Source: Verrucomicrobium sp. BvORR034 (GTDB taxonomy: Bacteria > Verrucomicrobiota > Verrucomicrobiia > Verrucomicrobiales > Verrucomicrobiaceae). From it: a stretch of DNA of 64,000 nt. Positions 1-64,000 of the stretch are shown here, piece by piece. Position 1 is the first letter of the stretch. Every line of letters starts with the position of its first letter. The notes under the pieces were generated by a model that was not told the origin of the DNA, made no database searches, and was given only the letters and a program-made list of their open reading frames with translations. A program made the position numbers and the translations under genes. Location: the NCBI RefSeq assembly GCF_000739635.1, contig NZ_BATQ01000163.1, positions 1 to 64,000 on the forward strand, in the 5' to 3' direction.

Positions 1-87
1 CTACGCGGTCGCCAGCGCCCCTGCCCCCAATCGCGCTCCTCCTCGCCTGGCACAGCCAAATCACCGCCCCCGCTCCGCAGCAGGGTT

Positions 88-112
88 GGAGTACCGTCCC
101 GCATGCGGGACC
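88..112 (+). repeat. REP-like palindrome, GTCCCGCATGCGGGAC core
   Basis: GGAG (88-91) is followed by TACC and the perfect palindrome GTCCCGCATGCGGGAC (96-111). The left flank CAGCAGGGTTGGAGTACCG is identical to that of the element at 2588, although the core differs. A GGAG foot next to a palindrome is the architecture of REP elements mobilised by RAYT transposases. Confidence 0.7.
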
Positions 113-410
113 AATGCCATCAGGGAAAAGTGGAGAGGTCGAGCATCTCCCTTTTGTGAAAGTATTGAACCCGGACCTTCGGCCCTTCTGAAAGGGGCTC
201 ACCAGTTACAGTCGTGGCGGATGCGCCATCGCGGCTCCGAGGCTCACCAACGCAAATCAGCAAGGCTATCTATTCCCTGATGGCATTGGCTTTTAAGCGG
301 AATCAGGAAGCGAGTGACCCTTGATAGCGCTCCCGGTGAGTCGCTCCCGACGGGCCAGCGATGGCTTGGGAATCTTGGGCGGGATTTACGCCATGAGACG
401 TGCGGGGCGT

Positions 411-434
411 GATTCCGCTTAAAAGCGGTACTCC
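411..434 (-). repeat. REP-like hairpin, CCGCTTTTAAGCGG core
   Basis: Read on the minus strand this is GGAG-TAC-CGCTTTTAAGCG-GAATC: the same flanks as the GTCCCGCATGCGGGAC elements but with a shorter core (6-bp stem, TT loop). A truncated relative lacking the left arm lies at 289-308. Confidence 0.65.
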
Positions 435-593
435 AACCCCGGCGCGAATATCCACTGGGACAAAGGAACCCACCCCACCCTGCTGAAGCCCTTGCTACCC
501 TTCGTGCCTTCGCGCCTTCGTGTGAAAAAATGCATTCGCCACTCCGGCGGGACGCCAGTGTCACTTTTACTCCTAGAACCAGCAAGAGTTGAA

Positions 594-1229
594 TCAAGAC
601 GCCGGTTCTGACCGCACCTGAATCAACACCCGATCCCTGGGCGTGAACTGGAGCCTGCTCCTGGCTCTGTTCAACCAGGACCAGCGTGACTTCGCGCGCA
701 AGGCCCGGCCCTCGTCCGCGATGAAAACAATACGGCCAGCCTGGCTATCCAGCGGAGGCCGGATGGGGAAATACCGTACGATGACTCCATCAAAGTGGGG
801 CTGCGTATAGGACAGGGTCGCCTCGAACTCGTTGCCGAGATATCGCAACGGCACCTCGCAGACGTAGGTCTGCAGATACCAATCTGGCGGCGGGATGGAG
901 AGACCGTTCCACTTCTTTGCCCGATAGATACGCTTCCCGACGGTGATGGAGGGATCCACAGCAGAATGTGCCCCCTGCTGGGGCGGTTCAAACACGGGAA
1001 CGAGGATCTTGACGAGCGTGTCCTTTGAAACTTTCTCTTCGGTGCTCGTGGTCTCCAGCTTGAATCGGTAGACGCCTTTCACCTGCGACTTCCCTGCTTT
1101 AACGGCAATCGTGACCTCCTCGTGGATCATGGTCGAGGAGAGCTTGCCGTCGTCATACACCATGGGATTGGCCACGGCTTGGACCGCAAGGAGGCAGAGG
1201 GCTAGCAGAGTGTGGATGCAATGGCTCAT
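594..1229 (-). CDS. Secreted protein of unknown function
   Basis: This 211-residue protein begins with a clear Sec signal peptide. Residues 1-20 form a short hydrophobic run (TLLALCLLAVQAV) ending near an ANP cleavage-like site, so it is probably periplasmic or envelope-associated. The mature part alternates polar and beta-prone segments (for example TIAVKAGKSQVKGVYRFKL) and has an aromatic-rich stretch around residues 110-155. The C-terminus turns basic (residues 180-195). I recognise no catalytic motif or named domain. It stands alone on the minus strand between the first repeat block and two small membrane-protein genes, and the start is the only sensible Met before the hydrophobic run. 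Function is unknown; a small beta-sandwich envelope protein is a guess. Confidence 0.6.
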   Translation of the reverse strand: MSHCIHTLLALCLLAVQAVANPMVYDDGKLSSTMIHEEVTIAVKAGKSQVKGVYRFKLETTSTEEKVSKDTLVKILVPVFEPPQQGAHSAVDPSITVGKRIYRAKKWNGLSIPPPDWYLQTYVCEVPLRYLGNEFEATLSYTQPHFDGVIVRYFPIRPPLDSQAGRIVFIADEGRALRAKSRWSWLNRARSRLQFTPRDRVLIQVRSEPAS

Positions 1230-1329
1230 AAGGCGCTACCAGGATTGTACGCTGTATTGACGCTGATGTCTCACGACGAAGAAGATGGCAATGCCAGCGC
1301 CGACGGCGGCGAAAGGCCACGCGGACCCG

Positions 1330-1662
1330 CTAGTGCGGATGGTGATGAGGAAGGGCAAAAGGAAGATCCAGCACAGATCCGCGCCTCCCCCCTTCACCTC
1401 TCAAGAATACCAGCACTTTCCAACCAAAGACGACAACGAGGGGTACAGCAACGAACCCCCACCAACCACTGATCATGGCCGTGAAGAACAGGTAGATGGG
1501 GAAGAACAGCGCCTGCCATCCGATGGCCGCAAAGGACTTGAGGCCATGTGCAAGCAGGAGTGGCGTGAAAGCCCCCAGGGTGCCAACGCCCCACGCAAGC
1601 AACAAACGTACCGGCAAGGAGGCGACGGTCGAGGCAAAGACTTCAGCAGGATCAATACGCAT
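1330..1662 (-). CDS. Small membrane protein of unknown function
   Basis: About 110 residues from the preferred start (MRIDPAEVFAS). A longer reading from 1707 would add 15 residues of unlikely sequence (MECLIDRWSNPP...). Three hydrophobic segments can be seen: about residues 15-38 (LLLAWGVGTLGAFTPLLLA), 43-62 (IGWQALFFPIYLFFTAM) and 67-85 (FVAVPLVVVFGWKVLVFL). The tail is short, basic, then His-rich. This looks like a three-TM inner-membrane protein, similar in size and style to the other small membrane proteins between 1.3 and 4.1 kb. No family is recognised. Because it sits between repeat blocks, it may belong to a locally duplicated and decaying set. Confidence 0.5.
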   Translation of the reverse strand: MRIDPAEVFASTVASLPVRLLLAWGVGTLGAFTPLLLAHGLKSFAAIGWQALFFPIYLFFTAMISGWWGFVAVPLVVVFGWKVLVFLRGEGGRRGSVLDLPFALPHHHPH

Positions 1663-1779
1663 GACAACCAAAGGTGGATTTGACCATCTGTCGATTAAAC
1701 ACTCCATGCCGAATGACGTGAGGTCAATGACATGACACCGGAAATTCTGAGATTCAAAAACCGGGAAGATTCTTCCACC

Positions 1780-2255
1780 TTAGACGGCAACTTCATCTGC
1801 AAGTTCTGGGGACTTGCCAAAACCAAAGTAACGCCGACTGGGACGCCCCAGGATGAAGCGCCATGCCAGGAGGATGATCAGGAAGGCAGCGGTGAAATGG
1901 AAAAGCATGTCCCAAAAAGAGAAGGGAATTTCCTCGGGGGATGTGACAGCCGGAAGGATGCAAAGAGGTAGACTAGCTGATTGCTCCTCACGACAAAGAA
2001 CATCAGCACCGCCGAATTCAAATAGTAGACCCATCGACGGCGACCTCCACAGCACATAGAGAAGATCGCAACGATGACTACGATTGTTGACGCAAACAGA
2101 GGCGGCAGCCTCAGAAACTGACCGAAGGATTTGTCCAAGAAAGCACGAAATAGAATCAGAATAAACACGAAGGTCATGAACCCAAAGATTCCGATCACCC
2201 AACGATGGGAAGCGGGTCTGGGAGGAAGAGATTCAGAACGAGCTGGCGAACTCAT
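1780..2255 (-). pseudogene. Small multi-TM membrane protein, frameshifted
   Basis: The 5' part, starting at MSSPARSESLPPR, encodes three hydrophobic stretches (WVIGIFGFMTFVFILILF, FASTIVVIVAIFSMCC and YYLNSAVLMFFVV) in one frame down to about 1960. That frame then continues as implausible sequence and stops at 1878. In the adjacent frame the reading resumes convincingly with PAVTSPEEIPFSFWDML, another TM segment (AAFLIILLAWRFIL) and the tail RRYFGFGKSPELADEVAV, ending at a TAA at 1780. One base appears to be missing around 1955-1962. The tail is supported independently by a second copy of the same 3' end at 3285-3356 (RRYFGFGKLPKLADEDAI). It may be a true pseudogene or a sequencing error. Function is unknown. 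Confidence 0.55.
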
Positions 2256-2292
2256 CGACTGGCTATGGGAAACGGGAGTTGGAAAGTAAGAT

Positions 2293-2319
2293 GGAGTGCA
2301 GTCTCGCATGCGGGACTGC
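2293..2319 (+). repeat. REP-like palindrome variant
   Basis: GGAGT is followed by GCAGTCTCGCATGCGGGACTGC, an imperfect palindrome with one mismatch that shares the CGCATGCG centre with the other elements but has different outer arms. It lies immediately upstream of the frameshifted membrane-protein gene. Confidence 0.6.
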
Positions 2320-2587
2320 GCCAGGGTGCGGAAGGTGGAATGAGCAATTTAAATATCAACCACCAATAGAGCTGCAACGGATGAGGCGCTGTAACGGAAA
2401 AACACGTGTTTAGAAGGCATTGGGGCGTTGTGTGGGCATGAAACTCAACCACTCCGGCGACGGTTGCCGATTGCCAATCGGCGGCACAGCAGATTGCCAA
2501 TCTGCGCTACGCTGGAGCCAGCCTGCTCCATCGGGCTCCTCCCCGATTGGCACAGCCAAACCATCACCCCCGCTTCGCAGCAGGGTT

Positions 2588-2615
2588 GGAGTACCGCTTT
2601 TAAGCGGAATCAGGA
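2588..2615 (+). repeat. REP-like hairpin, CCGCTTTTAAGCGG core
   Basis: GGAGTA precedes CCGCTTTTAAGCGG (2594-2607), followed by AATCAGGA. The flanks are identical to those at 10492-10525, where the core is the longer palindrome CCGTCCCGCATGCGGGACGG. This is the clearest example of core exchange within constant flanks. Confidence 0.7.
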
Positions 2616-3284
2616 TGCGAATGTCCTTGATATTGCCCGCGGTGGATGCGGGCGACCAGTTGGTGGTTGCCAGGAAGTCCTGGGAAGGATTCACGCCATG
2701 GGACGCGTGAGGAGTGATTCCGCTTAAAAGCCAATGCCATCAGGGAAAACGCATCGTCTTGCTGTTTTGCCTTGGCGCGCCTCGGAGCCGCGATGGTGCA
2801 ACCGCCACGACTGTAACTGGTGAGCCCCTTTCAGAAGGGCCGAAGGTCCGGGTTCATACCAGCCTGGGGCAACGCCCCAGGGATAGATGGCCAAACTACC
2901 CTTGAGGGCTGTAGGCCCGGTGTCATCAAATCTGCCTATGACGAGCATCCCTGAATGACGTCGGGCCTACAGCCCTCAACATCTAAAACGAGCGCCTGCC
3001 TTGGGCGTTGCCCAAGGCTGCAATGATGCCGGACCTTCGGCCCTCAATACTTTCACAAAAGGGAGATGCTCGACCTCTCCCCTTTTCCCTGATGGCATTG
3101 GTCCCGCATGCGGGACGGTACTCCCACCCCGGCGCGGACCTCTTCTGAGACTAAGGACTCCTCACCGCCCTGCTGAAGTCCTTTCAACCCTTCGTGCCTT
3201 TGTGCCCTCGTGTGAGAAACATGCATGCTTCACTCCGGCAATCTGTGCCACGAAGCTGAGCGACTCTACTCCGGCCAAGATGAA

Positions 3285-3356
3285 GTTCTTCCACCTTAGA
3301 TGGCATCTTCATCTGCCAGCTTCGGGAGCTTGCCAAAACCAAAGTAGCGCCGGCTG
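3285..3356 (-). pseudogene. Duplicated 3' end of the 1780-2255 membrane-protein gene
   Basis: Bases 3285-3356 match 1770-1840 closely in the same orientation. Read on the minus strand they encode RRYFGFGKLPKLADEDAI followed by TAA, against RRYFGFGKSPELADEVAV-TAA at the first locus. The similarity continues a few bases past the stop. No 5' portion of the gene is present, so this is an orphan tail directly behind the 3377-3748 gene. It supports the reading frame used for the end of the first copy. Confidence 0.6.
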
Positions 3357-3376
3357 AAGAGATTCGACCGCGGGCC

Positions 3377-3748
3377 CTACAGTTGTCGAGTCTTGAGAAG
3401 AGGGTTGTCCCTCGCCAGGGCATAGTCGTAGGTCATGAACTTGGTGAAGCCCCAGCATCCAAGGGCAAGGAGGACGGCCAGGATTGGATAGATGACCACG
3501 GAAAACGCAGGTCTCTTGCGAAGCTCCCACCAGGCCAGACCCAGCCCGACAACGCCTTCAAAGAGGCAGATGCCCCAGATCAAGGAGGGCGGGTACAACA
3601 GCCGTGCAGATCTATGGTCCAAACTGAAATCCCACACCAGAGTGAGCAGACTGGTCACAGCAAGCGCGGCCACAACAGAGGCCGACAGGACGGCGAGCCT
3701 CAAGACCATGGATGAGGTGTGCGGCTTGGGAAGAGGTGGAGGGTTCAT
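3377..3748 (-). CDS. Small three-TM membrane protein
   Basis: 123 residues from MNPPPLPKPHTSS; an upstream extension to 3859 adds 37 residues with no membrane or domain signal, so I prefer the internal Met. Hydrophobic spans are about residues 15-40 (LRLAVLSASVVAALAVTSLL), 55-75 (SLIWGICLFEGVVGLGLAW) and 82-102 (FSVVIYPILAVLLALGCWGF). The C-terminal loop MTYDYALARDNPLL is polar. The short proline-rich N-terminus resembles that of the neighbouring small membrane proteins. No known family is recognised. Its stop is followed directly by the orphan tail at 3285-3356. Confidence 0.5.
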   Translation of the reverse strand: MNPPPLPKPHTSSMVLRLAVLSASVVAALAVTSLLTLVWDFSLDHRSARLLYPPSLIWGICLFEGVVGLGLAWWELRKRPAFSVVIYPILAVLLALGCWGFTKFMTYDYALARDNPLLKTRQL

Positions 3749-3830
3749 CCGTTGGTGCCGTATTAGGGCCGGGATTGGGCCGGGATAGATGTCGGTTATT
3801 GGAAACTGCACGGAGCACCTGAAGCGACGA

Positions 3831-4133
3831 TCACCCGTCAACGATAGACCGGATGACAAACCGGATGAGGAGTTGCAGGGCGAACTTCACTTCGAGCCAG
3901 AAGAAGCCGATCAAGAAGGCGAAGGGGAAGGTCAGGATGGCGAGGATGACGCCAACGCCAACCCAGACCTCGCCGCCCAAGTAGCCTGCGCCGCTGGAGA
4001 GCACGATAGCGAAGAAGAAGCCGAGGAAGGCCCGCATGCCCAGCTCCATGGTGTCGCCCGCGGCTTCCACGCGGGACCAGAAGGATTTGGGCCTGCGGTT
4101 TTCGCTGCCGCTTTCTGCAGGTGGAAGATTCAT
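3831..4133 (-). CDS. Small two-TM membrane protein
   Basis: 100 residues from MNLPPAESGSENR. The longer reading to 4334 runs into the GATTGCCAATC repeat and is rejected. After a polar N-terminus and an amphipathic stretch (SFWSRVEAAGDTMELG), two hydrophobic segments occupy about residues 34-58 (AFLGFFFAIVLSSGAGYLGG) and 62-85 (GVGVILAILTFPFAFLIGFFW). The end is short and basic. Composition resembles small DUF-type inner-membrane proteins, but I cannot assign a family. It is the last of the 1.3-4.1 kb group of small membrane proteins. Confidence 0.5.
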   Translation of the reverse strand: MNLPPAESGSENRRPKSFWSRVEAAGDTMELGMRAFLGFFFAIVLSSGAGYLGGEVWVGVGVILAILTFPFAFLIGFFWLEVKFALQLLIRFVIRSIVDG

Positions 4134-4228
4134 AGGGTGAACCGCTGAGAGACGGCGGATCGTTTTTACCCAACAGGCCGTCGTTTGGATAGAAGGAAGT
4201 TGGTGGGGCGGTGTCCGGGGAAGCGCGG

Positions 4229-4398
4229 ACTGACCGCTTAAAAGCGAAACTCCAACCCTGCTGGCGGCAGCGCGCGGGTGGATGAATAGGTTTCGGCTCG
4301 GAGTCCACTGATACCGATTGCCAATCGGTGGCACAGCAGATTGCCAATCTGCGCTACGCGGGTCTCCTCAACCAGCGCAGCGTCTCAACCAGCGCAGC
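4229..4398. repeat. Repeat cluster downstream of the EPS export gene
   Basis: A diverged REP-like element (ACCGCTTAAAAGCG...ACTCCAACC, 4231-4255) is followed by the double GATTGCCAATC repeat (4313-4360: CCGATTGCCAATCGG then GCAGATTGCCAATCTGC). A short tandem repeat of CTCAACCAGCGCAG (about 4367-4399) runs up to the stop codon of the next gene. Confidence 0.65.
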
Positions 4399-4968
4399 TC
4401 ACTGCGGCACATGGATCCGGTCACCTGGCTGAGCCTGGATGGCGGCCTCGGCACCATCAGCACGACGGAGGTCGAGCTCGCGGGTCTGGCCGCCGCGGGT
4501 GAACTTCACCTTCTTCATGCCGGCGAATTCGGTGGGGCCGCCGGCGCTGGTGATGGCGTCGTGGATGGTCATGCCGGGAGTGAGGCCGATGCGACCGGGG
4601 GCACGCACTTCACCGCTGACATAAATGACCTGGGTGGCGGCTTCGCGGTTGGGCGTGACCTGGATGGTAGGGTGCGTGAAGATCTCGGCGTGCTTGTACG
4701 CGGACTCGATGTTCTTCTGCAGAGTCGAGGGACGCACACCAGCCGCTTTCATCTCGCCGATGTACGGAAGATTGATGGAGCCGTTGTCGGCGATGTCATA
4801 GCTGTTGGAAACAACAGAGATCTCCTCTGCGGGCACGCCGGAGAGTTTGATGACGATGCTGTCTCCGATGCGCAGGACGGACTCGGTCGTCTGCTGGGCC
4901 ATGGCCTGCCCCAGCATCAGGCTGCTGAGGAGGCCGATGAGGAGGGCTCGGAAAGTGGACGTGCTCAT
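4399..4968 (-). CDS. Polysaccharide export protein (Wza-like, SLBB)
   Basis: 189 residues from MSTSTFRALLIG; the reading could extend into the kinase gene, but the signal peptide fixes this start. The signal peptide (LIGLLSSLMLGQAMAQ) directs it to the periplasm or outer membrane. Residues 28-105 form a Poly_export domain (SVLRIGDSIVIKLSG, GSINLPYIGEMKAAG, then the IQV segment). An SLBB-like segment follows (VIYVSGEVRAPGRIGLTPGMTI, then AGGPTEF) and the end is DRIHVPQ. It is expected to form or gate the outer-membrane channel for an exopolysaccharide. At about 190 residues it is much shorter than E. coli Wza. There is no lipobox Cys, so lipid anchoring is not seen. It lies 37 bp behind the tyrosine-kinase gene and is probably co-transcribed with it. 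Confidence 0.88.
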   Translation of the reverse strand: MSTSTFRALLIGLLSSLMLGQAMAQQTTESVLRIGDSIVIKLSGVPAEEISVVSNSYDIADNGSINLPYIGEMKAAGVRPSTLQKNIESAYKHAEIFTHPTIQVTPNREAATQVIYVSGEVRAPGRIGLTPGMTIHDAITSAGGPTEFAGMKKVKFTRGGQTRELDLRRADGAEAAIQAQPGDRIHVPQ

Positions 4969-5005
4969 AAACGGGAATCCTTTCAGGGTGGACCTTGGCC
5001 TTGGC

Positions 5006-7204
5006 TTAGAACACATCGTCGCCACCAGTGTTGCCACGTTGGCTCCGGGGCTCGGATGCATCCTTGGCCTTGCGTTGTTTCCTTGAAGAAGTCTGGCGTG
5101 TGCCCTTGGGGGCATCGTCGTAGTTGGGCGTGTTGTGGTAGTAGCCGTAGTACGTGGTCTGGTAGCTGTAGTTGCTGTCGCTGCGGATGTCCACGCGGTT
5201 GAGCGCGACGCCGACGATAGAGCCGCCGACCTGCTCAATGGCCTGCTTCACACGGCCGAGGATGTGTCGTGGGATCTTGCGGTGCTGCACGACGATGAGG
5301 GTCATGTCGGCCTCTGCCGAGAGCACGCTGGCATCGCTGACGCCGAGAATGGGCGGGGAGTCGATGAGCACGAGGTCAAAGCGGCTCTTCATGTCCGCGA
5401 TGAGATCCGTGAACTTCTGGGAGTTCAACAGGCTCGCGCAGTCGGCGGGCATGATGCCGCTGGGCAGGAGGTAGAGATTGTCCACCTGAGTCTGCACCAC
5501 CACTTCCTCCAGAGGCACGTTTCCGGTGAGGTAGTTGCTGAGGCCAAAGTTGTGCGGCACATCAAAGAAGGTGTGCTGGCGGGGGCGGCGCATGTCTGCA
5601 TCGATGATCAGGGTGGTGTATCCCGCCTGGGCACAGACGGTGGCGAGGTTCACCATGGTGGTGCTCTTGCCTTCACCGGGGCTGCCGCTGACCACGCTGA
5701 TGCAGTTGGCACTCATGTCCTTGCGGTTGAACTCGATGTTCGTGCGCAGGATGCGGTAGGCCTCGGCATCGGGCGTGACGCCGCTGGAGCGGTGCAGGAT
5801 GCCCACGCCTTTGGGGATCACGGCCAGCACGGGCACGCCCATGATGGACTCGACCTCATCCATGCTCTTCACACTGGTGTCGAGGTACTCAAGGAAGAAG
5901 GCCAAACCGAGGCCGCAGAGCAGGCCGACCACTCCGCCAAGGAGCAGGTGCAGGCGCACATTGGGCTTCACCGGTGCCGATCCGGGCTCCGCTGCCTGGT
6001 ACACGGTCACAGGGGTCTTGGTCATCTGCTGGTCGATCTGCTTCTGCGAAAGCGTGTCCTTCAGACGGGTGACGTCCTGGCGGAGAATCTCCCATTCCCG
6101 CTGGGCGGCGAGGAACTCCTGGTGATCTGTCTGGGCCTGGATGGAGGTGTCCTTCTGATTGTCCCGCATGCGCTCGGCCTCGGTGAGCTGCTTCTGCGCA
6201 GTCTCCACGCGGAAGGTGAGGTTCTTGCGATAGTCCTCCGCCGCCTCCAGCAGCATGCCCCGGGTCTGCAGGATGGAGTCGGCAATGCCCTTCATGGTGG
6301 GGTGCTTGGGGCCGAGACCGGCATTGCCCAAGTTTTTCTGCGAGATCAGGAGGTCCTGGTAGGTGGGGCCGAGTTTCTTGATGGTCTCGTTCTCCACCCG
6401 CAGCTCACCCGCCTGGCGGATGAGGTCATCCCCTTGCAGGGAGCGGAGTTGCTCAATCTGCGCGGTCATGTCGCGGATCTCGCGCTGGATTCTGCTGACG
6501 TCCTTGATGGTGTCCACCAGGGAGCTGCTCTCCGGCGTGGAGACGTCATCCTGGTTGGCGGCGCGGCCCACGGAGCCGGGCATCTCCACGATGCCGAGAC
6601 GCTTCTTGATATCCAGCACCTTGGCAAGCGCCTGGGTGGCCTGCTCTTCCTTCGCAGTGATCTGGGCGGTGATCTGGGCCAGCGCCTTGTCCGTGCGCTC
6701 GTTGTCGAGCGCCAGCCGGGTTTCCTTGTAACTCTCTGCGATCGAGTTGGCGATGTCTGCGGCCAGCTTGGCGTCCTCGTCGAAGTACTCCAGCGTGATG
6801 AAGTCACTCTTCATGCTGCTCTGGGGCTCCAGATTCCCCATGAGCTTGCCGGCGGCGGCGGCCTTGTTAGGGGCGTTCCACCGGGCCACAAGGTCGAGCT
6901 TGTCCACCACCCGGTCGAGGGTTTTGCGCTTGGAGAGAATCTCGAACTGGGTCTTGAGGAAGCCGTCGGTGGACACGGCGAGGGCATCGCCCATGTGGCC
7001 GATGACGCGGGCATCACTCTGTACCCGCTCGATGACCATCTCCACCCGGCCCACGTACTTGCGCGGCATGATGTAGGTGATGATGGCCGCGACGCTGAAG
7101 ACGAGGAGGAAGGCGAGAAAGATCAATCCAAGCCGGTTGCGGACGATCTGCCAGTAGTCCTGGGCGTGGCGCTGGATCTCAAGACGGTTGGGCGTCGTGC
7201 TCAT
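5006..7204 (-). CDS. Wzz/Wzc-type exopolysaccharide co-polymerase and BY-kinase
   Basis: 732 residues. A first TM lies near residues 27-50 (LIFLAFLLVFSVAAIITYI), then a Wzz domain and a long coiled-coil periplasmic region (about 130-385), a second TM near 420-445 (LLLGGVVGLLCGLGLAFFLEY), and a cytoplasmic tyrosine-kinase domain. Its motifs are Walker A SGSPGEGKST (about 503-513), Walker A' IIDADMRRP (about 532-540) and Walker B LVLIDSPP (about 610-617). A Tyr-rich cluster near 678-694 (YSYQTTYYGYY...NY, seven Tyr) is the likely autophosphorylation tail, and a basic, polar stretch follows it. The protein should control chain length and export of an exopolysaccharide with the adjacent Wza-like protein. 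Both parts are fused in one chain, as in proteobacterial Wzc, rather than split as in Firmicutes. Confidence 0.92.
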   Translation of the reverse strand: MSTTPNRLEIQRHAQDYWQIVRNRLGLIFLAFLLVFSVAAIITYIMPRKYVGRVEMVIERVQSDARVIGHMGDALAVSTDGFLKTQFEILSKRKTLDRVVDKLDLVARWNAPNKAAAAGKLMGNLEPQSSMKSDFITLEYFDEDAKLAADIANSIAESYKETRLALDNERTDKALAQITAQITAKEEQATQALAKVLDIKKRLGIVEMPGSVGRAANQDDVSTPESSSLVDTIKDVSRIQREIRDMTAQIEQLRSLQGDDLIRQAGELRVENETIKKLGPTYQDLLISQKNLGNAGLGPKHPTMKGIADSILQTRGMLLEAAEDYRKNLTFRVETAQKQLTEAERMRDNQKDTSIQAQTDHQEFLAAQREWEILRQDVTRLKDTLSQKQIDQQMTKTPVTVYQAAEPGSAPVKPNVRLHLLLGGVVGLLCGLGLAFFLEYLDTSVKSMDEVESIMGVPVLAVIPKGVGILHRSSGVTPDAEAYRILRTNIEFNRKDMSANCISVVSGSPGEGKSTTMVNLATVCAQAGYTTLIIDADMRRPRQHTFFDVPHNFGLSNYLTGNVPLEEVVVQTQVDNLYLLPSGIMPADCASLLNSQKFTDLIADMKSRFDLVLIDSPPILGVSDASVLSAEADMTLIVVQHRKIPRHILGRVKQAIEQVGGSIVGVALNRVDIRSDSNYSYQTTYYGYYHNTPNYDDAPKGTRQTSSRKQRKAKDASEPRSQRGNTGGDDVF

Positions 7205-7364
7205 GGCAAGGGGTCAATTTGAGAAAGCTCCGGCCCTCGTTCCCGGGACGGTGGCACAGGGGTCCGGCAGTGCACCATACCTCATACCAGCCGCAGCGGC
7301 TCCACCTTTCCGCAGAGTGCGGGGGAGGCTCTGCCCGGATGCGGCGTTCATGGGCGGGAGTGGC

Positions 7365-8585
7365 TCAGAACACCGCGTTCAGGCCGACGCTCACACGGTG
7401 CCGGTCATACTCGCGGAAGGACGAGTCCGACGAGATCGTGGTGTAGCTGTAGTTCGCGTCCAGGCTCAGATTGTTCCAGAAGTTGTAGCTGAAGCCGAGG
7501 CTGGCATTGACTTCGTCTTCGGAGGAAGATTCGATCTCCTGATTCCCCTCGAAGTCACTGTGCACATAGTGCAGCCCGAAGTTGCCGGTCAGGCTCTGGG
7601 TGAACTGGTAGCCGGCCACCACACCGGTGCGGTAGGAGTAGCGGGAGTCGTAGAGGGACATCTCCGAGGCGTCATAGCCCATCTGAGCATACCAGCGCAG
7701 GTTGCTGCGGCGGGTGAGGGCGTAGTTGATGGCACCTTCCATATAGGGCGCGGTCTCGTTTGAGCGGTCACTCTGATACATCTCCACCCCGGCGCGGAAG
7801 CTGCCGGAGGAGCGCTCGCTCCAGGCCTTGTCCACCCCCACGAGGATGTAGTGGCTCATGTAATCCGGGCTGGCCACCTCCTCGTCCAGGGCGGTGGCGG
7901 GGTCATTGGCGAAGCGCGTGTAGCGGAAGCGGTACTCGGCCGTGAGCTTGGTGGTGCGGTTCAGAGCATAACTCACCTGCTGGCTGATGAGGTGGCTGAG
8001 GCGGTCTTCGAAGTCGGCCACCGTGTCATCGTCCGTATAGATGATGCCGTCGATGGTGTAGCCGGTGGTGGTGGCCACGCGCTCGCTCCAGGCGTAGGCC
8101 ACGGAGGTGTTGTTGTACCCGTAGAGGTACTGGCCAGACCGCCGGCCGGTCGTCACGCCGATGCCGTAGTTCGGCTCCGTCTCATAGGTGACGTAGAGGT
8201 TGTTGCTCACCTGGAGGCGACGGTTCACCTGGTGCGCGACGTTGAAGGCGACGCGCGCAGTGTAGTCGTAATTCTCTCCTCGAACCGAATCATCGAGGTA
8301 ATAAATCGTGCCCAGGTCCACACCCACGTTCCACTTGGTGGGCGCGGTGTTGTTGGCATAGGTGAGGCCCACTCCTGCCTGGATGAAGGCGGATTCTTCA
8401 TTTTCCAGTCCCATGGAGTCATACTCCGTCCGGTCGTAGCCCACGCTGGCCCCGACGTTGAAGGTCAGCGGTATTTCGTCCAGATAATCTGTGGAGCGCC
8501 CGATACCCAGCAAGCCCTGCCCCTGCAGGGCGGGTGCCAGTGACAGCAGAGCTGTCAGGGGGAACAGGGCGAGGGTGACCTTCAT
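7365..8585 (-). CDS. Outer-membrane beta-barrel protein of the EPS locus
   Basis: 406 residues from MKVTLALFPL; eight upstream residues (MSPHPQLP) are unlikely. A signal peptide (residues 1-22, ending ALQGQ) precedes a repetitive alternation of about 9-11-residue amphipathic strands rich in Tyr, Asn and Ser. Examples are FNVGASVGYDRTEYD, WNVGVDLGTIYYLDD and LRWYAQMGYDASEM. The chain ends HRVSVGLNAVF with a terminal Phe, the usual beta-barrel assembly signal. About 16-18 strands would fit. Similar beta-barrel proteins (BBP2-type putative porins) often accompany exopolysaccharide genes. It lies 160 bp upstream of the kinase gene on the same strand, so it probably belongs to the same unit and may help carry polysaccharide across the outer membrane. 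That role is inferred. Confidence 0.8.
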   Translation of the reverse strand: MKVTLALFPLTALLSLAPALQGQGLLGIGRSTDYLDEIPLTFNVGASVGYDRTEYDSMGLENEESAFIQAGVGLTYANNTAPTKWNVGVDLGTIYYLDDSVRGENYDYTARVAFNVAHQVNRRLQVSNNLYVTYETEPNYGIGVTTGRRSGQYLYGYNNTSVAYAWSERVATTTGYTIDGIIYTDDDTVADFEDRLSHLISQQVSYALNRTTKLTAEYRFRYTRFANDPATALDEEVASPDYMSHYILVGVDKAWSERSSGSFRAGVEMYQSDRSNETAPYMEGAINYALTRRSNLRWYAQMGYDASEMSLYDSRYSYRTGVVAGYQFTQSLTGNFGLHYVHSDFEGNQEIESSSEDEVNASLGFSYNFWNNLSLDANYSYTTISSDSSFREYDRHRVSVGLNAVF

Positions 8586-8650
8586 AGGAAGCTGAGGGTG
8601 CGGGCTCAAGATGCCTGATGCGTAATGTGCGGAGCTAAATAATCGGGGAC

Positions 8651-8672
8651 AAAAAAACCTGATAGGAGGTTG
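8651..8672 (-). terminator. Rho-independent terminator of the 8697-9224 gene
   Basis: On the minus strand AACCT-CCTATC-AGGTT is followed by a run of T. The 5-bp stem is short, but it sits directly behind a stop codon and ahead of the EPS gene set. Confidence 0.5.
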
Positions 8673-8696
8673 GGTCTGATGCCCGCGGGGAGAATC

Positions 8697-9224
8697 TTAC
8701 TTCTGCTTGGCCTTCGACGGGGAAAGCGGATTGCGCCGCGGCGGGGGGGTACGCTTTGGATTATCCTGCGTGATGACCACCCCACCTGCTGCAGGCTGGA
8801 TGAGGTAGATGCCCCGGATGTCCGCAGGAGCCACCTTGTAGTCAGAATCCGGCTGCACCTCAGGCTGCACCGCGATCACCTGCTTCACTTCCTTGCCGCC
8901 GGCCCGCTGGGCCACCATGGCGTTGGCACATTCCGCGATCAAGGCGGAGCGGTTGGGGGCCACATTCGTGGCAGTGAGCATGATCTGCTTCACCAGCTCA
9001 TCCGTGGCATGGGAGGCGAGGATGGCGGCCTTTACAATCTCACAAGCGCAAGCCTCATTCTTGACCATTGCGTCCTCAACAATAAGAAGAACTTTCGCAG
9101 GTTCGACTTCCACATCTGATCGAACCTTGTCAGCAACTCGGTCACATTCCGTCAAGTCGCCTGCCATCATAACCGGGCAAATTGCCCCGGCGAGGGCCAT
9201 TGTGAGGAGCAGGTGAAGTTTCAT
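8697..9224 (-). CDS. Secreted protein of unknown function
   Basis: 175 residues with a signal peptide (MKLHLLLTMALAGAICPVMMAG, cleavage likely after residue 21). The mature part is helical: ECDRVADKVRSDVEVEPAKVLLIVEDAMVKN, then a Cys-containing stretch (ACACEIVKAAILASHA) and NRSALIAECANAMVAQRAGG. The C-terminal 45 residues are Pro- and basic-rich and probably disordered (PKRTPPPRRNPLSPSKAKQK). Its three or four Cys could pair in the periplasm. I do not recognise the family, although small helical secreted proteins of this style are common in Verrucomicrobia. tRNA-Gly lies 37 bp upstream on the same strand, so read-through from the tRNA promoter is possible. A T-tract hairpin follows the gene. 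Confidence 0.65.
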   Translation of the reverse strand: MKLHLLLTMALAGAICPVMMAGDLTECDRVADKVRSDVEVEPAKVLLIVEDAMVKNEACACEIVKAAILASHATDELVKQIMLTATNVAPNRSALIAECANAMVAQRAGGKEVKQVIAVQPEVQPDSDYKVAPADIRGIYLIQPAAGGVVITQDNPKRTPPPRRNPLSPSKAKQK

Positions 9225-9261
9225 AACTTGCTGATTCTGAGCGTTTTAAACGGTTCGGAAG

Positions 9262-9335
9262 TGGAGCGGGCAACGGGAATCGAACCCGTCTTGCTAGCTT
9301 GGAAGGCTAGCGCATTACCACTATGCTATGCCCGC
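9262..9335 (-). tRNA. tRNA-Gly (anticodon TCC)
   Basis: On the minus strand the acceptor stem is GCGGGCA/TGCCCGC. The D arm contains AGTGGTAA. The anticodon stem-loop CTAGC-CTTCCAA-GCTAG gives anticodon TCC, and the T arm is ACGGG-TTCGATT-CCCGT. The discriminator is T and the 3' CCA is encoded in the DNA (bases 9262-9264 are TGG on the plus strand). Confidence 0.96.
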
Positions 9336-9642
9336 GTCTCTGATAACCAACACCCTAATCCCAATAATCTCAAGATAATTTTTAGAAAGCTTTGAAATTA
9401 TTAAAAAACTAGAGGTCGTTATATTCCGTCTCAGCAAGGATCTTCATCCAGTAAATGATACTGGCTGGCTTATAAAAACATCAGGTTCGCAGATTTGCAA
9501 GGAGCGATTGTGGCAAGGCCCAATTTTTAGGTTTTTTTCGTTCTCATCCAGTTATTCGCAGCATTGCCGCTTCTGGATGAAGGTTTTCCTTTTCGAGCCG
9601 TAATCGGTCTGATAATTTTTTTTCAACAGCATTCCCCTGACC
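9336..9642. other. AT-rich intergenic region between tRNA-Gly and the TPR gene
   Basis: 307 bp without an ORF, noticeably more AT-rich than its surroundings. It should hold the divergent promoters of tRNA-Gly and of the gene at 9643, but I see no convincing -35/-10 pair. An inverted repeat TCATCCAG (9544-9551) with CTGGATGA (9572-9579) could form a hairpin in the leader of the TPR gene, about 65 bp ahead of its start. Confidence 0.5.
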
Positions 9643-10290
9643 ATGACTTCGCGAACCATTGTCAATATCTGTGTCGGTGCCTTGTTCGTTCTGGCAGTTC
9701 TCTATGTAATGGCACAATGGAATACTCCTGAATGGCAGGACAATCCCATGTACCCTCTAATTTCCATCATCGTTTTGGCGATTGTGGGTGGTGTTTTTTT
9801 CGTGACCGTCGTCCTTCCCAAGTTCGGCGATGCGATCGGCACGGTGATGTACTCATCCGGCGAGGAAGTGGAGCAGGATGAGAGCATGAAGGCCGTGGCC
9901 CTGGTGGCCAAGGGCGACTACCACGGGGCGATCAAGGAGTATGAGAAGATGATCGCCAACAAACCCGAGGATCCGTTCCCGGTGTCTGAGATCGCCAAGA
10001 TCTACTCGGAAAAGCTCCACGCGCCCGATCAGGCGCTGCACGTCATTCAGGAGAACCTGGAAAACCGTGACTGGACGGAGGAGAACGCAGCGTTCCTGAT
10101 GTTCCGCCTCTCTGACATCCACATGGCCACCCGGAACTACGATGCCGCGAAGGACATCCTGGAGCAGGTGGCTGGTAATTTCCCCGGCACCCGCCACAGC
10201 GGCAACGCCCGGCACAAGATCAACGAGCTGGAGCAGCTCCAATATAAGGAGATCGCGGCGCAGCGGGCGAAACTTAGCAGTCAGGGGTAG
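9643..10290 (+). CDS. Membrane-anchored TPR-like protein
   Basis: 215 residues. Two N-terminal TM segments (about residues 7-25, VNICVGALFVLAVLYVMA, and 38-60, YPLISIIVLAIVGGVFFVTVVL) anchor a soluble helical domain. That domain has tetratricopeptide-like helix pairs: AVALVAKGDYHGAIKEYEKMIANKPED, FPVSEIAKIYSEKLHAPDQAL, and FRLSDIHMATRNYDAAKDILEQVAGNFPG. A coiled C-terminal helix ends in NARHKINELEQLQYKEI. The protein probably scaffolds a complex on the cytoplasmic face of the inner membrane, but no partner is indicated by neighbours. It stands alone between a tRNA and a repeat block. The start at ATG 9643 agrees with the first TM. Confidence 0.75.
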   Translation: MTSRTIVNICVGALFVLAVLYVMAQWNTPEWQDNPMYPLISIIVLAIVGGVFFVTVVLPKFGDAIGTVMYSSGEEVEQDESMKAVALVAKGDYHGAIKEYEKMIANKPEDPFPVSEIAKIYSEKLHAPDQALHVIQENLENRDWTEENAAFLMFRLSDIHMATRNYDAAKDILEQVAGNFPGTRHSGNARHKINELEQLQYKEIAAQRAKLSSQG

Positions 10291-10789
10291 GGTCAGGGAT
10301 AGATGGGAGCGGTGGGGCGGTTAGGCGTGCTGGGTAGATGGGAGTTGGTCCCTTCGGAGCCCAGTGCGTCAGTGGGCAGTGCGTCAGTACATCAGAAGGG
10401 GGTGGTTTGGGAGTGATGGGTGTTGGAGCACGCCGAATGTGAACAGGGCGGTGGATGCTCTAGCTGGTGAGTCCAGGTCCGCGCCGGGGTTGGAGTACCG
10501 TCCCGCATGCGGGACGGAATCAGGATTCGTTCGGCCCTTAAAGGTTGCTCGCGCTGGGACACGCCCGCCCGGCCAGCGACGGCGTAGCCCAGATTGGCAA
10601 TCGGCACGGATGGCAAGAGCGGAGAAGATGTATTCTCACACGAAGGCACGAAGAGTTGAGGCCCTTGGAAAAGCAGGCGGGGCTCCCAGCCCCGCTCACT
10701 CTCTGCCCCGCCCCAGCATCCAGCATCGCAGGCTGAAGCCTGTACTCCCTACAGCTTCAGCCCCAACACCTTGACCACTGACGCACCGC
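10291..10789. repeat. Intergenic repeat mosaic
   Basis: About 500 bp with no credible gene between the TPR gene and the ABC exporter. It holds a perfect REP-like element (10492-10525), an inverted GATTGCCAATC phrase (about 10589-10603), and an inverted copy of the CTTCGTGCCTTCGTGTGA phrase (10633-10655). Near both ends the phrases GTGCGTCAGT and TGACGCAC occur. Several modules are shared with 430-540, 3118-3238 and 27380-27450. Confidence 0.7.
10492..10525 (+). repeat. REP-like palindrome, 20-bp perfect core
   Basis: GGAG (10492-10495), TA, then CCGTCCCGCATGCGGGACGG (10498-10517), a perfect 20-bp palindrome, followed by AATCAGGA. This is the best-preserved copy in the window. Confidence 0.75.
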
Positions 10790-12658
10790 TTACTGACGCA
10801 CTGACTTCTCCACCGCGGCATCGAGGATATGCTCCACCTGTTCATTCCTGAACTGCTGCGTGTAGAGCGCATGGTAGTGCCCGTGAGCGACCATCAGCTC
10901 GTCATGCGTGCCGCTTTCCAGGATCCTTCCTTTCTCGATCACCAGGATGCGGTCCGCCCCACGAATCGTAGAGAGCCGGTGGGCGATCACAAAGCTGATG
11001 CGACCGTGAAAGATCGCCTTGAGCCCCTGCTGGATGAGTTGCTCCGTCTCCGTGTCGATGGATGAGGTGGCCTCGTCCATGATGAAGATGCGCGGATCCG
11101 ACAGCAGCGCCCGTGCGAAGGACACGAGCTGCTTCTGACCGGTGGAAAGGCGATTCCCGCCCTCGCCCACATCCGTGTCATACCCCTTCTCCAGCGCTCG
11201 GATGAAGCTGTCCGCATTCACACTGCGGGCGGCCGCCTCCACCTCGGCATCGGTCGCATCCAGCCTGCCGTAGCGGATGTTCTCACGCACGCTGCCGCTG
11301 AACAGGTGCGGCCCCTGGAGCACGATGCCCAGGTTGGAGTGATACCACTCCAGGCTGCGATCGCGGAGGTCCCGCCCGTTCACCAGAATGCGTCCACCCG
11401 TTGGCTCATAGAATCGCGCGGCAAGGTTCACGATGGTGCTCTTGCCCCCACCACTCGCCCCCACGAGGGCAATGGTCTGCCCGGCTTCCACCTTGAGGTT
11501 GAAGTCCTTCAGCACCGGCTCTCCTGTCTGGTAGGCGAAGTCCACATGGTCAAAGGCCACACTGCGGATCTCCCGCTCGTAGCCATCCGGCGCCAGCTCC
11601 ACAGGCCGGTCGGGACGATCCCACAGATGCAGACGGGCCCGCACCTCCTCGTGGTCCAGGATCCCCGGCACGGTGGCCAGCAGGCTCAGCACCCGCTCAC
11701 CCGCCGCCTGAGCGCCCTGCATCTGCACGAGCGTCTGCGCGATCTGGTTGATGGGATTGAAGAACTGCCCGGCGTAGAAGATGAACGCCACCAGCGTGCC
11801 CAGGCTCAGGGTGCCGCTCATCACGTCCGCGCCGCCGCGCCATAGGGCGATGCCAGCTGCGACGCTGCCCAACGTCAGCACGATGGGAATGTACACCGCT
11901 GACTGCAGGGCATTCTGGATGGAGACGCCATACATCTGGGACGACAATACCTCGAACTCCCGCTGGTTCTCGTTCTCACGCACCAGAGACTTCGTGGTGC
12001 GCAGCCCCTGCAACTCCTCAGCGTAGGAGGCCGTGATCATGGAGTTGTACTTCCGCGTCTCGCGGGAGCTGAGCAGCAGTTTCTTCTGAAACACGGCGCT
12101 CACCCACACCAGCGGCGGCACCACTGAGAGAACGAGCAGACCTAGCAGCGGTTGCAGGACCACCATCACCACGGCAATCATGAACACCAGGCACACCGCC
12201 CAGAGCACGTCCAGCGTGCCCCACGCGATGATGCGGGCCAGCTTGTCGCAGTCGGAGGTCAGCCGCGAGATCAACCATCCGGTGGGCCGGTGGTCGAAGT
12301 AGGCAAATTCCAGCTCCTGGAGCTTTTTGAAACACTCCTGCCGGATGTCGTGGCTCATGTTGTTGGAGAGCCCGCCCGCCGCATTGATGAACATCCAGAC
12401 CCCGATGGAGAGCGCCAGGGCGGCCACGAAGTACACGGTCGCATAGGGCCACAGGTTCACCTGCTGCTGCTGGGCCACGGCGTCCACCGTCCACCGGGTG
12501 ATGAGCGCGAAGCTCGCGTCGCAGAGGGCAATGCCCACCGCGGCAATGGCTAGAGGAGTCAACAATTTCTTGTAGGGCAGCGCATGTCGGAACACGCGCC
12601 CCCAGAGCTTGAGATCAAGCTTTTCACTAAAGACATCTTCCTGAGGTTCGTTTTTCAT
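10790..12658 (-). CDS. ABC exporter half-transporter, consensus catalytic subunit
   Basis: 622 residues. An ABC_membrane domain with six TM helices (about residues 35-320, for example LLTPLAIAAVGIALCD and ATVYFVAALALSIGVWMF) is fused to an ATPase domain (about 365-605). Motifs are Walker A VGASGGGKST (about 401-410), signature LSTGQ (about 505) and Walker B IFIMDEATSS with the catalytic Glu (about 522-531). The H-loop is FVIAHRLST. It overlaps the upstream 716-residue ABC gene by 4 bp (ATGA), so the two are translationally coupled and most likely form a heterodimer. The signature deviates from LSGGQ while the Walker B Glu is intact, complementary to the partner. The substrate cannot be told from sequence; lipid or drug export is typical of the family. 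Confidence 0.92.
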   Translation of the reverse strand: MKNEPQEDVFSEKLDLKLWGRVFRHALPYKKLLTPLAIAAVGIALCDASFALITRWTVDAVAQQQQVNLWPYATVYFVAALALSIGVWMFINAAGGLSNNMSHDIRQECFKKLQELEFAYFDHRPTGWLISRLTSDCDKLARIIAWGTLDVLWAVCLVFMIAVVMVVLQPLLGLLVLSVVPPLVWVSAVFQKKLLLSSRETRKYNSMITASYAEELQGLRTTKSLVRENENQREFEVLSSQMYGVSIQNALQSAVYIPIVLTLGSVAAGIALWRGGADVMSGTLSLGTLVAFIFYAGQFFNPINQIAQTLVQMQGAQAAGERVLSLLATVPGILDHEEVRARLHLWDRPDRPVELAPDGYEREIRSVAFDHVDFAYQTGEPVLKDFNLKVEAGQTIALVGASGGGKSTIVNLAARFYEPTGGRILVNGRDLRDRSLEWYHSNLGIVLQGPHLFSGSVRENIRYGRLDATDAEVEAAARSVNADSFIRALEKGYDTDVGEGGNRLSTGQKQLVSFARALLSDPRIFIMDEATSSIDTETEQLIQQGLKAIFHGRISFVIAHRLSTIRGADRILVIEKGRILESGTHDELMVAHGHYHALYTQQFRNEQVEHILDAAVEKSVRQ

Positions 12659-14805
12659 CGGCTGGCAGGGACAGAGGTTAAAGCCGGAGCGGCAGCAGCT
12701 TGGGCAGCGGCCAGGTCAGAATGGGCGGCGGTAGAGGTCGCCGCGAGCCGCTCGTCATCGAGGATCTCCTGCTGGGCGGCGTTTTGAATGGTCCAGAGGC
12801 GACGGTAGAGGCCCTCTTGCTTCAAGAGGTCTTCCGGCCGCCCCTCCTGGATGATCCGGCCCTTGTCGAGCACGATCACGCGGTCGGCATGGGCCAGAGT
12901 GGAGAGCCGGTGGGCAATGACCAGCGTGGTGCGCTGTCCATGGCGGCTGCGCAGGGCGTGCAGGATGTTGGTCTCGGTCTCCGCATCCACCGCGCTCAGG
13001 GCATCGTCCAGCAGCAGCACTGGCGTCTCGCGCAGCAGGGCGCGGGCCAGGGCCACGCGTTGACGCTGACCGCCAGAGAGCGTCACGCCTCGCTCACCCA
13101 CCAGAGTGCCGTAGTCGGCGGAGAAGGTGTTGATCGTATCGTGGATGTCTGCAAGTCGCGCCGCTTCCTGGATCTCCTCCTTGGCCGCGCCTTCGCGTCC
13201 CAGGCGGATGTTCTCCCCGATCGTCTTGGAGAAGAGGAAGGGCTCCTGCATCACCACGCTGAACTGGGAGCGTACCCACTGGCGGTCCAGAGTGGTGAGC
13301 TCCTGCCCGTCCAGGCGGATCGAGCCGGAGCGGTAGTCATAGAGCCGCAGCAGCAGGTGCATGATGGTTGATTTCCCTGAACCCGAAGGCCCCAGGATCG
13401 CCAGGGTTTCACCTGGTCGCACCGTGAAGCTGATGCCGTTGAGCGCCGCGCTCTTGCCGTCGTGGTCGAACACCAGATCCCGCGCCTCAATGCCACCTTG
13501 GAAAGGATCAGGATGCACTCCGACAGGATCCGGCTTGCTTTCCTCCGCCTCGCTCAAGATCTCGCCCATGCGGTTCAGCGCCACCGTGGCCTTGCCCAGA
13601 TCCGTGAGCGTGCGGCCCATCTGGCGCACCGGCCAGAGGAGCATGCTCAGGAACATGATGAAGGCGAACAGCGTGCCCACCGTCAGCGTGCCCTGGGAGA
13701 TGAACCACGCTCCGGCAATGAGGACGATCCCCTGCTGGATCAGCACGATGAGGTCAGAAGTGGACCAATACCACGCCATGAGGCGCAGCAGGCGCAGGCT
13801 CCGATCCCGGTAGAGCTGGTTCGGCTTGGCGAACTTGTTGATTTCGAAGCTCTGCCTCCCAAAGGCCCGCACCACCCGTAGGCCGGTCAGGTTCTCCTGC
13901 ACCACGCGCGTCACTTGTCCTTCCGCCTCATCCACCTCGCGGAACAGGTGTTTCACCCGGCCCACATAGATGTAGCCAAAGAGCACAATCGGCACCACCA
14001 ACACGAACGAGATGGCCGTCATCCGGCCATCGAGCAACAGCATGACGGGCACCGCCGTGAGCAACATCAAGATGGCATTGCTGATGTCCACCACCTGGGT
14101 GGAGAGCGCCATCCGCAGCGTCTCCACATCGGAGGTGCAGCGCTGGATCAGATCGCCCGTCTCTGCGTGGTCATGATAGCGCGTGGGGAGACGTTGCAGA
14201 TGATCATAGAGCCGGTCCTTGAGCCGCCGGGCAATGCCGTCCGAGGCCTGGGCCGCAAACCGCCCCTTCAGGTAGCTGAAGAAGCCCGCGATCACGGTCA
14301 GCCCCACCATGACCAGAGCCGGCAGCCAGAGATGATGGCGCACCAGATCCGCTCCCCCCATCCAAGAGATCAGCACCGTGGAGAGCACCGCTTCCGGTGC
14401 CGCCTTGGCCGGGGTCACTCCAGGCAAGACACCCGACTTCAGGGCAAAGTCGATCGTCGCACTGCCCACCAGCGGGATGAGGTAGTTGATCACGGTGAAG
14501 ACCAGCAGCGCCGCAATGGCCAGCGCATACTGGCTGCGGAACCCCTGCATCAGGGTCCAGAGCAGCGCCGCGGGAGCTTGCTTGGGCTTGGTCTTAGCAG
14601 AAGCCGCCTCTGCAGCAGCAGGGGCAGATGTGGGCCCGGAGGTCGTGCCGGCCCCAGGCTGCGCCTCGGACTCAGGCGTGGACATGAACTTGGACTTCAA
14701 GTCCGAGTCCGGGCTGGTACATGAGTCCGGATCGGTGACCGACTGCGCCCCTGCATCAGAGGCGGCCGGATCGGAGGGCGATGAATCACTGGATGATTTT
14801 TCCAT
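12655..14805 (-). CDS. ABC exporter half-transporter, degenerate-site subunit
   Basis: 716 residues. The first 75 are acidic, Ser/Ala/Pro-rich and probably disordered; a later start at MSTPESEAQ (14685) is possible. Six TM helices follow (about 85-390), then an ATPase domain with Walker A LGPSGSGKST (about 472-481), signature LSGGQRQRVALARALL (about 577) and Walker B LLLDDALSAVD (about 594-604). The residue after the Walker B Asp is Asp instead of the catalytic Glu, the hallmark of the degenerate nucleotide site in heterodimeric exporters such as TM287/288 or BmrCD. With the downstream overlapping gene it should form one transporter with one consensus and one degenerate site. The second site would pair this subunit's Walker motifs with the partner's LSTGQ. 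Confidence 0.92.
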   Translation of the reverse strand: MEKSSSDSSPSDPAASDAGAQSVTDPDSCTSPDSDLKSKFMSTPESEAQPGAGTTSGPTSAPAAAEAASAKTKPKQAPAALLWTLMQGFRSQYALAIAALLVFTVINYLIPLVGSATIDFALKSGVLPGVTPAKAAPEAVLSTVLISWMGGADLVRHHLWLPALVMVGLTVIAGFFSYLKGRFAAQASDGIARRLKDRLYDHLQRLPTRYHDHAETGDLIQRCTSDVETLRMALSTQVVDISNAILMLLTAVPVMLLLDGRMTAISFVLVVPIVLFGYIYVGRVKHLFREVDEAEGQVTRVVQENLTGLRVVRAFGRQSFEINKFAKPNQLYRDRSLRLLRLMAWYWSTSDLIVLIQQGIVLIAGAWFISQGTLTVGTLFAFIMFLSMLLWPVRQMGRTLTDLGKATVALNRMGEILSEAEESKPDPVGVHPDPFQGGIEARDLVFDHDGKSAALNGISFTVRPGETLAILGPSGSGKSTIMHLLLRLYDYRSGSIRLDGQELTTLDRQWVRSQFSVVMQEPFLFSKTIGENIRLGREGAAKEEIQEAARLADIHDTINTFSADYGTLVGERGVTLSGGQRQRVALARALLRETPVLLLDDALSAVDAETETNILHALRSRHGQRTTLVIAHRLSTLAHADRVIVLDKGRIIQEGRPEDLLKQEGLYRRLWTIQNAAQQEILDDERLAATSTAAHSDLAAAQAAAAPALTSVPASR

Positions 14806-15097
14806 GGGAGTGGAGGGCTATGAAAAAGCGTTGCAATGCGTGAGCAGGAACTGACGAACGAAGACGGGAGACTGGGACGAAGACGGGCAGACAGATAGAG
14901 ATGCGGATTCTGATGAGGATGCCGAAAGGGGCTTTCGGAAGAGGAACACTGACAAAGGGTCGCTGACCGTTTTGGGGCAGCGGGGGGGCGTTCCTTCCTA
15001 GACGAGATGCCTGCACTTTCGATCTGGTCCGGTCTGCCACCCGCTCACTGGCTTTGGTGGAGGAACTGGCTGGACGGATCTCGAAAAGGGAATCAAG
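14806..15097. other. Intergenic region upstream of the ABC exporter
   Basis: No gene is supported. The minus-strand ORF 14786-15040 is arginine/proline-rich low-quality sequence. The start is repetitive GACGAAGACGGG (14854-14888). A promoter for the exporter operon should be here, but none is recognisable. Confidence 0.4.
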
Positions 15098-15322
15098 TCA
15101 ATCAGCGATCAGGCAGCTCTCCACCCCTGGATTGTTCCAGGAGACGCCGAAGTACGGGAAGAGCATCGCGTTCATAACGACGCTAGATTCACACGGGGAA
15201 TTGAGACTGGCAAGAAGTTTTTGTGACCGACTGGGTAGACGGGTCAAGCAGGAGGCGTCTTCACTTTGCAGGAGTACCCAGAGGGCAGCCAATAGGAGGA
15301 GGAGGCGGCCGCCCAAAAACAA
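15098..15322 (-). CDS. Possible small secreted protein
   Basis: 74 residues. The N-terminus MFLGGRLLLLLAALWVLLQSEDASC reads as a signal peptide or a weak lipoprotein signal. It is followed by about 50 polar residues with two more Cys and the aromatic phrase AMLFPYFGVSWNNPGVE. There is no strong Shine-Dalgarno sequence and no neighbour to support translation. I give it only because the hydrophobic run and protein-like tail are better than chance. It may instead be the shortened remains of a longer gene. Bases 15323-15497 hold nothing I can identify. Confidence 0.3.
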   Translation of the reverse strand: MFLGGRLLLLLAALWVLLQSEDASCLTRLPSRSQKLLASLNSPCESSVVMNAMLFPYFGVSWNNPGVESCLIAD

Positions 15323-15497
15323 GAAAGGGCTGGTTCCGCTCGCAGCAGATCCAGCCCATCCTGCTTCACCGGAAGCTCTTCACATGAAGTTGGCCCCTTC
15401 CGGATCATGCGACCTCGTCGTCAACCAAGCACGCGCCCCCTTCGGAACATTGCCAGGGTTCTAGATCAAACTAACGCAGTTGCGTTTCGGAGGTTGC

Positions 15498-15986
15498 CTA
15501 TTCCAACTCAAACCGGATGGTGACATCTCCCTTTCCGACCACAGCGGAGAGTCCCCCAGCGTTGTCGATGCGCCCCAATCTTGTGTAACTGTAAGAGGTC
15601 GGGAAGGTCTCATAGAAGAGCACCAGGGTGTTTGAATTCCACAGCATCAGATCACCCGCCTTGATTGTTCTTGGGTTCACGTCATTCGAAGGCAGCCAAG
15701 ATGGCAGTCGAAAGAGCTTTTCGTTTCCGTTCAGCTCAGTCATTTCAAAGCTTGCAGGCAGCATGGCCTTGAAGGCGGATGCAGCAGGATGGTCGGCGAA
15801 TGTGGCTGAAAAAGACTTCCCTCCGATCCAGATCTTCATGCGAGTTGCATTCACGTTTGTTCTAGCATTGGCAGTCTCGCTCCACGTCGCCATCTTGGCA
15901 ACCGGCGGCGGGTCACCTTGGCACGCCGCTGGGACGCCAATGGATAGGAGCATTGTCGAAAGGAGGGTGATGACTGGCGGTTTCAT
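15498..15986 (-). CDS. Secreted cyclophilin-like domain protein
   Basis: 162 residues from MKPPVITLLSTMLL. The longer reading adds 48 Arg/His-rich residues that are the out-of-frame end of the acetyltransferase gene. A signal peptide spans about residues 1-22 (SIGVPAACQG). The body resembles the small cyclophilin-like fold family (DUF369-type): MKIWIGGKSFSATFADHPAASAFKAMLP, then MTELNGNEKLFRLP, AGDLMLWNSNTLVLFYETF, YSYTRLGRID and GDVTIRFE. Proteins of this fold are often called cyclophilin-like, but whether they have prolyl isomerase activity is unproven. Its start overlaps the end of the upstream acetyltransferase gene by 4 bp, so the two are probably one operon. Confidence 0.8.
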   Translation of the reverse strand: MKPPVITLLSTMLLSIGVPAACQGDPPPVAKMATWSETANARTNVNATRMKIWIGGKSFSATFADHPAASAFKAMLPASFEMTELNGNEKLFRLPSWLPSNDVNPRTIKAGDLMLWNSNTLVLFYETFPTSYSYTRLGRIDNAGGLSAVVGKGDVTIRFELE

Positions 15987-16549
15987 GCGATGGACTTGAA
16001 AACTCTGGCAGGAACACCACCCACAATCGTGTTTTCGGGAACGTCTCTGGTCACCACCGCACCGGCCGCGATAACGGCGTTTTCCCCGATGGTGACTCCT
16101 TGCATGACGGTGGCATTCGCGCCTATCCACGCATTTTTTCTGATGTGGACGGGTGCCGCAGTGAGCGAGTGTCGGTTTTCTGGCGACACCGGGTGCCCTT
16201 CAGTGAGCAAGCTCACTCCAGGGGCGATGAAGACGTCGTCCTCAATCGTGATCCCTCCCAGGTCGAGAAAGACGCAGTTGAAGTTGATGAAGACGCGCTT
16301 CCCGATCCTGGTGTGCCTGCCGTAGTTGACGTGGAAGGGCGGGAAGATGGCGGTGCTTTCGTCGATCTCGTTACCCGTAATTTGGCTCAGAAGGTGACGT
16401 ATCTCGTTGGGATCGGCGGACTGGTTCAATCGCAGCAGTAGCTTCCGCGTGGCAAAGGAGGCGTCCACAAGCTTGCCGAACTCGGGGTCATCAGCGGGAA
16501 TGGTTCCGCCATTCCGAAGCCGCGCAAATACATCGGTCGGTAGTTTCAT
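15983..16549 (-). CDS. Hexapeptide-repeat O-acetyltransferase (LacA/NodL/Maa type)
   Basis: 188 residues. The N-terminal helical part includes GGTIPADDPEFGKLVDASFATRKLLLRLN, as in maltose or galactoside acetyltransferases. The C-terminal left-handed beta-helix carries hexapeptide repeats (IGKRVFINFNCVFLDLGGITIEDDVFIAPGV; KNAWIGANATVMQGVTIGENAVIAAGAVVTRDVPENTIVGGVPARV). The phrase FPPFHVNYGRHTRIG and the His in TEGHPVSPENR match the acetyl-CoA-dependent active-site region of the family. It likely acetylates a sugar hydroxyl in the cytoplasm. The start codon is preceded by a long hairpin at 16561-16615. It sits in the same orientation as the AraC/hydrolase pair upstream and overlaps the cyclophilin-like gene downstream. 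Confidence 0.9.
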   Translation of the reverse strand: MKLPTDVFARLRNGGTIPADDPEFGKLVDASFATRKLLLRLNQSADPNEIRHLLSQITGNEIDESTAIFPPFHVNYGRHTRIGKRVFINFNCVFLDLGGITIEDDVFIAPGVSLLTEGHPVSPENRHSLTAAPVHIRKNAWIGANATVMQGVTIGENAVIAAGAVVTRDVPENTIVGGVPARVFKSIA

Positions 16550-16560
16550 GCGTTAAAGAA

Positions 16561-16615
16561 GGGGTGAGGCCGGACGACTATCGCTGGCACTGGTGCCGTG
16601 CCAGTGCCTCACCCC
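16561..16615 (-). promoter_or_regulatory. Long hairpin in the leader of the acetyltransferase gene
   Basis: GGGGTGAGGC (16561-16570) pairs perfectly with GCCTCACCCC (16606-16615), and inside it CTGGCAC (16584-16590) pairs with GTGCCAG (16598-16604). The structure ends 11 bp before the acetyltransferase ATG. No T-tract follows, so it is not a standard terminator. It could limit translation, stabilise a processed transcript or be a repeat relic. Confidence 0.45.
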
Positions 16616-16811
16616 GGGTGGGGACCAGACCACATCGCCAGGGCTGATCTCCTCTAGGGGCCCGCCTTCGCACTGCGTCCTGCCCAATCCAGAGGTGACA
16701 ATAGTGGTCTGGCCGATCGGGTGGGTGTGTTATTGTCCTCTGGAAGAATGCTGGCCTGCAAGCTTGAGACCAAGCGCAACCCGCATGCTCCCAGAAACTG
16801 CCGTCGGGGCA

Positions 16812-17910
16812 TCATTTCAGGTTCGTGGCAAAGAACTCTCCGATCCTGTCAAAGGGGATCACCTTTACCTGGTCATACAGATCAACGTGGTTCGCCCCTT
16901 TGATGATGAGGAGTTCCTTCGGCTTCGCCGCCGCCTCATAGGCAGTCTCGCTAAAGTAGCGTGAATGAGCCTTTTCCCCGTGAATAAAGAGGATCGGACG
17001 GGGCGATATTTCTTTGATGTAAGTCAGTATCGGCATGTTCATGAAGGACAGCGGATTCGTGAGGGTCCATCAGCTGTTTGAGTTGATCGACCTAGGATGG
17101 AATCCGCGCGGCTCCTTGTAGTAGTCGGCGTAGTCCACCATGAACTGCGGTTCTCCCCCTTTTAGCACGTTGAAGAGGGGGCCCAGCTCCGGCCCCCCCT
17201 TTTTCCGCATCCTTCCAGCGCTGCTGGCTGAGCTGCTCCAGGGTTCTTGCGCGCTCTTCCACGGTCACCCTGTCGTTGTACCCCCTGGACATGACTCGGG
17301 TCATGTCATACATTGTGCTGGTCACCACGGCTTTGATGCGCTTGTCCGCAGCCGCAGCGTTCAGAGCCATGCCACCCCAGCCGCAAATGCCGATGATCCC
17401 GATGCGTTCGCGATCCACCTCGGGTTGCAAGCCGAGAAAGTCCACCGCGGCGCTGAAGTCTTCGGTATTGATGTCCGGTGACGCGACATGACGAGGCTGG
17501 CCGCCGCTTTCTCCAGTGTAGGAGGGATCAAAGGCCAGGGTGACGAATCCGCGCTCCGCCATCGTTTGCGCATACAATCCAGACGATTGCTCCTTTACTG
17601 CGCCAAATGGGCCCCCCACCGCGATTGCCGCCGAATGCTGCTCGCGAATGTTCTTCGGCCGGTACAAGTCTGCGACCAAGGTGATGCCATAGCGGTTCTT
17701 AAATGAGACCTTCCGATGATCGACCTTTGCGCTCTTGGGGAATGTTTTGTCCCATTCGCCCTCCGATTGAGCCATGGCCGGGCCAGCAGCGGCTGAAGCA
17801 AAGCCCAGCGCGGCGATCACGGTGTTCGTCAATTTCCGCCATCCGCGACGCGGGTGGTGCGGCGGTTTCAGAGGCGGCGTTGCGCAAGGCGTATCTTGGT
17901 GATTCTTCAT
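16812..17910 (-). pseudogene. Alpha/beta hydrolase, disrupted by a frameshift and a stop
   Basis: The reading starts with a basic N-terminus and signal-like segment (IAALGFASAAAGPAMAQ). It continues as an alpha/beta hydrolase of the dienelactone hydrolase/YcjY-like group: VSFKNRYGITLVADLYRP, the nucleophile-elbow region GIIGICGWGGMALNAAAAD (Cys in place of Ser), and ARTLEQLSQQRWKDAEKG. There the frame slips in a run of seven G (17193-17199 on the plus strand). Removing one G restores GPELGPLFNVLKGGEPQFMVDYADYYKEPRGFHPRSINSNS. An in-frame TGA then follows (17070-17072), after which the same frame continues [39 protein letters not shown] to the natural end with the catalytic His (GANHVDLYD). 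Two independent lesions suggest a genuine pseudogene. Confidence 0.8.
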
Positions 17911-17960
17911 GGTGAGCCCACGGTACCCCGTTGAGCCCCCGCCTGCTCTCGCGGTTCTGC

Positions 17961-18950
17961 TCAGCCTGTCGCGATTCTGCTAAAATCGTCTGGAGACACA
18001 TCGATCTTCGTCCTCTCCCGGTATTCGTGAGGGCTGAGCCCTGTCTCCTTGCGAAACACATGGGCGAAATGGCTGGGGCTGGTGTAGCCTACATCCATGC
18101 CGATCTCGATGATGGGCTTCGAGGTATCGCGTAGAAGCTCCTGCGATTTCGACATTCTGAGACGGATGAAATACTGGGAGGGCGAGAAACCGGTATTGCC
18201 CTTGAACAGGCGGGAAAAGTGCGACTCGCTCATCTTGATCGCCGCCGCCAGTTCTCCAATGTTGATTCCTTGATCCAAGGACACCTCCATCATCTTCAAA
18301 ACCCGGTGCAAATGAAACGCAGGAAGTGAGGTGGCACGATGGTGACGCGGGTTTTCATCGTCCCGGTAGGCTCGGACGAGGTGCGTCGCCAGACTCTGAG
18401 CGATCCCTTGCACGAACGACGGGCTGGCCTCTTTTTGCTCGCAAAGCTCCTGCCGCAGCATCTCCAGGAAGGCGACTATCACGGGTTCCCGGATGCCATT
18501 GAACTCTTTCAACTGAGGGGCTCTAGCACTTGCCCCCAAGAGCTCTTTCGCAGCCCGCCCAAAAAGCGGGAGCCCGATCGTGGCGTGCATGACCACAATT
18601 GGGTCCGGTCCGGTGGACTTCCAACGGAGCTCGTAAGGGTCCGGTGAGGTGATCAAGAACAGAGCCCCTGGCTCCACCAGATGCGTGTTCCATTCTCCCC
18701 CCAACTCCCTGTCTTCACAAACGACATGGCCGGAAATCTGCCAGTGCAGTTGCGGCTCGGCCACAGCAGGGATGAGCATCGTCTTCCCCACCGCCGGCCT
18801 CGTATGAATCTCGACAAGGATGTTCTGCCACGCCGGCCCCTCCCCCAAGTGGATCATCTTCCCCGGGAAGTACTTGCGGTGCTCCTCAGCAGATGTGCGG
18901 GGCGGAACTTCCATCGCCGTCACGATAGCCAGTATTACTTCTTGAGGCAA
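17961..18950 (-). CDS. AraC-family transcriptional regulator
   Basis: 329 residues. The N-terminal part (about 20-190) is a cupin-like effector domain of the AraC type that binds a small ligand (LGEGPAWQNILVEIHTRPA, then HWQISGHVVCEDRELGGEW and LVEPGALFLITSPDPYELRW). The C-terminal part (about 220-322) has two helix-turn-helix motifs: NIGELAAAIKMSESHFSRLFK and PIIEIGMDVGYTSPSHFAHVFRKETGLSPHEYR. The gene lies 50 bp upstream of the disrupted hydrolase on the same strand. AraC regulators paired with such hydrolases usually control them, so this one may have lost its target. The start at MPQEVILAIVTAMEV is the farthest upstream; a later Met at residue 13 is possible. Confidence 0.88.
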   Translation of the reverse strand: MPQEVILAIVTAMEVPPRTSAEEHRKYFPGKMIHLGEGPAWQNILVEIHTRPAVGKTMLIPAVAEPQLHWQISGHVVCEDRELGGEWNTHLVEPGALFLITSPDPYELRWKSTGPDPIVVMHATIGLPLFGRAAKELLGASARAPQLKEFNGIREPVIVAFLEMLRQELCEQKEASPSFVQGIAQSLATHLVRAYRDDENPRHHRATSLPAFHLHRVLKMMEVSLDQGINIGELAAAIKMSESHFSRLFKGNTGFSPSQYFIRLRMSKSQELLRDTSKPIIEIGMDVGYTSPSHFAHVFRKETGLSPHEYRERTKIDVSPDDFSRIATG

Positions 18951-19123
18951 CTCGCAAACGGACCGCGTCGGAGGCTACTGACCTGCAACGGGGCAGAACA
19001 ACTAAATGCCTCTTGACTGACGACGGGGAAATCACAAACCGGGCAGCGGGAGCATTCTTTCCAAGACGAGATTGCGATTACTTACTTGGCTTGGCAAGCA
19101 CAGCCTATCTTCTTAGAGTTCAA

Positions 19124-19891
19124 TCAGAACACCTCCACCCAAGGCAGACTCAACGCGTGAAAGTAGGGTCCGAAACCTTCCCTCACGATCGTGGCCACCA
19201 TCTGCACAAAAGCCTCCCGCTGGCCGTGGACGTGGTCTGCATCCAACGCCTGATAGTAGGCCAGGCGACGCTCCACGGGCAAGATGGCTGGCGGGAAGCC
19301 TGCCTTCATGAACTCCAGGTTCATGAGCAACCGTGAGGTTCTCCCGTTTCCATCCACAAAGGGATGGTTCTTCACGAAATCGCTGTGCACCCGAGCGGCA
19401 CGCTCGACGGGGTGCAGACTCATCGCCTCGGTCTGATACCAGGCGATGAAACGCTCCATCAACTCCGGCACCACGACCTGATCAGGCAGCAGATGATTGG
19501 CGCCGGCAATACGCACGTTGATCGTGCGATAGCGCCCTGCATTGTCGTCATCGATCCCCTTCAGGATCAACTGATGGATCGACTTGATCCCCCACTCGCT
19601 CAGCGGTTCGTTCTGCTGCACGAGTTCCTCAAGGTAGAGGATGGCATTCCGGTGATTCACGGCTTCCAGATGCTCACGGAGCGTCTTGCCCCCAATCGTA
19701 ATCCCCTCAAGCGCCACCTTGGTTTCCTGTAGTGTGAGCGTGTTGCCCTCGATGGCGTTGGAATGGTAAGTCCAGCGGACGATGAGATCCTCCCGCAAAT
19801 TGCGGACAATGGCCGGATCCAGAGGTCGATGCTGATCGAGCCTAGCTTTGAGGCGGTCAATGTCTGGAAAGGCGTGCATGACTTGGTTCAC
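19124..19891 (-). CDS. Fic-domain protein (putative AMP transferase)
   Basis: 255 residues. The Fic core motif HPFVDGNGRTSR (about residues 163-174) matches the HxFx(D/E)GNGRxxR consensus with all catalytic residues present. The N-terminal inhibitory helix motif (S/T)xxxE(G/N) is present as SNAIEG (about 43-48), which marks an auto-inhibited Fic with the inhibitory helix in the same chain. The expected activity is transfer of AMP from ATP to a hydroxyl side chain of a target protein. There is no separate antitoxin gene alongside, in agreement with an internal inhibitory motif. The C-terminal segment (about 178-255) is helical and has no recognised winged-helix. An in-frame Met at residue 5 is an alternative start. 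Confidence 0.92.
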   Translation of the reverse strand: MNQVMHAFPDIDRLKARLDQHRPLDPAIVRNLREDLIVRWTYHSNAIEGNTLTLQETKVALEGITIGGKTLREHLEAVNHRNAILYLEELVQQNEPLSEWGIKSIHQLILKGIDDDNAGRYRTINVRIAGANHLLPDQVVVPELMERFIAWYQTEAMSLHPVERAARVHSDFVKNHPFVDGNGRTSRLLMNLEFMKAGFPPAILPVERRLAYYQALDADHVHGQREAFVQMVATIVREGFGPYFHALSLPWVEVF

Positions 19892-20100
19892 TCACACTTT
19901 CACCCGATGCAGCCTCGTCAGCAAGCTTTGCCTCAGACGGCGCCTTCAGCGCATCGAAATTGGAGCAGCTATTGATGCCTGCGCCTCTCAACCGAAGGAT
20001 CGTTTGATGCAAAGGCAATATCGGAAAGTAGCACCACCTTTGGGGGAAACGATGACTCGTCCGAAGAGTCTTAAATGTTCTCTCTTCAGGAGAGAGAAAG
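19892..20100. other. Gap between Fic gene and tRNA-Arg
   Basis: About 210 bp. A perfect 7-bp hairpin on the minus strand just past the tRNA (TTCTCTC-CTGAA-GAGAGAA, about 20079-20097) may terminate or trim the tRNA transcript, although no long T-run follows. Nothing else is recognised. Confidence 0.4.
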
Positions 20101-20174
20101 CGCACCCGTCAGGATTCGAACCTGAAACCTTCTGATCCGTAGTCAGATGCTCTAATCCGTTGAGCTACGGGTGC
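20101..20174 (-). tRNA. tRNA-Arg (anticodon ACG)
   Basis: On the minus strand the acceptor stem GCACCCG/CGGGTGC carries discriminator G. The D arm is AGCTC..GAGC, the anticodon stem-loop TCTGA-CTACGGA-TCAGA gives anticodon ACG, and the T arm is TCAGG-TTCGAAT-CCTGA. The 3' CCA is not encoded, in contrast to the tRNA-Gly of this window. Confidence 0.96.
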
Positions 20175-20558
20175 TTGTGTCGTTCGCAGATCGTGTCGGC
20201 GAGGGATTGGAAGAATAGGCGGAAAGCGGTTTTTGTCAAACAGAGGGCAGAGATTTTTTCAGATTTTTTTGAGGCCCGGGAAGTTGAGTGCGAAGAGGTT
20301 GGAGGGGGCTGAAAATGCTGCGATCCCGTTCAGGTGAAGCAGCTTGCAACTCGGACTGGCTGACCCGTTTCGGCTGCCTAGCTTCGGCCAACCTCATGAA
20401 TCCTTCGTGCCTTTGTGTGAGGATACAGATCTTCCTATCCAGCGAACGATGCCGATTGCCAATCTGCGGCACAGCAGATTGCCAATCTGCGCTACGCTAT
20501 CAGCCGGTCCCTGACCTCATGTCTGGAGTCTGATGTCTGGCAGTCTGGTGTCTCCCCC
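20175..20558. repeat. Intergenic region with repeat modules
   Basis: 384 bp with no gene. It contains the CTTCGTGCCTTTGTGTGA phrase (20403-20420), a double GATTGCCAATC repeat (20450-20498), and short direct repeats of GTCTGGAGTCTG-type sequence (20520-20552) just downstream of the next gene's stop. The upstream half is T-rich and probably holds the tRNA-Arg promoter. Confidence 0.6.
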
Positions 20559-21677
20559 CTAAATTCTCGGCTTGGGCGAACCCTTACTCTGGAGCGTCGC
20601 GGCGAGGTCGCCGGAGGCCAGCACGGGGAGCAGTTCGTAGCGGGGCTTGGGCGTGTAGGCGGGGTCGTCGAGGATCTTCACGCAGATGTCCCAGGCGAAG
20701 TCCACCAGCGGTGGGACGTGAACGGTGGCGTCGATCTCTGAATTCACCACGAGGCTGAGGCCGCCGCCGTTGCCAGGGTTGCCATCGAGTCCGAGGATCA
20801 GAAGGGAGTCACGAACGGGCGGCTGGGCGGCACGAGCCGCACGGGCAGCGCCGAAGGCCATGAAATCGCTGTGGCAGAAGACGACATCGAACTGCTTCTG
20901 CAAGCGCAGAGCGTCGTTGAACCGATAACCGGCTTCTTCCGCCGCCCAGTTGGCGGGGGCGTCATGCACCAGGACCACGCCGGGGGCTTTCTTGAGCGCG
21001 GCCTGAAAGGCGGTGGACACCCCTTTGGAATACGCATTGCCCTCCGGCCCGGTGATCTGCACCACCCGGCCAACGGTCTCCGGCCGCCCCTCCTCCGCGG
21101 ACTTCTGCTGCAAGGCGGAGACGACAAAGTTCCCGGCCATCTCACCGATCTTGGCCTCGTCCACAAAGAGGGCGGTGGTGCAGGCCTTCTCCGGCAGGTC
21201 CTTGGAAAACGCGATGATGGTGACGCCAGTGGCCTTCAATTCAGTGAGGACGGGCACAAGTGCCAGAGCATCCACCGGGAACACGAAGAGATGCGTGGCC
21301 CCTTGGGAAACCTGTGTGCGTATCTGGGCAATCTGACGTTGCACGTCTCCCAGGGCCATGATCTGCACCAGATCCACCCCGGCCCGGGTCCGGACGAGAC
21401 GCTCGGTCAGCACCTGCTGGAAGTTTTGCATGGGGGTCTCCAGCGAGTCCAGGAACACCACCACCTTCGACCGCTTGGGAGCCTCCTTGCCAAACACCCC
21501 CTTCTTCTCCGGTAGTAGAGGGGCGGCGGGATCCGGCTGCGGCTGGGTACGATCCCGCTTCTTGCACCCCAGAATCGACACCCCCGCCCCTACGGCCAGA
21601 CCAAGGCGTCCCAGCATCGCAAGGGCAGCGCGGCGGCTAGCGGGCTCTGAAGGCGTGTCGGACGGGGGCATCAGCAT
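20559..21677 (-). CDS. Sugar ABC transporter substrate-binding lipoprotein
   Basis: 372 residues. The N-terminus has twin Arg (ASRRAALAMLGRLGLAVGAGVSILGC) followed by a lipobox-like ILGC with Cys near residue 38, so export by Tat or Sec and lipid anchoring are likely. The mature protein is a Peripla_BP_4 type I binding fold: SKVVVFLDSLETPMQNFQQVLTERLVR; GATHLFVFPVDALALVPVLTELKATG; VGRVVQITGPEGNAYSKGVSTAFQAAL; FDVVFCHSDFMAFGAARAA; and ILGLDGNPGNGGG. This fold binds ribose-, galactose- or xylose-type sugars. No permease or ATPase gene is adjacent, so it is an orphan. Starts at 21677 and 21671 (Met3) are both possible. GC-rich coding is like its neighbours. Confidence 0.88.
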   Translation of the reverse strand: MLMPPSDTPSEPASRRAALAMLGRLGLAVGAGVSILGCKKRDRTQPQPDPAAPLLPEKKGVFGKEAPKRSKVVVFLDSLETPMQNFQQVLTERLVRTRAGVDLVQIMALGDVQRQIAQIRTQVSQGATHLFVFPVDALALVPVLTELKATGVTIIAFSKDLPEKACTTALFVDEAKIGEMAGNFVVSALQQKSAEEGRPETVGRVVQITGPEGNAYSKGVSTAFQAALKKAPGVVLVHDAPANWAAEEAGYRFNDALRLQKQFDVVFCHSDFMAFGAARAARAAQPPVRDSLLILGLDGNPGNGGGLSLVVNSEIDATVHVPPLVDFAWDICVKILDDPAYTPKPRYELLPVLASGDLAATLQSKGSPKPRI

Positions 21678-21837
21678 CCCGCCATTTTGAACCGCGATGG
21701 CGCGAGATCAAAATCACAAAATTTGAAAATGATCTATCCGGATACCAGACGGCCGGACACCAGACCTCAGTTTAGCAGGCTGCCACCGGCACACTGCCCC
21801 TTTTCCCTCTTTAGTCCCTTATCCCTTTTCCCTCATC

Positions 21838-22944
21838 TCACGGGCGCGCTTCCAGGATCATGTTGAACGGCGTCTCTGCGGCGCGGCGGATGCGGGTGAA
21901 CCCGGCTTCCTCCAACACCTTGCGCAGGCGGGCCTCACCGGCCTGGGCCCCCAGGGCGACGCCCAAGCCCTGACTCATGGCGCAGGGAGTGCAAATCATG
22001 GTGGAGAAGGCATAGAACACGCGGCCCACGGGATTCAGGTTCGCGGAAAGTGAATCGCCCGCCATGGGCTCCACCAGCATCCAGGTACCGTCCGGCTTCA
22101 AGTGCCGGCAGATCTGGGCGGCCACTCCCACGGGGTCGCCCATGTCGTGCAGAGCATCGAACACCGTGACGAGGTCGTATTCATGCCCAGTGAAATTCTT
22201 GGCCGAAGCTACGGCGAACTTGAGGTTGTCCAGCCCGGCATGCTGGGCCTTGCGATTCGATTCCTCGATCGATTCCGCATGCAGGTCGAAGCCGGTGAAC
22301 TTCGACTTGGGGAAAGCCCGCGCCATGATGAAGGTGGAAGCCCCCCAGCCACACCCGACATCGGCCACATGGGCCCCGCGCTCCAGCTTGGCAATCACCC
22401 CATCCAGCGCAGGCAGCCAGTGGTGTACGATGTTGGCCTCATAGCCTGGGCGGAAGAAGCGCTCCGTTCCGCAGAAGAGGCAGTTGTGGTGGTCGCCCCA
22501 GGGAATACCTCGCCCGGTGCGAAACGCAGTCTCCACCTGCGGTTCATCGATGTAGATGGACGCCATCGCAAAGTAGCCACCGACCATGGCCGCGGGGCTG
22601 TTGGGGTCCGCCAGCACCGCGGCCTGCTCCGGGTTCATGGAAAAAGTCTCAGTGGCAGAATCATAGTCCACGTAGCCTGAGGCCGCCTGGCAGGCGAGCC
22701 ACTCGCGCACATAACGCTCGTAGCACTGGGTGCGCTCCGCCAGTTGGGTGGAGGTCGCAGGGCCCTGCCCGGCCAGGGCGGCATAGAGACCGAGCCGGTC
22801 CCCCAGCAATACGAGGGCGCCACTGGCAGCGGCCCCGAGGTCCCCCACCATCTTGCCCACGAAGGCGTTCAGTTTTTTCTCATCCACCGGCGGCATGGCG
22901 GCAGATGACCCGGTTGACGAAGCTGGCAGGGTAGAAGTTTGCAT
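21838..22944 (-). CDS. Class I SAM-dependent methyltransferase with N-terminal winged helix
   Basis: 368 residues from MQTSTLPASSTG; the upstream 22 residues are poor. The N-terminal part (about 20-105) is a winged-helix dimerisation domain like that of O-methyltransferases and Rv2258c-type proteins (GALVLLGDRLGLYAALAG, ATSTQLAERTQCYERYVREWLACQ). The Rossmann methyltransferase domain begins near residue 172 with SAM motif I VADVGCGWGAS. It is followed by acidic motif II FTGFDLHAESIEESN, motif IV DLVTVFDALHDMGDP and ICRHLKPDGTWMLVEP. The C-terminus ends FTRIRRAAETPFNMILEARP. The substrate is unknown. The gene is monocistronic on the minus strand. Confidence 0.88.
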   Translation of the reverse strand: MQTSTLPASSTGSSAAMPPVDEKKLNAFVGKMVGDLGAAASGALVLLGDRLGLYAALAGQGPATSTQLAERTQCYERYVREWLACQAASGYVDYDSATETFSMNPEQAAVLADPNSPAAMVGGYFAMASIYIDEPQVETAFRTGRGIPWGDHHNCLFCGTERFFRPGYEANIVHHWLPALDGVIAKLERGAHVADVGCGWGASTFIMARAFPKSKFTGFDLHAESIEESNRKAQHAGLDNLKFAVASAKNFTGHEYDLVTVFDALHDMGDPVGVAAQICRHLKPDGTWMLVEPMAGDSLSANLNPVGRVFYAFSTMICTPCAMSQGLGVALGAQAGEARLRKVLEEAGFTRIRRAAETPFNMILEARP

Positions 22945-23497
22945 GGCGGCGGATTGGGTTCGATGAACTAAAATCGCAAAGTCTTCCAGAAGGGGCATCC
23001 TCGGAAACAAAGGGAAGCGTCTGGCAACGCGGGCTCAGCAGCGACAGCGGCACCTCCAAGGCCTCCCCCTCTTTGGCGGACGGAACGACCATGAACACAG
23101 TCCGGGCAAAGGCCCAGGCTGGACTGTGTTGAGTCCCGTCGAACCGGCTCCGAGGCAGCTTCTTCGTGCACTCCGTGGCCTCCTCTTTGGTGATCGTTTT
23201 GAGGATACCAAATTCCACTACCCATGGCAAGACGGCCTCAAACAACACCCGAATTCGGACGCGAATAAAAATATTTCAGCCAGTTTTTGAGTCCTCTGTC
23301 GATTTTGCTCGACCTCGATATGGTAAATCCTTTAAAAACTCATGCGGCACCCTGAGAATTCACTCTCCAAATTCTAAGAAATCCCCCTCATTATTGAGGT
23401 TTATTTTAGAATTCCGAAATACTTGTTGCCGATTCGCTGAAAAATTGGTAATTTCGGCCCAAGTTTATAAAAATCAAACCGGAGGGTCCGAGTTTCC
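22945..23497. other. Long intergenic region, AT-rich on its right half
   Basis: About 550 bp between divergent genes. The left half contains a minus-strand reading (22880-23248) whose first 50 residues look protein-like (VVEFGILKTITKEEATECTKK), but it overlaps the methyltransferase start and has no family, so I leave it unannotated. The right half (23250-23497) is unusually AT-rich (for example AAATACTTGTTGCCGATT) and probably carries the promoter of the 23498 gene. No clear promoter pair is seen. Confidence 0.4.
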
Positions 23498-24286
23498 ATG
23501 TTCTGCCAACTCTTCAAAAGGCGTGTCAGAGCGCATGCTGAGCGGCTGTTTCATTTTCTCCTTCCGCACGGATTTTCCGGCGAGATATTTCTCTGTGGGA
23601 GTGCCTTTAAGCCCCTGCTCAAGAAGAGCCTGCCCGTGCATGATGTGGACCTCTGGGTGCGCACGGCTGAGGACCGGATGAAGCTCTGCCAGGCCCTGAT
23701 TCAGCGTGGGGCCTCCTTGGTGCCCGATGCCCAGCACCCACACGCACTCAAATTCCGCCTGGAAGGTCATCTCATAGAGATCACCTGCAACGCGGTGCAC
23801 GATGGCACCCTCTCCGATGTGGTGCACACCTATGAGCTGGCCGTGCACGGGCTGGGAGTTCACTACAAAAACGGCGCGCTGATCGACACCTGCGTAAGCC
23901 CGGAATGCTGGGATGCCGTGTGGCACCGGCAGGTGAAGGTGATGCCTGCTTATGTCTGCCTGCTCATGATGATGAAGCCCGCCTGCCTTATCCGCACTCT
24001 GCACCGCATGGGGCAGGAAGCGGCCGAGCTGGGCTTCGACGTGCATGTGGATGAGGAGCACCGCCTCTGGGAGATCTACTGGCACGACTACTCTGAGGAA
24101 GAACGGAAGGCCGCCATGGACCTCTACTTTGAGACCACCGTGTGCCACAAGAGCCAGCACCACTACCATGTGGTGCGCCGGGGGACCATTGGACTGGTCA
24201 TGACGCCTGCGCCAGCGCATGCCCCGGCCCAGGCAGGTGCCAGCGGAAAGGTGCAGACACGCCAGCTCCGGCCGAAGGTGGCCTAG
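23498..24286 (+). CDS. Nucleotidyltransferase-fold protein of unknown substrate
   Basis: 262 residues. Residues 28-60 contain the pattern of the nucleotidyltransferase superfamily: IFLCGSAF (GS helix start), then an Asp pair in VHDVDLWVR (D-V-D about 20 residues later). A third acidic strand could be EGHLIEITCN. The middle (about 90-175) is helical, with His- and Cys-rich segments (LIDTCVSPECWDAVWHRQVKV). The last 35 residues are Ala/Pro-rich and disordered. The fold and metal-binding Asp pair suggest nucleotide transfer or a toxin/antibiotic-type MNT activity, but the substrate is unknown and no partner antitoxin gene is adjacent. The start is at the first Met after an AT-rich leader. Confidence 0.6.
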   Translation: MFCQLFKRRVRAHAERLFHFLLPHGFSGEIFLCGSAFKPLLKKSLPVHDVDLWVRTAEDRMKLCQALIQRGASLVPDAQHPHALKFRLEGHLIEITCNAVHDGTLSDVVHTYELAVHGLGVHYKNGALIDTCVSPECWDAVWHRQVKVMPAYVCLLMMMKPACLIRTLHRMGQEAAELGFDVHVDEEHRLWEIYWHDYSEEERKAAMDLYFETTVCHKSQHHYHVVRRGTIGLVMTPAPAHAPAQAGASGKVQTRQLRPKVA

Positions 24287-24610
24287 AGGGTTCGTGGCGC
24301 TTGGTTGCGAGGATGGAGGCATGATGAGCAGTGTCGGAAAATGAGTGGGTAAGGGGCAAACTTCAATGCCTGCGACTGATTCCGTCCCGCACGCGGGACG
24401 GTACTCCAACCGTGCTGCGGACGTCTTTAGTACACTGAATGGGAAGTCGCGCTGTTCGCGGCTGCTGCCTGCGAGCAGGGCAAAGGGACTTCCAAGCCTC
24501 ATGAGAAGGCCCGCGGCGTGGTTGGAGCACCGTCCCGCGTGCGGGACGGAATCAGTCGCGCAAAAAACCCAGCGTAATTATTATACCTCGAACCCGCAAA
24601 ACGAAGCCCC
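24287..24610. repeat. Inverted pair of REP-like elements between genes
   Basis: 324 bp with no gene. Two REP-like elements face each other: on the minus strand at 24378-24408 (core CCGTCCCGCACGCGGGACGG) and on the plus strand at 24524-24557 (core CCGTCCCGCGTGCGGGACGG). Both have GGAG feet and AATCAG/TGATT flanks. They are about 125 bp apart, giving a REPIN/BIME-like arrangement. The inner segment contains CGCGCTGTTCGCGGCTGCTGCCTGCGAGCAG-type GC hairpins. Confidence 0.75.
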
Positions 24611-25066
24611 CTATCCTCCCATCTCCCCCACCCACTTTTTCAACATCTCGATCTGCTCCTCGTCGAGCTTGCCGTCGGGCGGCATCTGGAGGTCGGCGTC
24701 TTCGTAGCAGATGGCGGCGATCAGGTTCGAGCCTTCCACATCACCGGGCACAACGGCGGGTCCGCTGTCTCCTCCCTCCATCATGGCCTTGAGGGTGTCC
24801 AGCCTCAGGTTGGCCTTTTGTTTCTCCGGCCCGTGACATTTCACACATTGGGCATCGAGAAGCGGACGAACCTTCTTCAGATACACCGGACTTTCCTCGG
24901 GGTTCGAGGCATGCACACCTGACAAGGCTGCGAGCGTCAGGCAAAGGACCGCTCCCAATGCTGCATTCCGACCGACAACCGGCAAGGCGCCCGGACGGCG
25001 ACCGCACAGGAACCTGAATGAACGGGAGATGAAGTCGGGGGACATGGCGGGAATTCGGGCTCGCAA
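24611..25066 (-). CDS. Planctomycete-type cytochrome c (PSCyt1) protein
   Basis: 151 residues. After a basic N-terminus, a hydrophobic export segment (LGAVLCLTLAALSGVHAS, about 36-53) leads to PVYLKKVRPLLDAQCVKCHGPEKQKANLRLD. This contains the heme-binding CxxCH (CVKCH) and the KxKxxLRLD phrase typical of the PSCyt1 domain. The later YEDADLQMPPDGKLDEEQIEMLKKWV supplies the usual axial Met (MPP) and the C-terminal helix. This family is expanded in Planctomycetes and Verrucomicrobia and usually fused to PSD1 or LRR domains. Here it stands alone, so it is a short stand-alone version. The start is uncertain (residue 1 or Met8). The likely location is the periplasm, membrane-tethered. Confidence 0.88.
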   Translation of the reverse strand: MRARIPAMSPDFISRSFRFLCGRRPGALPVVGRNAALGAVLCLTLAALSGVHASNPEESPVYLKKVRPLLDAQCVKCHGPEKQKANLRLDTLKAMMEGGDSGPAVVPGDVEGSNLIAAICYEDADLQMPPDGKLDEEQIEMLKKWVGEMGG

Positions 25067-25111
25067 ATGCAGTGATGAGACCCGATTGCAACGAGCTCAT
25101 TCATAGCATCC

Positions 25112-25165
25112 TACGTTAAAGAATTGATGTCAATTCGACATAATTTGAGCTGTCTCGACAGTTTC
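25112..25165 (+). promoter_or_regulatory. Possible regulatory palindromes upstream of the secreted paralog pair
   Basis: Two perfect inverted repeats lie in an AT-rich leader ahead of the 25197 gene: ATTGATGTCAAT (25123-25134) and CTGTCTCGACAG (25150-25161). They are 15 bp apart and end about 36 bp before the start codon, a position suited to operator sites. No regulator is identified. Confidence 0.35.
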
Positions 25166-25196
25166 TTCGAGGGCTGCTAATACTCGGGAAATTTCC

Positions 25197-26177
25197 ATGA
25201 AATTCCTCCCGCTCCTCCTCGTCGCCAGCACCATCCCCCTCTCCTCGCACGCCTGGGGGCAAACAGGGGACATCGTCGCCAGTGACCTTGCGGGATACCA
25301 CCGGGTCACGGTGCGCGCCAATTCCGCCAAGGTCATTGGTGCGAATTTTGTGCGCACCTCGGTGGCGGTCGGCAAGCTGGAAAGCTCCGCGACCAATACC
25401 CTCTCTGACAACGACGTGGACTTCACCGTGCAACTGTCTCCAGACGTTGCCTACTGGGTGGAGATCACCAGCGGGGTCAACAAGGGACTGGCCAGCACTG
25501 TCAGTTCTTTCACCCAGCATGGATTGGTCACGGAGGACGATCTCTCTGCCTTCTGCGGGCCTGGAGACACCTATGCGGTGCGTCCAGCCCACACCATCGC
25601 GAGCCTCTTTGGCGCGACCAACTCTGCCGGTCTCCGGGCAGGGGCCAGCTCAGCCACGGCCGATACGGTGGAGGTGCCGGATGGCCAGGGTGGACTGACA
25701 GTGGTGTACTACAGCAACACCGCTCCGGCTGGATGGCGGACCACCACAACCGGAACTGCCGATGCAGCCAATGTGCCGGTGTACCACGTGGACGCGATCA
25801 ACATCACCCGCAACGCCAGTTCCAATCTGAAGCTCACCTTCACGGGATCTCTCCGCAAGAACCCCACTTCCTACGGCATCCTGCCCGGGCTGAACTATGT
25901 GGATGTGAACTATCCACTCGGCACCACCCTGGGCAACAGCACCCTTCAGACGCAGGTCAAGCAGGGTGACAGCACCACAGGTGACCTGGTGTGGATCCCC
26001 AACAGCGCCACAGGCTACAAGAAATACTATTGCACAGCGGCCGGCTGGCGTCTGGTTGGCGGAAACAACACCGACCGTGGCACCGTCGCCCTCACGCCGG
26101 GCATCATCATTGAGCGGCGGGACGTCGCCACCAATATGCAAATCCCGCCGAATGCCGACATTTACGGCGGGCTCTAG
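25197..26177 (+). CDS. Secreted protein, first of a tandem paralog pair (TIGR02597-like)
   Basis: 326 residues. A signal peptide (FLPLLLVASTIPLSSHAWGQ) precedes a secreted beta-rich protein. Segments are shared almost one for one with the next gene: AGYHRVTVRANSAKVIGANFVR, VGKLESSATNTLSDNDVDFT, YWVEITSGVNKGLASTV, GDTYAVRPAHTIASLFGATNSAGLRAG, VPDGQGG, APAGWRTT, RGTVALTPGIIIERRD and IYGGL. I recognise this pattern from the Verrucomicrobium family modelled as TIGR02597, by memory only. The function of that family is unknown; surface or extracellular display is inferred. It lies 61 bp ahead of its paralog, with possible operators upstream. Confidence 0.75.
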   Translation: MKFLPLLLVASTIPLSSHAWGQTGDIVASDLAGYHRVTVRANSAKVIGANFVRTSVAVGKLESSATNTLSDNDVDFTVQLSPDVAYWVEITSGVNKGLASTVSSFTQHGLVTEDDLSAFCGPGDTYAVRPAHTIASLFGATNSAGLRAGASSATADTVEVPDGQGGLTVVYYSNTAPAGWRTTTTGTADAANVPVYHVDAINITRNASSNLKLTFTGSLRKNPTSYGILPGLNYVDVNYPLGTTLGNSTLQTQVKQGDSTTGDLVWIPNSATGYKKYYCTAAGWRLVGGNNTDRGTVALTPGIIIERRDVATNMQIPPNADIYGGL

Positions 26178-26238
26178 GAAATCAAGTTGCCGCCCTTCCT
26201 TATTTCAGCTCCAACCTCAACCTCCACCCACCGCTCCG

Positions 26239-27288
26239 ATGAAGCCTCTGCGCGCCCTCTCCTCCCGCCCCGCTCTCCCCACTGTCATGGGTCTGGCCCT
26301 GATGACGTGCCTGCTCCCGGCGTTCCCCGGAGCGCAGGCTCAGGCGCAGGAGGTGACCACCGCCCAGTCCAATCTGGCCGGATTTCACAAGGTCACGGTG
26401 CGAGCACTGTCCTCCCGGCTCCTCGGGGTCAGCTTTGTGCGGCCCACCGCCATCGCGGGACATCTGGAAAGCACTGCCGCCAACACCCTGACTGACACGG
26501 ACGTGGACTTCACCAGCACGCTCGCGGCAGGTACAGAGTACTGGGTGGAGATCACCAGCGGTGCCCACCAGGGCATGGCCTCCACCGTGACCGCCTTCAC
26601 GGCAAACTCGATCACCACCGAGGATGACCTCTCCCTGTACAGCGCGGCGGGCGATACCTACGCCATCCGGCCGCTGCACACGATCGCCAGCCTCTTTGGG
26701 GCCACCAATTCCGCCGGCCTGCGCACGGGCAGCAGCGCGAGCAGTGCGGACACCATCGTTATTCCCGACGGCCAGGGCGGCACGCAGACGATCTTCTATA
26801 GCACCTCCAGCCCGGCTGGCTGGCGCAACTCCGCCACGGGCACCGCAGATGCCTCCGCCACCCCGGTGTACCATGTGGACGCCCTCACCATCACCCGCCG
26901 CTGGCTCACCAGTCTGAACCTCACCTTCGCGGGCGAACTCCGGACACGCCCCACCCACTACGTGGTCCAGCCCGGGCAGAACCCCGTGAGCGTGAACCAA
27001 CCGGTCAGCGTTACCCTGGCCAATAGCACGCTGCAGGATCAGATTCGGCAGGGCGACAGCGCTACGGCCGATCTGGTGTGGATCCCCAACACCACGAGCA
27101 CCGGATACAAGAAGTACTTCTACACTCCAGATGCCCCACCCCTGACCGCTGGCTGGAAGCTGGTGGGAGGCGATAACACGGATCGCGGCACCATCCCCTT
27201 GGGCAGCGGCATTGTGATCGAGCGGCGTGACCCGGCCACGGCAACGGTGAAGATCGTGCCCGACCCGGCAGTTTACGGCGGGCTTTGA
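26239..27288 (+). CDS. Secreted protein, second of the tandem paralog pair (TIGR02597-like)
   Basis: 349 residues from MKPLRALSSRPALP; the longer reading to 25966 overlaps the first paralog out of frame and is rejected. A signal peptide (LALMTCLLPAFPGAQAQAQ) is followed by the same ordered segments as the first copy: AGFHKVTVRALSSRLLGVSFVR, YWVEITSGAHQGMAS, GDTYAIRPLHTIASLFGATNSAGLRTG, IPDGQGG, DLVWIPNTTS, WKLVGGDNTDRGT and VIERRD, ending VYGGL. The pair probably arose by gene duplication and has since diverged, mostly in its loops. It is followed by a repeat block and then the ECF sigma/FecR pair. No enzyme motif is visible. Confidence 0.75.
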   Translation: MKPLRALSSRPALPTVMGLALMTCLLPAFPGAQAQAQEVTTAQSNLAGFHKVTVRALSSRLLGVSFVRPTAIAGHLESTAANTLTDTDVDFTSTLAAGTEYWVEITSGAHQGMASTVTAFTANSITTEDDLSLYSAAGDTYAIRPLHTIASLFGATNSAGLRTGSSASSADTIVIPDGQGGTQTIFYSTSSPAGWRNSATGTADASATPVYHVDALTITRRWLTSLNLTFAGELRTRPTHYVVQPGQNPVSVNQPVSVTLANSTLQDQIRQGDSATADLVWIPNTTSTGYKKYFYTPDAPPLTAGWKLVGGDNTDRGTIPLGSGIVIERRDPATATVKIVPDPAVYGGL

Positions 27289-27721
27289 GCGGAAGAGGTG
27301 CAATGACATTGATCGAGCCGTGATCCCCCGGCCACGTTTGGGAGATTGAGACATGGTGAGGCCGTGCGACTGAGCGGGGCTGGGAACCCCCGCCTCCTTT
27401 GCCATGCCTCACCTCTTCGTGCCTTTGTGCCTTCGTGTGAGAATACGCATTCTCTCGCTCCGGCCACCTGGTGCCGACTGCCAATCTGCGCTACAGCGGC
27501 CCCCAGCCCAGCGGCCCCCCCCAGCCCAGCGGCAGCGCCTCAACCAGCGGCAGCGCCTCAACCAGGCGAAGCCGTCTCAACCAGCGGCCGCCCCGGTGGC
27601 CGCGTCTCAACGTGCCGCTTGCGGCACACCTCAACTTTCCTGTCCAATTTCCCGCGCCTTCCGGCCTAGTTAGGGTGATAGTCTCTTCTTTCAAGCCCTG
27701 CCACCCTCTGATTCCGCCCGC
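27289..27721. repeat. Intergenic repeats ahead of the sigma factor gene
   Basis: 433 bp with no gene. It contains the CTTCGTGCCTTTGTGCCTTCGTGTGAGAA phrase (27414-27442), a GATTGCCAATC-like phrase (27476-27492), and short GC-rich tandem repeats: two copies of CCCAGCGGC (about 27506-27534) and two of CAGCGGCAGCGCCTCAAC (about 27528-27563), followed by related CAACCAGCGGCCGCC units. The sigma-gene promoter should lie in 27660-27720, but I cannot define it. Confidence 0.65.
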
Positions 27722-28270
27722 ATGGAGTCCGCCGACCGCACGACCGAATTCCTCACCCTGCTCACCCAGCACGATCGTGCGCTGGGGGTGTATGTGTACA
27801 GCCTCGTGCCTCTGGCGGCCGATGCGGACGACATTCTGCAGCAGACCAAGATGGTCATGTGGCGGAGTTTCTCCCAGTTTGAGCTGGGCACGAATTTCCT
27901 CGCCTGGTCCCGGAAGGTGGCCTTCCACCAGATCCTGACCTACCGGAGGGAGAAGAAAAAGGAGCACCTCCCGCTGGAAGATGACGTCCTGGAGGCGATC
28001 GGCCACGAGGTGGAAAAGCTGGCCACAGACGGCGGCGATCACCGCCGGGATGCCCTTCAGGCCTGTTTGCTCAAGCTGCCCAAGGAGCACCGCCAGCTCA
28101 TTCTGCTGCGCTACTATGAGGATCTCGAGGTGGATCAGGTGGCCAGCCGCATCCAAAGTACTCCGGGGGCCGTGTACCGCGCCCTGAGTCGTGTGCGCAT
28201 GGCCCTGCTGGACTGCGTGGCCCGGCAGATGCAGCTGCAACCCAACGCCAATGAGGCGGTGACCCCATGA
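27722..28270 (+). CDS. ECF sigma factor (Rhodopirellula/Verrucomicrobium type)
   Basis: 182 residues. Region 2 spans about 15-85: FLTLLTQHDRALGVYVYSLVPLAADADDILQQTKMVMWRSFSQFE, with the conserved DADDILQ helix and the LAWSRKVAFHQILTYRREKKK recognition helix. Region 4 (about 115-175) has HRQLILLRYYEDLEVDQVASRIQSTPGAVYRALSRVRMAL, the DNA-binding helix-turn-helix. Sigma factors of this group are expanded in Planctomycetes and Verrucomicrobia (TIGR02989). The downstream FecR-type gene starts inside its stop (ATGA), so the pair is translationally coupled and the FecR protein is the likely anti-sigma factor. The start at MESADRTTEF has no competing Met. Confidence 0.93.
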   Translation: MESADRTTEFLTLLTQHDRALGVYVYSLVPLAADADDILQQTKMVMWRSFSQFELGTNFLAWSRKVAFHQILTYRREKKKEHLPLEDDVLEAIGHEVEKLATDGGDHRRDALQACLLKLPKEHRQLILLRYYEDLEVDQVASRIQSTPGAVYRALSRVRMALLDCVARQMQLQPNANEAVTP

Positions 28271-29802
28271 ATGACCAACCGATGAGCGACTCCGAACGCT
28301 GGCACCTGCTTGAGCTCTGCGAGAGAAGCCTGACGGCAAAGCTGACTGCGGCTGAGAAGGAGGAACTCAATACGCGATTGCGCATTGATGAGGAAGCGCG
28401 CCGCTTGTTTGCCGCGGCGCTCCACCAGCATGCGGAACTGAAATTCGACACCCATCTGCTCAAGCAACTGGCTGGCGAATCCCCGCCCTCGATCGCGAAG
28501 ATTTCCCCTGGCAGGAGCATTGTCTCGCGCACCCCCTGGCTGCCCTCCGCCCTTGCGGCGGCCGCAGGCATCGCTGTCCTGGGCATTGTGGGTGCCGTCT
28601 GGAACTGGCAGCTCACCCCTCGCACGGGCGACGGAACTACTCTCACCGTGGCCACAGTCATCAAGGCCCGCGATTGCAAATGGGCGGGCAGCACCCTGCC
28701 CACTGCCGAAGGGTCACGCGTGGCCGCAGGCATGTTGGAACTCGCCGAGGGCCTTGCCACGCTCAAGTTCGACAGCGGCGCAGAAATCGTCATGGAGGCC
28801 CCGGCCACGCTGGAGATCGTCGATGCCAAGGCGTGCCGGCTGGTCAGAGGCACCCTCATGGCCGATGTGCCCCCCAGCGCCATCGGCTTCGTCGTAGACA
28901 CGCCCGACGCCAAGGTGGTGGACTACGGCACCCGCTTCGGTGTCAGTGCCGGTGAGGATGGCAAGTATCTGGTGAAGGTGCTGGACGGCCTGGTGGAAGT
29001 GAGCCCCAAGGCCACCGGCGAAGCCAAACAATTGCGCGGCGGTCAGAGCGTGGATACCGGTATCCGTCGCAGCCAGCTGACGCCTTCTCCCAATCCCTCC
29101 ACCGTGGAGCTTGAGTCCCGCCGCTGGCAGCCCAACATCATTCTGGATGCGGGCGGTGGCTGGCAGATCGTTTCCACCGCCTATGGCCGTGGCAAGGACA
29201 CCTACATCCAGGGCAATCCCAAATCGAAGAACTTCGGCAAGGATCCGTACTTCCGGGTGAAACGCAGCAGCTTCTCCCCAGAGCTCGACCGCAAAGGCTA
29301 CGTGTGCTTCGACCTTGGCAAGTTCAAGGATGACCTCAAGGAGGATGCCGAGCTGGTGTTAAGCATCGAACCCAGCGATCTCGGCTTCGCCACCCTCGTG
29401 CCAGACAGCACCTTCGCCGTGTACGGGCTCACCGATGAGTCGGAGGACAACTGGAGCGAAAACACCCTCACCTGGAAGGAAGCTCCCGCCCACAATGTCG
29501 CCACCGACGCCGGCAAGCACCACCTTCCCGATCCGAAGAAGGCCGCCCTACTCGGTCGCTTCCAGATCGCCCAGGGGGTCAGCCGCGGAACCCGCTCCAT
29601 CAAGGGCCAGGAGCTTGTGAAGTTCCTGCAGAACGACACCAATGGGCTGGTGACTTTCATCATCTGCCGCGAGACCGATGAATCCGCGCGCGACGGCATG
29701 GCTCACGCCTTTGCCACAAAGGAAAGCGGCAGCAATACCCCGCCTCTGTTGCGGGTGAAGGTGAAGGATGTGGAGCCCGCTTCGCGGGAGACCAAAGATT
29801 AG
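28267..29802 (+). CDS. FecR-domain anti-sigma protein with C-terminal DNRLRE/CBM96-like domain
   Basis: 511 residues. The cytoplasmic N-terminal helical domain (about 1-75: LLELCERSLTAKLTAAEKEELNTRLRIDEEARRLFAAALHQHAEL) is of the anti-sigma kind. One TM (about 97-118, ALAAAAGIAVLGIVGAVW) leads to a FecR domain (about 150-265: GMLELAEGLATLKFDSGAEIVMEAPATLEI, FVVDTPDAKVVDYGTRFGVSAGED, LVKVLDGLVEVS). The C-terminal domain (about 300-500) fits the DNRLRE/CBM96 beta-sandwich pattern: KDTYIQGNPKSKNFGKDPYFRVKR, YVCFDLGKF, VYGLTDESEDNWSENTLTWKEAPA. The last segment could bind polysaccharide outside the inner membrane, so the sigma factor may respond to extracellular glycan. The signal is inferred from domains only. 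Confidence 0.9.
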   Translation: MNDQPMSDSERWHLLELCERSLTAKLTAAEKEELNTRLRIDEEARRLFAAALHQHAELKFDTHLLKQLAGESPPSIAKISPGRSIVSRTPWLPSALAAAAGIAVLGIVGAVWNWQLTPRTGDGTTLTVATVIKARDCKWAGSTLPTAEGSRVAAGMLELAEGLATLKFDSGAEIVMEAPATLEIVDAKACRLVRGTLMADVPPSAIGFVVDTPDAKVVDYGTRFGVSAGEDGKYLVKVLDGLVEVSPKATGEAKQLRGGQSVDTGIRRSQLTPSPNPSTVELESRRWQPNIILDAGGGWQIVSTAYGRGKDTYIQGNPKSKNFGKDPYFRVKRSSFSPELDRKGYVCFDLGKFKDDLKEDAELVLSIEPSDLGFATLVPDSTFAVYGLTDESEDNWSENTLTWKEAPAHNVATDAGKHHLPDPKKAALLGRFQIAQGVSRGTRSIKGQELVKFLQNDTNGLVTFIICRETDESARDGMAHAFATKESGSNTPPLLRVKVKDVEPASRETKD

Positions 29803-29875
29803 AAGACAAAAGACAGAAGACCTGAGTGAGCGTGCTGGACGGTGAGAATGCTGCTGGATGGCAGACGCGATCCAG

Positions 29876-30322
29876 CTCCGCTCACCCAACCGGCTGAGGA
29901 CAGCCGGACTACGCCCGCTGCGGCGAAGCAAGGGAGTCCTGCCCTTCAGTGCGTCAGACACGCCACTCATGGTGCCCTGATCACGCCCCCACTCCCAAAC
30001 CTCTTGGTCTGTAGGGCGAGCGCCCCGCTTGCCACCTCAGGAGCCGTTCGCGGCAAGCGGAGCGCTCGCCCTACAGCGTCCTCCGCGGCAAAACGCTGAC
30101 AGATCTCAGACGCCATCAAACTCCGCTCACCCAACCGGCTGAGGACAGCCGGACGACGCCCGCTGCAGCGAAGCAAAGGAGTGCAGCACTTCAGTGCGTC
30201 AGACAAGCCACTCATGACGCCCTGATCACGCTCCCACTCCCAAACCTCTTGGACTGTAGGGCGAGCGCCTCGCTTGCCACCTCAGGAGCCGTTCGCGGCA
30301 AGCGGAGCGCTCGCCCTACAGC
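29876..30322. repeat. Tandem 202-bp direct repeat, each with a long internal hairpin
   Basis: Copy 1 (29876-30077) and copy 2 (30121-30322) are 202 bp each and about 90 percent identical by eye, offset by 245 bp. Each ends with a long inverted repeat. In copy 1 CTGTAGGGCGAGCGC (30009-30023) pairs with GCGCTCGCCCTACAG (30062-30076), extended inwards by CCGCTTGCC/GGCAAGCGG (30025-30033/30052-30060). The element is non-coding. The 554-bp stretch 29803-30356 contains nothing else that I recognise apart from a leader-like GCCCACTGCCCACTG triplet (30331-30352). Confidence 0.85.
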
Positions 30323-30356
30323 TCACCGCGCTGCCCACTGCCCACTGCCCACTGAC

Positions 30357-31250
30357 TTACCGAACTCTCCTCTTCCTCCACTCGGTCGGACTGCACTTGT
30401 GCACCCGCTTGAAGATCCGGTTGAAGAACGAGATCTGCGAGAACCCGCATTCGCCGGAGATCTCCAGCACACTCCGGTCACTCTCCACCAGCTCGCGACA
30501 GGCAGCCTGAAGACGCAGGCGGTTCAGGAACTCACTGAAGGTCCGGCCGGAGTGTTTCTTGAACTGCCGGGCAAAGGTGGGCCGGCTCAGATTGGTCAGT
30601 TCCAGCACCTCCTCCAGCCGGACCTCCTGGCGGAAGTTGGCAATGAGATGTCGCACCGCATCCCGAATGGCCTGTTGATAGTGCGACTCCATGGGCAGGG
30701 CAAAGGAACGCACGGAGAGGGAGCTCCGGTCCTGCTCGGCAGCCCGTGAGAGCAGCGCCAGCAGCTTGAGCAGCAAGGCGAGACGTTCCACACCATCGGC
30801 GGTCGTGAGTTCCTGCAACAGTCCGGCCGCTGCTTTGACAGTGCGCCCGCTGAAGCGGAGCCCGCGACCAGCTTTCTTGAAAAGCCCGGCCAGCTTCAGG
30901 GTTTCAGGAAACGCCCAGAACGGATGACTCTCGGGGAAATGCCACTGCACTGAGACGCCCGACGAGGCTTCCTTCGTGTGCCAGTAGTGCGGCAGCTTCG
31001 CCCCCAGCAGCACCAGATCCCCTCCCGCGAAACTGCCAATGTGATCCCCCACGAAGCGCATCCCTGCCCCGCTGGTGAAGAGGGTCAGTTCCATCTCCGT
31101 GTGGTAGTGCCAGTGCGTGCCCTCACCCGCGATCTTTTGTGCCTTGCCCGGGGCAAGCACGCATTCCACCTCCCTGAGATTCCGCGACCAGCGGATAACC
31201 CGGAAGGACTGGCCGGGCGGGAAGTCGATTTTCTCTCGGAGAACCTGCAT
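30357..31250 (-). CDS. AraC-family regulator, divergent from the sugar operon
   Basis: 297 residues from MQVLREKIDFPPG; the longer reading adds 44 residues of poor sequence with several Cys. The N-terminal cupin domain (about 1-140) has the effector-pocket pattern with HWHYHTEMELTLFTSGAG and a glycine-rich turn (DHIGSFAGGDLVLLGAKLPHYWH). The C-terminal region (about 195-297) has two helix-turn-helix motifs: RLEEVLELTNLSRPTFARQFKKHSGRTFSEFLNRLRLQAACRELV and SVLEISGECGFSQISFFNRIFKRVHKCSPTEWR. It is transcribed divergently from the isomerase/aldolase/dehydrogenase/kinase operon, the usual layout for a local activator sensing the pathway sugar. Confidence 0.9.
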   Translation of the reverse strand: MQVLREKIDFPPGQSFRVIRWSRNLREVECVLAPGKAQKIAGEGTHWHYHTEMELTLFTSGAGMRFVGDHIGSFAGGDLVLLGAKLPHYWHTKEASSGVSVQWHFPESHPFWAFPETLKLAGLFKKAGRGLRFSGRTVKAAAGLLQELTTADGVERLALLLKLLALLSRAAEQDRSSLSVRSFALPMESHYQQAIRDAVRHLIANFRQEVRLEEVLELTNLSRPTFARQFKKHSGRTFSEFLNRLRLQAACRELVESDRSVLEISGECGFSQISFFNRIFKRVHKCSPTEWRKRRVR

Positions 31251-31444
31251 GGTGGGAAAAAGCGGAAAGGGGGACACGGAGGAGGAGCCCATCCAGGAGC
31301 CCGGCCCACACCCGTCACAATTCCACCGTTTCATGTCACTTCCATCCCCGAATGACGGTGTACAGCACGAAAATTGAGACAATAGTCGCAGCCCCTGAGT
31401 CTGGGAGCGTAGCGCCCGCCTCCAGACCCGGCCATCGTCCCGGC
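31251..31444. promoter_or_regulatory. Divergent promoter region of AraC gene and sugar operon
   Basis: 194 bp between two divergent starts. It is the only place for the regulator's binding sites. I see no perfect palindrome; AraC half-sites are usually direct repeats and too degenerate to call by eye. Confidence 0.5.
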
Positions 31445-32488
31445 ATGAGCAATCCCACCCAGTACCGCTTCTCCTTCGGCCCTTGGAACATCAGCGAAGG
31501 TTCGGACCCCTTCGGCGTTGACGTCCGCAGCCCCTTCCCGCACGAGGAAAAATACGCCCTTTACCGCCCGCTGGGTTTTGAAGGCGTACAGTTCCACGAT
31601 GACGACGTGGTCCCAGGCATGGACACCCTGAGCCCGGACCAGATTTCCGCCAAGGCGGCCGAGGTGAAGACTATCCTGGCCAACCAGGGCCTCACCCCGG
31701 AATTTGTCGCGCCCCGCCTCTGGTTCGCGGAACAAACCACGGATGGTGCCTACACCTCCAACAGCGCCAGCGACCGCACCTACGCCTGGGACCGCACGAA
31801 GAAGTGCATCGACATCGCCCGGGCCATTGATTGCAAGGCGATCGTCCTCTGGCTCGCCCGTGAGGGCTCCTACATCCGCGAGTCCAAGGATGCCCGCCTG
31901 GCCTACCAGCGCCTGTTGGAGACGGTGAACGCCATGCTGGACTACGACAAGGAGATCGAGATCTGGATCGAGCCCAAGCCAAATGAGCCCACGGATCAGG
32001 CCTATGTCCCCACGATCGGCCATGCCGTCGCCCTTTCCTATGCCTCCAGCGATCCAAAGCGGGTCAAAGGCCTGATCGAGAGCGCCCACGCCCTGCTCGC
32101 CGGTCTTGACCCCAGCGATGAGATGGCCTTCGCCCTCTCCCACGACAAGCTGGCCAGCGTGCACTTGAACGACCAGAACGGCCTCAAGTACGACCAGGAT
32201 AAGAACTTCGGCGGTGCCAACCTCCGCGCCGCCTTCAACCAGGTGCGTGTCCTGGAGGAGGCCGGCTACGGCCAGCGGGGTGAATTCATCGGCCTGGATG
32301 TGAAGGCCATCCGCACCCAGCGCGGCTGCCCGGTGACCGACCACCTGAAGAACAGCCGTGAGATCTTCCTCCATCTGGTGGACAAGGTCCGCTCACTCGA
32401 CAACGGCCTGGTCCAGCAGTACCGCGACGGCCGTGATTATGAGGCCCTGGAACTTTACATCTTGAAGCACCTTATGGGTATCAAGTAA
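31445..32488 (+). CDS. Xylose-isomerase-like sugar isomerase
   Basis: 347 residues from MSNPTQYRFSFG. The TIM-barrel is clearly related to group I xylose isomerases: FGVDVRSPFPHEEKYALYRPLGFEGVQFHDDDVVPG contains the catalytic FHDDD. The phrases WLAREGSY and IWIEPKPNEPTDQAYVPTIGHAVA follow (the Lys and Glu metal-site region), then LNDQNGLKYDQDKNFG (metal Asp pair) and LDVKAIRTQ (last metal Asp). One clear difference from true XylA is that the family's HIDLNGQ reads SVHLNDQ here, so a metal-ligand Asp is replaced by His. The E..H pair appears kept in LIESAHALL. It probably interconverts an aldose and a ketose in the first step of the operon, but the sugar may not be xylose. It is followed by an aldolase, an oxidoreductase and a PfkB kinase. 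Confidence 0.8.
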   Translation: MSNPTQYRFSFGPWNISEGSDPFGVDVRSPFPHEEKYALYRPLGFEGVQFHDDDVVPGMDTLSPDQISAKAAEVKTILANQGLTPEFVAPRLWFAEQTTDGAYTSNSASDRTYAWDRTKKCIDIARAIDCKAIVLWLAREGSYIRESKDARLAYQRLLETVNAMLDYDKEIEIWIEPKPNEPTDQAYVPTIGHAVALSYASSDPKRVKGLIESAHALLAGLDPSDEMAFALSHDKLASVHLNDQNGLKYDQDKNFGGANLRAAFNQVRVLEEAGYGQRGEFIGLDVKAIRTQRGCPVTDHLKNSREIFLHLVDKVRSLDNGLVQQYRDGRDYEALELYILKHLMGIK

Positions 32489-32563
32489 GACCAGAGTTTG
32501 AGCCACAGCCACTGCCACCGTCTGCCCCATCCAAAGCCCCTTCCCGCTTTCCCAACCTGCTCC

Positions 32564-33391
32564 ATGAAACAATACCGCCTCAATCGCCTCTTCAACGCCA
32601 AGTCCAACCGCTGTTTCGACGTCGCCGTGGATCACGGCTTTTTCAACCAGCCCGGCTTCCTTCAGGGCATTGAAGACATGCGCACGGTGGTGAAGACCCT
32701 CGTGGATGCAGCGCCGGACGCGATCCAGCTCACGCTGGGGCAGGCCCGCCACCTTCAGGAGATCCCCGGCCGGCACAAGCCATCACTGGTGCTGCGCACG
32801 GACGTGGCCAACATCTATGGCAAGGAACTGCCGGAGACCCGGTTCAGCCTGATGATCGAAGAAACCATGCTCCAGGCCGTGCGTTTCGATGCGGCCTGCG
32901 TGTGCGTGAATCTCTTCCAGATCCCCGGAGCCCCGGAAGTGCATGCCGAGTGCGTGGAGAACATCCTTCGGCTCAAGCCCCAGGCCGACTACTACGGCAT
33001 CCCCATGATGGTGGAGCCACTTGTGTTTCAGCCCAATGAGAAAGCCGGTGGCTACATGGTCAACGGCGACCTCACGCAGATCATGTACCTGGTGCGCCAG
33101 GCTGTGGAACTCGGTGCGGACATCATCAAGGCGGATCCTACTGACGACGTGAGCGTATACCACAAGGTGGTGGAGACCGCAGGCGGCATTCCCGTGCTGG
33201 TCCGCGGCGGTGGCCGGGTGAGTGATCGTGAGATTCTGGAGCGCACGCAGGGCCTCCTCGAGCAAGGAGCATCCGGCATCGTGTACGGTCGCAACGTGAT
33301 CCAGCACCCGAACCCCAAGGGCATCACCCAGGCCCTCATGTCCATGGTGCATGACGGAGCCAGTGTGGATGAAGCCCTGACCAAAATCTAA
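32564..33391 (+). CDS. Class I aldolase of the DhnA/LsrF/DeoC type
   Basis: 275 residues from MKQYRLNRLFN; the longer reading from 32498 is rejected. The pattern follows class I Schiff-base aldolases of the DhnA group: VAVDHGFFNQPG near the N-terminus, FDAACVCVNLFQIPG, the MVEPLVF strand, and ELGADIIKADPTDD with the likely catalytic Lys (about residue 195). GGIPVLVRGGGRVSDREILE and GASGIVYGRNVIQHPNP form the phosphate-binding end. It should cleave a phosphorylated ketose, probably the product of the PfkB kinase encoded two genes downstream, giving a three-carbon phosphate and an aldehyde. The gene lies 75 bp behind the isomerase and 19 bp before the oxidoreductase, so co-transcription is likely. 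Confidence 0.85.
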   Translation: MKQYRLNRLFNAKSNRCFDVAVDHGFFNQPGFLQGIEDMRTVVKTLVDAAPDAIQLTLGQARHLQEIPGRHKPSLVLRTDVANIYGKELPETRFSLMIEETMLQAVRFDAACVCVNLFQIPGAPEVHAECVENILRLKPQADYYGIPMMVEPLVFQPNEKAGGYMVNGDLTQIMYLVRQAVELGADIIKADPTDDVSVYHKVVETAGGIPVLVRGGGRVSDREILERTQGLLEQGASGIVYGRNVIQHPNPKGITQALMSMVHDGASVDEALTKI

Positions 33392-33410
33392 CGCCCGCCT
33401 GCTGCACCGC

Positions 33411-34544
33411 ATGAAAGACATCAAGATTGGCATCATTGGCGGCGGCCTCATGGGCCGGGAAATGGCCAGCGCGTTCGCGCGCTGGTGCGCCCTCACCGAT
33501 GTGAGCGTGCGTCCCGTGCTCACCGCAGTGGCAGATCTCAACCCCGCCACCCTGGGTTGGTTTGACATCATTCCCTCGTGCACGCTGCGTACGGGGGACT
33601 ATAAAGAGCTGCTCGCCAGCCCTGATGTGGATGTGGTGTATGTGGCCGTGCCGCATCATCTCCACGAACCCATCTACCTCGATGTGCTGGCCGCCGGGAA
33701 AGATCTCTTTGCCGAGAAACCCTTCGGCATCGACCTCGCCTCCGCGAAGCGCATTCTGGAAGGCGTTCGCTCCAGCGGCCGCTTTGTCCGCTGCAGTTCC
33801 GAGATGCCTTTCTTCCCCGGAGCGCAACGGGCGCTCAGTCTAGCCGGTAGCGGCACCCTGGGCCGCGTGCTTGAGGTGGTCTCCGGCTTTCATCACAGCA
33901 GCGATCTGGATCCAAACAAAGCCGCCAACTGGAAGCGCATGAACCAGTTCTGCGGCGAAGGCGGCGCGCTCAATGACCTCGGCATGCACGCGTGCCACCT
34001 GCCCCTGCGCCTCGGTTGGAATCCCACCCGCGTTTTCGCCCAGTTGCAGAAAGGCTATCCCCAACGTCCGGATGGCAAGGGTGGACTGGCCGTCTGTGAC
34101 ACCTGGGACAACGCCCTGCTTCACACTTGGACCACTATCGGCGGCGACGAGGTGCCGCTGCGTCTTGAAATGAAACGTCTCGCCCCAGGGGCCACCAATA
34201 CCTGGTTCATTGAAATATTGGGCACTGAGGGCGGCGTCCGTTTCAGCACGGCCGAGCCCAAGACCCTCTGGGTCTTTGAGCGTGGTAAGGAGCAGTGGTG
34301 GAAGAAGACTGAGCTCGGCTTCGGCACGCCCTTCAAGGCCGTCACCGGTGGCATCTTCGAACCCGGATTCCCAGACGTCATCCAGCAGATGTGGGCCGCC
34401 TATCTCATGGAGCGTGAAGGCCTGCTTGAGGGTCGGTTTGGCTGCGCCACGCCGGAGGAAGCCGTGGCCACACACGAGATCTTTGCCGCCGCCCTGGAGT
34501 CCCAGCGCACCAGCACCGTCGTCCCCATCCCCGGTCTGTCATGA
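33411..34544 (+). CDS. Gfo/Idh/MocA-family oxidoreductase
   Basis: 377 residues. The N-terminal Rossmann fold (IKIGIIGGGLMGREMASAFARW) binds NAD(P). DVDVVYVAVPHHLHEPIYLDVLAAGKDLFAEKPFGID carries the family's EKP motif (about 103-105). The C-terminal dimerisation and substrate domain includes GEGGALNDLGMHACHLPLRLGW, with the conserved catalytic-type His. The substrate is a sugar or cyclitol in most relatives and cannot be fixed here. Its stop overlaps the start of the PfkB kinase by 4 bp (ATGA). In the operon it would oxidise the sugar or an aldehyde side product. Length is normal for the family. Confidence 0.9.
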   Translation: MKDIKIGIIGGGLMGREMASAFARWCALTDVSVRPVLTAVADLNPATLGWFDIIPSCTLRTGDYKELLASPDVDVVYVAVPHHLHEPIYLDVLAAGKDLFAEKPFGIDLASAKRILEGVRSSGRFVRCSSEMPFFPGAQRALSLAGSGTLGRVLEVVSGFHHSSDLDPNKAANWKRMNQFCGEGGALNDLGMHACHLPLRLGWNPTRVFAQLQKGYPQRPDGKGGLAVCDTWDNALLHTWTTIGGDEVPLRLEMKRLAPGATNTWFIEILGTEGGVRFSTAEPKTLWVFERGKEQWWKKTELGFGTPFKAVTGGIFEPGFPDVIQQMWAAYLMEREGLLEGRFGCATPEEAVATHEIFAAALESQRTSTVVPIPGLS

Positions 34545-35548
34545 GCCCCTCACGCAGCGGCCTGCTAGCGGGCGGGAACTTCATCGTGGACCACGTGAAG
34601 ATCATCGACGCCTACCCGGACCAGGACATGCTCGCCAGCATCCTGGGCCAAACCCAGGCCAATGGCGGCGGTCCGTACAACGTGCTCAAGGACCTCGCCG
34701 CCATGGGGGCGTCCTTCCCCCTGGCTGCCGCCGGCATGGTGGGCGAGGACGACAACGGACGCTGGATCCGCGAGGACTGCCGGGTTCATGGTATTGACAC
34801 AGTCCAACTCCATGCCACGAAGGAACGCGCCACCTCCTACACCGACGCCATGACCGTGGCCGGCACGGGACGGCGCACGTTCTTTCACCAGCGCGGAGCC
34901 AATGCGCTCTTCGATGTGCCGCATGTGGACTTCCGCATCAGTTCCGCCCGCATCTTTCATCTGGGCTACCTCATGCTGCTGGACACCCTGGATTCCTTTG
35001 CACCGGACGGCCGCACGCAAGCCTCCCACCTGCTGGAAAAGGCCGTGGCCGCCGGCCTCGAGACCAGTGTGGACATGGTCAGCACGGAGCATCCCCAGTT
35101 CAGGGAAATTGCCCTGAGCGCCCTGCCCTACACGCATCACCTCATGCTGAATGAAGTGGAAGCTGCCCGCGTGCTGCACCGGAGCATTCCGGCTGATCAG
35201 CCGGAAGCGCTCTTGGGTGCCGCTTCGGATCTCCTGAGTCTGGGCGTACGTCAATCCGTGACCGTTCATACGGAGCACGGTTGCGCCTCGGTCACCATTT
35301 CAGGTGAAAGGCTCCACCAGCCCTCTCTGCTCATCCCACCCGGCTACAGCAAAGGGGCAACCGGCGCGGGCGATGCCTTTGCCGCCGGCCTGCTCTACGG
35401 CCTGCATGAACAGCTTTCCCTGGCCGAGCGTCTGCAATTGGCCGTCTGCACGGCAGCGGCATCGCTGGCCGACCCCACGCCTTCTGCCGGCCTGCGCCCT
35501 GTGGCTGAATGCCTGGCCTTGGCGACTGAGTTCGGGTTCAGGAAATAG
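34541..35548 (+). CDS. PfkB-family carbohydrate kinase
   Basis: 335 residues. The ribokinase fold is recognised by the N-terminal substrate-binding segment (GGNFIVDHVKIIDAYPDQDML, GGGPYNVLKDLAAMGASFPLAAAGMVGEDDNG) and the C-terminal PfkB signature GYSKGATGAGDAFAAGLLYGL, with the anion-hole GAGD and catalytic Asp (about residues 273-277). Middle strands include VDMVSTEHPQF and HHLMLNEVEAARVL. It should phosphorylate the ketose made by the isomerase so that the aldolase can split it. It is the last gene of the operon and overlaps the preceding gene by 4 bp. The lid (about 95-150) is of normal size. The exact sugar is unknown. Confidence 0.9.
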   Translation: MSPSRSGLLAGGNFIVDHVKIIDAYPDQDMLASILGQTQANGGGPYNVLKDLAAMGASFPLAAAGMVGEDDNGRWIREDCRVHGIDTVQLHATKERATSYTDAMTVAGTGRRTFFHQRGANALFDVPHVDFRISSARIFHLGYLMLLDTLDSFAPDGRTQASHLLEKAVAAGLETSVDMVSTEHPQFREIALSALPYTHHLMLNEVEAARVLHRSIPADQPEALLGAASDLLSLGVRQSVTVHTEHGCASVTISGERLHQPSLLIPPGYSKGATGAGDAFAAGLLYGLHEQLSLAERLQLAVCTAAASLADPTPSAGLRPVAECLALATEFGFRK

Positions 35549-36025
35549 GCCAGTTTGATTTTGGAATTTTGATTTTTGATTTGCGATTGGAAATCCGCAT
35601 TGCTCCGAGGTGCGGCTTTTCGAGCAGCGGCTCCGCCTATACCGCCGACTTGAAGAATCACATTCAAACGTGATCTCTCGTGTCGCAGGGCGCATTGAAC
35701 CCGGAGGGTTCGCCATGAAAAGCCATGGGCCGGCCGATCCCGCAAGGCGGGAGAGGACTGCCCATGGGCATCTCCCGCTTGCCATCTACCACGGAGTGGT
35801 AGGCCCATCAAGTTGACGCCCCCTGGTGCCCGCCAAGCACTTCAGGAGACGCAGCATCTACACAACGCTTTCAGCGTTGACTCGCTTGAAGCTCGTCAAC
35901 GGTGGGCTGTGCTACGGATCCCCTGCAGGGATCAACTTCGAACTAATCACACCTGAACCCCGGAGGGCCGAGCATTCGAAAATCACCAATCCAAAATCAA
36001 AAATCGCAAATCAAAAATCCCCGCC
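35549..36025. repeat. Intergenic repeat region flanked by inverted AT-rich repeats
   Basis: 477 bp with no gene. AT-rich inverted repeats mark both ends: TTTTTGATTTGCGATT (35574-35589) and its complement AATCGCAAATCAAAAA (36002-36017), each embedded in longer imperfect repeats of GATTTTTGATTT. Between them are GC-rich palindromes (GATCCCGCAAGGCGGGAGAG, GCCCATGGGC/GCCATGGGC near 35722-35767) and a repeat-like phrase around CAACGCTTTCAGCGTTGA (35863-35880). The unit looks like a non-autonomous mobile or REP-type element. Confidence 0.6.
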
Positions 36026-37673
36026 CTACGCCTTCTGGACAATGATCCGGTTGCCCGTCACGGACTTCACCTTCACGGACGTCCCAGGGGCGATGTAGTC
36101 CCCCTCCACCATCGCTTCGATGGTGGTCTCGCCAAAGTCCACATGCCCATACGGGCGCATGGCACTGCGGGTGGTACCGGAGGTCCCCACTGCCACCGAG
36201 GCGGCACGGCTCTGGCCATGGCCCTCAATGGAGTCCTGCTCACCGCCCACGGCGGCCTGCAGGATCAGCCTCTGGAACGGGCCCACGGAGGGGAAGTAGC
36301 GCATGAAGATGATGATCAAGAGCAGGGCCCCGGTGAAGGCCAGCCCCAGATTGCGCAGGGCCACCACATAGTCCTCGAACCGCACCGGGAAGGTGCCGCC
36401 TTCGGGCACGTTCACATCCCAGCCGGACATGGTGTAGATGATGGATCCAATGACCAGCACCAGGCCCACCAGTCCGAACATGAGGTGCCCAGGAAAGACA
36501 AACAGCTCCACGATCAAGAAGAGCACGCCGATAAAGAAGATAAAGACTGTCTCATATCCCACCAGGCTGCCCGCCACATAGTGCCCAAAGAAGAACAGGC
36601 CGAAAGCGGTCGCGGAAATGATCCCGGGAATGCCAAACCCCGGATGCTGCATTTCCAGGTAGCCGCCGGCGATCCCCACGAGCAACAGGATGGCGGCGTA
36701 CTTGGTGATCAGAATGGCCACCAGCTCAAACCCCTTGGGCTCAGCCTTGATCATCGGACCTTTGAAGCCTTCCTGCTTCACCAGTTCATCCAGGTTGCGC
36801 ACGATGGCCTTGGCCAGCAGCGGCTTCCCGTCATAGGTCTTCGTGGCCTCCTGCTGGTCCAGGGTAAGAATGCGGCCCTTGGGGCAGATTTCCACACCGG
36901 AAACTTTCAATCCCACATCCTTGTCGATCATGGCCTCGATGATCTCTGGGTTGTGGCCTTTGCTCTTCACGGCGGTGCGCGCCATGGCCATGAAGGCGGA
37001 GTTCATCTTGGCACGCTCCGCATCGTCCATTTTCTCGCCGCCACCTGAGACTGGAGTTGCTGCGCCGATGCTGCTCGCGGGGCTCATATACACAGCGTCC
37101 GTCGCCATCGCGATGATGGCCCCGGCAGAAAGCGCACGGGGATTCACAAACGCCACGCTGCGAGGCGTCAGTTCCTGAAGGTCCTTCATGACCACTGTGG
37201 TCGTATGCCACGCGAGGCCACCGGGAGTGTCCAGATCAAACACCACCGCCTCTGCGCCCTCCTCGGTCGCCCGCTTCATGGTGCGGGACATGTATTCGAA
37301 CCGCGCCGGGCTGATGAGATCTTCTTCACCAATGGGAATGACCACCACCTTGCCCGTGTACTCACCCGTTTTGGTCGCGGGCGGTTTGACGCGGGGCGGC
37401 AGCACGAAGTCCTGCATCTTGGGCAGGGGCTTGGCGGCCTCCGTGGTGACGGGCGGGGTTGCTGCCACCTCATCCTTCTTTCCATCGCCCGGCTCCCCAG
37501 GTTTGGCAGATTCCTTGGGAGTGTCTTCTTTGACCGCCGCAGGAGTCGGAGTTGCGGGTGCCGTGGCGGGCGTCGCAGGAACTTCCTGCCCGGCAACGAG
37601 AAGAGTGCCTATCGTGGCCAGGATCGCAAAAAAATGCGGCCGGGAAGATGGGGAGTTTGCGGCGGGTTTTCAT
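36026..37673 (-). CDS. NfeD-family membrane serine protease, with apparent frameshift in the signal peptide
   Basis: The main reading (about 480 residues, from 37468 downward) has a ClpP-like domain (VVVIPIGEEDLISPARFEYMSR, VVFDLDTPGG, NPRALSAGAIIAMATDAVYMSPASSIGAATPV with the catalytic Ser in SAG, and AERAKMNSAFMA). Four or more TM segments follow (AILLLVGIAGGYLEM, FGLFFFGHYVAGSLVGYETVFIFFIGVLFLIVELFVF and others) and a C-terminal OB-fold NfeD domain (GHVDFGETTIEAMVEGDYIAPGTSVKV). Its natural N-terminus, MKTRRKLPIFPAAFF, lies in another frame starting at 37673. A run of seven A (37628-37634, plus strand) separates it from AILATIGTLLVAGQEVPATPATAP. Six bases there would join the two. Without that, only a GTG at 37468 is available and no signal peptide is made. 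Its role would be membrane quality control. Confidence 0.85.
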
Positions 37674-37764
37674 AAGGGAAGCTTCGACGGTGACAGGCTA
37701 CGATCCTGCAACTCCGTCGAAACACAACCCCTCTTCACGTCACTCCGCCGCCCCCCAGTTGTCC

Positions 37765-38808
37765 CTACTTGTTGTTCTTCTTGCGTTTGCCCTGAGTATC
37801 CTCCTGGGCGGCTCCTTCAGGGGCTGCGATAACCACATTGTGAACAATCTCCGCCTGGGGCAGCGCCGCCTTGAGTTTGGCCACGCCTGCATCCGTCGCC
37901 TTGGTCTCCCAAAGATAGATGTTTTTCAGGGTCTTGATGCCAGCCAGGGTGGCCAGCGAGGCATCCGTCACCTCAGTGCCGTAGAGGTTCACGTAGGTGA
38001 GATGTTTCAGAGCCCCAAGTTGCTCCACTCCCTTGTCCGTCACCTTGGTCTTGCGCAGATCCAGGCGGGTGAGGCGGGGAAATTGCACCACGGTCTTTAG
38101 ACCTGCATCCGTCACGGCCGTGCGGGCGAGGTCCAGGTGTACCACGTTCTCTTTAAGCACCAGCAGGTTCTGAATGCTGGCGTCGTCACAACGGCTCACG
38201 CCGGTAAGGAAGTCCACTCGCAGCAGCGGGCTGTTCACCATGAGCGGGCTCACTTGGGCACCGGCATCCTTGGCCTTCTTCAGTGCCTCAGCACTGGCAG
38301 GCTGCAGACCTTCGGCGATCGCCTTGTAGAGGACATCATGTTCCCGCTCTTTCTGCGCCACCTTGCCAGATGCAGCAGGATCTGCTGGCTTGCCCGCGAC
38401 ATTTCCTTCCCAACCACCAAAGTCCGCCCCCTCCTCAATCCAAGTTTTGATCTTGGCCATCTCCTCTGCGGTGACCGGATCGCCTTTGGGCGGCATGAAC
38501 ATGTCATCGTCCTTGGGAAGCGTCAGCACTTCAAACAAGTAGCTTTTGGCAACTTCTTTGGCGACCACAGCGGGACGCTTACTCTCGCCGCCCTTGAGCA
38601 TCGCCCAGGCCGCATCCAGGCGGAGTTCCGCCTTCGGTTTCACCAGCTTTCCGCCTTCTTCGTGCGGCGCGCTGTGACACTTTAGACATTTCGTTTCCAA
38701 AATGGGAAGGATTTCGGACTTGAACTCCACCTTCGCAGAGAGCGTCACCGGGAGCGAGGCAGCGACCCATAGGACGATGGACCGACGGGTTATAGGAAGC
38801 TTTGTCAT
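37765..38808 (-). CDS. Cytochrome c (PSCyt1) fused to leucine-rich repeats
   Basis: 347 residues. A signal peptide (RRSIVLWVAASLPVTLSA) precedes a PSCyt1 heme domain: FKSEILPILETKCLKCHSAPHEEGG with CxxCH (CLKCH) and LVKPKAELRLDAAWAMLKGGES. FEVLTLPKDDDMFMPPKGDPVTAEEMAKIKTWIEEGADFGGW supplies the axial Met and the C-terminal helix. Residues about 205-320 form four or five leucine-rich repeats of about 24 residues (VVHLDLARTAVTDAGLKTV, LTRLDLRKTKVTDKGVEQL, LTYVNLYGTEVTDASLATL, LKNIYLWETKATDAGVAKL). The last 30 residues are polar and basic. Such cytochrome-LRR fusions are typical of Planctomycetes and Verrucomicrobia; the LRR probably binds a partner or surface ligand. Confidence 0.9.
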   Translation of the reverse strand: MTKLPITRRSIVLWVAASLPVTLSAKVEFKSEILPILETKCLKCHSAPHEEGGKLVKPKAELRLDAAWAMLKGGESKRPAVVAKEVAKSYLFEVLTLPKDDDMFMPPKGDPVTAEEMAKIKTWIEEGADFGGWEGNVAGKPADPAASGKVAQKEREHDVLYKAIAEGLQPASAEALKKAKDAGAQVSPLMVNSPLLRVDFLTGVSRCDDASIQNLLVLKENVVHLDLARTAVTDAGLKTVVQFPRLTRLDLRKTKVTDKGVEQLGALKHLTYVNLYGTEVTDASLATLAGIKTLKNIYLWETKATDAGVAKLKAALPQAEIVHNVVIAAPEGAAQEDTQGKRKKNNK

Positions 38809-38861
38809 AGGGCGGCGAAGGAAACGCTTGCCCCAATGCCTTGTTTCAGGAAAATTCCACC

Positions 38862-40184
38862 ATGGCTGCTGCTGCTTCCTCCGTGAATCGTTTCGAAACT
38901 GAAGCGATTCTGAATCGTCACACGTTGGGAATCATCATGGGTGGGGGGGCTGGCACACGACTCTTCCCGCTGACCAAAGACAGGGCCAAGCCTGCCGTCC
39001 CACTTGCTGGCAAGTATCGTCTAGTGGACATCCCCATCAGCAACTGCATCAACAGCGGCGTGCGCCAGGTGTATGTGTTGACACAATACAACAGCGCCTC
39101 GCTCAACCGGCACATCAGCAGAGCCTACAAGTTCGACCTTTTCAGCCATGGTTTTGTGGAAATTCTGGCGGCTCAACAAACGCCTGAAGGCGAGGCCTGG
39201 TATCAGGGCACGGCAGACGCTGTCCGCCAAAACCTGCGCAACTTCACGCAGGGCAAGTACGAGTACTTTCTCATCCTCAGCGGTGACCAGCTGTACCGCA
39301 TGGACTTCCGCAAAGTCTTGACCCGACATCTGGAGAACAACGCGGACATCACCATTGCCACCATCCCGGTGGACGAGCGGCAGGCCAAGTCCTTTGGCAT
39401 CATGCAGACCGATCCCGATGGCCGGATTCGGAACTTTGTTGAAAAACCGAAGGATCCCGCAGTTCTGCAATCTCTCGCCATGCCGGCAGAGATCGTGAAG
39501 GAATTGAAGCTGGGCGAAGACCAGCCCTACTATGAGGCCAGCATGGGCATCTATGTCTTCAACCGTGCTGCCCTTATCGCCGCCCTGGACAATGACTTCG
39601 TGGACTTCGGCAAGCACATCATCCCACAGGCGATCAAGGACTACAAGGTCCTGAGCTATCCCTTCCAGGGGTACTGGGAGGACATCGGCACCATCCGCAG
39701 CTTCTTCGAGGCCAACCTGGATCTCTGTTCAGTGGTGCCCCAGTACGACTTCTTTGATTCGCAGGCCCCGATCTACACGCACGCACGCTTCCTGCCTGCC
39801 ACCAAGATCAACGGCGGCAGCATTCATCGTGCCCTGCTCTCAGACGGCTGCATTCTGTCCGAAGCCCGGATTGAAAACAGCATCCTCGGTATTCGCACGG
39901 TGGTGGAGGCTGAGACCTCCATCAAAGACTGCATCATCATGGGAGCCGACTACTACGCCGGTGCCGTGAACTGCCCCATCAATCGGCCGGCCACCGGCAT
40001 TGGCCGACGTTGCAAGATCGAGCGTGCGATCATCGACAAAAACGTCCACATCGGCGATGGCGTGGTGATCACGCCCAAGGACAAACCAGAAAACTTCGAC
40101 CATCCGGAAGGTCTCTACTACATCCGCGATGGCATTGTGGTCATCCCCAAGGACGCCATCATCCCGGCTGGGATGTGGATCTGA
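38862..40184 (+). CDS. glgC: Glucose-1-phosphate adenylyltransferase
   Basis: 440 residues from MAAAASSVNR; a TTG start at 38841 is less likely. The nucleotidyltransferase motif GGGAGTRLFPLTKDRAKPAVPLAGKYRLVDIPISN is complete, including Arg and Lys of the ATP/effector site. LILSGDQLYRMDFRKVL has the catalytic Asp, and VPFSF-type and SMGIYVF strands are in place. A C-terminal left-handed beta-helix (VVEAETSIKDCIIMGADYYAG, GRRCKIERAIIDKNVHIGDG) completes the enzyme. It makes ADP-glucose for glycogen synthesis. No other glycogen gene is adjacent. A strong terminator follows the gene. Confidence 0.96.
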   Translation: MAAAASSVNRFETEAILNRHTLGIIMGGGAGTRLFPLTKDRAKPAVPLAGKYRLVDIPISNCINSGVRQVYVLTQYNSASLNRHISRAYKFDLFSHGFVEILAAQQTPEGEAWYQGTADAVRQNLRNFTQGKYEYFLILSGDQLYRMDFRKVLTRHLENNADITIATIPVDERQAKSFGIMQTDPDGRIRNFVEKPKDPAVLQSLAMPAEIVKELKLGEDQPYYEASMGIYVFNRAALIAALDNDFVDFGKHIIPQAIKDYKVLSYPFQGYWEDIGTIRSFFEANLDLCSVVPQYDFFDSQAPIYTHARFLPATKINGGSIHRALLSDGCILSEARIENSILGIRTVVEAETSIKDCIIMGADYYAGAVNCPINRPATGIGRRCKIERAIIDKNVHIGDGVVITPKDKPENFDHPEGLYYIRDGIVVIPKDAIIPAGMWI

Positions 40185-40210
40185 TTCGGGTCTGGGCCGC
40201 TATAAAATTC

Positions 40211-40244
40211 AGGGGAGAAGGGCATGGCCCGACTCCCCTTTTTT
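40211..40244 (+). terminator. Rho-independent terminator of glgC
   Basis: GGGGAG (40212-40217) pairs with CTCCCC (40233-40238), with an inner GGGC/GCCC stem, followed by T6. It is 27 bp behind the glgC stop. Confidence 0.85.
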
Positions 40245-40301
40245 ATGCCGTTCCGTCTGACTCGAAGGAGATCCCCAACTCGCAAGGTTTCCGCATTGGC
40301 C

Positions 40302-41243
40302 TCAGGGCCCTGTGGGACGGGATGCCCAGAACGCAGCCGGCGGCTTGAGATCGTTGCCCTCTTCGGCAAACTTGGTGCCAATCTCCCCAAGCGGCAGAGC
40401 CTTCGCGACATCCAGCCCCTTTTTTATGCGATCTGGAGTGAACACCAGCCTCGTGAGATGCAGCCCCTGGAGAGGCGTGAGATCTTCTACAGGCGTTTCA
40501 CCGATGTGCAGCCGCTCCAAAGACGAACCCGTGAGCGGACTGAGATCCACCACCCGGGTAAGGTGCAAGGTGAGGCTCTTCAGCGGCAGCCCTTTCAACG
40601 GAGCAATGTTGCTCACCGGGCACCCATTCAGCCACACCATCGAGAGCGGACTCTTGCGCAGTCCGGAAATGTCGGACACGGGACAGTCTTTGGCGTTGAA
40701 GTCGGTCAGGGGCAGCCCTTCCAAGGGTCCCAGATCCTGCACCGGCGCTCCGGTGAGATAAAGCTTGGTCAGCGGCATGCCACGCAAAGGAGACAGATCC
40801 CGTACCTTCGTACGCTCGATGTAGAGTTCCTTGATCGGCAGCCCCTTCAACGGAGTGAGATCGCTCACCTGAGTGTCGCTGAGATACACCGCGGTCAGGT
40901 GGGGACGACCTTCCAGAAACTTTAGGTTGCTCACCTTGGCCCCATCCAGGCCGACTGCGAGTGGCTCACCGCCCTCGATGCGGAACTGTCCACCGCCCTC
41001 GTACTCCGGGTTGTGGAACTTGATCTCCTTGTTCAGCAGCTCCTCCGTCCAGGCAAACTTGAGTTTGCCTGCGGGTGGGGCTGGCGTGGGTGTGGGTGCA
41101 GGGGCGGCAGGAGGGGACGCGGAAGCCGTCTTGTCAGGCACTGGCGACTCCTGCTTTGGCCCGCAGTGGGTCAACCCGAAGATCAATGTCAGAAGACCGC
41201 CAAAGGAAGCGAAGGTGTGCCGATACGCCATGGAGAAAGCCAT
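40302..41243 (-). CDS. LRR lipoprotein
   Basis: 313 residues from the second in-frame Met (MAFSMAYRHTF), which has a better Shine-Dalgarno (GGTAGGCGG) than the GTG at 41270. The export segment FASFGGLLTLIFGLTHC ends at a lipobox-like Cys. A Pro/Ala linker (PPAAPAPTPTPAPPAG) leads to about 200 residues of short leucine-rich repeats with about 21-23-residue periodicity (LTAVYLSDTQVSDLTPLKGLP, IKELYIERTKVRDLSPLRGMP, LTKLYLTGAPVQDLGPLEGLP, LKSLTLHLTRVVDLSPLTGS, LERLHIGETPVEDLTPLQGL). This is the internalin-like class. It is probably anchored in the outer or inner membrane with the LRR arc exposed to the periplasm or outside for protein binding. Function is unknown. Confidence 0.8.
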   Translation of the reverse strand: MAFSMAYRHTFASFGGLLTLIFGLTHCGPKQESPVPDKTASASPPAAPAPTPTPAPPAGKLKFAWTEELLNKEIKFHNPEYEGGGQFRIEGGEPLAVGLDGAKVSNLKFLEGRPHLTAVYLSDTQVSDLTPLKGLPIKELYIERTKVRDLSPLRGMPLTKLYLTGAPVQDLGPLEGLPLTDFNAKDCPVSDISGLRKSPLSMVWLNGCPVSNIAPLKGLPLKSLTLHLTRVVDLSPLTGSSLERLHIGETPVEDLTPLQGLHLTRLVFTPDRIKKGLDVAKALPLGEIGTKFAEEGNDLKPPAAFWASRPTGP

Positions 41244-41324
41244 GCCGCCTACCAACGTCGACCGCAACACGAAGTTACAGGAGGTTTGTCAGCCGCCTCC
41301 AGCAGACAGGAGCCTGCTCCAGGC

Positions 41325-41696
41325 TTACCAGCAATGACCACCGTAATAGCGCGGCGCGTAGGTCCGCCTGTAAACGACAGGTGGCGGGCAGTAGTCGTAC
41401 GAGTACGAAGAATAGTATCGCGGCGGGGGCGGTCCGTACCCATAGCCGCCGTAAGCGTATTGATCCTGGGAGTTGCCGATCAATGAACCCGCCAGAGCCC
41501 CGAGCACGCCACCGATGGCTGCGCCTTCCAATCCCCGACCACTCTGGTGGCCGATGATGCCGCCAGCCGCGGCACCGGTTACCGCCCCAGCCACGCCACC
41601 CACCCGTTCATTGGGTCCTGGGTAGTAGGACACACAGGAACTCAGGGTGAACGCAGCCGCGAGGGCTCCGACACTGCAAACGGCGGGAATCTTCAT
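41325..41696 (-). CDS. Glycine-zipper lipoprotein
   Basis: 123 residues from MKIPAVCSVGALAA. The lipoprotein signal ends at LSSC (about residue 20). Two glycine-zipper segments follow: VGGVAGAVTGAAAGGIIGHQSGRGLEGAAIGGVLGALAGSLIG (about 33-75). The C-terminal 45 residues are Tyr/Pro/Gly-rich (YAYGGYGYGPPPPRYYSSYSYDYCPPPVVYRRTYAPRYYGG). The glycine-zipper fold is that of SlyB-like outer-membrane lipoproteins. The Tyr-rich tail is unusual and probably disordered. It likely associates with the outer membrane and affects envelope integrity, inferred from the family. Confidence 0.8.
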   Translation of the reverse strand: MKIPAVCSVGALAAAFTLSSCVSYYPGPNERVGGVAGAVTGAAAGGIIGHQSGRGLEGAAIGGVLGALAGSLIGNSQDQYAYGGYGYGPPPPRYYSSYSYDYCPPPVVYRRTYAPRYYGGHCW

Positions 41697-41766
41697 GGAG
41701 GTGGTCGTAGTTCGACGACCACCGCCCGTGAACATTCAAAAAAATGTGTCGGACCGATACACTCCT

Positions 41767-42690
41767 CTATGCCTGTCCCTGGCGTAGGCCAAAGACCTCC
41801 ACTTTGTCCGGATGCCCCTTCACCTCATAGGCTCCACAAGGCTCGAACCATTCCTGGCCCTCCGCCCAGCCATCCAGAAACGCGGCACTCACCAAGATGG
41901 GTTGGCGCGTCTGCCGGGTCAGGCTTTCAATACGGAAGGCGAGGTTCACTGCATCGCCCAGGGCGGTGTTGATGCCCTTGCCCATCGCTCCCAGGGCCAC
42001 AGGACCCAAATGCATACCAATGCGACAGTCCAACACCACGCCGCGAGTCTCGCGAAGGTGCTTGCGCACTGGGGTGGTCACCGTCACCTCCACCTCGCGC
42101 AGGGCGCGCGCAGCGGCCACCGCCTTCTGGCGGATATCGGCCTCAATCCCCGGCCAGTAGGCAAACACGCAGTCGCCGATGAACTTGTCGATCATCGCGC
42201 CATAGCGCTTCATGATGGTGTTGCAGTCCGCGTACCATTCGCGCAACAGTTCGGCCAGTTCCTCAGCACTGAGCTGGGAGCTCAATTGGGTAAATCCTTT
42301 GAGATCGCCCACCAGCAAGGTGGCCGATGTGGTCTTCATCGGCACAGGGTTGCGGCGCAACACCTGGGTCTTGGTGCCGAGCATGGTGGTGTCGCTGTTG
42401 GCTGAGCTCTCACTCTGGTCAAAGAGGAACACGGCACCACCGATCTGCAACCGGTCACCGTCGCGAAGCACACGCGCGGTCGTCAGCGCCATGTCATTGA
42501 CGTAGCTCCCGTTCGCGCTGCCCAGGTCCACCAGCCAATAATGCACCCCTTCACGGCGGATGGTGGCATGTTGTCTGGAGACTCCCGCGTCGTTCAGGCG
42601 GATGGTGGCCTCCTCACTGCGTCCGATGAGGTTAAAGTCCTCCAGAGGAAAGGTATCACCGCTGGTCAAGGTTCTGAGGTAGGCTCCCAT
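41767..42690 (-). CDS. FHA domain fused to a class III adenylate/guanylate cyclase
   Basis: 307 residues. The FHA domain (about 1-100) contains GRSEEATIRLNDAGVSRQHATI, the canonical GR..SRxH phosphothreonine-binding elements, and DLGSANGSYVND. The class III cyclase domain (about 122-295) follows: TLLVGDLKGFTQLSSQLSAEEL with a metal Asp, RYGAMIDKFIGDCVFAYWPG with the second metal Asp, and IGMHLGPVALGAMGKG with GDAVNLAFRIESL. It should make cAMP or cGMP when its FHA domain binds a phosphorylated partner, coupling Ser/Thr kinase signalling to a cyclic nucleotide. I see no Ser/Thr kinase gene in this window. Both metal Asp are present, so it is probably active. It is monocistronic. Confidence 0.92.
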   Translation of the reverse strand: MGAYLRTLTSGDTFPLEDFNLIGRSEEATIRLNDAGVSRQHATIRREGVHYWLVDLGSANGSYVNDMALTTARVLRDGDRLQIGGAVFLFDQSESSANSDTTMLGTKTQVLRRNPVPMKTTSATLLVGDLKGFTQLSSQLSAEELAELLREWYADCNTIMKRYGAMIDKFIGDCVFAYWPGIEADIRQKAVAAARALREVEVTVTTPVRKHLRETRGVVLDCRIGMHLGPVALGAMGKGINTALGDAVNLAFRIESLTRQTRQPILVSAAFLDGWAEGQEWFEPCGAYEVKGHPDKVEVFGLRQGQA

Positions 42691-42831
42691 TTGTCACCTC
42701 CTTTCAACCGAATGGACCCATGAAAGTCAACTCTTCCTTTTTTTTTCATCAGTTTGATGGCAACCCTTCCAGACACCTTCCCGCGTAAGATTTCAAGTTG
42801 GCATTTTCAGCAAGTTCTTCGAGGTTCCCTT

Positions 42832-43515
42832 ATGGTTCGTAGGCAGTGGGCTCTGATGGCTTTGCTATTCATTCTGACAGCGGTCCGTATCCAGGCCCAT
42901 CCCATCCCCACGCTCGTCGTGGAAGCCGTTTTTCACCCGGACCGCACCTGCGAGCTGAAGGTGAATCTCGATCCTCGGCTCTTTCTCCACGAAGTCCCTT
43001 CTACGCTGCCTCCCATACCCGGATCTTGGTGGTGGGATCAGAGCGAGGCAGATCGGGCCGCCAACCAGGATCGCGCGCGCCAGTACCTGGCCAGCACCCT
43101 CCAGTTTGTCTTCGGCACCTCTCAGACCCACCCCACATGGACCGTTCAGGCCATCGACAGCACCTTGACCACCGCACTCTCTCCCACGAGTGCGGAAGTG
43201 CATCTGCTGGCCAGCTGTCGGGTGGAACCCATGGCAGAGGCCAGGGAGTTCAAGCTTGCCCTCGCCCGTTCCGCCGCCGTCCCGGTGATCCTGCTCAATT
43301 CAGAACTCAGCAATCCCAAAATCACCCCCCAATCCGTTTACCCCGGCGAGACCAGCCGGGCCTTTCCATTGCCTCTCAAAACGACCAGCCCTCCCGAGCC
43401 CGCCCCGATCACTCCCTCGACTCCTCAGAACGACTCGTCCACGCTGTGGCGCCTCGTACTGACCTCCGTCCTCCTCGCTGGCTTGGCTGGAGTCTTCTGG
43501 CTGACCCGACGCTGA
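42832..43515 (+). CDS. Secreted, C-terminally membrane-anchored protein of unknown function
   Basis: 227 residues from MVRRQWALMALLF. A signal peptide (LMALLFILTAVRIQAH) gives a mature domain starting HPIPTLVVEAVFHPDRTCELKVNLDPRLFLHE, reminiscent of the extracytoplasmic domains that accompany some HupE/UreJ-like proteins. A Trp-rich turn (PGSWWWDQSEADRAAN) follows, then beta-rich segments (AEVHLLASCRVEPMAEAREFKLALAR, VPVILLNSEL) and YPGETSRAF. A Pro/Thr-rich linker leads to one TM (about 205-223: WRLVLTSVLLAGLAGVFWL) and a short basic end, so the main domain is periplasmic. The family resemblance is weak. No operon partner is evident. Confidence 0.65.
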   Translation: MVRRQWALMALLFILTAVRIQAHPIPTLVVEAVFHPDRTCELKVNLDPRLFLHEVPSTLPPIPGSWWWDQSEADRAANQDRARQYLASTLQFVFGTSQTHPTWTVQAIDSTLTTALSPTSAEVHLLASCRVEPMAEAREFKLALARSAAVPVILLNSELSNPKITPQSVYPGETSRAFPLPLKTTSPPEPAPITPSTPQNDSSTLWRLVLTSVLLAGLAGVFWLTRR

Positions 43516-43532
43516 AAAGCCAGACTCAGGCC

Positions 43533-44225
43533 TTAAGGACTTTGTCCGGAAGCTTCCGCCTCAATGACATCGGCTGACGGCTTCCCAGCTTCCTGCTGGA
43601 GCCTCTCCGCCATCATCTCGGGCGTTTCAAAGCGGATCTCCTTGAGCTTTCCGTGCTCCTTGATGTAGTGCCCCATTAGCCGTCCGTCGCGATCATAGTC
43701 CTTCCCCTCGCCGTGGAAACGGCCCTCAGCGTCGAGCTGCCCTTCGGACCAGAGCACCCCATTGTCATACCAGCGCAAGATGGGGCCTTCCCCAACCTCC
43801 TTCTCGTTCAAGGCAAATTGGTACTTCTTCTTGCCGTTGCCGTGGTACACCACCAGGAACGCGGGTCTGCCTTGATCAAAGGTGCGTTCCTCCCGCAGCT
43901 TGCCTCCGCTGGTGAAGCTTACCATCATGCCGTGGCGGCGACCTTTGACATACGGTGTGCGACGGGCCAACCGGGGCGGCGTCCGATCATAGTGGAGCTC
44001 AACCGCATCCCCGGTGAAGGGCGCTTCTGTACCGGGGAGATAGGCAAGCCCATCCTCCCGGATTTCCACCTTCACCTCTTGATACCCCGGCACGGCATTG
44101 TCCGACGAACGACTTCCAGCCCGGTCAGGCGCCGCCCGTCCCTTCGCCTCCATCTCACAGGAGCAGAAGAACGCGACACTGAAGAGAAGCAAGACAGCCT
44201 GAGCAAAAGGATTTCTGGAAATCAT
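43533..44225 (-). CDS. MORN/YwqK-like repeat lipoprotein
   Basis: 230 residues. The lipoprotein signal AQAVLLLFSVAFFCSC ends at Cys23. The mature protein has several MORN-like or antitoxin-YwqK-like repeats: GTEAPFTGDAVELHY, RRTPYVKGRRHGMMVSFTSGGKLREERTF, PAFLVVYHGNGKKKYQFALNEKEVGEGPILRWYDNGVLWSEGQLDAEGRFHGEGKDYDRDGRLMGHY. The pattern of G..hG....y..nGkl...G is diagnostic. These repeats in bacteria are often surface-exposed or toxin-associated, but no toxin gene is adjacent. The C-terminal 35 residues are acidic and probably disordered. The most likely location is the outer membrane, facing out or into the periplasm. Confidence 0.8.
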   Translation of the reverse strand: MISRNPFAQAVLLLFSVAFFCSCEMEAKGRAAPDRAGSRSSDNAVPGYQEVKVEIREDGLAYLPGTEAPFTGDAVELHYDRTPPRLARRTPYVKGRRHGMMVSFTSGGKLREERTFDQGRPAFLVVYHGNGKKKYQFALNEKEVGEGPILRWYDNGVLWSEGQLDAEGRFHGEGKDYDRDGRLMGHYIKEHGKLKEIRFETPEMMAERLQQEAGKPSADVIEAEASGQSP

Positions 44226-44292
44226 GTGTAGGTATAAAAATTTCAGCCGCTAGCCCGTGGTCTTCCCGGGCACAGCACTGGCGTGGGTCCGC

Positions 44293-45234
44293 TTAAGCGG
44301 AGCGTTCAGGGGCTTCTGGCTCGTCTGAAGCTGAAGCGGTTTCCTTCTCAGCCGCCTCCGTCTCGGACAGCTCTGCGTCTGTCACTTCCTCATCAGATGT
44401 CGCGACTTCTTCTGATTCTGCGGCCGCTTCGACCACCTCATCCGATGGGGTTTCTTCAAGCCCTTCGGCAACCGGCTCCCCCTCTTCTGTGGGGGCTTCG
44501 GAGCCTTCGGGATTCTCCGTGGAAGGCGCTTCCTCTGTCGTCGGGGATTCCCCTGACGCTTCTGCAGCAGGCACTTCCACGTCCGAAGGCGGGGCCTCGA
44601 TCGGAGGCTGGCCTTGAGCACTCGCGCCCTTGCCCGCCTTGCCACCTTTCTTGCCCTTTTCCAAGTTTTCGACCTTGCCGTCCGGCGTGATCCGCATGCC
44701 AACCGCGGCAGCCGCTTCGGCAGCGGGACCGCCAAAGCCCAGGAGCATGGCAACTTCGTCCTGCACCATGGCCAGCTCATCGAGCCGGAGTTCAGGATCC
44801 TTGATGATGTAAACTTCCCCGCTTTTGCGGTGTTCGTAGATGATCGTCTTGCCGAGCTCTGTCTCTTTGGTCTCCTTGGGCACGAGCTGCTTTTTCCGCT
44901 CGAGCATCAACGCCAGGATGTAGCGAGCGTGTTCGGTGTGCTCTTCATCCTCCTCGACAAAGCGCCTCAGCAGGTCTTCTGCACTTTCGCGTCCGGTGAT
45001 TTCCACCTTCGGCTTCATGCTCTCTGGCTTGACGTACTCGGACTTCCAATAGGAAAAGGGTTTCCGCTCCGCGAGCTCCTCTTTCCAAGCGGACTCCGCC
45101 ACGTCCCGTCTCTGGAATTCGCCCGATCCGGTATCGAAATAGATGGCAGTATAGAACCTCTCCCCCTCTTCGAATGGGCGGTTCGTGCGGGAGCATTCGT
45201 GGGCTCGTGATTTGATGTTCCAGTTCGCTTGCAT
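44293..45234 (-). CDS. Protein with a long acidic low-complexity tail
   Basis: 313 residues. The N-terminal 175 residues are folded-looking: ANWNIKSRAHECSRTNRPFEEGERFYTAIYFDTGSGEFQRRDVAESAWKEEL, ESAEDLLRRFVEEDEEHTEHARYILALMLERKKQL and GKTIIYEHRKSGEVYIIKDPELRLDELAMVQDEVAMLL. The first 30 residues contain a Cys and a His (HECSRTNRPF) but no complete zinc motif. From about residue 190 the protein becomes Lys/Gly- then Glu/Ala/Ser-rich (VPAAEASGESPTTEEAPSTENPEGSEAP) and is almost certainly disordered. It shares a strand with the LptF/G-like gene, with a gap of 8 bp, so it could be co-transcribed with it. I know similar short-domain-plus-acidic-tail proteins in Verrucomicrobia but no name. Confidence 0.75.
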   Translation of the reverse strand: MQANWNIKSRAHECSRTNRPFEEGERFYTAIYFDTGSGEFQRRDVAESAWKEELAERKPFSYWKSEYVKPESMKPKVEITGRESAEDLLRRFVEEDEEHTEHARYILALMLERKKQLVPKETKETELGKTIIYEHRKSGEVYIIKDPELRLDELAMVQDEVAMLLGFGGPAAEAAAAVGMRITPDGKVENLEKGKKGGKAGKGASAQGQPPIEAPPSDVEVPAAEASGESPTTEEAPSTENPEGSEAPTEEGEPVAEGLEETPSDEVVEAAAESEEVATSDEEVTDAELSETEAAEKETASASDEPEAPERSA

Positions 45235-45242
45235 CCCAAAGG

Positions 45243-46973
45243 CTAGGCTGTCTTGACGAAGATGCGTGAGCGCAGGGCCTGCCAGCCCAGCGCCAGCTTC
45301 TCACGGAGTGTCTTGATGGAGAGTTTAGGCAGTTCCCGGTTCTGCGATCGCAACTTGAACAGGTAAACGCCAATGCTCCCCAGCAGCAGGTGCGGCAGCC
45401 AGACGGAGATGAACGAGGGGATGATGTTGCTCTTCCCGAGGTTCAGGAAAAGGTTGTCCATGAACATCAGCACAAAGAAGAAGATCACGGCCATGGAGAG
45501 CCCGCCCACGAGACCTCGCCGGGAAAACACGACGGAAAGCGGAGCCGCGAACAGCACCACCACCAGACACTGCCAGGGGAATGTGAACCGGTAGAAGAGG
45601 TGGGTCAGGTACGGGGCGAGCTTCCGCTGCCCGTACGCGGAGTTCCCGCGGATGTAGGAGATCAAATCCGGGACCCCCAGATAGTCAGGTACCAAGGTGC
45701 CGCTGAGGAGGATCCAGGGGGTTTCCGTCCAGCCTTCAAAGTCGATGCGCGGGTGCCCCGTACCGGTGTCAAAGTTCTGCATCGCCACGACTTGCCCATT
45801 CTTATAAGTGACCTCCACCCCAGAGTAGAAGGACCACACCTTGCGATCTGGCCACCAGAAGGCGCTCTTGGCAAACCAGCCTTTCACCAGGCGGCCCTGC
45901 TCATCTTCCTGGCGGATTTCGATACGACGCATGCGGTCTCCGCGCAGATCTTCCGGCACCTGACCGACAAACCACGTCCGCCGATCTTCCTGGTTGCGGT
46001 ACATCAGGCCCATTACCAGGAAGTTCTTCCCGATACGCTCCTTCACGTTCTCAAGAAGCTTCTCCTTGTTGCCCGCAGAAACCGGAGCCCAGTGGTAGTT
46101 GGCCGCCATGCCCAGCAGCGACGCACAGCACGCGATCACGTAGAAGGGCTTGAGCACATCGAACATGCTCTTGCCCGTGCCCAGCATCGAGATCAGCTCG
46201 TTCGTACGGGACATACGCCCCAGGGTGTACAGGGTGGACAGGAGCAGCGTGATGGGAGCCACCGTCACAAAGATGAACGGAATCAGCTTGATGTAGAACA
46301 TCACGATCTGCGTCCTGGAAATCTTGTTCTCCTGGAAGTCCTGCATGTTGTCCAGCAGGTCCATCACGATCCAGAGCGTGCAGAAGGCGATGAAACAGAA
46401 CATCACCGGCTGCAGGAACGAGCGCATGACGTAACGCTCGAGAATCTTGCTGCGGGCGTAGTACATGAGCACCAGAGGCGGCGTGCACAGCAGCCCAAGA
46501 ATGAGCAGCAGTTGAACCGCAAATGCCGTGACAGAAAAGACCTCACCAGAGAAGCTGGCACTGAGCGTCTCCCAGCGATCATACAACTGGCTGACCAGCG
46601 CCCAGAGCGCGAGATAACCACAGGCAATCCATGTCGGGATCACCATCTTGCGGGCGTCAGGATAAGCCCGCAGGATGAACGCATGGTAGGCCACCCCGCC
46701 GACCAGCACGAACAGGCGCATGTAGGACAGGATGTAGAGGGTGAAGTATGCGCCCTCCGGCGGTGCCTCCCAGCCTTTCGGGAGCTCATTGATGTTGGAA
46801 GGTGTCACCGGCATGTAGTTGCGGTGATACCCGGCCATCTGGCAGATGAACATGACGATGACTGCCAGCAACAGGGCGAGCCAGCCGGCATTCGGGGAGT
46901 GCCGCAACCAGCGCCAGATGGCGTTGCAGCCGTCTAAAACGGGAGTGAGCACTTTCCGGAGATGCTTTGTCAT
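45243..46973 (-). CDS. LptF/LptG-family (YjgP/YjgQ) permease with N-terminal extension
   Basis: 576 residues, against about 360-430 for LptF or LptG. The family part starts near residue 173 (ILERYVMRSFLQPVMFCFIAFCTLWIVMDLLDN). It continues with FYIKLIPFIFVTVAPITLLLSTLYTLGRMSRTNELISMLGTGKSMFDVLKPFYVIA (three TM helices and the conserved loop), a large beta-jellyroll-type periplasmic segment (about 290-455), and the C-terminal three TM helices (VVLFAAPLSVVFSRRGLVGGL, AVIFFFVLMFMDNLFLNLG, SVWLPHLLLGSIGVYLFKL). The first 170 residues add four or so TM segments not found in E. coli LptF/G. Function is extraction of lipopolysaccharide from the inner membrane with LptB. No second permease gene is adjacent. 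Confidence 0.9.
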   Translation of the reverse strand: MTKHLRKVLTPVLDGCNAIWRWLRHSPNAGWLALLLAVIVMFICQMAGYHRNYMPVTPSNINELPKGWEAPPEGAYFTLYILSYMRLFVLVGGVAYHAFILRAYPDARKMVIPTWIACGYLALWALVSQLYDRWETLSASFSGEVFSVTAFAVQLLLILGLLCTPPLVLMYYARSKILERYVMRSFLQPVMFCFIAFCTLWIVMDLLDNMQDFQENKISRTQIVMFYIKLIPFIFVTVAPITLLLSTLYTLGRMSRTNELISMLGTGKSMFDVLKPFYVIACCASLLGMAANYHWAPVSAGNKEKLLENVKERIGKNFLVMGLMYRNQEDRRTWFVGQVPEDLRGDRMRRIEIRQEDEQGRLVKGWFAKSAFWWPDRKVWSFYSGVEVTYKNGQVVAMQNFDTGTGHPRIDFEGWTETPWILLSGTLVPDYLGVPDLISYIRGNSAYGQRKLAPYLTHLFYRFTFPWQCLVVVLFAAPLSVVFSRRGLVGGLSMAVIFFFVLMFMDNLFLNLGKSNIIPSFISVWLPHLLLGSIGVYLFKLRSQNRELPKLSIKTLREKLALGWQALRSRIFVKTA

Positions 46974-47086
46974 GCTTGGGGGTGGGAGGTTTCAACACAA
47001 AGCGGCCCTCGTCAAGGAGGGGCAAACGCCCAACCACCGTCTGCACCTTGCGCAGCAGCCCGGCCGGACGTATCAAAACAACCTCC

Positions 47087-49090
47087 ATGATTCACATTGC
47101 CTCCGATGCCGAAAGTGCCGCCCAACCCTCACTGGCGGAGCGCATGGGGCAGGCATTCTCGCCCGATGGCATCCTGGCAAAGTCTCCTGACTTCGAGTAC
47201 CGGAAGCAGCAGCAGCGCATGGCAAAAATAGTTGGAAAAGCGCTGGAGACAACCCGTCCGGTCGTCATTGAGGCGGCCACAGGGGTTGGAAAGTCCCTCG
47301 CCTACCTCCTTCCCTCCGTGACATTTGCGGTGGAAAAGAAGCGGAAAGCGATCATCACCACCCACACGATCAACCTCCAGGAGCAGCTCATTCACAAGGA
47401 TCTGCCCATCGTGCAGAAGATCATCGGAACCCCCTTCAAGTCAGAACTCCTCAAAGGGCGCGGCAACTACCTCTGTCCCCAGCGTCTGGATCGGGCCTTT
47501 CAAGGCACGCCAGATCTCTTCACGACCAGCGAGCAGGCGGAGTTGAAACTGATCTGGGAATGGAGCCAGAAAACGCAGGACGGCAGCCTGAGTGATCTGG
47601 ACTTTACCCCGTCCCCCAAGGTGTGGTCTCAGATTTGCAGCGAATCCTACATCTGCACCCCTCGCCGCTGCGGCCAGACCCGTTGCTTCTACCAGGCCGT
47701 GCGCAAGCGCATGGCGGAGGCGGATGTCCTGGTGATGAACCACTCCCTGTTCTTCATGCTGCTGTCCTCCACGGAGGATGTCCTGCCTGAGGACGCCAAC
47801 TTCCTCTATCCCAAGGACTTCCTGATCGTGGACGAAGCCCACACGATCGAGAACGTGGCCGCGAGGGCCTTCGGCCTCCACCTGTCCGAAAGCAGCATCC
47901 GCTTTGAGTTGCAACGGCTCTTCAATCCACGGACCAAGAAGGGTCAGTTCCCCCACCAGGGGGATTCCATAGGATGCCGCGCGGTGACAGAGGCCCTGGA
48001 CGCGATGGAGATGTTCTTCCGCGCCGTGGAAGGCTCGTCTCACTTCATGAACCAGCAAAGCCGGGAATTCCGGGTCCGGGAAACGGGGCTGGTGGACAAC
48101 ACCCTCGCCCTCCCCTTGCACCGGGTCATCGAGCGGACAAAAATAGCCGGAGACGCGGCCAAAAATGAAACTTCCCGGTTGGAATTCCAGGATCTGACCC
48201 GGCGGCTGGCCTCCGTGCAGGCTGGGATGACCGCCTTCCTCGATCAGAGCGAGGACGACCACGTGTACTGGGTGGAGCGGAGCAACGGGGAGAACAAGTC
48301 CGTAAGCCTGCACAGCGCCCCCATCGATGTCAGCCCCCAGCTTTCGAAGCTGTTCTTCCGTGGAGACAAGGCCTGTATCCTGACCAGTGCCACGTTGGGA
48401 GTGGGCGAAGGAGAGGACCTGAGCTATTTCCGTCAGCGCGTCGGGGCCACCTCCACCGTGGCGGTCAATATCGCCAGCCCGTTTGATTTCGAGAAACAGA
48501 TGCGGCTTTATCTGGTGAAATCGATGCCAGCGCCAGGCACCAAGGAGCATGAGGCCGCCCTCCCCAAGTGGATTGAGCACTTCCTGGACCTCTCCCAGGG
48601 GCGGGCCTTTGTGCTCTTCACCAGCTACACGCAGATGACCCGCATCGCGGAGCAGATGGAAGAGTTCTGCGAAGATCGCGGCTGGACTCTACTCGTTCAG
48701 GGCAGGAATTTGCCGCGTCACCAGCTTCTCGCCGAGTTTCGCCGGGACACCCACAGTATCCTCTTCGGCACGGAGAGCTTCTGGACTGGCGTGGATGTGC
48801 CAGGGGAGGCCCTGAGCAATGTCATCATCACCAAGCTCCCCTTCGCCGTGCCAGATCACCCCCTCACGGCTGCCCGCCTGGAACACATCGAAGAAAGCGG
48901 CGGCAACCCTTTCACCGAGTACTCCGTGCCGGAGGCGATTCTCAAACTCCGCCAGGGAGTGGGCCGCCTGATCCGAACAAAAAAGGATCAGGGCATCTGC
49001 GCCATCCTGGACAACCGGGTACTCACCAAGCCCTACGGCCGGGCCTTTCTTAACGCCCTGCCGCCCTGTCCGGTCGAGATTCTCTCCTGA
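47087..49090 (+). CDS. DinG/XPD-type ATP-dependent helicase
   Basis: 667 residues from MIHIASDAESAAQ; upstream readings to 46967 are rejected because they overlap the permease start in poor sequence. Motifs: Walker A VIEAATGVGKSLAYLLP (about 62-78); four Cys of the likely Fe-S domain (one in NYLCPQR, two in YICTPRRC, one in TRCFY); DEAH box LIVDEAHTIENVA (about 246-258); motif IV-VI regions AFVLFTSYTQMTRIAEQM, ILFGTESFWTGVDVPGEAL and RQGVGRLIRTKKDQGICAILDNRV (the QxxGRxIR). The set matches DinG/YoaA 5'-3' DNA helicases that act on R-loops and damaged DNA. It is divergent from the permease gene, with a 113-bp gap. It could be called dinG or yoaA; I leave the symbol empty. Confidence 0.92.
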   Translation: MIHIASDAESAAQPSLAERMGQAFSPDGILAKSPDFEYRKQQQRMAKIVGKALETTRPVVIEAATGVGKSLAYLLPSVTFAVEKKRKAIITTHTINLQEQLIHKDLPIVQKIIGTPFKSELLKGRGNYLCPQRLDRAFQGTPDLFTTSEQAELKLIWEWSQKTQDGSLSDLDFTPSPKVWSQICSESYICTPRRCGQTRCFYQAVRKRMAEADVLVMNHSLFFMLLSSTEDVLPEDANFLYPKDFLIVDEAHTIENVAARAFGLHLSESSIRFELQRLFNPRTKKGQFPHQGDSIGCRAVTEALDAMEMFFRAVEGSSHFMNQQSREFRVRETGLVDNTLALPLHRVIERTKIAGDAAKNETSRLEFQDLTRRLASVQAGMTAFLDQSEDDHVYWVERSNGENKSVSLHSAPIDVSPQLSKLFFRGDKACILTSATLGVGEGEDLSYFRQRVGATSTVAVNIASPFDFEKQMRLYLVKSMPAPGTKEHEAALPKWIEHFLDLSQGRAFVLFTSYTQMTRIAEQMEEFCEDRGWTLLVQGRNLPRHQLLAEFRRDTHSILFGTESFWTGVDVPGEALSNVIITKLPFAVPDHPLTAARLEHIEESGGNPFTEYSVPEAILKLRQGVGRLIRTKKDQGICAILDNRVLTKPYGRAFLNALPPCPVEILS

Positions 49091-49119
49091 CCGGACCGAA
49101 AACTGCCGCCCCTCAGCCG

Positions 49120-50166
49120 CTACTTCTCGTCAAGACCGGTGGTCACCCCACCATTGGCAATCTTGGACTTGAGCCGGGACCAGAAGTCGCCCTTCCCCGC
49201 ATTCGGATCCGCAGGGGGAGTGGGCAGCGTGCTGCCTGGAATAGTGGAGGGCCCCGGTGCACCAGGCGCTGGCGCGGTGGAAGCCGAGGTCGCCCCCGCG
49301 GCGGGTTTGCCAGCAGCTGGATAGCCGCTGCCTGGACCATTGATGACAGGGATGGTTAATCCGCGACCCGTGCGCGTGAATCCTCGGGAGGGCGCAACCC
49401 CAGAGGCGGTGTTCGCCGCAGAAGAAGTGGCTCCAGAAACACGCTCTTGAGCCTCCGTCAATTCACCCCCGTAAGGCGCAAACGTATTGATCGGCACATC
49501 GTACTTTTTGAAGTCGGAGGCCAGCTGGCGATGGGCATTGATGAAGGCCGTGGGACTGTGGTAGTTGGAATAGTCCTTGGCGAACTTGGAACGGTTCATC
49601 CCGATGGTGAGATTCTTCCGCACCTCAAGGTGGAGGTGAACCGGGTACATGCCGTTGTTCCCCCCCATGGTGCCCACAAGCTGGCCCTTCTCGATCATCT
49701 GTCCCACTTTGACCTTCCGTTCCAGAAGGTGTCCGTAGAGAGAGTCCACCATCTCAATTTTGCCGGTCACTTCGCGGAAGACGTGCCGGATGATGACCAC
49801 GTTTCCCCAGCCGACCTTGATATCCTCCGACTGCACCACGATCCCGCGCCCGATCGCGTAGATGGGATCCCCGAGGTCACTGTCTCCACCACCGGAGCCG
49901 TTCCAGTCTTCGCCGAGGTGCCCGTTGGGCCAGAATCCGCGGGCTTTGTAGTAGCCCGTGCCCTCTGGCTTGCCACAGGGGAAGTCGAATCCATCCGCCA
50001 ACTGACAGCGGACCGTGTCGAAGGCTGCGGCGGGCCCAGCCCCCAACAGAACCGTCATCATGGCCACGACTGCGAGCCAACCCAATACGGGTCCACGGGG
50101 CGGGTTCTGGTGCGGCAATAGGGTCGGACGACGGAGCATTCGGCTTGCGACAGTTTTAAGGATCAA
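49120..50166 (-). CDS. M23-family metallopeptidase (LytM/NlpD type)
   Basis: 348 residues. A signal peptide or anchor (WLAVVAMMTVLLGAGPAAA, about 29-48) precedes a peptidase domain whose zinc ligands are visible: HLGEDW (H and D of the HxxxD motif, about residues 82-87) and HLHLE (HxH, about 176-180). Between them lie GIVVQSEDIKVGWGNVVIIRH and MVDSLYGHLLERKVKVGQMIEKGQLVGTMGG. The domain is therefore complete and probably active against peptidoglycan cross-links. After about residue 210 the protein has a long Ala/Pro/Gly/Ser-rich region with only short structured pieces, probably a wall- or membrane-spanning linker. No amidase partner gene is in the same operon. The start is the ATG at 50166; Met10 is an alternative. 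Confidence 0.9.
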   Translation of the reverse strand: MILKTVASRMLRRPTLLPHQNPPRGPVLGWLAVVAMMTVLLGAGPAAAFDTVRCQLADGFDFPCGKPEGTGYYKARGFWPNGHLGEDWNGSGGGDSDLGDPIYAIGRGIVVQSEDIKVGWGNVVIIRHVFREVTGKIEMVDSLYGHLLERKVKVGQMIEKGQLVGTMGGNNGMYPVHLHLEVRKNLTIGMNRSKFAKDYSNYHSPTAFINAHRQLASDFKKYDVPINTFAPYGGELTEAQERVSGATSSAANTASGVAPSRGFTRTGRGLTIPVINGPGSGYPAAGKPAAGATSASTAPAPGAPGPSTIPGSTLPTPPADPNAGKGDFWSRLKSKIANGGVTTGLDEK

Positions 50167-50336
50167 TGCGTTGAAAAAGAGACTTCGGGCTGGCGGGGGA
50201 CGACACCGTAGCCGGGGTTGCGAGGATTGCCACGATCAAGTTGCATATGAAGCCAAGTTCACCGGCCGCCTGCTATTGAAGCTTGCGCATCCATGATCCT
50301 CCCCCATCATGCCCGGCTCATCCCCCCAACCTCACC

Positions 50337-51122
50337 ATGCCCGACTGGCTAACCGTCATCATTCTCGGCCTTATTGAAGGACTCACGGAGTTCATCCCAG
50401 TTTCCTCCACCGGTCACCTGCTGATCGCCCAGAAATGGCTCCCCCGGCAATCGGAGCTGTTCAACATTGTCATTCAGAGCGGAGCGGCCCTCGCCCTGGT
50501 CCCCCTCTTCTGGAAAAAGTTCAGCGGCATGGCCTTCGGCCTGGGCAAGGCTGAGAACCGTGACCTTCTCATGAAGCTGGGCACGGCTTTCCTGATTACC
50601 TGCGTAGCCGGCATGGCGATGAAAAAACTGGGATTGGAACTCCCCGAGGACGCCCGGCCAGTGGCCTGGGCCACATTGATCGGGGGGTTCGTCATCTTTG
50701 GGGTGGAAGCCTTCGGCAAGCGCCGTGTGCTTTCTGACTCGCTCACCTGGCCTATCGTCATCGGGGTGGCTGCCGGTCAGTTGATCGCAATGGTGTTCCC
50801 AGGAGCTTCCCGCTCCGGTGCCACGATCATGATCGCCCTCATGATGGGGCTGTCCCGCCCTGTGGCCACAGAGTTCTCCTTCCTGCTCGGCGTCCCAACC
50901 CTGCTGGCCGCAGGCGGTTATGAGATTCTGAAAGCCTTGAAGGATGGCGAGTTTGCCACCCTCAACTGGTTCCACGTGGGCTTGGGCTTCATCGCCGCCG
51001 CTGTTTCTGCTTTCGTGGTGGTGCGTTGGCTGATCCGCTTTGTCCAGAGTCACACCTTCAACGGCTTCGCCATCTACCGGGTCGTCCTCGGAGGGGTGCT
51101 GCTGCTCTGGCTGGCACGCTGA
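50337..51122 (+). CDS. uppP: Undecaprenyl-diphosphatase (BacA/UppP)
   Basis: 261 residues from MPDWLTVIILG. Both conserved motifs are present: EGLTEFIPVSSTGHLLI (about 13-29, with the catalytic Glu and Ser/Thr) and PGASRSGATIMIALM (about 157-171). Seven or eight TM segments are spread along the chain. It removes the terminal phosphate from undecaprenyl diphosphate to recycle the lipid carrier for cell-wall and surface polysaccharide synthesis. It lies divergent from the M23 gene and convergent with the PII gene. The longer reading from 50283 adds 18 Pro-rich residues and is rejected. Confidence 0.96.
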   Translation: MPDWLTVIILGLIEGLTEFIPVSSTGHLLIAQKWLPRQSELFNIVIQSGAALALVPLFWKKFSGMAFGLGKAENRDLLMKLGTAFLITCVAGMAMKKLGLELPEDARPVAWATLIGGFVIFGVEAFGKRRVLSDSLTWPIVIGVAAGQLIAMVFPGASRSGATIMIALMMGLSRPVATEFSFLLGVPTLLAAGGYEILKALKDGEFATLNWFHVGLGFIAAAVSAFVVVRWLIRFVQSHTFNGFAIYRVVLGGVLLLWLAR

Positions 51123-51130
51123 CCGTTACC

Positions 51131-51172
51131 ACGGCAAAAAATAAAACAGGCCCTCCAATGGGAGGGCCTGCG
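51131..51172 (-). terminator. Rho-independent terminator of the PII gene
   Basis: On the minus strand CAGGCCCTCC pairs with GGAGGGCCTG (51149-51171), followed by TTTTATTTTTTG. It is a strong terminator. The same hairpin also lies just behind uppP on the plus strand, but without a T-tract on that side. Confidence 0.8.
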
Positions 51173-51214
51173 GCTTGCAGGAGATTGGAATCGGCTCAGA
51201 GCCGATAGGGCAAA

Positions 51215-51598
<384 letters not shown>

Positions 51599-51654
51599 TC
51601 AAGCCAAAAGAATCATTGATTTTACGGACATCTTCCGTCACTGCCCCGCCCTTC

Positions 51655-52269
51655 ATGCACCTGCACTACCGAAGATTTGTTCTGCGCCTTTACAAGAGGT
51701 TCCGCCATCCGCGGAAGCTCAAGCAAAGCCGCCTTCGCAAATGGTTCGCGCTGCACTTTTTGGACAAGACAGTATGGAAACCCACCCGGCACAGTTTCGC
51801 CGGAGGTCTCGCGATCGGCCTGTTCGTGAACATGCTGATCATTCCCGGGCAAATGCCTCTCGCGGCGCTGCTGGCCGCTTTGTTCCGGGTCAACATCCCC
51901 ATCGCCATCGTGGCCTGCTGGATCAGCAATCCGGTCACCATGCCGCCCATTGCCTGGTGGGAAATCGAGTTTGGCAACTGGTTGAGCCACACGCTTCATC
52001 TCGGCACCCCTCCCCCGTTGGACTGGAAGGATCTCAAACGCATCCTGAACGAGGCGACGGGATTCTGGAACTTCTTTGCTCAACTCAAGCCGTGGGCCGC
52101 CTCACTCTACATCGGCGGCTCGGTCGCCGGGGTGGTGCTCGCTTTCGCTGGCTATGCGGTGGCCTTCGTCCTGTGGGACCTGCTGCTCACACTGACTCAC
52201 CGTCGAGTGAAGGACGACGATGACGAAAACGATGGCGGGCCGGGGAATCCTGAGGGCCGCCGGTCATAA
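51655..52269 (+). CDS. DUF2062-family membrane protein
   Basis: 204 residues from MHLHYRRFVLRLYKRF. The basic N-terminus (KRFRHPRKLKQSRLRKWF) is followed by the DUF2062 signature: SFAGGLAIGLFVNMLIIPGQMPLAALLAALFRVNIPIAIVACWISNPVTMPPIAWWEIEFGNWL, in which the ISNPxTxPP motif lies between two TM segments. A third hydrophobic segment (ASLYIGGSVAGVVLAFAGYAVAFVLWDLLL, about 150-180) is near the C-terminus. The end is acidic (DDDDENDGG). The function of the family is not established. Divergent from the PII gene; 85 bp from the amidase gene, possibly in one transcript. Confidence 0.88.
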   Translation: MHLHYRRFVLRLYKRFRHPRKLKQSRLRKWFALHFLDKTVWKPTRHSFAGGLAIGLFVNMLIIPGQMPLAALLAALFRVNIPIAIVACWISNPVTMPPIAWWEIEFGNWLSHTLHLGTPPPLDWKDLKRILNEATGFWNFFAQLKPWAASLYIGGSVAGVVLAFAGYAVAFVLWDLLLTLTHRRVKDDDDENDGGPGNPEGRRS

Positions 52270-52353
52270 ATCTCCACCCCTACATTCCATTCCGGTGATA
52301 AGCCCCCCTTGTCACACGGTGAGGATGCGTTACATCTATGGATATTACACTCC

Positions 52354-53079
52354 ATGAGATTACTTCCCCCTCTTCTCTGTCTGGCGGTGCTGATTGCCGT
52401 CCTCCTGGGCTGTGAGAGCACCAGCCCCCGCGTGACTGGCTGGGAGGGACGGCTGGGTCCGGTGCCGGTGGAACGGAAGGTATTGCCAGTAGGGATGCTG
52501 CAGGAAGTTCGCCTACAGCAGGACATGATCACCAAAGGCACGGCCGGTCGTAAGACCTTCCGGCGCATGAATCCGCAGTTCATCACCATCCACTCCACTC
52601 AGAACTACACGGGTAATGCCTACAACCATGCCCTGGCGCTCAAAAGAGGAGCGTTGCGCGCACCCAAGCGCAGAGGCGGCAACCGCATCGGTTTCTTGAC
52701 CTGGCACTTCACCGTGCAGGACAACGTGGCCATCCAGCACCTGCCCACCAATGAACAGGGGGAACACGCCGACTTTGACGGGCCGGGCAACAACTACAGC
52801 ATCGGCATCGAGATGTGTGAACATCGTGGCAACGATCTGGCTCGCACGATCGATAACACCGCCAAGCTGACCGCCTTCCTCATGATGGAACACCAGATTC
52901 CCCTGCGGAACGTCGTTCCCCACTATCACTGGCCCCGGCACGGGCTGACCCCGCCCAACAAGAACTGTCCACATTTCCTGCTCGACAACGGGCGGCCGGG
53001 TCGGAACTGGCGCTGGTTCTTGAGTCGGGTGGAGGCGCATTACTCCCGCCTCGTACCCGGACCAGTGCCAAGGATCTAG
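52354..53079 (+). CDS. N-acetylmuramoyl-L-alanine amidase (Ami_2), lipoprotein
   Basis: 241 residues from MRLLPPLLCLA. The lipoprotein signal ends at LLGC (about residue 20). The amidase_2 domain (about 60-235) shows ITIHSTQNYTGNAYNHA with the first zinc His, TWHFTVQDNVAIQHLPTNEQGEHADFDGPGNNYSIGIEMCEHRGND (the substrate-binding loop), VVPHYHWPRHG with the second His, and NKNCPHFLLD with a Cys as third ligand, as in T7 lysozyme-type amidases. It should cut the bond between N-acetylmuramic acid and the stem peptide at the outer membrane or periplasm. The gene ends 4 bp inside the convergent cysteine-desulfurase gene, with no room for a terminator. Confidence 0.9.
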   Translation: MRLLPPLLCLAVLIAVLLGCESTSPRVTGWEGRLGPVPVERKVLPVGMLQEVRLQQDMITKGTAGRKTFRRMNPQFITIHSTQNYTGNAYNHALALKRGALRAPKRRGGNRIGFLTWHFTVQDNVAIQHLPTNEQGEHADFDGPGNNYSIGIEMCEHRGNDLARTIDNTAKLTAFLMMEHQIPLRNVVPHYHWPRHGLTPPNKNCPHFLLDNGRPGRNWRWFLSRVEAHYSRLVPGPVPRI

Positions 53080-54248
53080 GCGCTCATCTTGACGAGTCCC
53101 TCAACATTGAGGGACTTCAGTTTTGCGACACACTCGATCACCCTTTCCGCCGCCAGGACGGCTTCTTCTGCGGTGTTCATGCGGGAGAAGGAGAACCGCA
53201 AGGTACCACGCAGGCGATCCTCCGTAAAGCCCATGGCGCAAAGTACGTGGGAGGGACGCAGCGTTTCAGCGTGACACGCGGATCCTTCCGAGCACGCAAC
53301 TCCACGGTCATCAAGAAGGATCAAAAGCCCGGCGGCATCCAGTCCCGGGAAGTAAAGACTGGAGGTGCCTGGGACACGAAATTCGCGACTGCCATTGACC
53401 TCCGTGCCGGGGACTTCAGCCAGGATGCGCTGCTCAAAGGTATCCCTCATGGCGGCCACCTTGGCCCCTCCGTCGTCGCACAAATGCTCAAGCATCAGTT
53501 CGGCAGCCTTGCCCAATCCCACAATGTGCGGCACGTTTTCCGTTCCAGAGCGTCGGCCAAACTCCTGACCACCTCCAAGCATCCATGGGCGAAAGCGCAC
53601 CCGCTTGCTGATAAAGAGCGCCCCGATGCCCTTGGGCGCATGAAATTTGTGCCCGCTGAGGCTGAGGTAGTCCACCGGCACCTTCTTGACGGACACCGGG
53701 ATCTTGCCCACGGCCTGCACGGCATCGCTATGGAACATGGCTCCGTTGGAATGAACCAGTTCCGCAGACTCCTCGATCGGGCCGATCACCCCTGTCTCAT
53801 TGTTCGCCCACATCATGCTCACCAGCGCCGTTTGACCGGAACGTGTACAGCTTTTCAGCTCCCGAATCATGGGCACCCCTTCTCTGCTCACATCCAGATA
53901 ACTGGCGGAACGCCCTTCCTCCGTCCAACGGCGGGCCGGCTCAAGGACGGAGGGGTGTTCCGTCTTGAAGATGATCAAGTGGGTCTTGCGCGGCTGTTGC
54001 AAAGTCAGGGCCGATGCCAGCGCGGCATTGTTGGCCTCGGTGCCCCCGCTGGTAAAGATCAGCTCGTTGGGTTCACAATCGATGAGTGCGGCAACCTGCT
54101 CCCGGGCATGTTCCACCGCCTTGTGCACGAATCTGCCTCCCGCATGCCCGGAGGAAGGGTTGGCAAAATGCTTCGTCAGGAACGGCATCATGGCCTCAAC
54201 CACCCGTGGATCGGTCTGGGTGGTTGCATTCGAGTCGAGATAAATCAT
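53076..54248 (-). CDS. Cysteine desulfurase (NifS/IscS family)
   Basis: 390 residues from MIYLDSNATTQTDPRVVEAM; the longer reading is rejected because the family always begins with this strand. Motifs: NATTQ at the N-terminus; TSGGTEANNAAL (PLP phosphate site); SLSGHKFHAPKGIGALF with the Schiff-base Lys (about 205); and GVACSEGSACHAETLRPSHVL with the catalytic Cys on its flexible loop (about 322-342). It removes sulfur from cysteine for Fe-S clusters or tRNA thiolation. No iscU or suf gene is adjacent. Its 3' end overlaps the amidase gene end by 4 bp, tail to tail. Confidence 0.95.
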   Translation of the reverse strand: MIYLDSNATTQTDPRVVEAMMPFLTKHFANPSSGHAGGRFVHKAVEHAREQVAALIDCEPNELIFTSGGTEANNAALASALTLQQPRKTHLIIFKTEHPSVLEPARRWTEEGRSASYLDVSREGVPMIRELKSCTRSGQTALVSMMWANNETGVIGPIEESAELVHSNGAMFHSDAVQAVGKIPVSVKKVPVDYLSLSGHKFHAPKGIGALFISKRVRFRPWMLGGGQEFGRRSGTENVPHIVGLGKAAELMLEHLCDDGGAKVAAMRDTFEQRILAEVPGTEVNGSREFRVPGTSSLYFPGLDAAGLLILLDDRGVACSEGSACHAETLRPSHVLCAMGFTEDRLRGTLRFSFSRMNTAEEAVLAAERVIECVAKLKSLNVEGLVKMSA

Positions 54249-54375
54249 AGGCCCATCTTCCCCCAGAGGAGGATACGTGGGCAAGTGAAATACGGAGGCG
54301 GTTGGGTCACCTCGTGTTGGAGAGCAGCAGTGAATCAAGACAGCAAGAGCTTCTCAATTGCGCCGCTGCCTTCGG

Positions 54376-57300
54376 CTACGGCAGGAACCGCTTGCTGTGG
54401 ATGACGCGGAATCGGTACAAGGTATCCAGCGGAGCATAGTCGGCCGCGGAAGCAGACTTCGTTGCGTAGTCTTGGAGACGGGAATCTTCTGGATCAATGT
54501 AACGCTCCAACACGGTCGAGCCGCGGGTCTCTGACACCATCAGGTCGTTGGTCTCATTCCACTTGGCCCAGGCATCCGGGCTGTCTCCACGACTGCGCCC
54601 CGCCTGCCGGAGTGCCTGCACGCGGTAGTGCACCGTATAGGTGTTGGACTTGGTAGTGAGGCGTGGATACAGCGTCGCGTACGGACGCTCTTTCATATTG
54701 TCCCCCGTGAGAGTGTTGGTCGTGTTCCAGTACGTGGCCATGTTTGCCAAAGCCGCCCCCTGCGGCACGAGATAGAGGTCGCAGAGTTCCGAGGGAGCCT
54801 TGAAGATATCATTGGCAGTGAACCGGGTCTTGAACTGCTCCAGCGTCTGGGCAGCATCAATTTCCAACCGGAAGTTGGTGGCAGTGCCAGTTTTGTAGTT
54901 GTTGGCATTTGTCACAGGCACAGCCGCCACCCTCTCGCTGCGCAACAAGGCTCTCAGCCCCGTGCTCCGCTCGATGTAAGTGAAAGGCATGATCTGGTAG
55001 TTCATGTTGATCTTGCCAGCAGTGGAGAAAGGCTCGCTGATTGCATAGGGCTCCACTACAGGCATCCAGAACAGATCAAGCAGCAGGTGATCCTTGGGCG
55101 ACTGAGCCCCCACATGAGTCGCCACTCCCGTGTTGGGACAGAACAGCAAAGTACGCCAGGGGACGTTGGCCTTCACCTGAGTGGGCAATGAACCAAACAT
55201 CACCGGGGACATCACCTGGCGATTGGGGGAGAAGAAAGTAGGCCCCGCTGTCTCATGCCGCTCTGTGTAGGAAAAGTATGGGATGGCGTCTGCAGCCCCG
55301 TCATACGCACTGCCTTCATCTGGTTTGTTTATGTACGCCCCGTCCGGCACGGGTCCCAGGCCATTGTCGAAATCTCCGGAGTCGCTGCTCCATGGGCCGC
55401 CGTCTGCATCCGCCCGGAAGGGAACGTCAGGGCGCCGGCTGCTGGCATAGGCTGCGGACTTCACCAGCTTGCCCGTCATGGTGGCACCATAGATCATGTC
55501 CGAGCCCAGCACCTCCGTCATGGAGTGGGCGAGCAACTTGGAGGTGTCGTTGTAGTACTGGTGGGGCTTGAAGATTCCCTCAGGCACATCACGCTGGGCT
55601 GCAATCAACCGGTAGTCCCCGTGAAATGGCACCAGAGTGCGCACTGTGTCATATTTTCGGATGGGGTTGCCACTCGCCTCCCCACCACCGGCCGGATTGG
55701 TGTTGCGCCCCGGTTCCTCACCTACGTAGTAGATGCGGCCGTAGTTCGGCGCGGGAGCTCCTGAGATGGCTCCATCACGGGAGAAGGTCCACCAGTTACG
55801 GGCCTCAGTCACGGAGTTGTTGGTGTGCATCCAAGTCTGGCCGGAACTGGCCCCATCGATGGCCAGTTGCGGCGCGGGGAACTCTGTCACAGAGGTATGC
55901 CCGGTGAAATTCATGTGCAGGGATTGAACCAACTGGGTGGAGTTCACGGTGCCGGTTCCGCCTGCATAGATGTTGATCGTGATGGGCCCGGAGGCCTCCA
56001 GGAACATGCGTCCTGCGGCCCCAGGCTTGATGGTGACCGGGGCACTGACAAAGGGATAGGTGTTGTCCATGTTCGTGGAGTTGCCATCCTTGGCCATGTT
56101 CCCCCTCGCTGGCAGCCCACGTCCTCGCATGTGGGTACGGAAGCCGCCAAGCCCGCCCCAACCGCGACCATGAATGGTGCCGGCGGAAGTCTGGGTGATG
56201 TGCATGCGCGCCGTGGCAGGAAACCCCATCGGTTGGGCAGCCCCGTCTGCCGCTCCTTTGAGGGACAGGAGGTTCAACCCCACCACCTCAATCTGGATGT
56301 CCCGGCAGAGGGCTGTCCAGCCATGCGCCGCGGAGAATAGTTCGAGGAGCAACAATGCCTCAACCCGTTTTTCGCTGTTCGCGAGGGGCTGCACCAGCGT
56401 GCGGTTCGCAGTCTTGTTGCTCGCCACCTTGGCCACATTGGTGGCATCCGCCTGCGCGGGATCACCGCTCCCGTCTGCGGTACAGATGAAGTGCAGCCCC
56501 ACCTCGGAAAGCGTGTCGAAGCGGCCAAAGCCCATCGTGCTCTTGGTCAAGTCTCCGGGGTTGGAGGGATCCGGCCGGTAGATCGGAGCGGCCTGTCCAT
56601 GACCCGCCACCCCGCTGGATTCACCAGAACGTCCTTTGGTGAACTGCTTTCCTTTTGTGGGATAGCTCCACGGCAGCGATTGCGGCTCGATGCTGTCGTC
56701 AAAGAGGTTGGTGGAACGGATGTAGTCGAAAATCTCGGTGAGAATCTGATCGCGATCCAGCGGGTACTTCTGGTCAAACTTGCCGCCAAACCCGGGAATG
56801 TCGCGCGAGGTGAGATTCTGGAGATAGGTGTACAGCTCGACATTGCGAGGAATTGCCGCGAGGTCTGAAGTCACGGAGAGCGGGTCATTGCGCTTGAAGA
56901 AGTACTCTTTGGTCACTCCAGCCATCCGGTACTGCGAGCAGAAGGCGATGAGTTCATCAAAGGGACTGCGATACTTGGCGGCAGGAGTGTTCGTGAGCGC
57001 ATGAACAGGCCAGATCGAGACCCGCGGGGTGTTGAAGAGAGTCACCTCTGGTGCCCGGCTGTGAGCGGTGAGGAAGAACCGGCTGCGCTCCAGCAGAGGT
57101 TTCAGCACCGTCCTGTCCATGCCGGCTTGAGTGCTGCGGTCTGGATTGTAAATCAGCTCATCCACGGAGGCATACAGTCGGTCCGTGTCCAGCAGCACCT
57201 TGCCGGGTGCCCACACCGTGCCCCCTTTGGATCCTCCGAACTGAGCACGTGGAGCGATCAAGCCGATCTGCTCACGCGTGAGGCTGGGGATGACCGCGCT

Positions 57301-58236
57301 GAGATAAGTGGTGGCTGGATGCCCCGGATAACGCTGGTACTCAAGCTGCGCCGGCTGGCGCAGGGCGAGCTTGTTCTTTTCAAAGTCTGTAAACAGATGC
57401 GGCACATCCCAGTAGGAACCCGGCTCCGTGGCGGGAAGCGCCCACTCGTCGCCAGCCGCGGTGTTGATGTTTACCTTGCTGGTCTCATCGTCCGTCCAGA
57501 AGGCCACACGGCCCACGATGGGATTTCTCTTGGATGGGGACTTCGCGGTTCCAGGAGCCCACGTCACCTCGGACGCCGTACTGCCAGAAGGGCCCGTGAG
57601 GGTGCCGTCCTGCAACACATAGAGCCACCTCACCGGCATCGGTGCGGGGTTGTCCTCAGCGCCGGTGCCTTTCACAGGGGCACTGGTGATGGCAAACCCC
57701 TGGGTGACTGGCGCAACCGTTGCCGCGGTGGGATCCATGATGGGGTAGAGCCGGGTGCCAGACAGATTTTTCACCGGCAGGTTGAGATCCGTGTACAAGG
57801 CAGGAAGGGTGTGCCAGTTGGCCGGCACGTCGGTCGCAGGAGAAAAGGCCCCATCCGCTGGAGTCCAGCTCATGCGTTCGGCGGAGTAGAGTTTGTAGTA
57901 GGCCAGTGGGGCGCTGGAGGCTCCGCTGCTGGTGCCGCTGGCGACGCCGTAGGTACGGATCATGCCCGGTTGAGACGCCCACGCGATGTTTGAGCCCCGT
58001 GTCGTGGCGTCCCGGATCTGGGCCATCACGATGTTGGTCGCGGTCTCCGCCAGCTCACGCCCCCTTGTCCCGTTGTCTGCGAAACGGGAGGCCTTGGTCT
58101 CCGTGGTCACGCTGCCGAAGAAGGCGAGAATGAGCGCACTGAGAAGTACGAGGAAACTCAAAACAAGCACCAGCGCCATGCCCTTGCGACGGCGCAGGGC
58201 GGACAGCACGCGGGGAGGAGGAAGAAACCACTGCAT
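54376..58236 (-). CDS. Verru_Chthon cassette protein A (TIGR02600-type)
   Basis: 1286 residues, by far the largest member. The N-terminus resembles a type IV pilin or PilX-type minor pseudopilin (RRRKGMALVLVLSFLVLLSALILAFFGSVTTETKASRFADNGTRGRELAETATNIVMAQIRDAT). One TM occupies about residues 19-42, and the rest is a huge extracytoplasmic region with long beta-rich and low-charge segments (for example TVRTLVPFHGDYRLIAAQRDVPEGIFKPHQYYN and SEPFSTAGKINMNYQIMPFTYIERSTGLRALLRSERVAAVPV). The four-gene D-B-C-A set matches the Verru_Chthon cassette found in Verrucomicrobium and Chthoniobacter; the TIGR number is from memory. It is probably a giant pilin-like surface component or adhesin assembled by a type II/IV machinery encoded elsewhere. 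Confidence 0.88.
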   Translation of the reverse strand: MQWFLPPPRVLSALRRRKGMALVLVLSFLVLLSALILAFFGSVTTETKASRFADNGTRGRELAETATNIVMAQIRDATTRGSNIAWASQPGMIRTYGVASGTSSGASSAPLAYYKLYSAERMSWTPADGAFSPATDVPANWHTLPALYTDLNLPVKNLSGTRLYPIMDPTAATVAPVTQGFAITSAPVKGTGAEDNPAPMPVRWLYVLQDGTLTGPSGSTASEVTWAPGTAKSPSKRNPIVGRVAFWTDDETSKVNINTAAGDEWALPATEPGSYWDVPHLFTDFEKNKLALRQPAQLEYQRYPGHPATTYLSAVIPSLTREQIGLIAPRAQFGGSKGGTVWAPGKVLLDTDRLYASVDELIYNPDRSTQAGMDRTVLKPLLERSRFFLTAHSRAPEVTLFNTPRVSIWPVHALTNTPAAKYRSPFDELIAFCSQYRMAGVTKEYFFKRNDPLSVTSDLAAIPRNVELYTYLQNLTSRDIPGFGGKFDQKYPLDRDQILTEIFDYIRSTNLFDDSIEPQSLPWSYPTKGKQFTKGRSGESSGVAGHGQAAPIYRPDPSNPGDLTKSTMGFGRFDTLSEVGLHFICTADGSGDPAQADATNVAKVASNKTANRTLVQPLANSEKRVEALLLLELFSAAHGWTALCRDIQIEVVGLNLLSLKGAADGAAQPMGFPATARMHITQTSAGTIHGRGWGGLGGFRTHMRGRGLPARGNMAKDGNSTNMDNTYPFVSAPVTIKPGAAGRMFLEASGPITINIYAGGTGTVNSTQLVQSLHMNFTGHTSVTEFPAPQLAIDGASSGQTWMHTNNSVTEARNWWTFSRDGAISGAPAPNYGRIYYVGEEPGRNTNPAGGGEASGNPIRKYDTVRTLVPFHGDYRLIAAQRDVPEGIFKPHQYYNDTSKLLAHSMTEVLGSDMIYGATMTGKLVKSAAYASSRRPDVPFRADADGGPWSSDSGDFDNGLGPVPDGAYINKPDEGSAYDGAADAIPYFSYTERHETAGPTFFSPNRQVMSPVMFGSLPTQVKANVPWRTLLFCPNTGVATHVGAQSPKDHLLLDLFWMPVVEPYAISEPFSTAGKINMNYQIMPFTYIERSTGLRALLRSERVAAVPVTNANNYKTGTATNFRLEIDAAQTLEQFKTRFTANDIFKAPSELCDLYLVPQGAALANMATYWNTTNTLTGDNMKERPYATLYPRLTTKSNTYTVHYRVQALRQAGRSRGDSPDAWAKWNETNDLMVSETRGSTVLERYIDPEDSRLQDYATKSASAADYAPLDTLYRFRVIHSKRFLP

Positions 58237-58267
58237 GGAACGAAGAGGGGGTTGTCTAAACGTGAGA

Positions 58268-59299
58268 CTAGTTGGCCTGTTCGCGGCTCCACCTGGCGCC
58301 TCGCAGGCTGACTTCCGTGGCGAACACCCGGTAGTTGACTTTCATGCTGGCCAGGGTGGTCTCCAGGGTCTGCAAATCGCTTTTCCGGCGAGCCGGGGTG
58401 GCATCCTTGAACAAGGTGGCAAGGCCAAAGTCCGGCGGGGTGGATCCTTGCTCAAGCCGCACTGCAGACGGCTCATCAATGGCGACCATGATCACTTCCA
58501 CCACCGGGGGCAGCTGATGACGACTGTTCAACTCCGCACCCGATGCTGCCTGGCCCACCGTGGTCGAGTCGTAGGCATAGTTGGGTGAAAGACGGTTGCC
58601 GTTAGGATCCACACGCAGATCTCCCACCGGCCCCTGGGAAGGCAGCTTGGGCAAGAAGGTCAGGCAGATGATGTTGCTGGCAATGACGTGGGAGTTGGAG
58701 CCACCCGCGGCGGTCTGAAGCCACTGGTTGGGCTGCTGGTACACCTTGAGATTTTCGGTTGGCTCCATGAACTCCATGAGACGGAAGCGATGCCGCTTCG
58801 TCCCCGGCATGTAGGCGGGCCGGTCCGAGTCCTCCCGGAACTCAAGGTAGTAGCCCCAGGTGTTGATGAGGCTTTCCAGCCCTGCGTTGTCGGAGGTTTG
58901 AGTGAACCCGAGGGGAGCCTGAAAAAAGAGCGCCTGGGATGGAAATGTCGAGGCAGATCCACCGACGAGTGCCGAGGCGTCGCCCGCCTGAAACCGAAGT
59001 TCCGACTGGCGGCCGTAAGTGGCGGGCACAAAGGTGGCGGGGTCGGATGCCTTTCGCGAGGAGCCGTCCGCCGCGTAGTAGTCGTAGTAAGTGTTAAGCG
59101 TCGCCTGGGCAAGATTGCGGCTGATGGACTCAAACGCGTTGCGAGCCTCCCGGAACTGGTTGGACTTGCCCGTGGTGTCCCTCCATACAGCGCTGGTCTG
59201 CCCGGTGATGGTGACCATCACAATCATGAGGATCGAGACGATGGTCATGGAAACCAGCAACTCAAGGAGCGTAAAGGCGCGGCATTTCATGGTCGTCAT
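58268..59299 (-). CDS. Verru_Chthon cassette protein C (pseudopilin-like)
   Basis: 343 residues. The N-terminus CRAFTLLELLVSMTIVSILMIVMVTITGQ is a prepilin-type cleavage/methylation segment, with AF in place of the usual GF; residue +5 is Glu (TLLEL). The large globular C-terminus (about 60-340) has many beta strands and the segments SELRFQAGDASALVGG, WGYYLEFREDSDRPAYMPGTKRHRFRLMEFMEP and VIMVAIDEPSAVRLEQ. Such large pseudopilins often cap a pilus or pseudopilus. The start overlaps the end of the cassette-B gene by 4 bp (ATGA), so the genes are translationally coupled. Met4 is an alternative start. Confidence 0.88.
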   Translation of the reverse strand: MTTMKCRAFTLLELLVSMTIVSILMIVMVTITGQTSAVWRDTTGKSNQFREARNAFESISRNLAQATLNTYYDYYAADGSSRKASDPATFVPATYGRQSELRFQAGDASALVGGSASTFPSQALFFQAPLGFTQTSDNAGLESLINTWGYYLEFREDSDRPAYMPGTKRHRFRLMEFMEPTENLKVYQQPNQWLQTAAGGSNSHVIASNIICLTFLPKLPSQGPVGDLRVDPNGNRLSPNYAYDSTTVGQAASGAELNSRHQLPPVVEVIMVAIDEPSAVRLEQGSTPPDFGLATLFKDATPARRKSDLQTLETTLASMKVNYRVFATEVSLRGARWSREQAN

Positions 59300-59844
59300 C
59301 GGGCACGGGCCACATGGCTGTTGTAAGTGAAGAACGGCAGGCCGCCTTGAGGGTCCACGGTCTGAGCGAGCGGATCTGTGGCCGAGGCGGGGAGAAGGTC
59401 CACGTTGCGGTTGTAGGGATTGGCGACCACCTGCACCGTGATGGTGGCCAGTGAGGCATTGGCCGCAGCGGCATTGCCTGAAGGCAGCTGGCTGGCGGGA
59501 ATCACCCGTGTCAGCACATGATAAATGGCATCCTGAGGCACCGGCCGCTCAGTCCCCTGGTCATCAAAATAGCGCCACGGCTTCACCACCGGCGTGGAAC
59601 CGGTGCCACTGGCACCCACGAGGACATCATAGTCCGTCTGCACCGCCTCTTGAATCACCCTTTGCGCAATCTGGGACGAAACACTGACCGTCATGGAGTC
59701 ACGAAACATGGTGAGCCCTGACGGAAGCAAACCAAAGAGCATGATGATGCCGATGGAGGCAATGCCAGCGGCAATGGCGACTTCAACAAGCGAGAAGCCA
59801 CCCGGCCCGGCAGCAGCGGCTGCGGGAAGTCGTGAGGTTTTCAT
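59296..59844 (-). CDS. Verru_Chthon cassette protein B (pseudopilin-like)
   Basis: 182 residues. The prepilin segment is unusually far in: a basic/Ala-rich leader (KTSRLPAAAAAGPGG) followed by FSLVEVAIAAGIASIGIIMLFGLLPSGLTMFRDSM. A G|F-type cleavage site and Glu5 (SLVEV) are both present. The mature domain (about 40-180) is beta-rich: ALSQ-type helix SVSSQIAQRVIQEAVQTDYDVLVG, then WRYFDDQGTERPVPQDAIYHVLTRVIPASQL and ATITVQVVANPYNRNV, ending PFFTYNSHVAR. It overlaps the cassette-C gene and lies 14 bp behind the cassette-D gene, so the whole set is one operon. It is probably a minor or major subunit of the assembled structure. Confidence 0.88.
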   Translation of the reverse strand: MKTSRLPAAAAAGPGGFSLVEVAIAAGIASIGIIMLFGLLPSGLTMFRDSMTVSVSSQIAQRVIQEAVQTDYDVLVGASGTGSTPVVKPWRYFDDQGTERPVPQDAIYHVLTRVIPASQLPSGNAAAANASLATITVQVVANPYNRNVDLLPASATDPLAQTVDPQGGLPFFTYNSHVARAR

Positions 59845-59858
59845 GATGTAGGTGGGGG

Positions 59859-60506
59859 TTAGCCGGGGCGGTAGAGACGCAACGATCCGTTGTAAGGATC
59901 GATCTGCACGGCGGCATGATTCGGTGGAGGGCTGCCCGCTTCGCGGCTGCCATGCAGGGTCAAAAACCAGCTTCCAGCACCCAGGTCCGTTGAGCCATCC
60001 GGTCGGAAACGCAGCGCATAAGTCTGATAGCTGGAGCCAATGCCCCGAGGAAGGCTCTGCTTGGGATCATCCGTAGTCCAGTTGGTCTTCTCACGGCTTG
60101 ATTTCAAGAGGGTGGACAGCGTTTCATCCTTGCTGATCAACACACCGCCCGGCAGATGCTCTACCGACGCCAGAGGAGACGACTTCGTGTTGGTCTCATC
60201 ATAGATCACAGCCTCAAAGGCAGACACCTCCGCAGTGGTGGCGTTACCACGATCCAGGCTTGCAAAGTCATAGAACCGCACCTCCACCACCCGGTTTCGC
60301 GTGATGGCGGTCTGGCGGGCCAGACTGAGACCATCTACCACCATCTGGGTGCCGGTGGTTATCTGGTTCGCCGTAAGTACCGAGTTTGTCACGGGCACGG
60401 CAAACAGTAGCAAAATCGCCGCAATGGTGATCACGACCAAAAGTTCAATCAGCGTGAAGCCGTTGCGGCCCACATTGACGCGGCGGTTCCTGGGTTGTGA
60501 TTTCAT
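59859..60506 (-). CDS. Verru_Chthon cassette protein D (pseudopilin-like)
   Basis: 215 residues from MKSQPRNRRVNVGRNG. Farther starts (60521, 60554) exist, but this one gives a normal prepilin leader of 15 basic residues before GFTLIELLVVITIAAILLLFAVPVTNSVL, a textbook type IV/type II pseudopilin N-terminus with Glu5. The globular domain includes TQMVVDGLSLARQTAITRNRVVEVRFYDFAS, VEHLPGGVLISKDETLSTLLKSS and LRFRPDGSTDLGAGSWFLTLHG, similar to GspH-like pseudopilins. It is the first gene of the cassette and its promoter region contains a perfect ATTTGATCAAAT palindrome. The cassette needs a prepilin peptidase and assembly ATPase encoded elsewhere. Confidence 0.9.
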   Translation of the reverse strand: MKSQPRNRRVNVGRNGFTLIELLVVITIAAILLLFAVPVTNSVLTANQITTGTQMVVDGLSLARQTAITRNRVVEVRFYDFASLDRGNATTAEVSAFEAVIYDETNTKSSPLASVEHLPGGVLISKDETLSTLLKSSREKTNWTTDDPKQSLPRGIGSSYQTYALRFRPDGSTDLGAGSWFLTLHGSREAGSPPPNHAAVQIDPYNGSLRLYRPG

Positions 60507-60573
60507 GAATCCTTCAGCCATCGTTTGAAATCCGACTCTGCGCTCACATATCAACTGGCACCCAACACACCAA

Positions 60574-60585
60574 ATTTGATCAAAT
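60574..60585 (-). promoter_or_regulatory. ATTTGATCAAAT palindrome ahead of the cassette
   Basis: A perfect 12-bp palindrome lies 68-79 bp upstream of the cassette-D start in a very AT-rich stretch (60555-60640). Position and symmetry suit an operator for a dimeric regulator. The regulator is unknown. Confidence 0.35.
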
Positions 60586-60814
60586 CACCAGAATATGTCA
60601 ATACAATGTACATTAGATTTCGAAGTGAAAAGATAGAGAGGAGGAATTCTTAGTGCCTACACTTCCAATCCTCGATGGAATGCTAAATGATTTGCTTAGC
60701 CGCCAACTTGCACCAGGCAACGGTTCCTTCTTTTATCCACCATGAAGAACGTGGTGCACTGCGCCTCATCCCATCGCCCCAACACTGGGTCTCCATGCTT
60801 GCAGCTTTGGCAAG
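60586..60814. other. AT-rich region upstream of the cassette
   Basis: This is part of the 60507-61431 non-coding region. No RNA or ORF is supported. AT-rich sequence (AATATGTCAATACAATGTACATTAGATTTCG at 60591-60621) contains TGTACA and is the likely cassette promoter. Confidence 0.4.
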
Positions 60815-61132
60815 TCAAGATACTTCATCACGTTCAAACACCCTGGACTCGGTGCTAGAAAGGCAAATATCCCGGCAAATGTTCCCTCCTTTCACTGGCC
60901 TCCCCTGCTTTCTTCGGTCACTAAACTGTTCGCGGCGAACTCCAAAGAACTCGCTCACAAATGTCCTTCGTCCCAGGGCCTCGCCAGCGGTGAAACACAT
61001 CACCCGATGCCGCAGTGTCTCCGCCAGGGTCAGTTTGCCTTCCTCTGCACGCACCTGCTCCACGACCTCACGCCGTATGCCCTGGCGCAGCACCGCGCTG
61101 TCGGATCCGCAACCATCTCGAACCCTCCTCAC
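60815..61132 (-). pseudogene. C-terminal remnant of a REP-associated (RAYT-like) Y1 transposase
   Basis: The minus-strand reading of 105 residues matches the end of Verrucomicrobia/Planctomycete REP-associated transposases: GIRREVVEQVRAEEGKLTLAETLRHRVMCFTAGEALGRRTFVSEFFGVRREQFSDRRKQGRPVKG. The RYFT-type phrase (here VMCFTAG), the (S/E)FF..hRE.F..RRK pattern and the following KG are characteristic. The N-terminal HUH catalytic part (HIH and Tyr motifs) is absent, and upstream readings change frame. It is therefore a dead fragment. Its presence beside abundant REP-like palindromes links the two. Bases 61133-61431 hold only degenerate sequence, probably the rest of this remnant. Confidence 0.5.
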
Positions 61133-61431
61133 CCTGACCAGGGAGCCACACCCGGCAGCCAGAGAGGGTGCTGGCTACACTTGGCACACGGTACGAGCCA
61201 CGGGACAGTATTCGCTGGTGTAAAGCCAACAAAGCTTGCGTCCACCCGCCCTCGCCTCGGCCTAGCTGCGCCAGTGCAGACAGTTTCTGCAAGACAGGCT
61301 ACTACTCGACTATTTGGTTCCCGCTAGTAGCTTGTCTCCTCGCACTGCAATCGCGTTCTTCTACCAAGAAGAATCTTCCCAATACGCGGAGCCGAGGCAG
61401 ATGGAGGGCAGCATGCCGATGACGCTTAGAA

Positions 61432-61665
61432 CTACGCGCCGCCATCCGGCGCAATGGGGCGAACAGAGAAGATCTTATCTAAAACATCAGTGACATCTAG
61501 AACCCAATCAGACTTCACAAGTGCGTCAGAGTAGTAAATGTAATTGCTCCACCCAGGGTCCGGGGAGAGCACGTTCATCCGCTCGTCTTTTTGCTCGGTG
61601 CGCTCCTCAGTTGGCCCTTTCCAGAATTCCGCGAGCAGCACAGCAATCTCTTCTTTCGTTGTCAT
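61432..61665 (-). CDS. Small acidic protein of unknown function
   Basis: 77 residues from MTTKEEIAVLLAEFW; an upstream start at 61737 adds 24 residues. The sequence is acidic and aromatic with a helical N-terminus (KEEIAVLLAEFWKGPTEERTEQKDERMNVLSP). It continues PDPGWSNYIYYSDALVKSDWVLDVTDVLDKIFS, which could be two short helices and a hairpin. The phrase GWSNYIYYSDAL resembles small immunity-type or toxin-partner proteins, but I cannot name a family. It lies 78 bp behind the start-proximal part of the esterase gene's neighbourhood on the same strand, without an evident partner. Being small and unsupported by neighbours, it is given with moderate confidence. Confidence 0.5.
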   Translation of the reverse strand: MTTKEEIAVLLAEFWKGPTEERTEQKDERMNVLSPDPGWSNYIYYSDALVKSDWVLDVTDVLDKIFSVRPIAPDGGA

Positions 61666-61743
61666 GACTACTTTCCGTACAAGTGGTTTAGCGGAACCCC
61701 AAAAATGCTTGGGGTGGAAAATAGCGACAGTGTCCACAAGGCC

Positions 61744-63885
61744 TCACCGAGGCTTGGGCAGATCCCGAAGCTGCAGGCCCGCCTTCTTCTCTGCGTCCCA
61801 CGCGAACTTTTCGTTCAATGACCGGGCTAATTCCCACGGCGACCTGTCGTCTGCGTAGATGATCACACGGGTGCGCTGGGCCGCCATGGCCGCAGCTTGG
61901 GGCAGGTCCAGATACTTCAACACATTCAGGTAAATCGGGCCGTCCCGATGGGATGCTGGAACTTCATGCAGATCCAGACGGGTGATGCCGTCTTCAAAAA
62001 GACTGGCGTACAAAGCATTCCCGGCCTGATGACGACTGGCCTGAATCCACAGCGGCGTCTGTTTAAGAGCCTCAACGCTGTGCAATCCCCGAATGGCGCA
62101 GCGGACATCCCAGACCTGCTGCCCTTCCAGGGTCTGCCCCAGCAGGTAGTAGCGACGCAGCTGATGAGTACGAGTCTTCAGGTCAGAGGACAGCGCTCTT
62201 GGGCCCACGCCACGCGGGCAGAAATAAATCATGCCCCACTTCATTCGCGTGAGCATACCCCTTTCCTGATCGAACGCTTTGGCATCGGGCTCCGCCGCGG
62301 CAACCTTTTCTCCCGCGATGGACGGAAACGCATCTCCAAAGGTGTTTCCAAACTCCTTCCAGCCCTCATCATCCAGCACGTGCAACACCATCAACTGTAG
62401 ATCCTCTGGCTTGAATGCGGCCCCGTGGAGCAGAAACAAGTCCCCTCCCCCTTGAGGATCACGATCCGATGAAGGGGTGATTTTCCAGGTGGTCAGAGTG
62501 ACATTCTGGTTCGTGGTGACAACAGGTTCAGAGAACTTTGCCGCAGGCTCCCCCAGCCCACTCCACCCGGCAAAGCACCTGGTACGCAGCGCCTCCATCC
62601 AGCCAGCACGCATCTTGTCCCAGGACGCAGAATCCTCCGGAGCCTTCACCGCACCTGCCAGAGGCACAAACACCTCATCCACGCGAGTGTTGATCTGATC
62701 GGGAGGCAGTTCCTGGAAGACGCGGAGCTTTTCCATGGGGATGCCTTTTACTGCCGGAGCATCGGTCGTGTCCATCAGGCCTGCGCTTTGCAGATGGCGC
62801 ATCATCCAGTGAAACTCTCCCGTATTGAGAGGCTGCAAGTCCTTATGCGGCCCCTCTGCGATATGCAGGCCGATGTTCTGCTCGGCCCCCAGGGCCTTGT
62901 ACACCCGCCGGGTGGACTGGTAGATGTCGAACACACCATCAATGGGGAAAATACCGTCCTTGTCCGTGTTTGTGACCAGCAGAGCCCGCGGGGCGACGAG
63001 CGCGGCGAGGCGGTCATAATCCCAGCGGAACGTGTTCACGAAAAACATGCAGTCGCAGTGCCCAGAGACACAACCATCCACCACGTGATTTCGTAACGTC
63101 GTGATGCCTGCTGTGGGGACAGCACACTTGATCCGCTCGTCCAGTGCGGCCACGAACCATGAATAGGCGCCACCGCCACTCCGCCCGGCCACGCCAAAGC
63201 GGGTCTTGTCCACTTCCGGCCGGGTCTCCAGATAATCGAGCGCGCGAATGCCCGCCCACGCCTCCACCCCGGCAGGCGTGTAGCCCCGAGCCATCCACCA
63301 CCATTTTCCCAGCCGGTAGGTGCCGTGGTGTTCCCCGGCGATTTCGCCCAACTGCACGGTATCGATGATCAGACAGACGAAGCCGTGCTTCGCATACCAG
63401 ACCCCGTGATGCTCATACCCCGTTTTGTTGCCATAGCTCACGCCATCCTTCACCATGTTGGAGTGGCCGCAGACGTAGAGCACGGTGGGCAAGGGCTTGT
63501 CCACCACCTTGGGCCGGTAAAGGTTCGCCGTGACATACAGCCCGGGTCGGGACTGGTAGTGAAGGTTCTCGACAACGACTCCCTCGTGCTCGAACTCACC
63601 TGTCTTCGTAACTTTTAGATCGGTGCGCGGCGCGTTCAGATCCAGCCCCAGCATCTCTGCCAGCTCTGCCCGGCTTTGGTCGCGGAAGGCATTCCAAGTC
63701 TCTTTCCTGAGTTGAGCAACGGCTGAAGAATCCTCGATCAACGAGACCTGTCGCTCAAAGTACGCCGCCTGACTGCCCTCACCCTGCTTGTCATCCGCCG
63801 CTCCGGGCAACGATGGGCTCAGCAGGATGCCGCATGCCGCAGCTGCCATCAGCAAGTTCCACGAGAGGAAGGAAGGTGAACGCAT
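61744..63885 (-). CDS. Secreted alpha/beta hydrolase (acetyl-xylan-esterase-like), two domains
   Basis: 713 residues. A signal peptide (LLMAAAACGILLSPSLPGA) precedes an alpha/beta hydrolase domain (about 60-400). RPGLYVTANLYRPKVVDKPLPTVLYVCGHSN is the first strand. The nucleophile elbow is FGVAGRSGGGAYSW with Ser near residue 243. The acid is probably in NTDKDGIFPIDG, and the His in IAEGPHKDLQPLN. The arrangement fits the Abhydrolase_7/acetyl-xylan-esterase group common in Planctomycetes and Verrucomicrobia. The C-terminal domain (about 440-713) is another hydrolase-like sheet (DLFLLHGAAFKPEDLQLMVLHVLDD, RVIIYADDRSPWELARSLN) without an obvious catalytic triad. It may act on acetylated or feruloylated polysaccharide in the periplasm or outside. 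It is monocistronic. Confidence 0.82.
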   Translation of the reverse strand: MRSPSFLSWNLLMAAAACGILLSPSLPGAADDKQGEGSQAAYFERQVSLIEDSSAVAQLRKETWNAFRDQSRAELAEMLGLDLNAPRTDLKVTKTGEFEHEGVVVENLHYQSRPGLYVTANLYRPKVVDKPLPTVLYVCGHSNMVKDGVSYGNKTGYEHHGVWYAKHGFVCLIIDTVQLGEIAGEHHGTYRLGKWWWMARGYTPAGVEAWAGIRALDYLETRPEVDKTRFGVAGRSGGGAYSWFVAALDERIKCAVPTAGITTLRNHVVDGCVSGHCDCMFFVNTFRWDYDRLAALVAPRALLVTNTDKDGIFPIDGVFDIYQSTRRVYKALGAEQNIGLHIAEGPHKDLQPLNTGEFHWMMRHLQSAGLMDTTDAPAVKGIPMEKLRVFQELPPDQINTRVDEVFVPLAGAVKAPEDSASWDKMRAGWMEALRTRCFAGWSGLGEPAAKFSEPVVTTNQNVTLTTWKITPSSDRDPQGGGDLFLLHGAAFKPEDLQLMVLHVLDDEGWKEFGNTFGDAFPSIAGEKVAAAEPDAKAFDQERGMLTRMKWGMIYFCPRGVGPRALSSDLKTRTHQLRRYYLLGQTLEGQQVWDVRCAIRGLHSVEALKQTPLWIQASRHQAGNALYASLFEDGITRLDLHEVPASHRDGPIYLNVLKYLDLPQAAAMAAQRTRVIIYADDRSPWELARSLNEKFAWDAEKKAGLQLRDLPKPR

Positions 63886-64000
63886 GTCTGACCAATCGCC
63901 GTCAGGCCGCAGGGTCTTGCGAACCGCAGCGCATCCGCCTCAAATGTACCGGAACGCGACACTCCGTGCAGTGCATTTTGCCGAAACAGAAGGAGTGACA
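63886..64000. other. Upstream region of the esterase gene
   Basis: 115 bp to the window end. It includes the esterase leader; no RNA or other gene can be supported, and the next gene lies outside the window. Confidence 0.4.

Follow-up and report, generated by a model that had tools for sequence, protein, structure and literature searches.

Several ISs insert into REP palindromes, among them IS1397, ISKpn1, IS621 and the IS4-family ISRm22, and nine copies of ISRm22 are described in REPs of S. meliloti (PMC1525189). The element analysed here resembles these REP-targeting ISs in that its target is a short repeated palindrome and that the IS4 family is represented among them. Unlike the ISs in that account, the inserter here is mostly a non-autonomous MITE; it duplicates the 8 bp of a hairpin tip and contains REPs of another family. 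For the IS4 family, duplications of 8-10 bp are given for the subgroups IS4Sa and IS50 (PMC2266710); the 8-bp duplication fits this, and a transposase lying between the same ends matches the NCBIfam IS4 model. The MITE ends begin CCAATGCC, and the comparison with the account in PMC2266710 is at the level of the family, not of the subgroup. GTAG REPs occur with RAYT, and O. terrae is the Verrucomicrobia case named in PMC3733652. As in the REP/BIME/REPIN systems with RAYT presented there, the palindromes of this locus are paired and face each other, and an inner doublet is cognate with RAYT flanks, whereas the outer hairpin flanks no RAYT among the RAYT loci inspected (30 in one set, 20 in another). 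Template switching between inverted repeats is described for yeast genes, with arm homogenisation and spacer inversion as its outcomes (PMC8604942); here, template switching is deduced from two types of alteration seen in bacterial repeats. The parts are thus of known kinds, namely REP, BIME, MITE, IS4 family and RAYT REPs, while their nesting and the replacement of hairpin tips look like a new variant. A literature search that ran largely outside subscription journals found no description of these repeats in Verrucomicrobium.

The window, meaning the whole stretch of 64,000 nucleotides analysed, covers the initial 64 kb of contig C38 in the 8.58-Mb draft genome of Verrucomicrobium sp. BvORR034 (G000). 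Its position 1 is the end of the contig, which leaves the sequence to the left of the first repeat unit out of view. Two relatives of the same genus were compared: G002, which we infer to be Verrucomicrobium sp. BvORR106, and G003, a single contig of 8,220,857 bases that we take to be V. spinosum DSM 4136. According to the original prediction, repeat modules in mixed inverted and direct orientation bracket a gene segment at 594-2255, in a layout resembling a composite mobile segment or repeated local rearrangement. Self-comparison of the window recovered all five module pairs. Three are inverted (74-168/3044-3138, 95% identity; 166-269/2753-2856, 92%; 273-305/2715-2747, 100%) and two are direct (426-529/3116-3219, 81%; 30-96/2530-2596, 88%). 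The main pairs have blastn E-values of 3e-53 to 2e-18 within the window, and therefore lie far beyond chance. A further direct pair, absent from that prediction, links 289-426 with 2596-2731 (74.6%), so the outer units are direct copies and inversion is limited to the elements inserted in them. The left flank, spacer and right flank of both blocks are all in direct orientation.

The mirrored blocks represent a short hairpin repeat present twice, with a small transposon in a hairpin tip of each copy; such repeats are scattered over the genome, and the blocks do not delimit a single large mobile gene segment. MITE 1 occupies the left hairpin of copy 1 and MITE 2 the right hairpin of copy 2, and this use of opposite hairpins in two direct units accounts for the mixture of inverted and direct modules. 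The features are as follows.

1-96, plus strand: left flank of copy 1, a direct repeat of 2507-2596 (81%)
74-448, plus strand: BIME-like unit copy 1, with arm a at 74-96, left hairpin with MITE, spacer at 306-409, hairpin at 415-428 and arm a' at 427-446
97-110, no strand: H1 palindrome TCCCGCATGCGGGA, 14 nt, standing where the 8-nt target copy would lie between arm a and MITE 1
111-289, plus strand: MITE copy 1, short form, 179 nt, with ends CCAATGCCATCAGGGAAAAG / CTATTCCCTGATGGCATTGG and only a stub left of the internal REP doublet
290-297, plus strand: target copy CTTTTAAG, 8 nt, on the spacer side of MITE 1
426-548, plus strand: right flank of copy 1, a direct repeat of 3116-3239 (81%)
594-1229, minus strand: gene for a 211-aa secreted-looking protein without a family match; orthologue in G002 (82%), none in G003
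1330-1707, minus strand: gene for a 125-aa membrane-like protein, collinear in G002 (98% over 106 aa)
1780-2309, minus strand: membrane-protein gene in two frames (1878-2309 and 1780-2202), probably frameshifted
2574-3138, plus strand: BIME-like unit copy 2, with arm a at 2574-2596, tip CTTTTAAG at 2597-2604, spacer at 2613-2714, right hairpin with MITE and arm a' at 3116-3138
2723-2730, plus strand: target copy CTTAAAAG, 8 nt, on the spacer side of MITE 2
2731-3101, minus strand: long-form MITE copy 2 of 371 nt, in the opposite orientation to copy 1
2836-3046, no strand: REP doublet within the long MITE
3102-3115, no strand: H1 palindrome on the arm-a' side of MITE 2
10490-10522, plus strand: related hairpin unit with an H1 tip; at precisely this position the orthologues of G003 and G002 carry CTTTCAAG
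24377-24553, no strand: paired hairpin units that share one H1 variant, which reads GCGTGC from arm a; in G003 the first unit bears CCTAAAGG and the second H1-MITE-CCTTTAGG

The locus is very probably a nest of dispersed repeats, in which a hairpin-targeting MITE with a cargo of RAYT-type REPs sits in a BIME-like unit whose arms later exchanged sequence. The first level is the BIME-like unit, composed of two facing hairpins and a spacer and present in two direct copies in the window. At the second level, a MITE with the ends CCAATGCCATCAGGGAAAA inserts into the tip of a hairpin and duplicates its 8 bp; the two window MITEs are mutually inverted because the same end points towards arm a and the hairpins are mirror images. 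The third level is a RAYT-type REP doublet, carried in the long MITE and collapsed in the short one. After insertion, the arms exchange sequence; a 14-nt palindrome often takes the place of the arm-a tip, and the spacer is able to flip, in both cases probably via template switching or conversion between the inverted arms.

Each outer unit runs arm-hairpin-spacer-hairpin-arm, and the direct copies at 74-448 and 2574-3138 flank the genes. Copy 2 has a DNA fold z of -12.3. The uninvaded unit, taken from G003 and G002 at the same loci, consists of the arm GGTTGGAGTACC, the hairpin G-CTTTTAAG-C, GGAATCA and the spacer, followed by the mirror image. The hairpin follows the formula of arm GGTTGGAGTWCCG, an 8-nt tip, CGG and then usually AATCA or TCA, and the spacer between facing hairpins is ~83-104 nt in the four units measured. 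Exact TTGGAGTACC..GGAATCA occurs 24 times in G000 (25 matches minus one spurious), 7 times in G002 and 46 times in G003, compared to 0 for the reversed control. Among 19 genomes, a similar pattern is present in three of the four of the genus, and the 15 outside the genus gave one match, of different sequence. The unit thus consists of dispersed short palindromes in facing pairs, as REP and BIME elements do, and it is named only BIME-like because no inspected RAYT locus carries the outer hairpin. Beside the hairpin pair at 24377-24553 lie two adjacent related genes (25197-27288; 67% identical over 923 columns); G003 lacks both, and the flanks corresponding to 25155 and 27340 are ~54 bp apart there. 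Elsewhere in the window, 29862-30077 and 30107-30322 are neighbouring 216-nt repeat blocks in the self-comparison, probably a local duplication.

The inserted element has inverted ends of ~20 nt, and its exact end CAATGCCATCAGGGAAA occurs 20 times in G000, 23 times in G002 and 76 times in G003. In a set of 81 sequences, 44 facing end pairs from three Verrucomicrobium genomes were identified, one of them a full-length IS. In 42 of these, 179-430 nt without a transposase lie between the inverted ends, as expected of MITEs; the other two are L146, the full IS, and L147, a MITE that another IS has entered. For the 21 pairs free of H1 on both sides, the left and right 8 nt agree at 5.86 of 8 positions, against 4.02 with shuffled partners, and none of 10,000 partner shuffles reached this agreement. 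In these H1-free pairs, flank agreement peaks only at length 8 (0.73, with no other length between 3 and 12 exceeding 0.37), and five of the 21 have an exact 8-bp duplication. Both window MITEs carry H1 on one side, and neither has a plain 8-bp duplication.

Analysis of the bases around the insertions revealed complementary triplets immediately outside the 8-nt target in 37 of 44 pairs, compared to 1.8% of random window sites, with seven of the 44 targets failing this 3-bp stem test. Moreover, the two outer pairs within the target are complementary in 44 of 63 non-H1 8-mers, against 6.6% at random sites. The target of the MITE is therefore the tip of a small hairpin, usually CCG-N8-CGG. Empty sites are found in sister genomes for window copy 1 (G002) and window copy 2 (G003), and the site L107/L088 is MITE-filled in G003 and empty in G000. 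The long MITE of the window shares 98.9% identity with the closest of the G003 copies located elsewhere, above the ~90% of the syntenic backbone, which suggests recent spread or exchange. MITE ends also lie in the first 300 bases of the G000 contigs C19, C32, C48, C113, C162 and C174, and the repeat probably causes many of the assembly breaks in this draft.

Repeats of the same family as the doublet inside the long MITE flank a RAYT gene on either side in G003 (L021) and in G002 (L024), and the best E-value of the doublet against the RAYT flanks is ~1e-19. These two RAYTs share 97% identity, and L024 lies ~18 kb from the syntenic locus in G002; the closest RAYT among the eight G000 loci compared reaches 46%. 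Across the RAYT loci L016-L039 (G000-G003), each genome has several RAYTs, many of which are flanked by palindromes of their own that differ between RAYT groups.

A candidate for the mover of the MITE is found at L146 in G002, where an IS4-family transposase in two overlapping frames lies between ends common to the MITEs. The frames match NF033592 with E-values of 5e-22 and 4e-12, each under the curated cut-off for the whole protein. Of four genomes of the genus, G002 alone has this IS, as a single copy; it has ~26-36 bp of its ends in common with the MITEs, and its own flanks agree at 1 of 8 positions, without an 8-bp repeat. Judged from the shared ends, an IS4-family transposase probably moves the MITE. 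L147 was also considered as the parent IS and was rejected, as it proved to be a 325-type MITE into which a different IS4-family IS has inserted. At L147 511-2198 (G003:1509810-1511497), that IS, with the ends TAAGCGCTAACTTAA, sits in the REP hairpin of the MITE with TGGGGCGCTGCCCCA on both of its sides, forming a fourth level of nesting.

H1 (TCCCGCRYGCGGGA) has 68 copies in G000, 14 in G002 and 43 in G003. Beside the MITE, it stands in for the 8-nt copy at 24 of the 35 sides facing arm a, at none of the 29 facing the spacer and at 1 of the 24 left unclassified (arm-a versus spacer sides, Fisher p 1.7e-9, ignoring kinship among copies); the arm labels were assigned by pattern, one 'a' side at L099 is probably a spacer side and the H1 of L163 is decayed, which leaves the direction of the result unchanged. 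H1 is present in 7 of 24 exact MITE-free units in G000 and in 0 of 53 in G002 and G003 together. Replacement of the tip with the flanks intact is seen at three places in alignments of at least 1.2 kb, namely window 10490, window 24377 and L079 3825, where the orthologues carry CTTTCAAG, CCTAAAGG and CCTTTAGG, respectively. The pair L048/L049, with a main similarity of only ~190 bp, was not counted as an orthologous tip swap. In addition, the spacer of copy 1 has opposite orientations in G000 and G002 (z 7.4 for the inverted and 0.9 for the direct comparison). We infer that template switching is the likeliest cause of tip replacement and spacer inversion together. One may go further and regard the hairpin tips as interchangeable cassettes, in which an active, arm-a-polarised process would swap the 8-nt tip for the 14-nt palindrome at fixed places, leaving stem base and flanks intact and being fed by MITE insertion and loss; this extension is tentative, and we rather doubt it. 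Precise insertions, spacer inversion and tip replacement relative to relatives, together with the lack of 594-2255 at its syntenic place in G003, bear out the repeated local rearrangement that had been proposed for the window.

The pattern of H1 also bears on whether recombination or gene conversion alone produced the family, with MITE-bearing units arising once and spreading via shared arms with little transposition. The presence of H1 on most arm-a sides and on no spacer side looks as if a founder had been copied, and both hairpins at 24377-24553 have the same H1 variant, as arm homogenisation would give. However, exact 8-bp duplications occur with differing tips (CTTAAAAG, CGTAAACG, TCTATAGC, CCTTCAGG and GCTTCAGC), which require independent insertions, and some targets lack arm a entirely. 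Since the exact duplications vary, conversion is excluded as the sole route for the MITE family, and we consider this account improbable; conversion is a likely way for H1 replacement to have come about, and perhaps explains the two window copies.

With nested insertion and later arm exchange as the preferred reading, the enclosed genes can be compared among relatives. The gene for the 211-aa protein is present in only two of 29 genomes, G000 and G002. In G002, 410-1747 is collinear at 87% and lies between two MITE-free units, and the remainder of the segment is different. In G003, one unit is in place, 594-2255 is absent from the syntenic spot, and a 348-aa gene missing in G000 lies to the left of the remaining unit. 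Gene loss in G003 by a simple crossover between units was rejected, as the remaining unit retains the left flank of copy 2. The direct repeat of 1765-1840 and 3282-3356 (86%) shows the tail of the probably frameshifted gene at 1780-2309 as a remnant beyond copy 2.

If the blocks were instead the ends of one composite element moving the genes at 594-2255, two related blocks flanking genes and the absence of these genes at the syntenic place in G003 would be expected, as observed. Yet the blocks are direct copies of a unit that stands singly at many other places, G002 has both units without MITE around partly different genes, and G003 has a unit without the genes. As insertions, the MITEs have borders and empty sites of their own. 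The window proteins gave no match in Pfam (five tested) or NCBIfam (three tested), and thus none of the tested enclosed proteins matches a transposase or recombinase family. The locus varies among G000, G002 and G003, but their comparison gave no sign of genes moving with the repeats, and the segment does not move or vary as one repeat-bounded unit. A composite mobile segment is therefore highly unlikely; of the predicted absence or inversion of 594-2255 in relatives, the absence is found in G003, and no inversion is seen against G002 or G003. An assembly artefact, with repeats collapsed or misjoined at the contig end, is scarcely credible: the window does start at a contig end and several G000 contigs start less than 300 bases from MITE ends, but the same composite structure occurs in the single-contig G003 (L014 3153-3601 and 13206-13756), and G002 and G003 both preserve synteny in the flanks.

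Stacks of this kind can mimic the ends of a gene-carrying transposon, which calls for caution, and small reading frames within them should not be called genes in annotation. Three kinds of small mobile repeat are stacked at one site, where the MITE depends on the palindrome of the unit that it enters. Altogether, the invaded and uninvaded copies provide natural before-and-after pairs for the diversification of bacterial hairpin repeats.

Follow-up and report, generated by a model that had tools for sequence, protein, structure and literature searches.

The hairpin core of GGAG-foot REP elements in Verrucomicrobium is an exchangeable module, with one core class tied to an IS4-family insertion sequence

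The hairpin core of the GGAG-foot REP elements in Verrucomicrobium sp. BvORR034 and its relatives is an exchangeable module: at orthologous loci the core was replaced as a block and in place, with its flanks unchanged, which confirms what a preliminary description of the 64,000-nucleotide stretch analysed here (the window) had proposed from repeated elements within it. One core class, a long palindrome of the TCCCGC type (TCCCGCATGCGGGA), is tied to insertion of an IS4-family element into the REP hairpin. All ten sites listed in that description were found again within a few bases, far beyond chance (Table 1).

In the window and in three Verrucomicrobium genomes, the elements are laid out as a foot (GTTGGAG), a 2-nt spacer, a 5-bp stem, the loop TTYA and then a tail. 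An ascertainment-free 464-kb sample contained 17 GGAG-N2-5bp-TTYA hairpins, with one GGAG-5bp-TTYA hairpin at a spacer of 3 and zero at spacers of 0, 1, 4 and 5; five Markov controls contained no GGAG-N2-5bp-TTYA hairpin. Over all loops and feet in that sample, TTTA and TTCA were the commonest loops and GGAG the commonest foot, and among feet preceding NN-5bp-TTYA with a perfect stem, GGAG (16) was followed by GTAG (3). The pattern GTTGGAGTAC-N(8-38)-GGAATCA matched four times within the window (0 across 100 shuffles) and 25 times in the whole genome (0 for the reversed-pattern control), and exact copies of GTTGGAGTACCG numbered 92 in 8.58 Mb, where about one is expected for a 12-mer; 11+14 of these copies had a fixed tail. 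In the sampled part of the BvORR034 genome, 119 REPs were parsed. Copy number and length fit REP elements (a palindrome of 20-40 bp, tens to hundreds per genome), the conserved tetranucleotide 5' of the palindrome is present as GGAG, and neighbours at most 250 bp apart were inverted in 102 cases and direct in 19, that is, in REPIN/BIME-like pairing. The elements are REP hairpins with a GGAG-type foot, and the REP-like identity first suggested for them agrees with architecture, copy number, foot and inverted pairing alike. Eight of 12 window sites lie clear of ATG-started frames of at least 80 aa, and the other four overlap unverified frames. Recognition is probably by an IS200-like RAYT transposase. 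Six RAYT-like genes are intact or nearly so; a Y1_Tnp gene with an HVH motif (C31:321-659) has GGAG-TA-CAGGC-TTCA-GCCTG, of the CAG-stem family, on both sides, and no RAYT flanked by CCG-stem REPs was found.

Table 1. REP elements and insertions in the window (positions are those of the whole stretch)
Feature	Positions	Strand	Remarks
REP foot half, GTTGGAG-TA-CCG + long core TCCCGCATGCGGGA	85..110	+	broken by insert 111-289
179-bp MITE-like IS derivative	111..289	.	terminal inverted repeats CCAATGCCATCAGGGAA / TTCCCTGATGGCATTGG
REP tail half, core CTTTTAAG + CGGAATCA	290..305	+	same interrupted REP as foot half 85..110
Intact REP, stem class CT (CCGCTTTTAAGCGG), tail AATCA	410..437	-	inverted partner of interrupted REP 85-305
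REP, CAG...CTG stem family, TCCCGC-like core, GGAG-TG-CAGTCTCGCATGCGGGACTG	2293..2318	+	
Intact REP, stem class CT, tail AATCA	2585..2612	+	
Tail half (TGATTCCG-CTTAAAAG) of second IS-interrupted REP	2715..2730	-	
371-bp MITE-like IS derivative	2731..3101	.	splits second interrupted REP
Foot half of second interrupted REP, core TCCCGCATGCGGGA	3102..3127	-	
REP, class CT, spacer TT, GTTGGAG-TT-TCGCTTTTAAGCGG-TCA, tail GTCAG	4231..4256	-	
Intact REP, long core CCGTCCCGCATGCGGGACGG, tail AATCA	10489..10522	+	
CAG-family REP, GGAG-TA-CAGGC-TTCA-GCCTG	10729..10748	-	same type as REPs flanking C31 RAYT gene
Intact REP, long core TCCCGCGTGCGGGA	24377..24410	-	G003 ortholog (L392) core CCTTTAGG
Inverted partner REP, core TCCCGCGTGCGGGA again	24521..24554	+	G003 ortholog: TCCCGCATGCGGGA-(368-bp element)-CCTTTAGG

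Across the three genomes, one foot carries six compensatory stems, CCG-NN-TTYA-N'N'-CGG with NN = CC, AC, CT, CG, CA or TC, and the long core forms a seventh class under the same foot and tail frame. The preliminary description had envisaged two exchangeable cores, and genome-wide clustering of the cores showed neither two peaks nor a continuum. Of 302 TTNA-loop REPs, 289 fell into the six perfect stem classes and 13 had a single imperfect inner pair; the long core stands beside these. Six TTYA stem classes plus the long core rule out a bimodal two-core system; there are at least seven classes, and CTTTTAAG is the NN = CT member of the compensatory series. The long-core class lacks the TTNA loop feature and occurs with at least five different tails and with both spacers. 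Predicted folding energies were -4.5 to -5.8 kcal/mol for an intact TTYA REP and -10.1 kcal/mol for an intact long-core REP, and -1.1 and -6.1 kcal/mol for the IS-interrupted TTYA and long-core halves, respectively.

Some of the sites need to be read differently from before. Sites 88 and 289, like 2716 and 3101, are halves of single REPs split by the 179-bp and 371-bp inserts, so that four supposed elements have one flank each. The palindrome at 24382 and 24530, thought to be the one seen elsewhere, contains GCGTGC, not GCATGC, a variant common to both partners. The different arms noticed at 2293 represent a second stem family (GGAG-TG-CAG...CTG, with a TCCCGC-like core), and 4231 is a variant, as described, in its spacer (TT) and tail (GTCAG). 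Within the 371-bp insert lie two inverted Acido-Lenti-1-like hairpins (2836-2881, minus strand; 2999-3044, plus strand).

The exchange itself can be read at orthologous loci, where 44 of 49 comparisons kept the stem class; every clear swap at the loci compared involved the long core, and none was between two TTYA stems in place. In BvORR034, the two inverted REPs at window 24377-24554 have TCCCGCGTGCGGGA as their core, while in G003 one carries CCTTTAGG (compared at 24403) and the other TCCCGC, a 368-bp element and CCTTTAGG, an IS-bearing state at 24521 that could be derived and not ancestral; in the BvORR106 ortholog of this 24.4-kb locus the REP pair is absent, with a contig break. At C160:25821 (L208:5819), the long core of BvORR034 corresponds to CCTTTAGG in both BvORR106 and G003, and its inverted companion at L208:6251 is likewise swapped; at L072:1411, the long core of BvORR034 stands against CTTTTAAG in BvORR106. 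Besides 24377-24554, two further loci have the long core solely in BvORR034, and at two loci every member of the inverted group carries it. The flanks directly on either side of swapped cores are identical or nearly so over tens of bases, and alignments with relatives revealed no target duplication or second copy at these loci. No intermediate of core exchange was caught among the orthologous loci of the three genomes. Two candidates for additional swaps, the IS-foot core of L111/L151 and ACTTTAGT versus CGTTTACG at L113/L151, were dropped on the same closer alignment (local duplication, different orthologous foot), and L114 versus G003 L299 was rejected as paralogous, L112 being the ortholog.

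Members of the IS4 family have a DDE transposase, terminal inverted repeats and target duplications of 7-14 bp. The insertion sequence that, with its short derivatives, inserts into the REP hairpin belongs to this family: the transposase encoded by its full-length copies (L374, L376) scores 177.7 bits against the NCBIfam model transpos_IS4_1 (cut-off 115), and it has terminal inverted repeats and 8-bp target duplications, most copies being MITE-like deletions. Where an insertion is clean at both ends, the duplicated 8 bp are the hairpin core (GCTTCAGC, GCTTTAGC, CCTTTAGG, CCTTCAGG, CTTTTAAG and CTTTTGAG were observed). Most insertions into CCG-type REPs have TCCCGCATGCGGGA instead on the foot side, and a TTYA core is kept on the tail side; the interrupted REP at window 85-305 was compared with an uninterrupted REP with CTTTTAAG in BvORR106 (L182:2922). 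Relative to the IS, the long core almost without exception occupies the foot side and, because it does so in both IS orientations, it is not a fixed IS end; the orientations are skewed, and part of the spread may therefore have occurred as a linked unit. Uninterrupted versus IS-adjacent long-core palindromes numbered 31 versus 17 in BvORR034, 6 versus 3 in G002 and 5 versus 31 in G003. Hybrid tail-side cores (e.g., CGTTTAGG) had been considered as loop recombination and were dropped, since point mutation is enough to explain them, given an average divergence of 2.6% among MITE copies.

In all three genomes, inverted neighbours shared their core far more often than chance predicts, in 12 of 24, 21 of 30 and 30 of 48 cases (4.8, 10.0 and 16.2 expected), which does not apply to their tail, shared in 6, 6 and 11 (4.1, 4.7 and 8.3 expected); direct neighbours in the three genomes had no excess of shared cores. 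Such concordance could stem from pairs that arose together (REPINs), in which case tails should match too. Among inverted pairs with different tails, 7 of 18 had the same core in BvORR034 (5.1 expected, not significant), and the excess was significant in BvORR106 and G003. Spacer inversion between partner REPs did not emerge as a general feature from 22 partly redundant pair comparisons, with one case (window 85-437 versus BvORR106 L182) suggestive only.

Because inverted neighbours share cores and not tails, template switching stays a good candidate, and we think it somewhat probable that cores are swapped by short-patch template switching between inverted copies and that the long core came via IS-interrupted REPs. 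In yeast, template switching homogenises inverted-repeat arms (PMC8604942). Similar switching during replication might copy cores between nearby inverted REPs; one arm would be the template for the other, the whole palindrome would therefore be replaced in one event, and annealing would need only the foot and outer stem. The long core would have entered the population through IS-interrupted REPs, in which the 5-bp stem is broken and TCCCGCATGCGGGA should still fold alone, and would then have spread into uninterrupted REPs, mostly in the BvORR034 lineage. Each uninterrupted long-core REP might instead be the scar of an IS insertion, if an IS or MITE with foot-side TCCCGC inserted and the IS and tail-side TTYA core were later deleted to leave CCG-TCCCGCATGCGGGA-CGG. 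The 24521 ortholog in G003 has exactly the expected precursor where BvORR034 has TCCCGC alone, and IS-adjacent long cores prevail in G003 and uninterrupted ones in BvORR034; however, the partner REP at 24403 is swapped too with the IS absent in both species, L208:5819 and L072:1411 are without IS in relatives, and the deletion would require a homology-free join, which leaves this origin conceivable but rather doubtful.

The preserved flanks without target duplication or second copy, the identical foot in all classes, and the occurrence of a single class, the long core, with at least five tails and both spacers also make it unlikely that each core class is its own RAYT-spread REP/REPIN family and the swaps independent insertions at one spot, although several REP classes per genome are normal, classes switch between relatives (PMC3686654), and the genome has the RAYT-like genes for it. 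That selection and not conversion matches the cores, inverted REPs having to pair as a long DNA or RNA hairpin and co-varying by compensatory mutation, would suit both the concordance of inverted but not direct neighbours and the strong compensatory variation within each hairpin. Yet the tails would pair in that hairpin too and do not co-vary, and the 8-to-14-base change from CCTTTAGG to TCCCGCATGCGGGA is impossible by point substitution, so we regard selection as improbable. We attach an equally small chance to a dedicated process in place of template switching by accident. The RAYT might, for instance, make single-stranded REP intermediates that anneal at other REPs through the common foot and tail and rewrite their cores; the REP population would then be edited in situ, and inverted partners would be corrected jointly.

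The preliminary description knew of no account of such a system; alternative loops and stems under one tag (PMC3733652) and REP class changes (PMC3686654) are known. The closest architecture is the experimentally studied REPtron Mb of Marinomonas sp. MWYL1 (TnpAREP group 3), which has a 5-bp stem, a 2-base spacer and the loop T-T-N-A required for cleavage; both have a tetranucleotide foot, that spacer and a perfect 5-bp stem, and a 3' tail that contains CT/CA dinucleotides (CTCAG, AATCA) (PMC8266576). The REP_Mb loop is TTTA with a free third base, compared with TTYA in Verrucomicrobium, and the foot is GTAG instead of GGAG; unlike in REP_Mb, for which in situ core exchange is not described, numerous stem classes share the Verrucomicrobium foot with a long core that has no loop (PMC8266576). 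The available part of the work on GTAG/CGTC REP families, reported also in Opitutus terrae (Verrucomicrobia), likewise describes families in which one tag goes with several loop formats and with stems that differ in their complementary residues, with an unpaired dinucleotide and conserved tail in GTAG-1/-2; that part names no GGAG-tagged families and reports neither core replacement at orthologous loci nor partner concordance (PMC3733652). In the 'orthoswitch', for which a mechanism was only speculated about, the class of REPs beside orthologous RAYT genes changes between relatives and is replaced genome-wide, whereas in Verrucomicrobium single dispersed loci change and flanks are kept (PMC3686654). 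REP class change is readable here at single orthologous loci and with polarity, and core-specific, orientation-dependent concordance sets copying among inverted neighbours apart from the movement of whole elements. Template-switch homogenisation similarly makes imperfect inverted-repeat arms identical in one event, but acts on short-spacer repeats, while in Verrucomicrobium the arms are REPs separated by 50-440 bp and a whole palindrome is exchanged (PMC8604942). These questions are testable, as Verrucomicrobium strains are culturable. REP evolution is moreover linked to an IS whose target is the hairpin: like ISRm22 (IS4 family), IS1397, IS621 and others, it targets REP hairpins and makes direct repeats, and unlike in those elements, its 8-bp duplication is the core, MITE-like deletions make up most of its copies, and a 14-bp palindrome usually takes the place of the foot-side core (PMC1525189).

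The REPs share a GGAG foot (GTTGGAG in the CCG-stem class), a 2-nt spacer, a CCG-type or sister CAG-type stem, a core and a tail. Across BvORR034, Verrucomicrobium sp. BvORR106 and a third genome of the genus (G003), 289 of 302 TTNA-loop REPs have perfect inner stems, which are of six kinds only, named here by their inner-stem dinucleotide (CC 99, AC 79, CT 52, CG 32, CA 20, and TC 7); one imperfect inner pair is present in 13, and a long core, TCCCGCATGCGGGA, forms a seventh core class. Stem class is partly linked to the tail (AC with CTCA, CT with AATCA), and the CC class and the long core occur with many tails and with both spacers. Because the classes are discrete (six plus one) and these two go with many tails, we rejected both the two-core, bimodal distribution of the preliminary description and a smooth continuum of cores. 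One long-core hairpin (L209:13386-13399, contig position C160:53386) has a tail on either side (CCTGCGACTGATTCCG-TCCCGCATGCGGGA-CGGAATCAGTCGCAGG), as if a fold-back copy of the tail had overwritten the foot.

Among neighbouring REPs within 250 bp, inverted neighbours shared their core class in 12 of 24 cases in BvORR034 (4.8 expected), 21 of 30 in BvORR106 (10.0 expected), and 30 of 48 in G003 (16.2 expected), and direct-repeat neighbours showed no such excess in any of the three genomes. Duplication of inverted pairs as units predicts matching tails too, but these do not match (6, 6, and 11 observed vs 4.1, 4.7, and 8.3 expected, respectively), and inverted pairs with different tails were still core-concordant in BvORR106 (16 of 24 vs 9.3 expected) and G003 (24 of 37 vs 14.4), with a non-significant 7 of 18 vs 5.1 in BvORR034. 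Our proposal is that one inverted REP serves as template for the other in short-patch template switching, in which the nascent strand would anneal to the inverted neighbour through the common foot and outer stem, copy its palindrome, and then return. Such core copying would be consistent with other systems, where template switching homogenises the arms of inverted repeats (PMC8604942), and the title of a 1988 review by Higgins et al. (cited in PMC3116915) asked whether gene conversion drives REP evolution.

Core replacement was assessed at orthologous loci of these three related genomes only. At window 24377-24554 and its G003 counterpart (L392), where spacer and flanks align closely throughout, the minus-strand REP carries TCCCGCGTGCGGGA here and CCTTTAGG in G003, and the plus-strand partner carries TCCCGCGTGCGGGA here and TCCCGCATGCGGGA-[368-bp element]-CCTTTAGG in G003; BvORR106 lacks the REP pair. 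At L208:5819 (contig C160), the core is long here and CCTTTAGG in both relatives, so the long core there is derived in the BvORR034 lineage; its inverted companion (L208:6251) likewise has a long core here, and both relatives have a CC-type core at that site. At L072:1411, where BvORR034 carries the long core, BvORR106 has CTTTTAAG. By reciprocal-best comparison, stem class was the same in 44 orthologous pairs and different in 5, of which 4 involve the long core and one an imperfect single-pair variant; TTYA stems are therefore stable over the distance among the genomes compared. The earlier proposal that cores are replaced as blocks in place thus holds for the long core, and other exchange was not demonstrated among the 49 pairs. 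In a single case, the spacer between the inverted REPs of window 85-437 looks inverted in BvORR106 (L182:2793-2928), with foot-to-tail pairings exchanged, which is suggestive of spacer inversion.

REPs can be split by an IS4-family element or short derivative, with common 17-nt terminal repeats (CCAATGCCATCAGGGAA), a length of mostly 371 or 325 bp, and about 29 (many at contig ends), 37, and 94 insert ends in BvORR034, BvORR106, and G003, respectively; two G003 copies (1,688 and 1,734 bp) encode the transposase. In clean copies the 8-bp duplication is the REP core NNTTYANN (GCTTCAGC, GCTTTAGC, CCTTTAGG, CCTTCAGG, CTTTTAAG, CTTTTGAG), and hence the IS cuts symmetrically about the hairpin centre. 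Most insertions in CCG-type REPs have TCCCGCATGCGGGA as the foot-side core copy and a TTYA core on the tail side, in both insert orientations, one being favoured. The long core probably entered through such interrupted REPs, because it is abundant there (31 IS-adjacent vs 5 uninterrupted copies in G003; 17 vs 31 in BvORR034) and because of the 24.4-kb locus, where the IS-bearing state of G003 may be ancestral. On the interrupted foot half it may be stable through its own hairpin, since it is predicted to fold alone as a single strand (-6.1 kcal/mol), unlike the interrupted TTYA half (-1.1 kcal/mol, no real hairpin).

REP-targeting IS elements are known, among them ISRm22, also of the IS4 family (PMC1525189), and REP families are also known in which a single tag goes with alternative stems and loops (PMC3733652), as in the GGAG REPs. 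The replacement of one REP class by another between relatives has been termed orthoswitch (PMC3686654), whereas here the core alone is replaced at single orthologous loci. In the open-licence literature we found no description of such core-only replacement, of inverted partners concordant in core but not tail, or of a second REP core linked to IS insertion. One G003 copy of the REP-targeting element (L375, C1:1516100-1519300) is 2,133 bp long, has CCTTTAGG duplicated on either side, and contains a frame for a reverse transcriptase (Pfam RVT_1, 119 bits). Within the 371-bp derivative in the window, the Rfam family Acido-Lenti-1 (RF01687) is matched twice in inverted orientation, at 2836-2881 (-) and 2999-3044 (+), with 23.1 and 28.4 bits, under the 37-bit gathering score, which suggests that some Acido-Lenti-1-like "RNAs" are pieces of a mobile repeat.

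Pattern searches of the window and genome found all previously listed sites present beyond chance; some are whole elements as described, and others are halves of interrupted REPs.

REP sites and other repeats in the window
Feature	Position	Detail	Basis
REP in two halves	88 and 289	179-bp insert, 111-289	sequence reading
Second REP in two halves	2716 and 3101	371-bp insert, 2731-3101	sequence reading
Whole REP elements	411, 2588, 4231, 10492, 24382, 24530		sequence reading
Sister-family REP	2293	outer stem CAG...CTG	
Extra sister-family copy	10729-10748		
Separate interspersed palindromic family TGCCGATTGCCAATCGGCGGCACAGCAGATTGCCAATCTGCGCTACGC	2465-2513, 4312-4360, 20450-20498, 27472-27497	arms variable around GATTGCCAATC	
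Direct repeat, 231 nt	29847-30322	copies 91% identical, 245 apart; nested inverted repeats within	

Most REP loci were fetched by motif, and the part free of motif bias is a 464-kb sample of BvORR034 chosen independently of it, with any foot, spacer, or loop allowed. Its dominant architecture was GGAG, 2 nt, a 5-bp stem, and TTYA, with a spacer of 2 in 17 hairpins and of 3 in one; spacers of 0, 1, 4, or 5 gave none, and neither did five first-order Markov controls. Marinomonas REP_Mb is built in the same way: it has a perfect 5-bp stem, a tetranucleotide two bases away, and a T-T-N-A loop, and is cleaved at CT or CA (PMC8266576). BvORR034 has six Y1 transposase (RAYT-like) genes of full-length scale, including one with an internal stop (L245), and no RAYT with flanking CCG-stem REPs was found. 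The gene at C31:321-659 is flanked on both sides by GGAG-TA-CAGGC-TTCA-GCCTG hairpins, a match to which also adjoins its G003 homologue; its protein matches Y1_Tnp, scores above the cut-off of the NCBIfam IS200/IS605 model and below that of REP_Tyr_transpos, and has IS200/IS605-type transposases as PDB neighbours. The others (L241, L242, L244, L245, L246) each have their own flanking inverted repeats of ~40-80 nt, unrelated to CCG-stem REPs.

The REP element is abundant in all three genomes, of which BvORR106 was assigned by shared loci, and does not exceed background in the family's other genera. Its foot and loop, joined to stems CCGCC and CCGGC, are also present in metagenome-assembled genomes of Planctomycetes and in a few further genomes, and so recur across phyla. 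At L131-L194 (Planctomycetia MAG JACOUI01 and others) the hairpins read GTTGGAG-T[AC]-CCG[CG]C-TTYA and are often densely clustered or in tandem.
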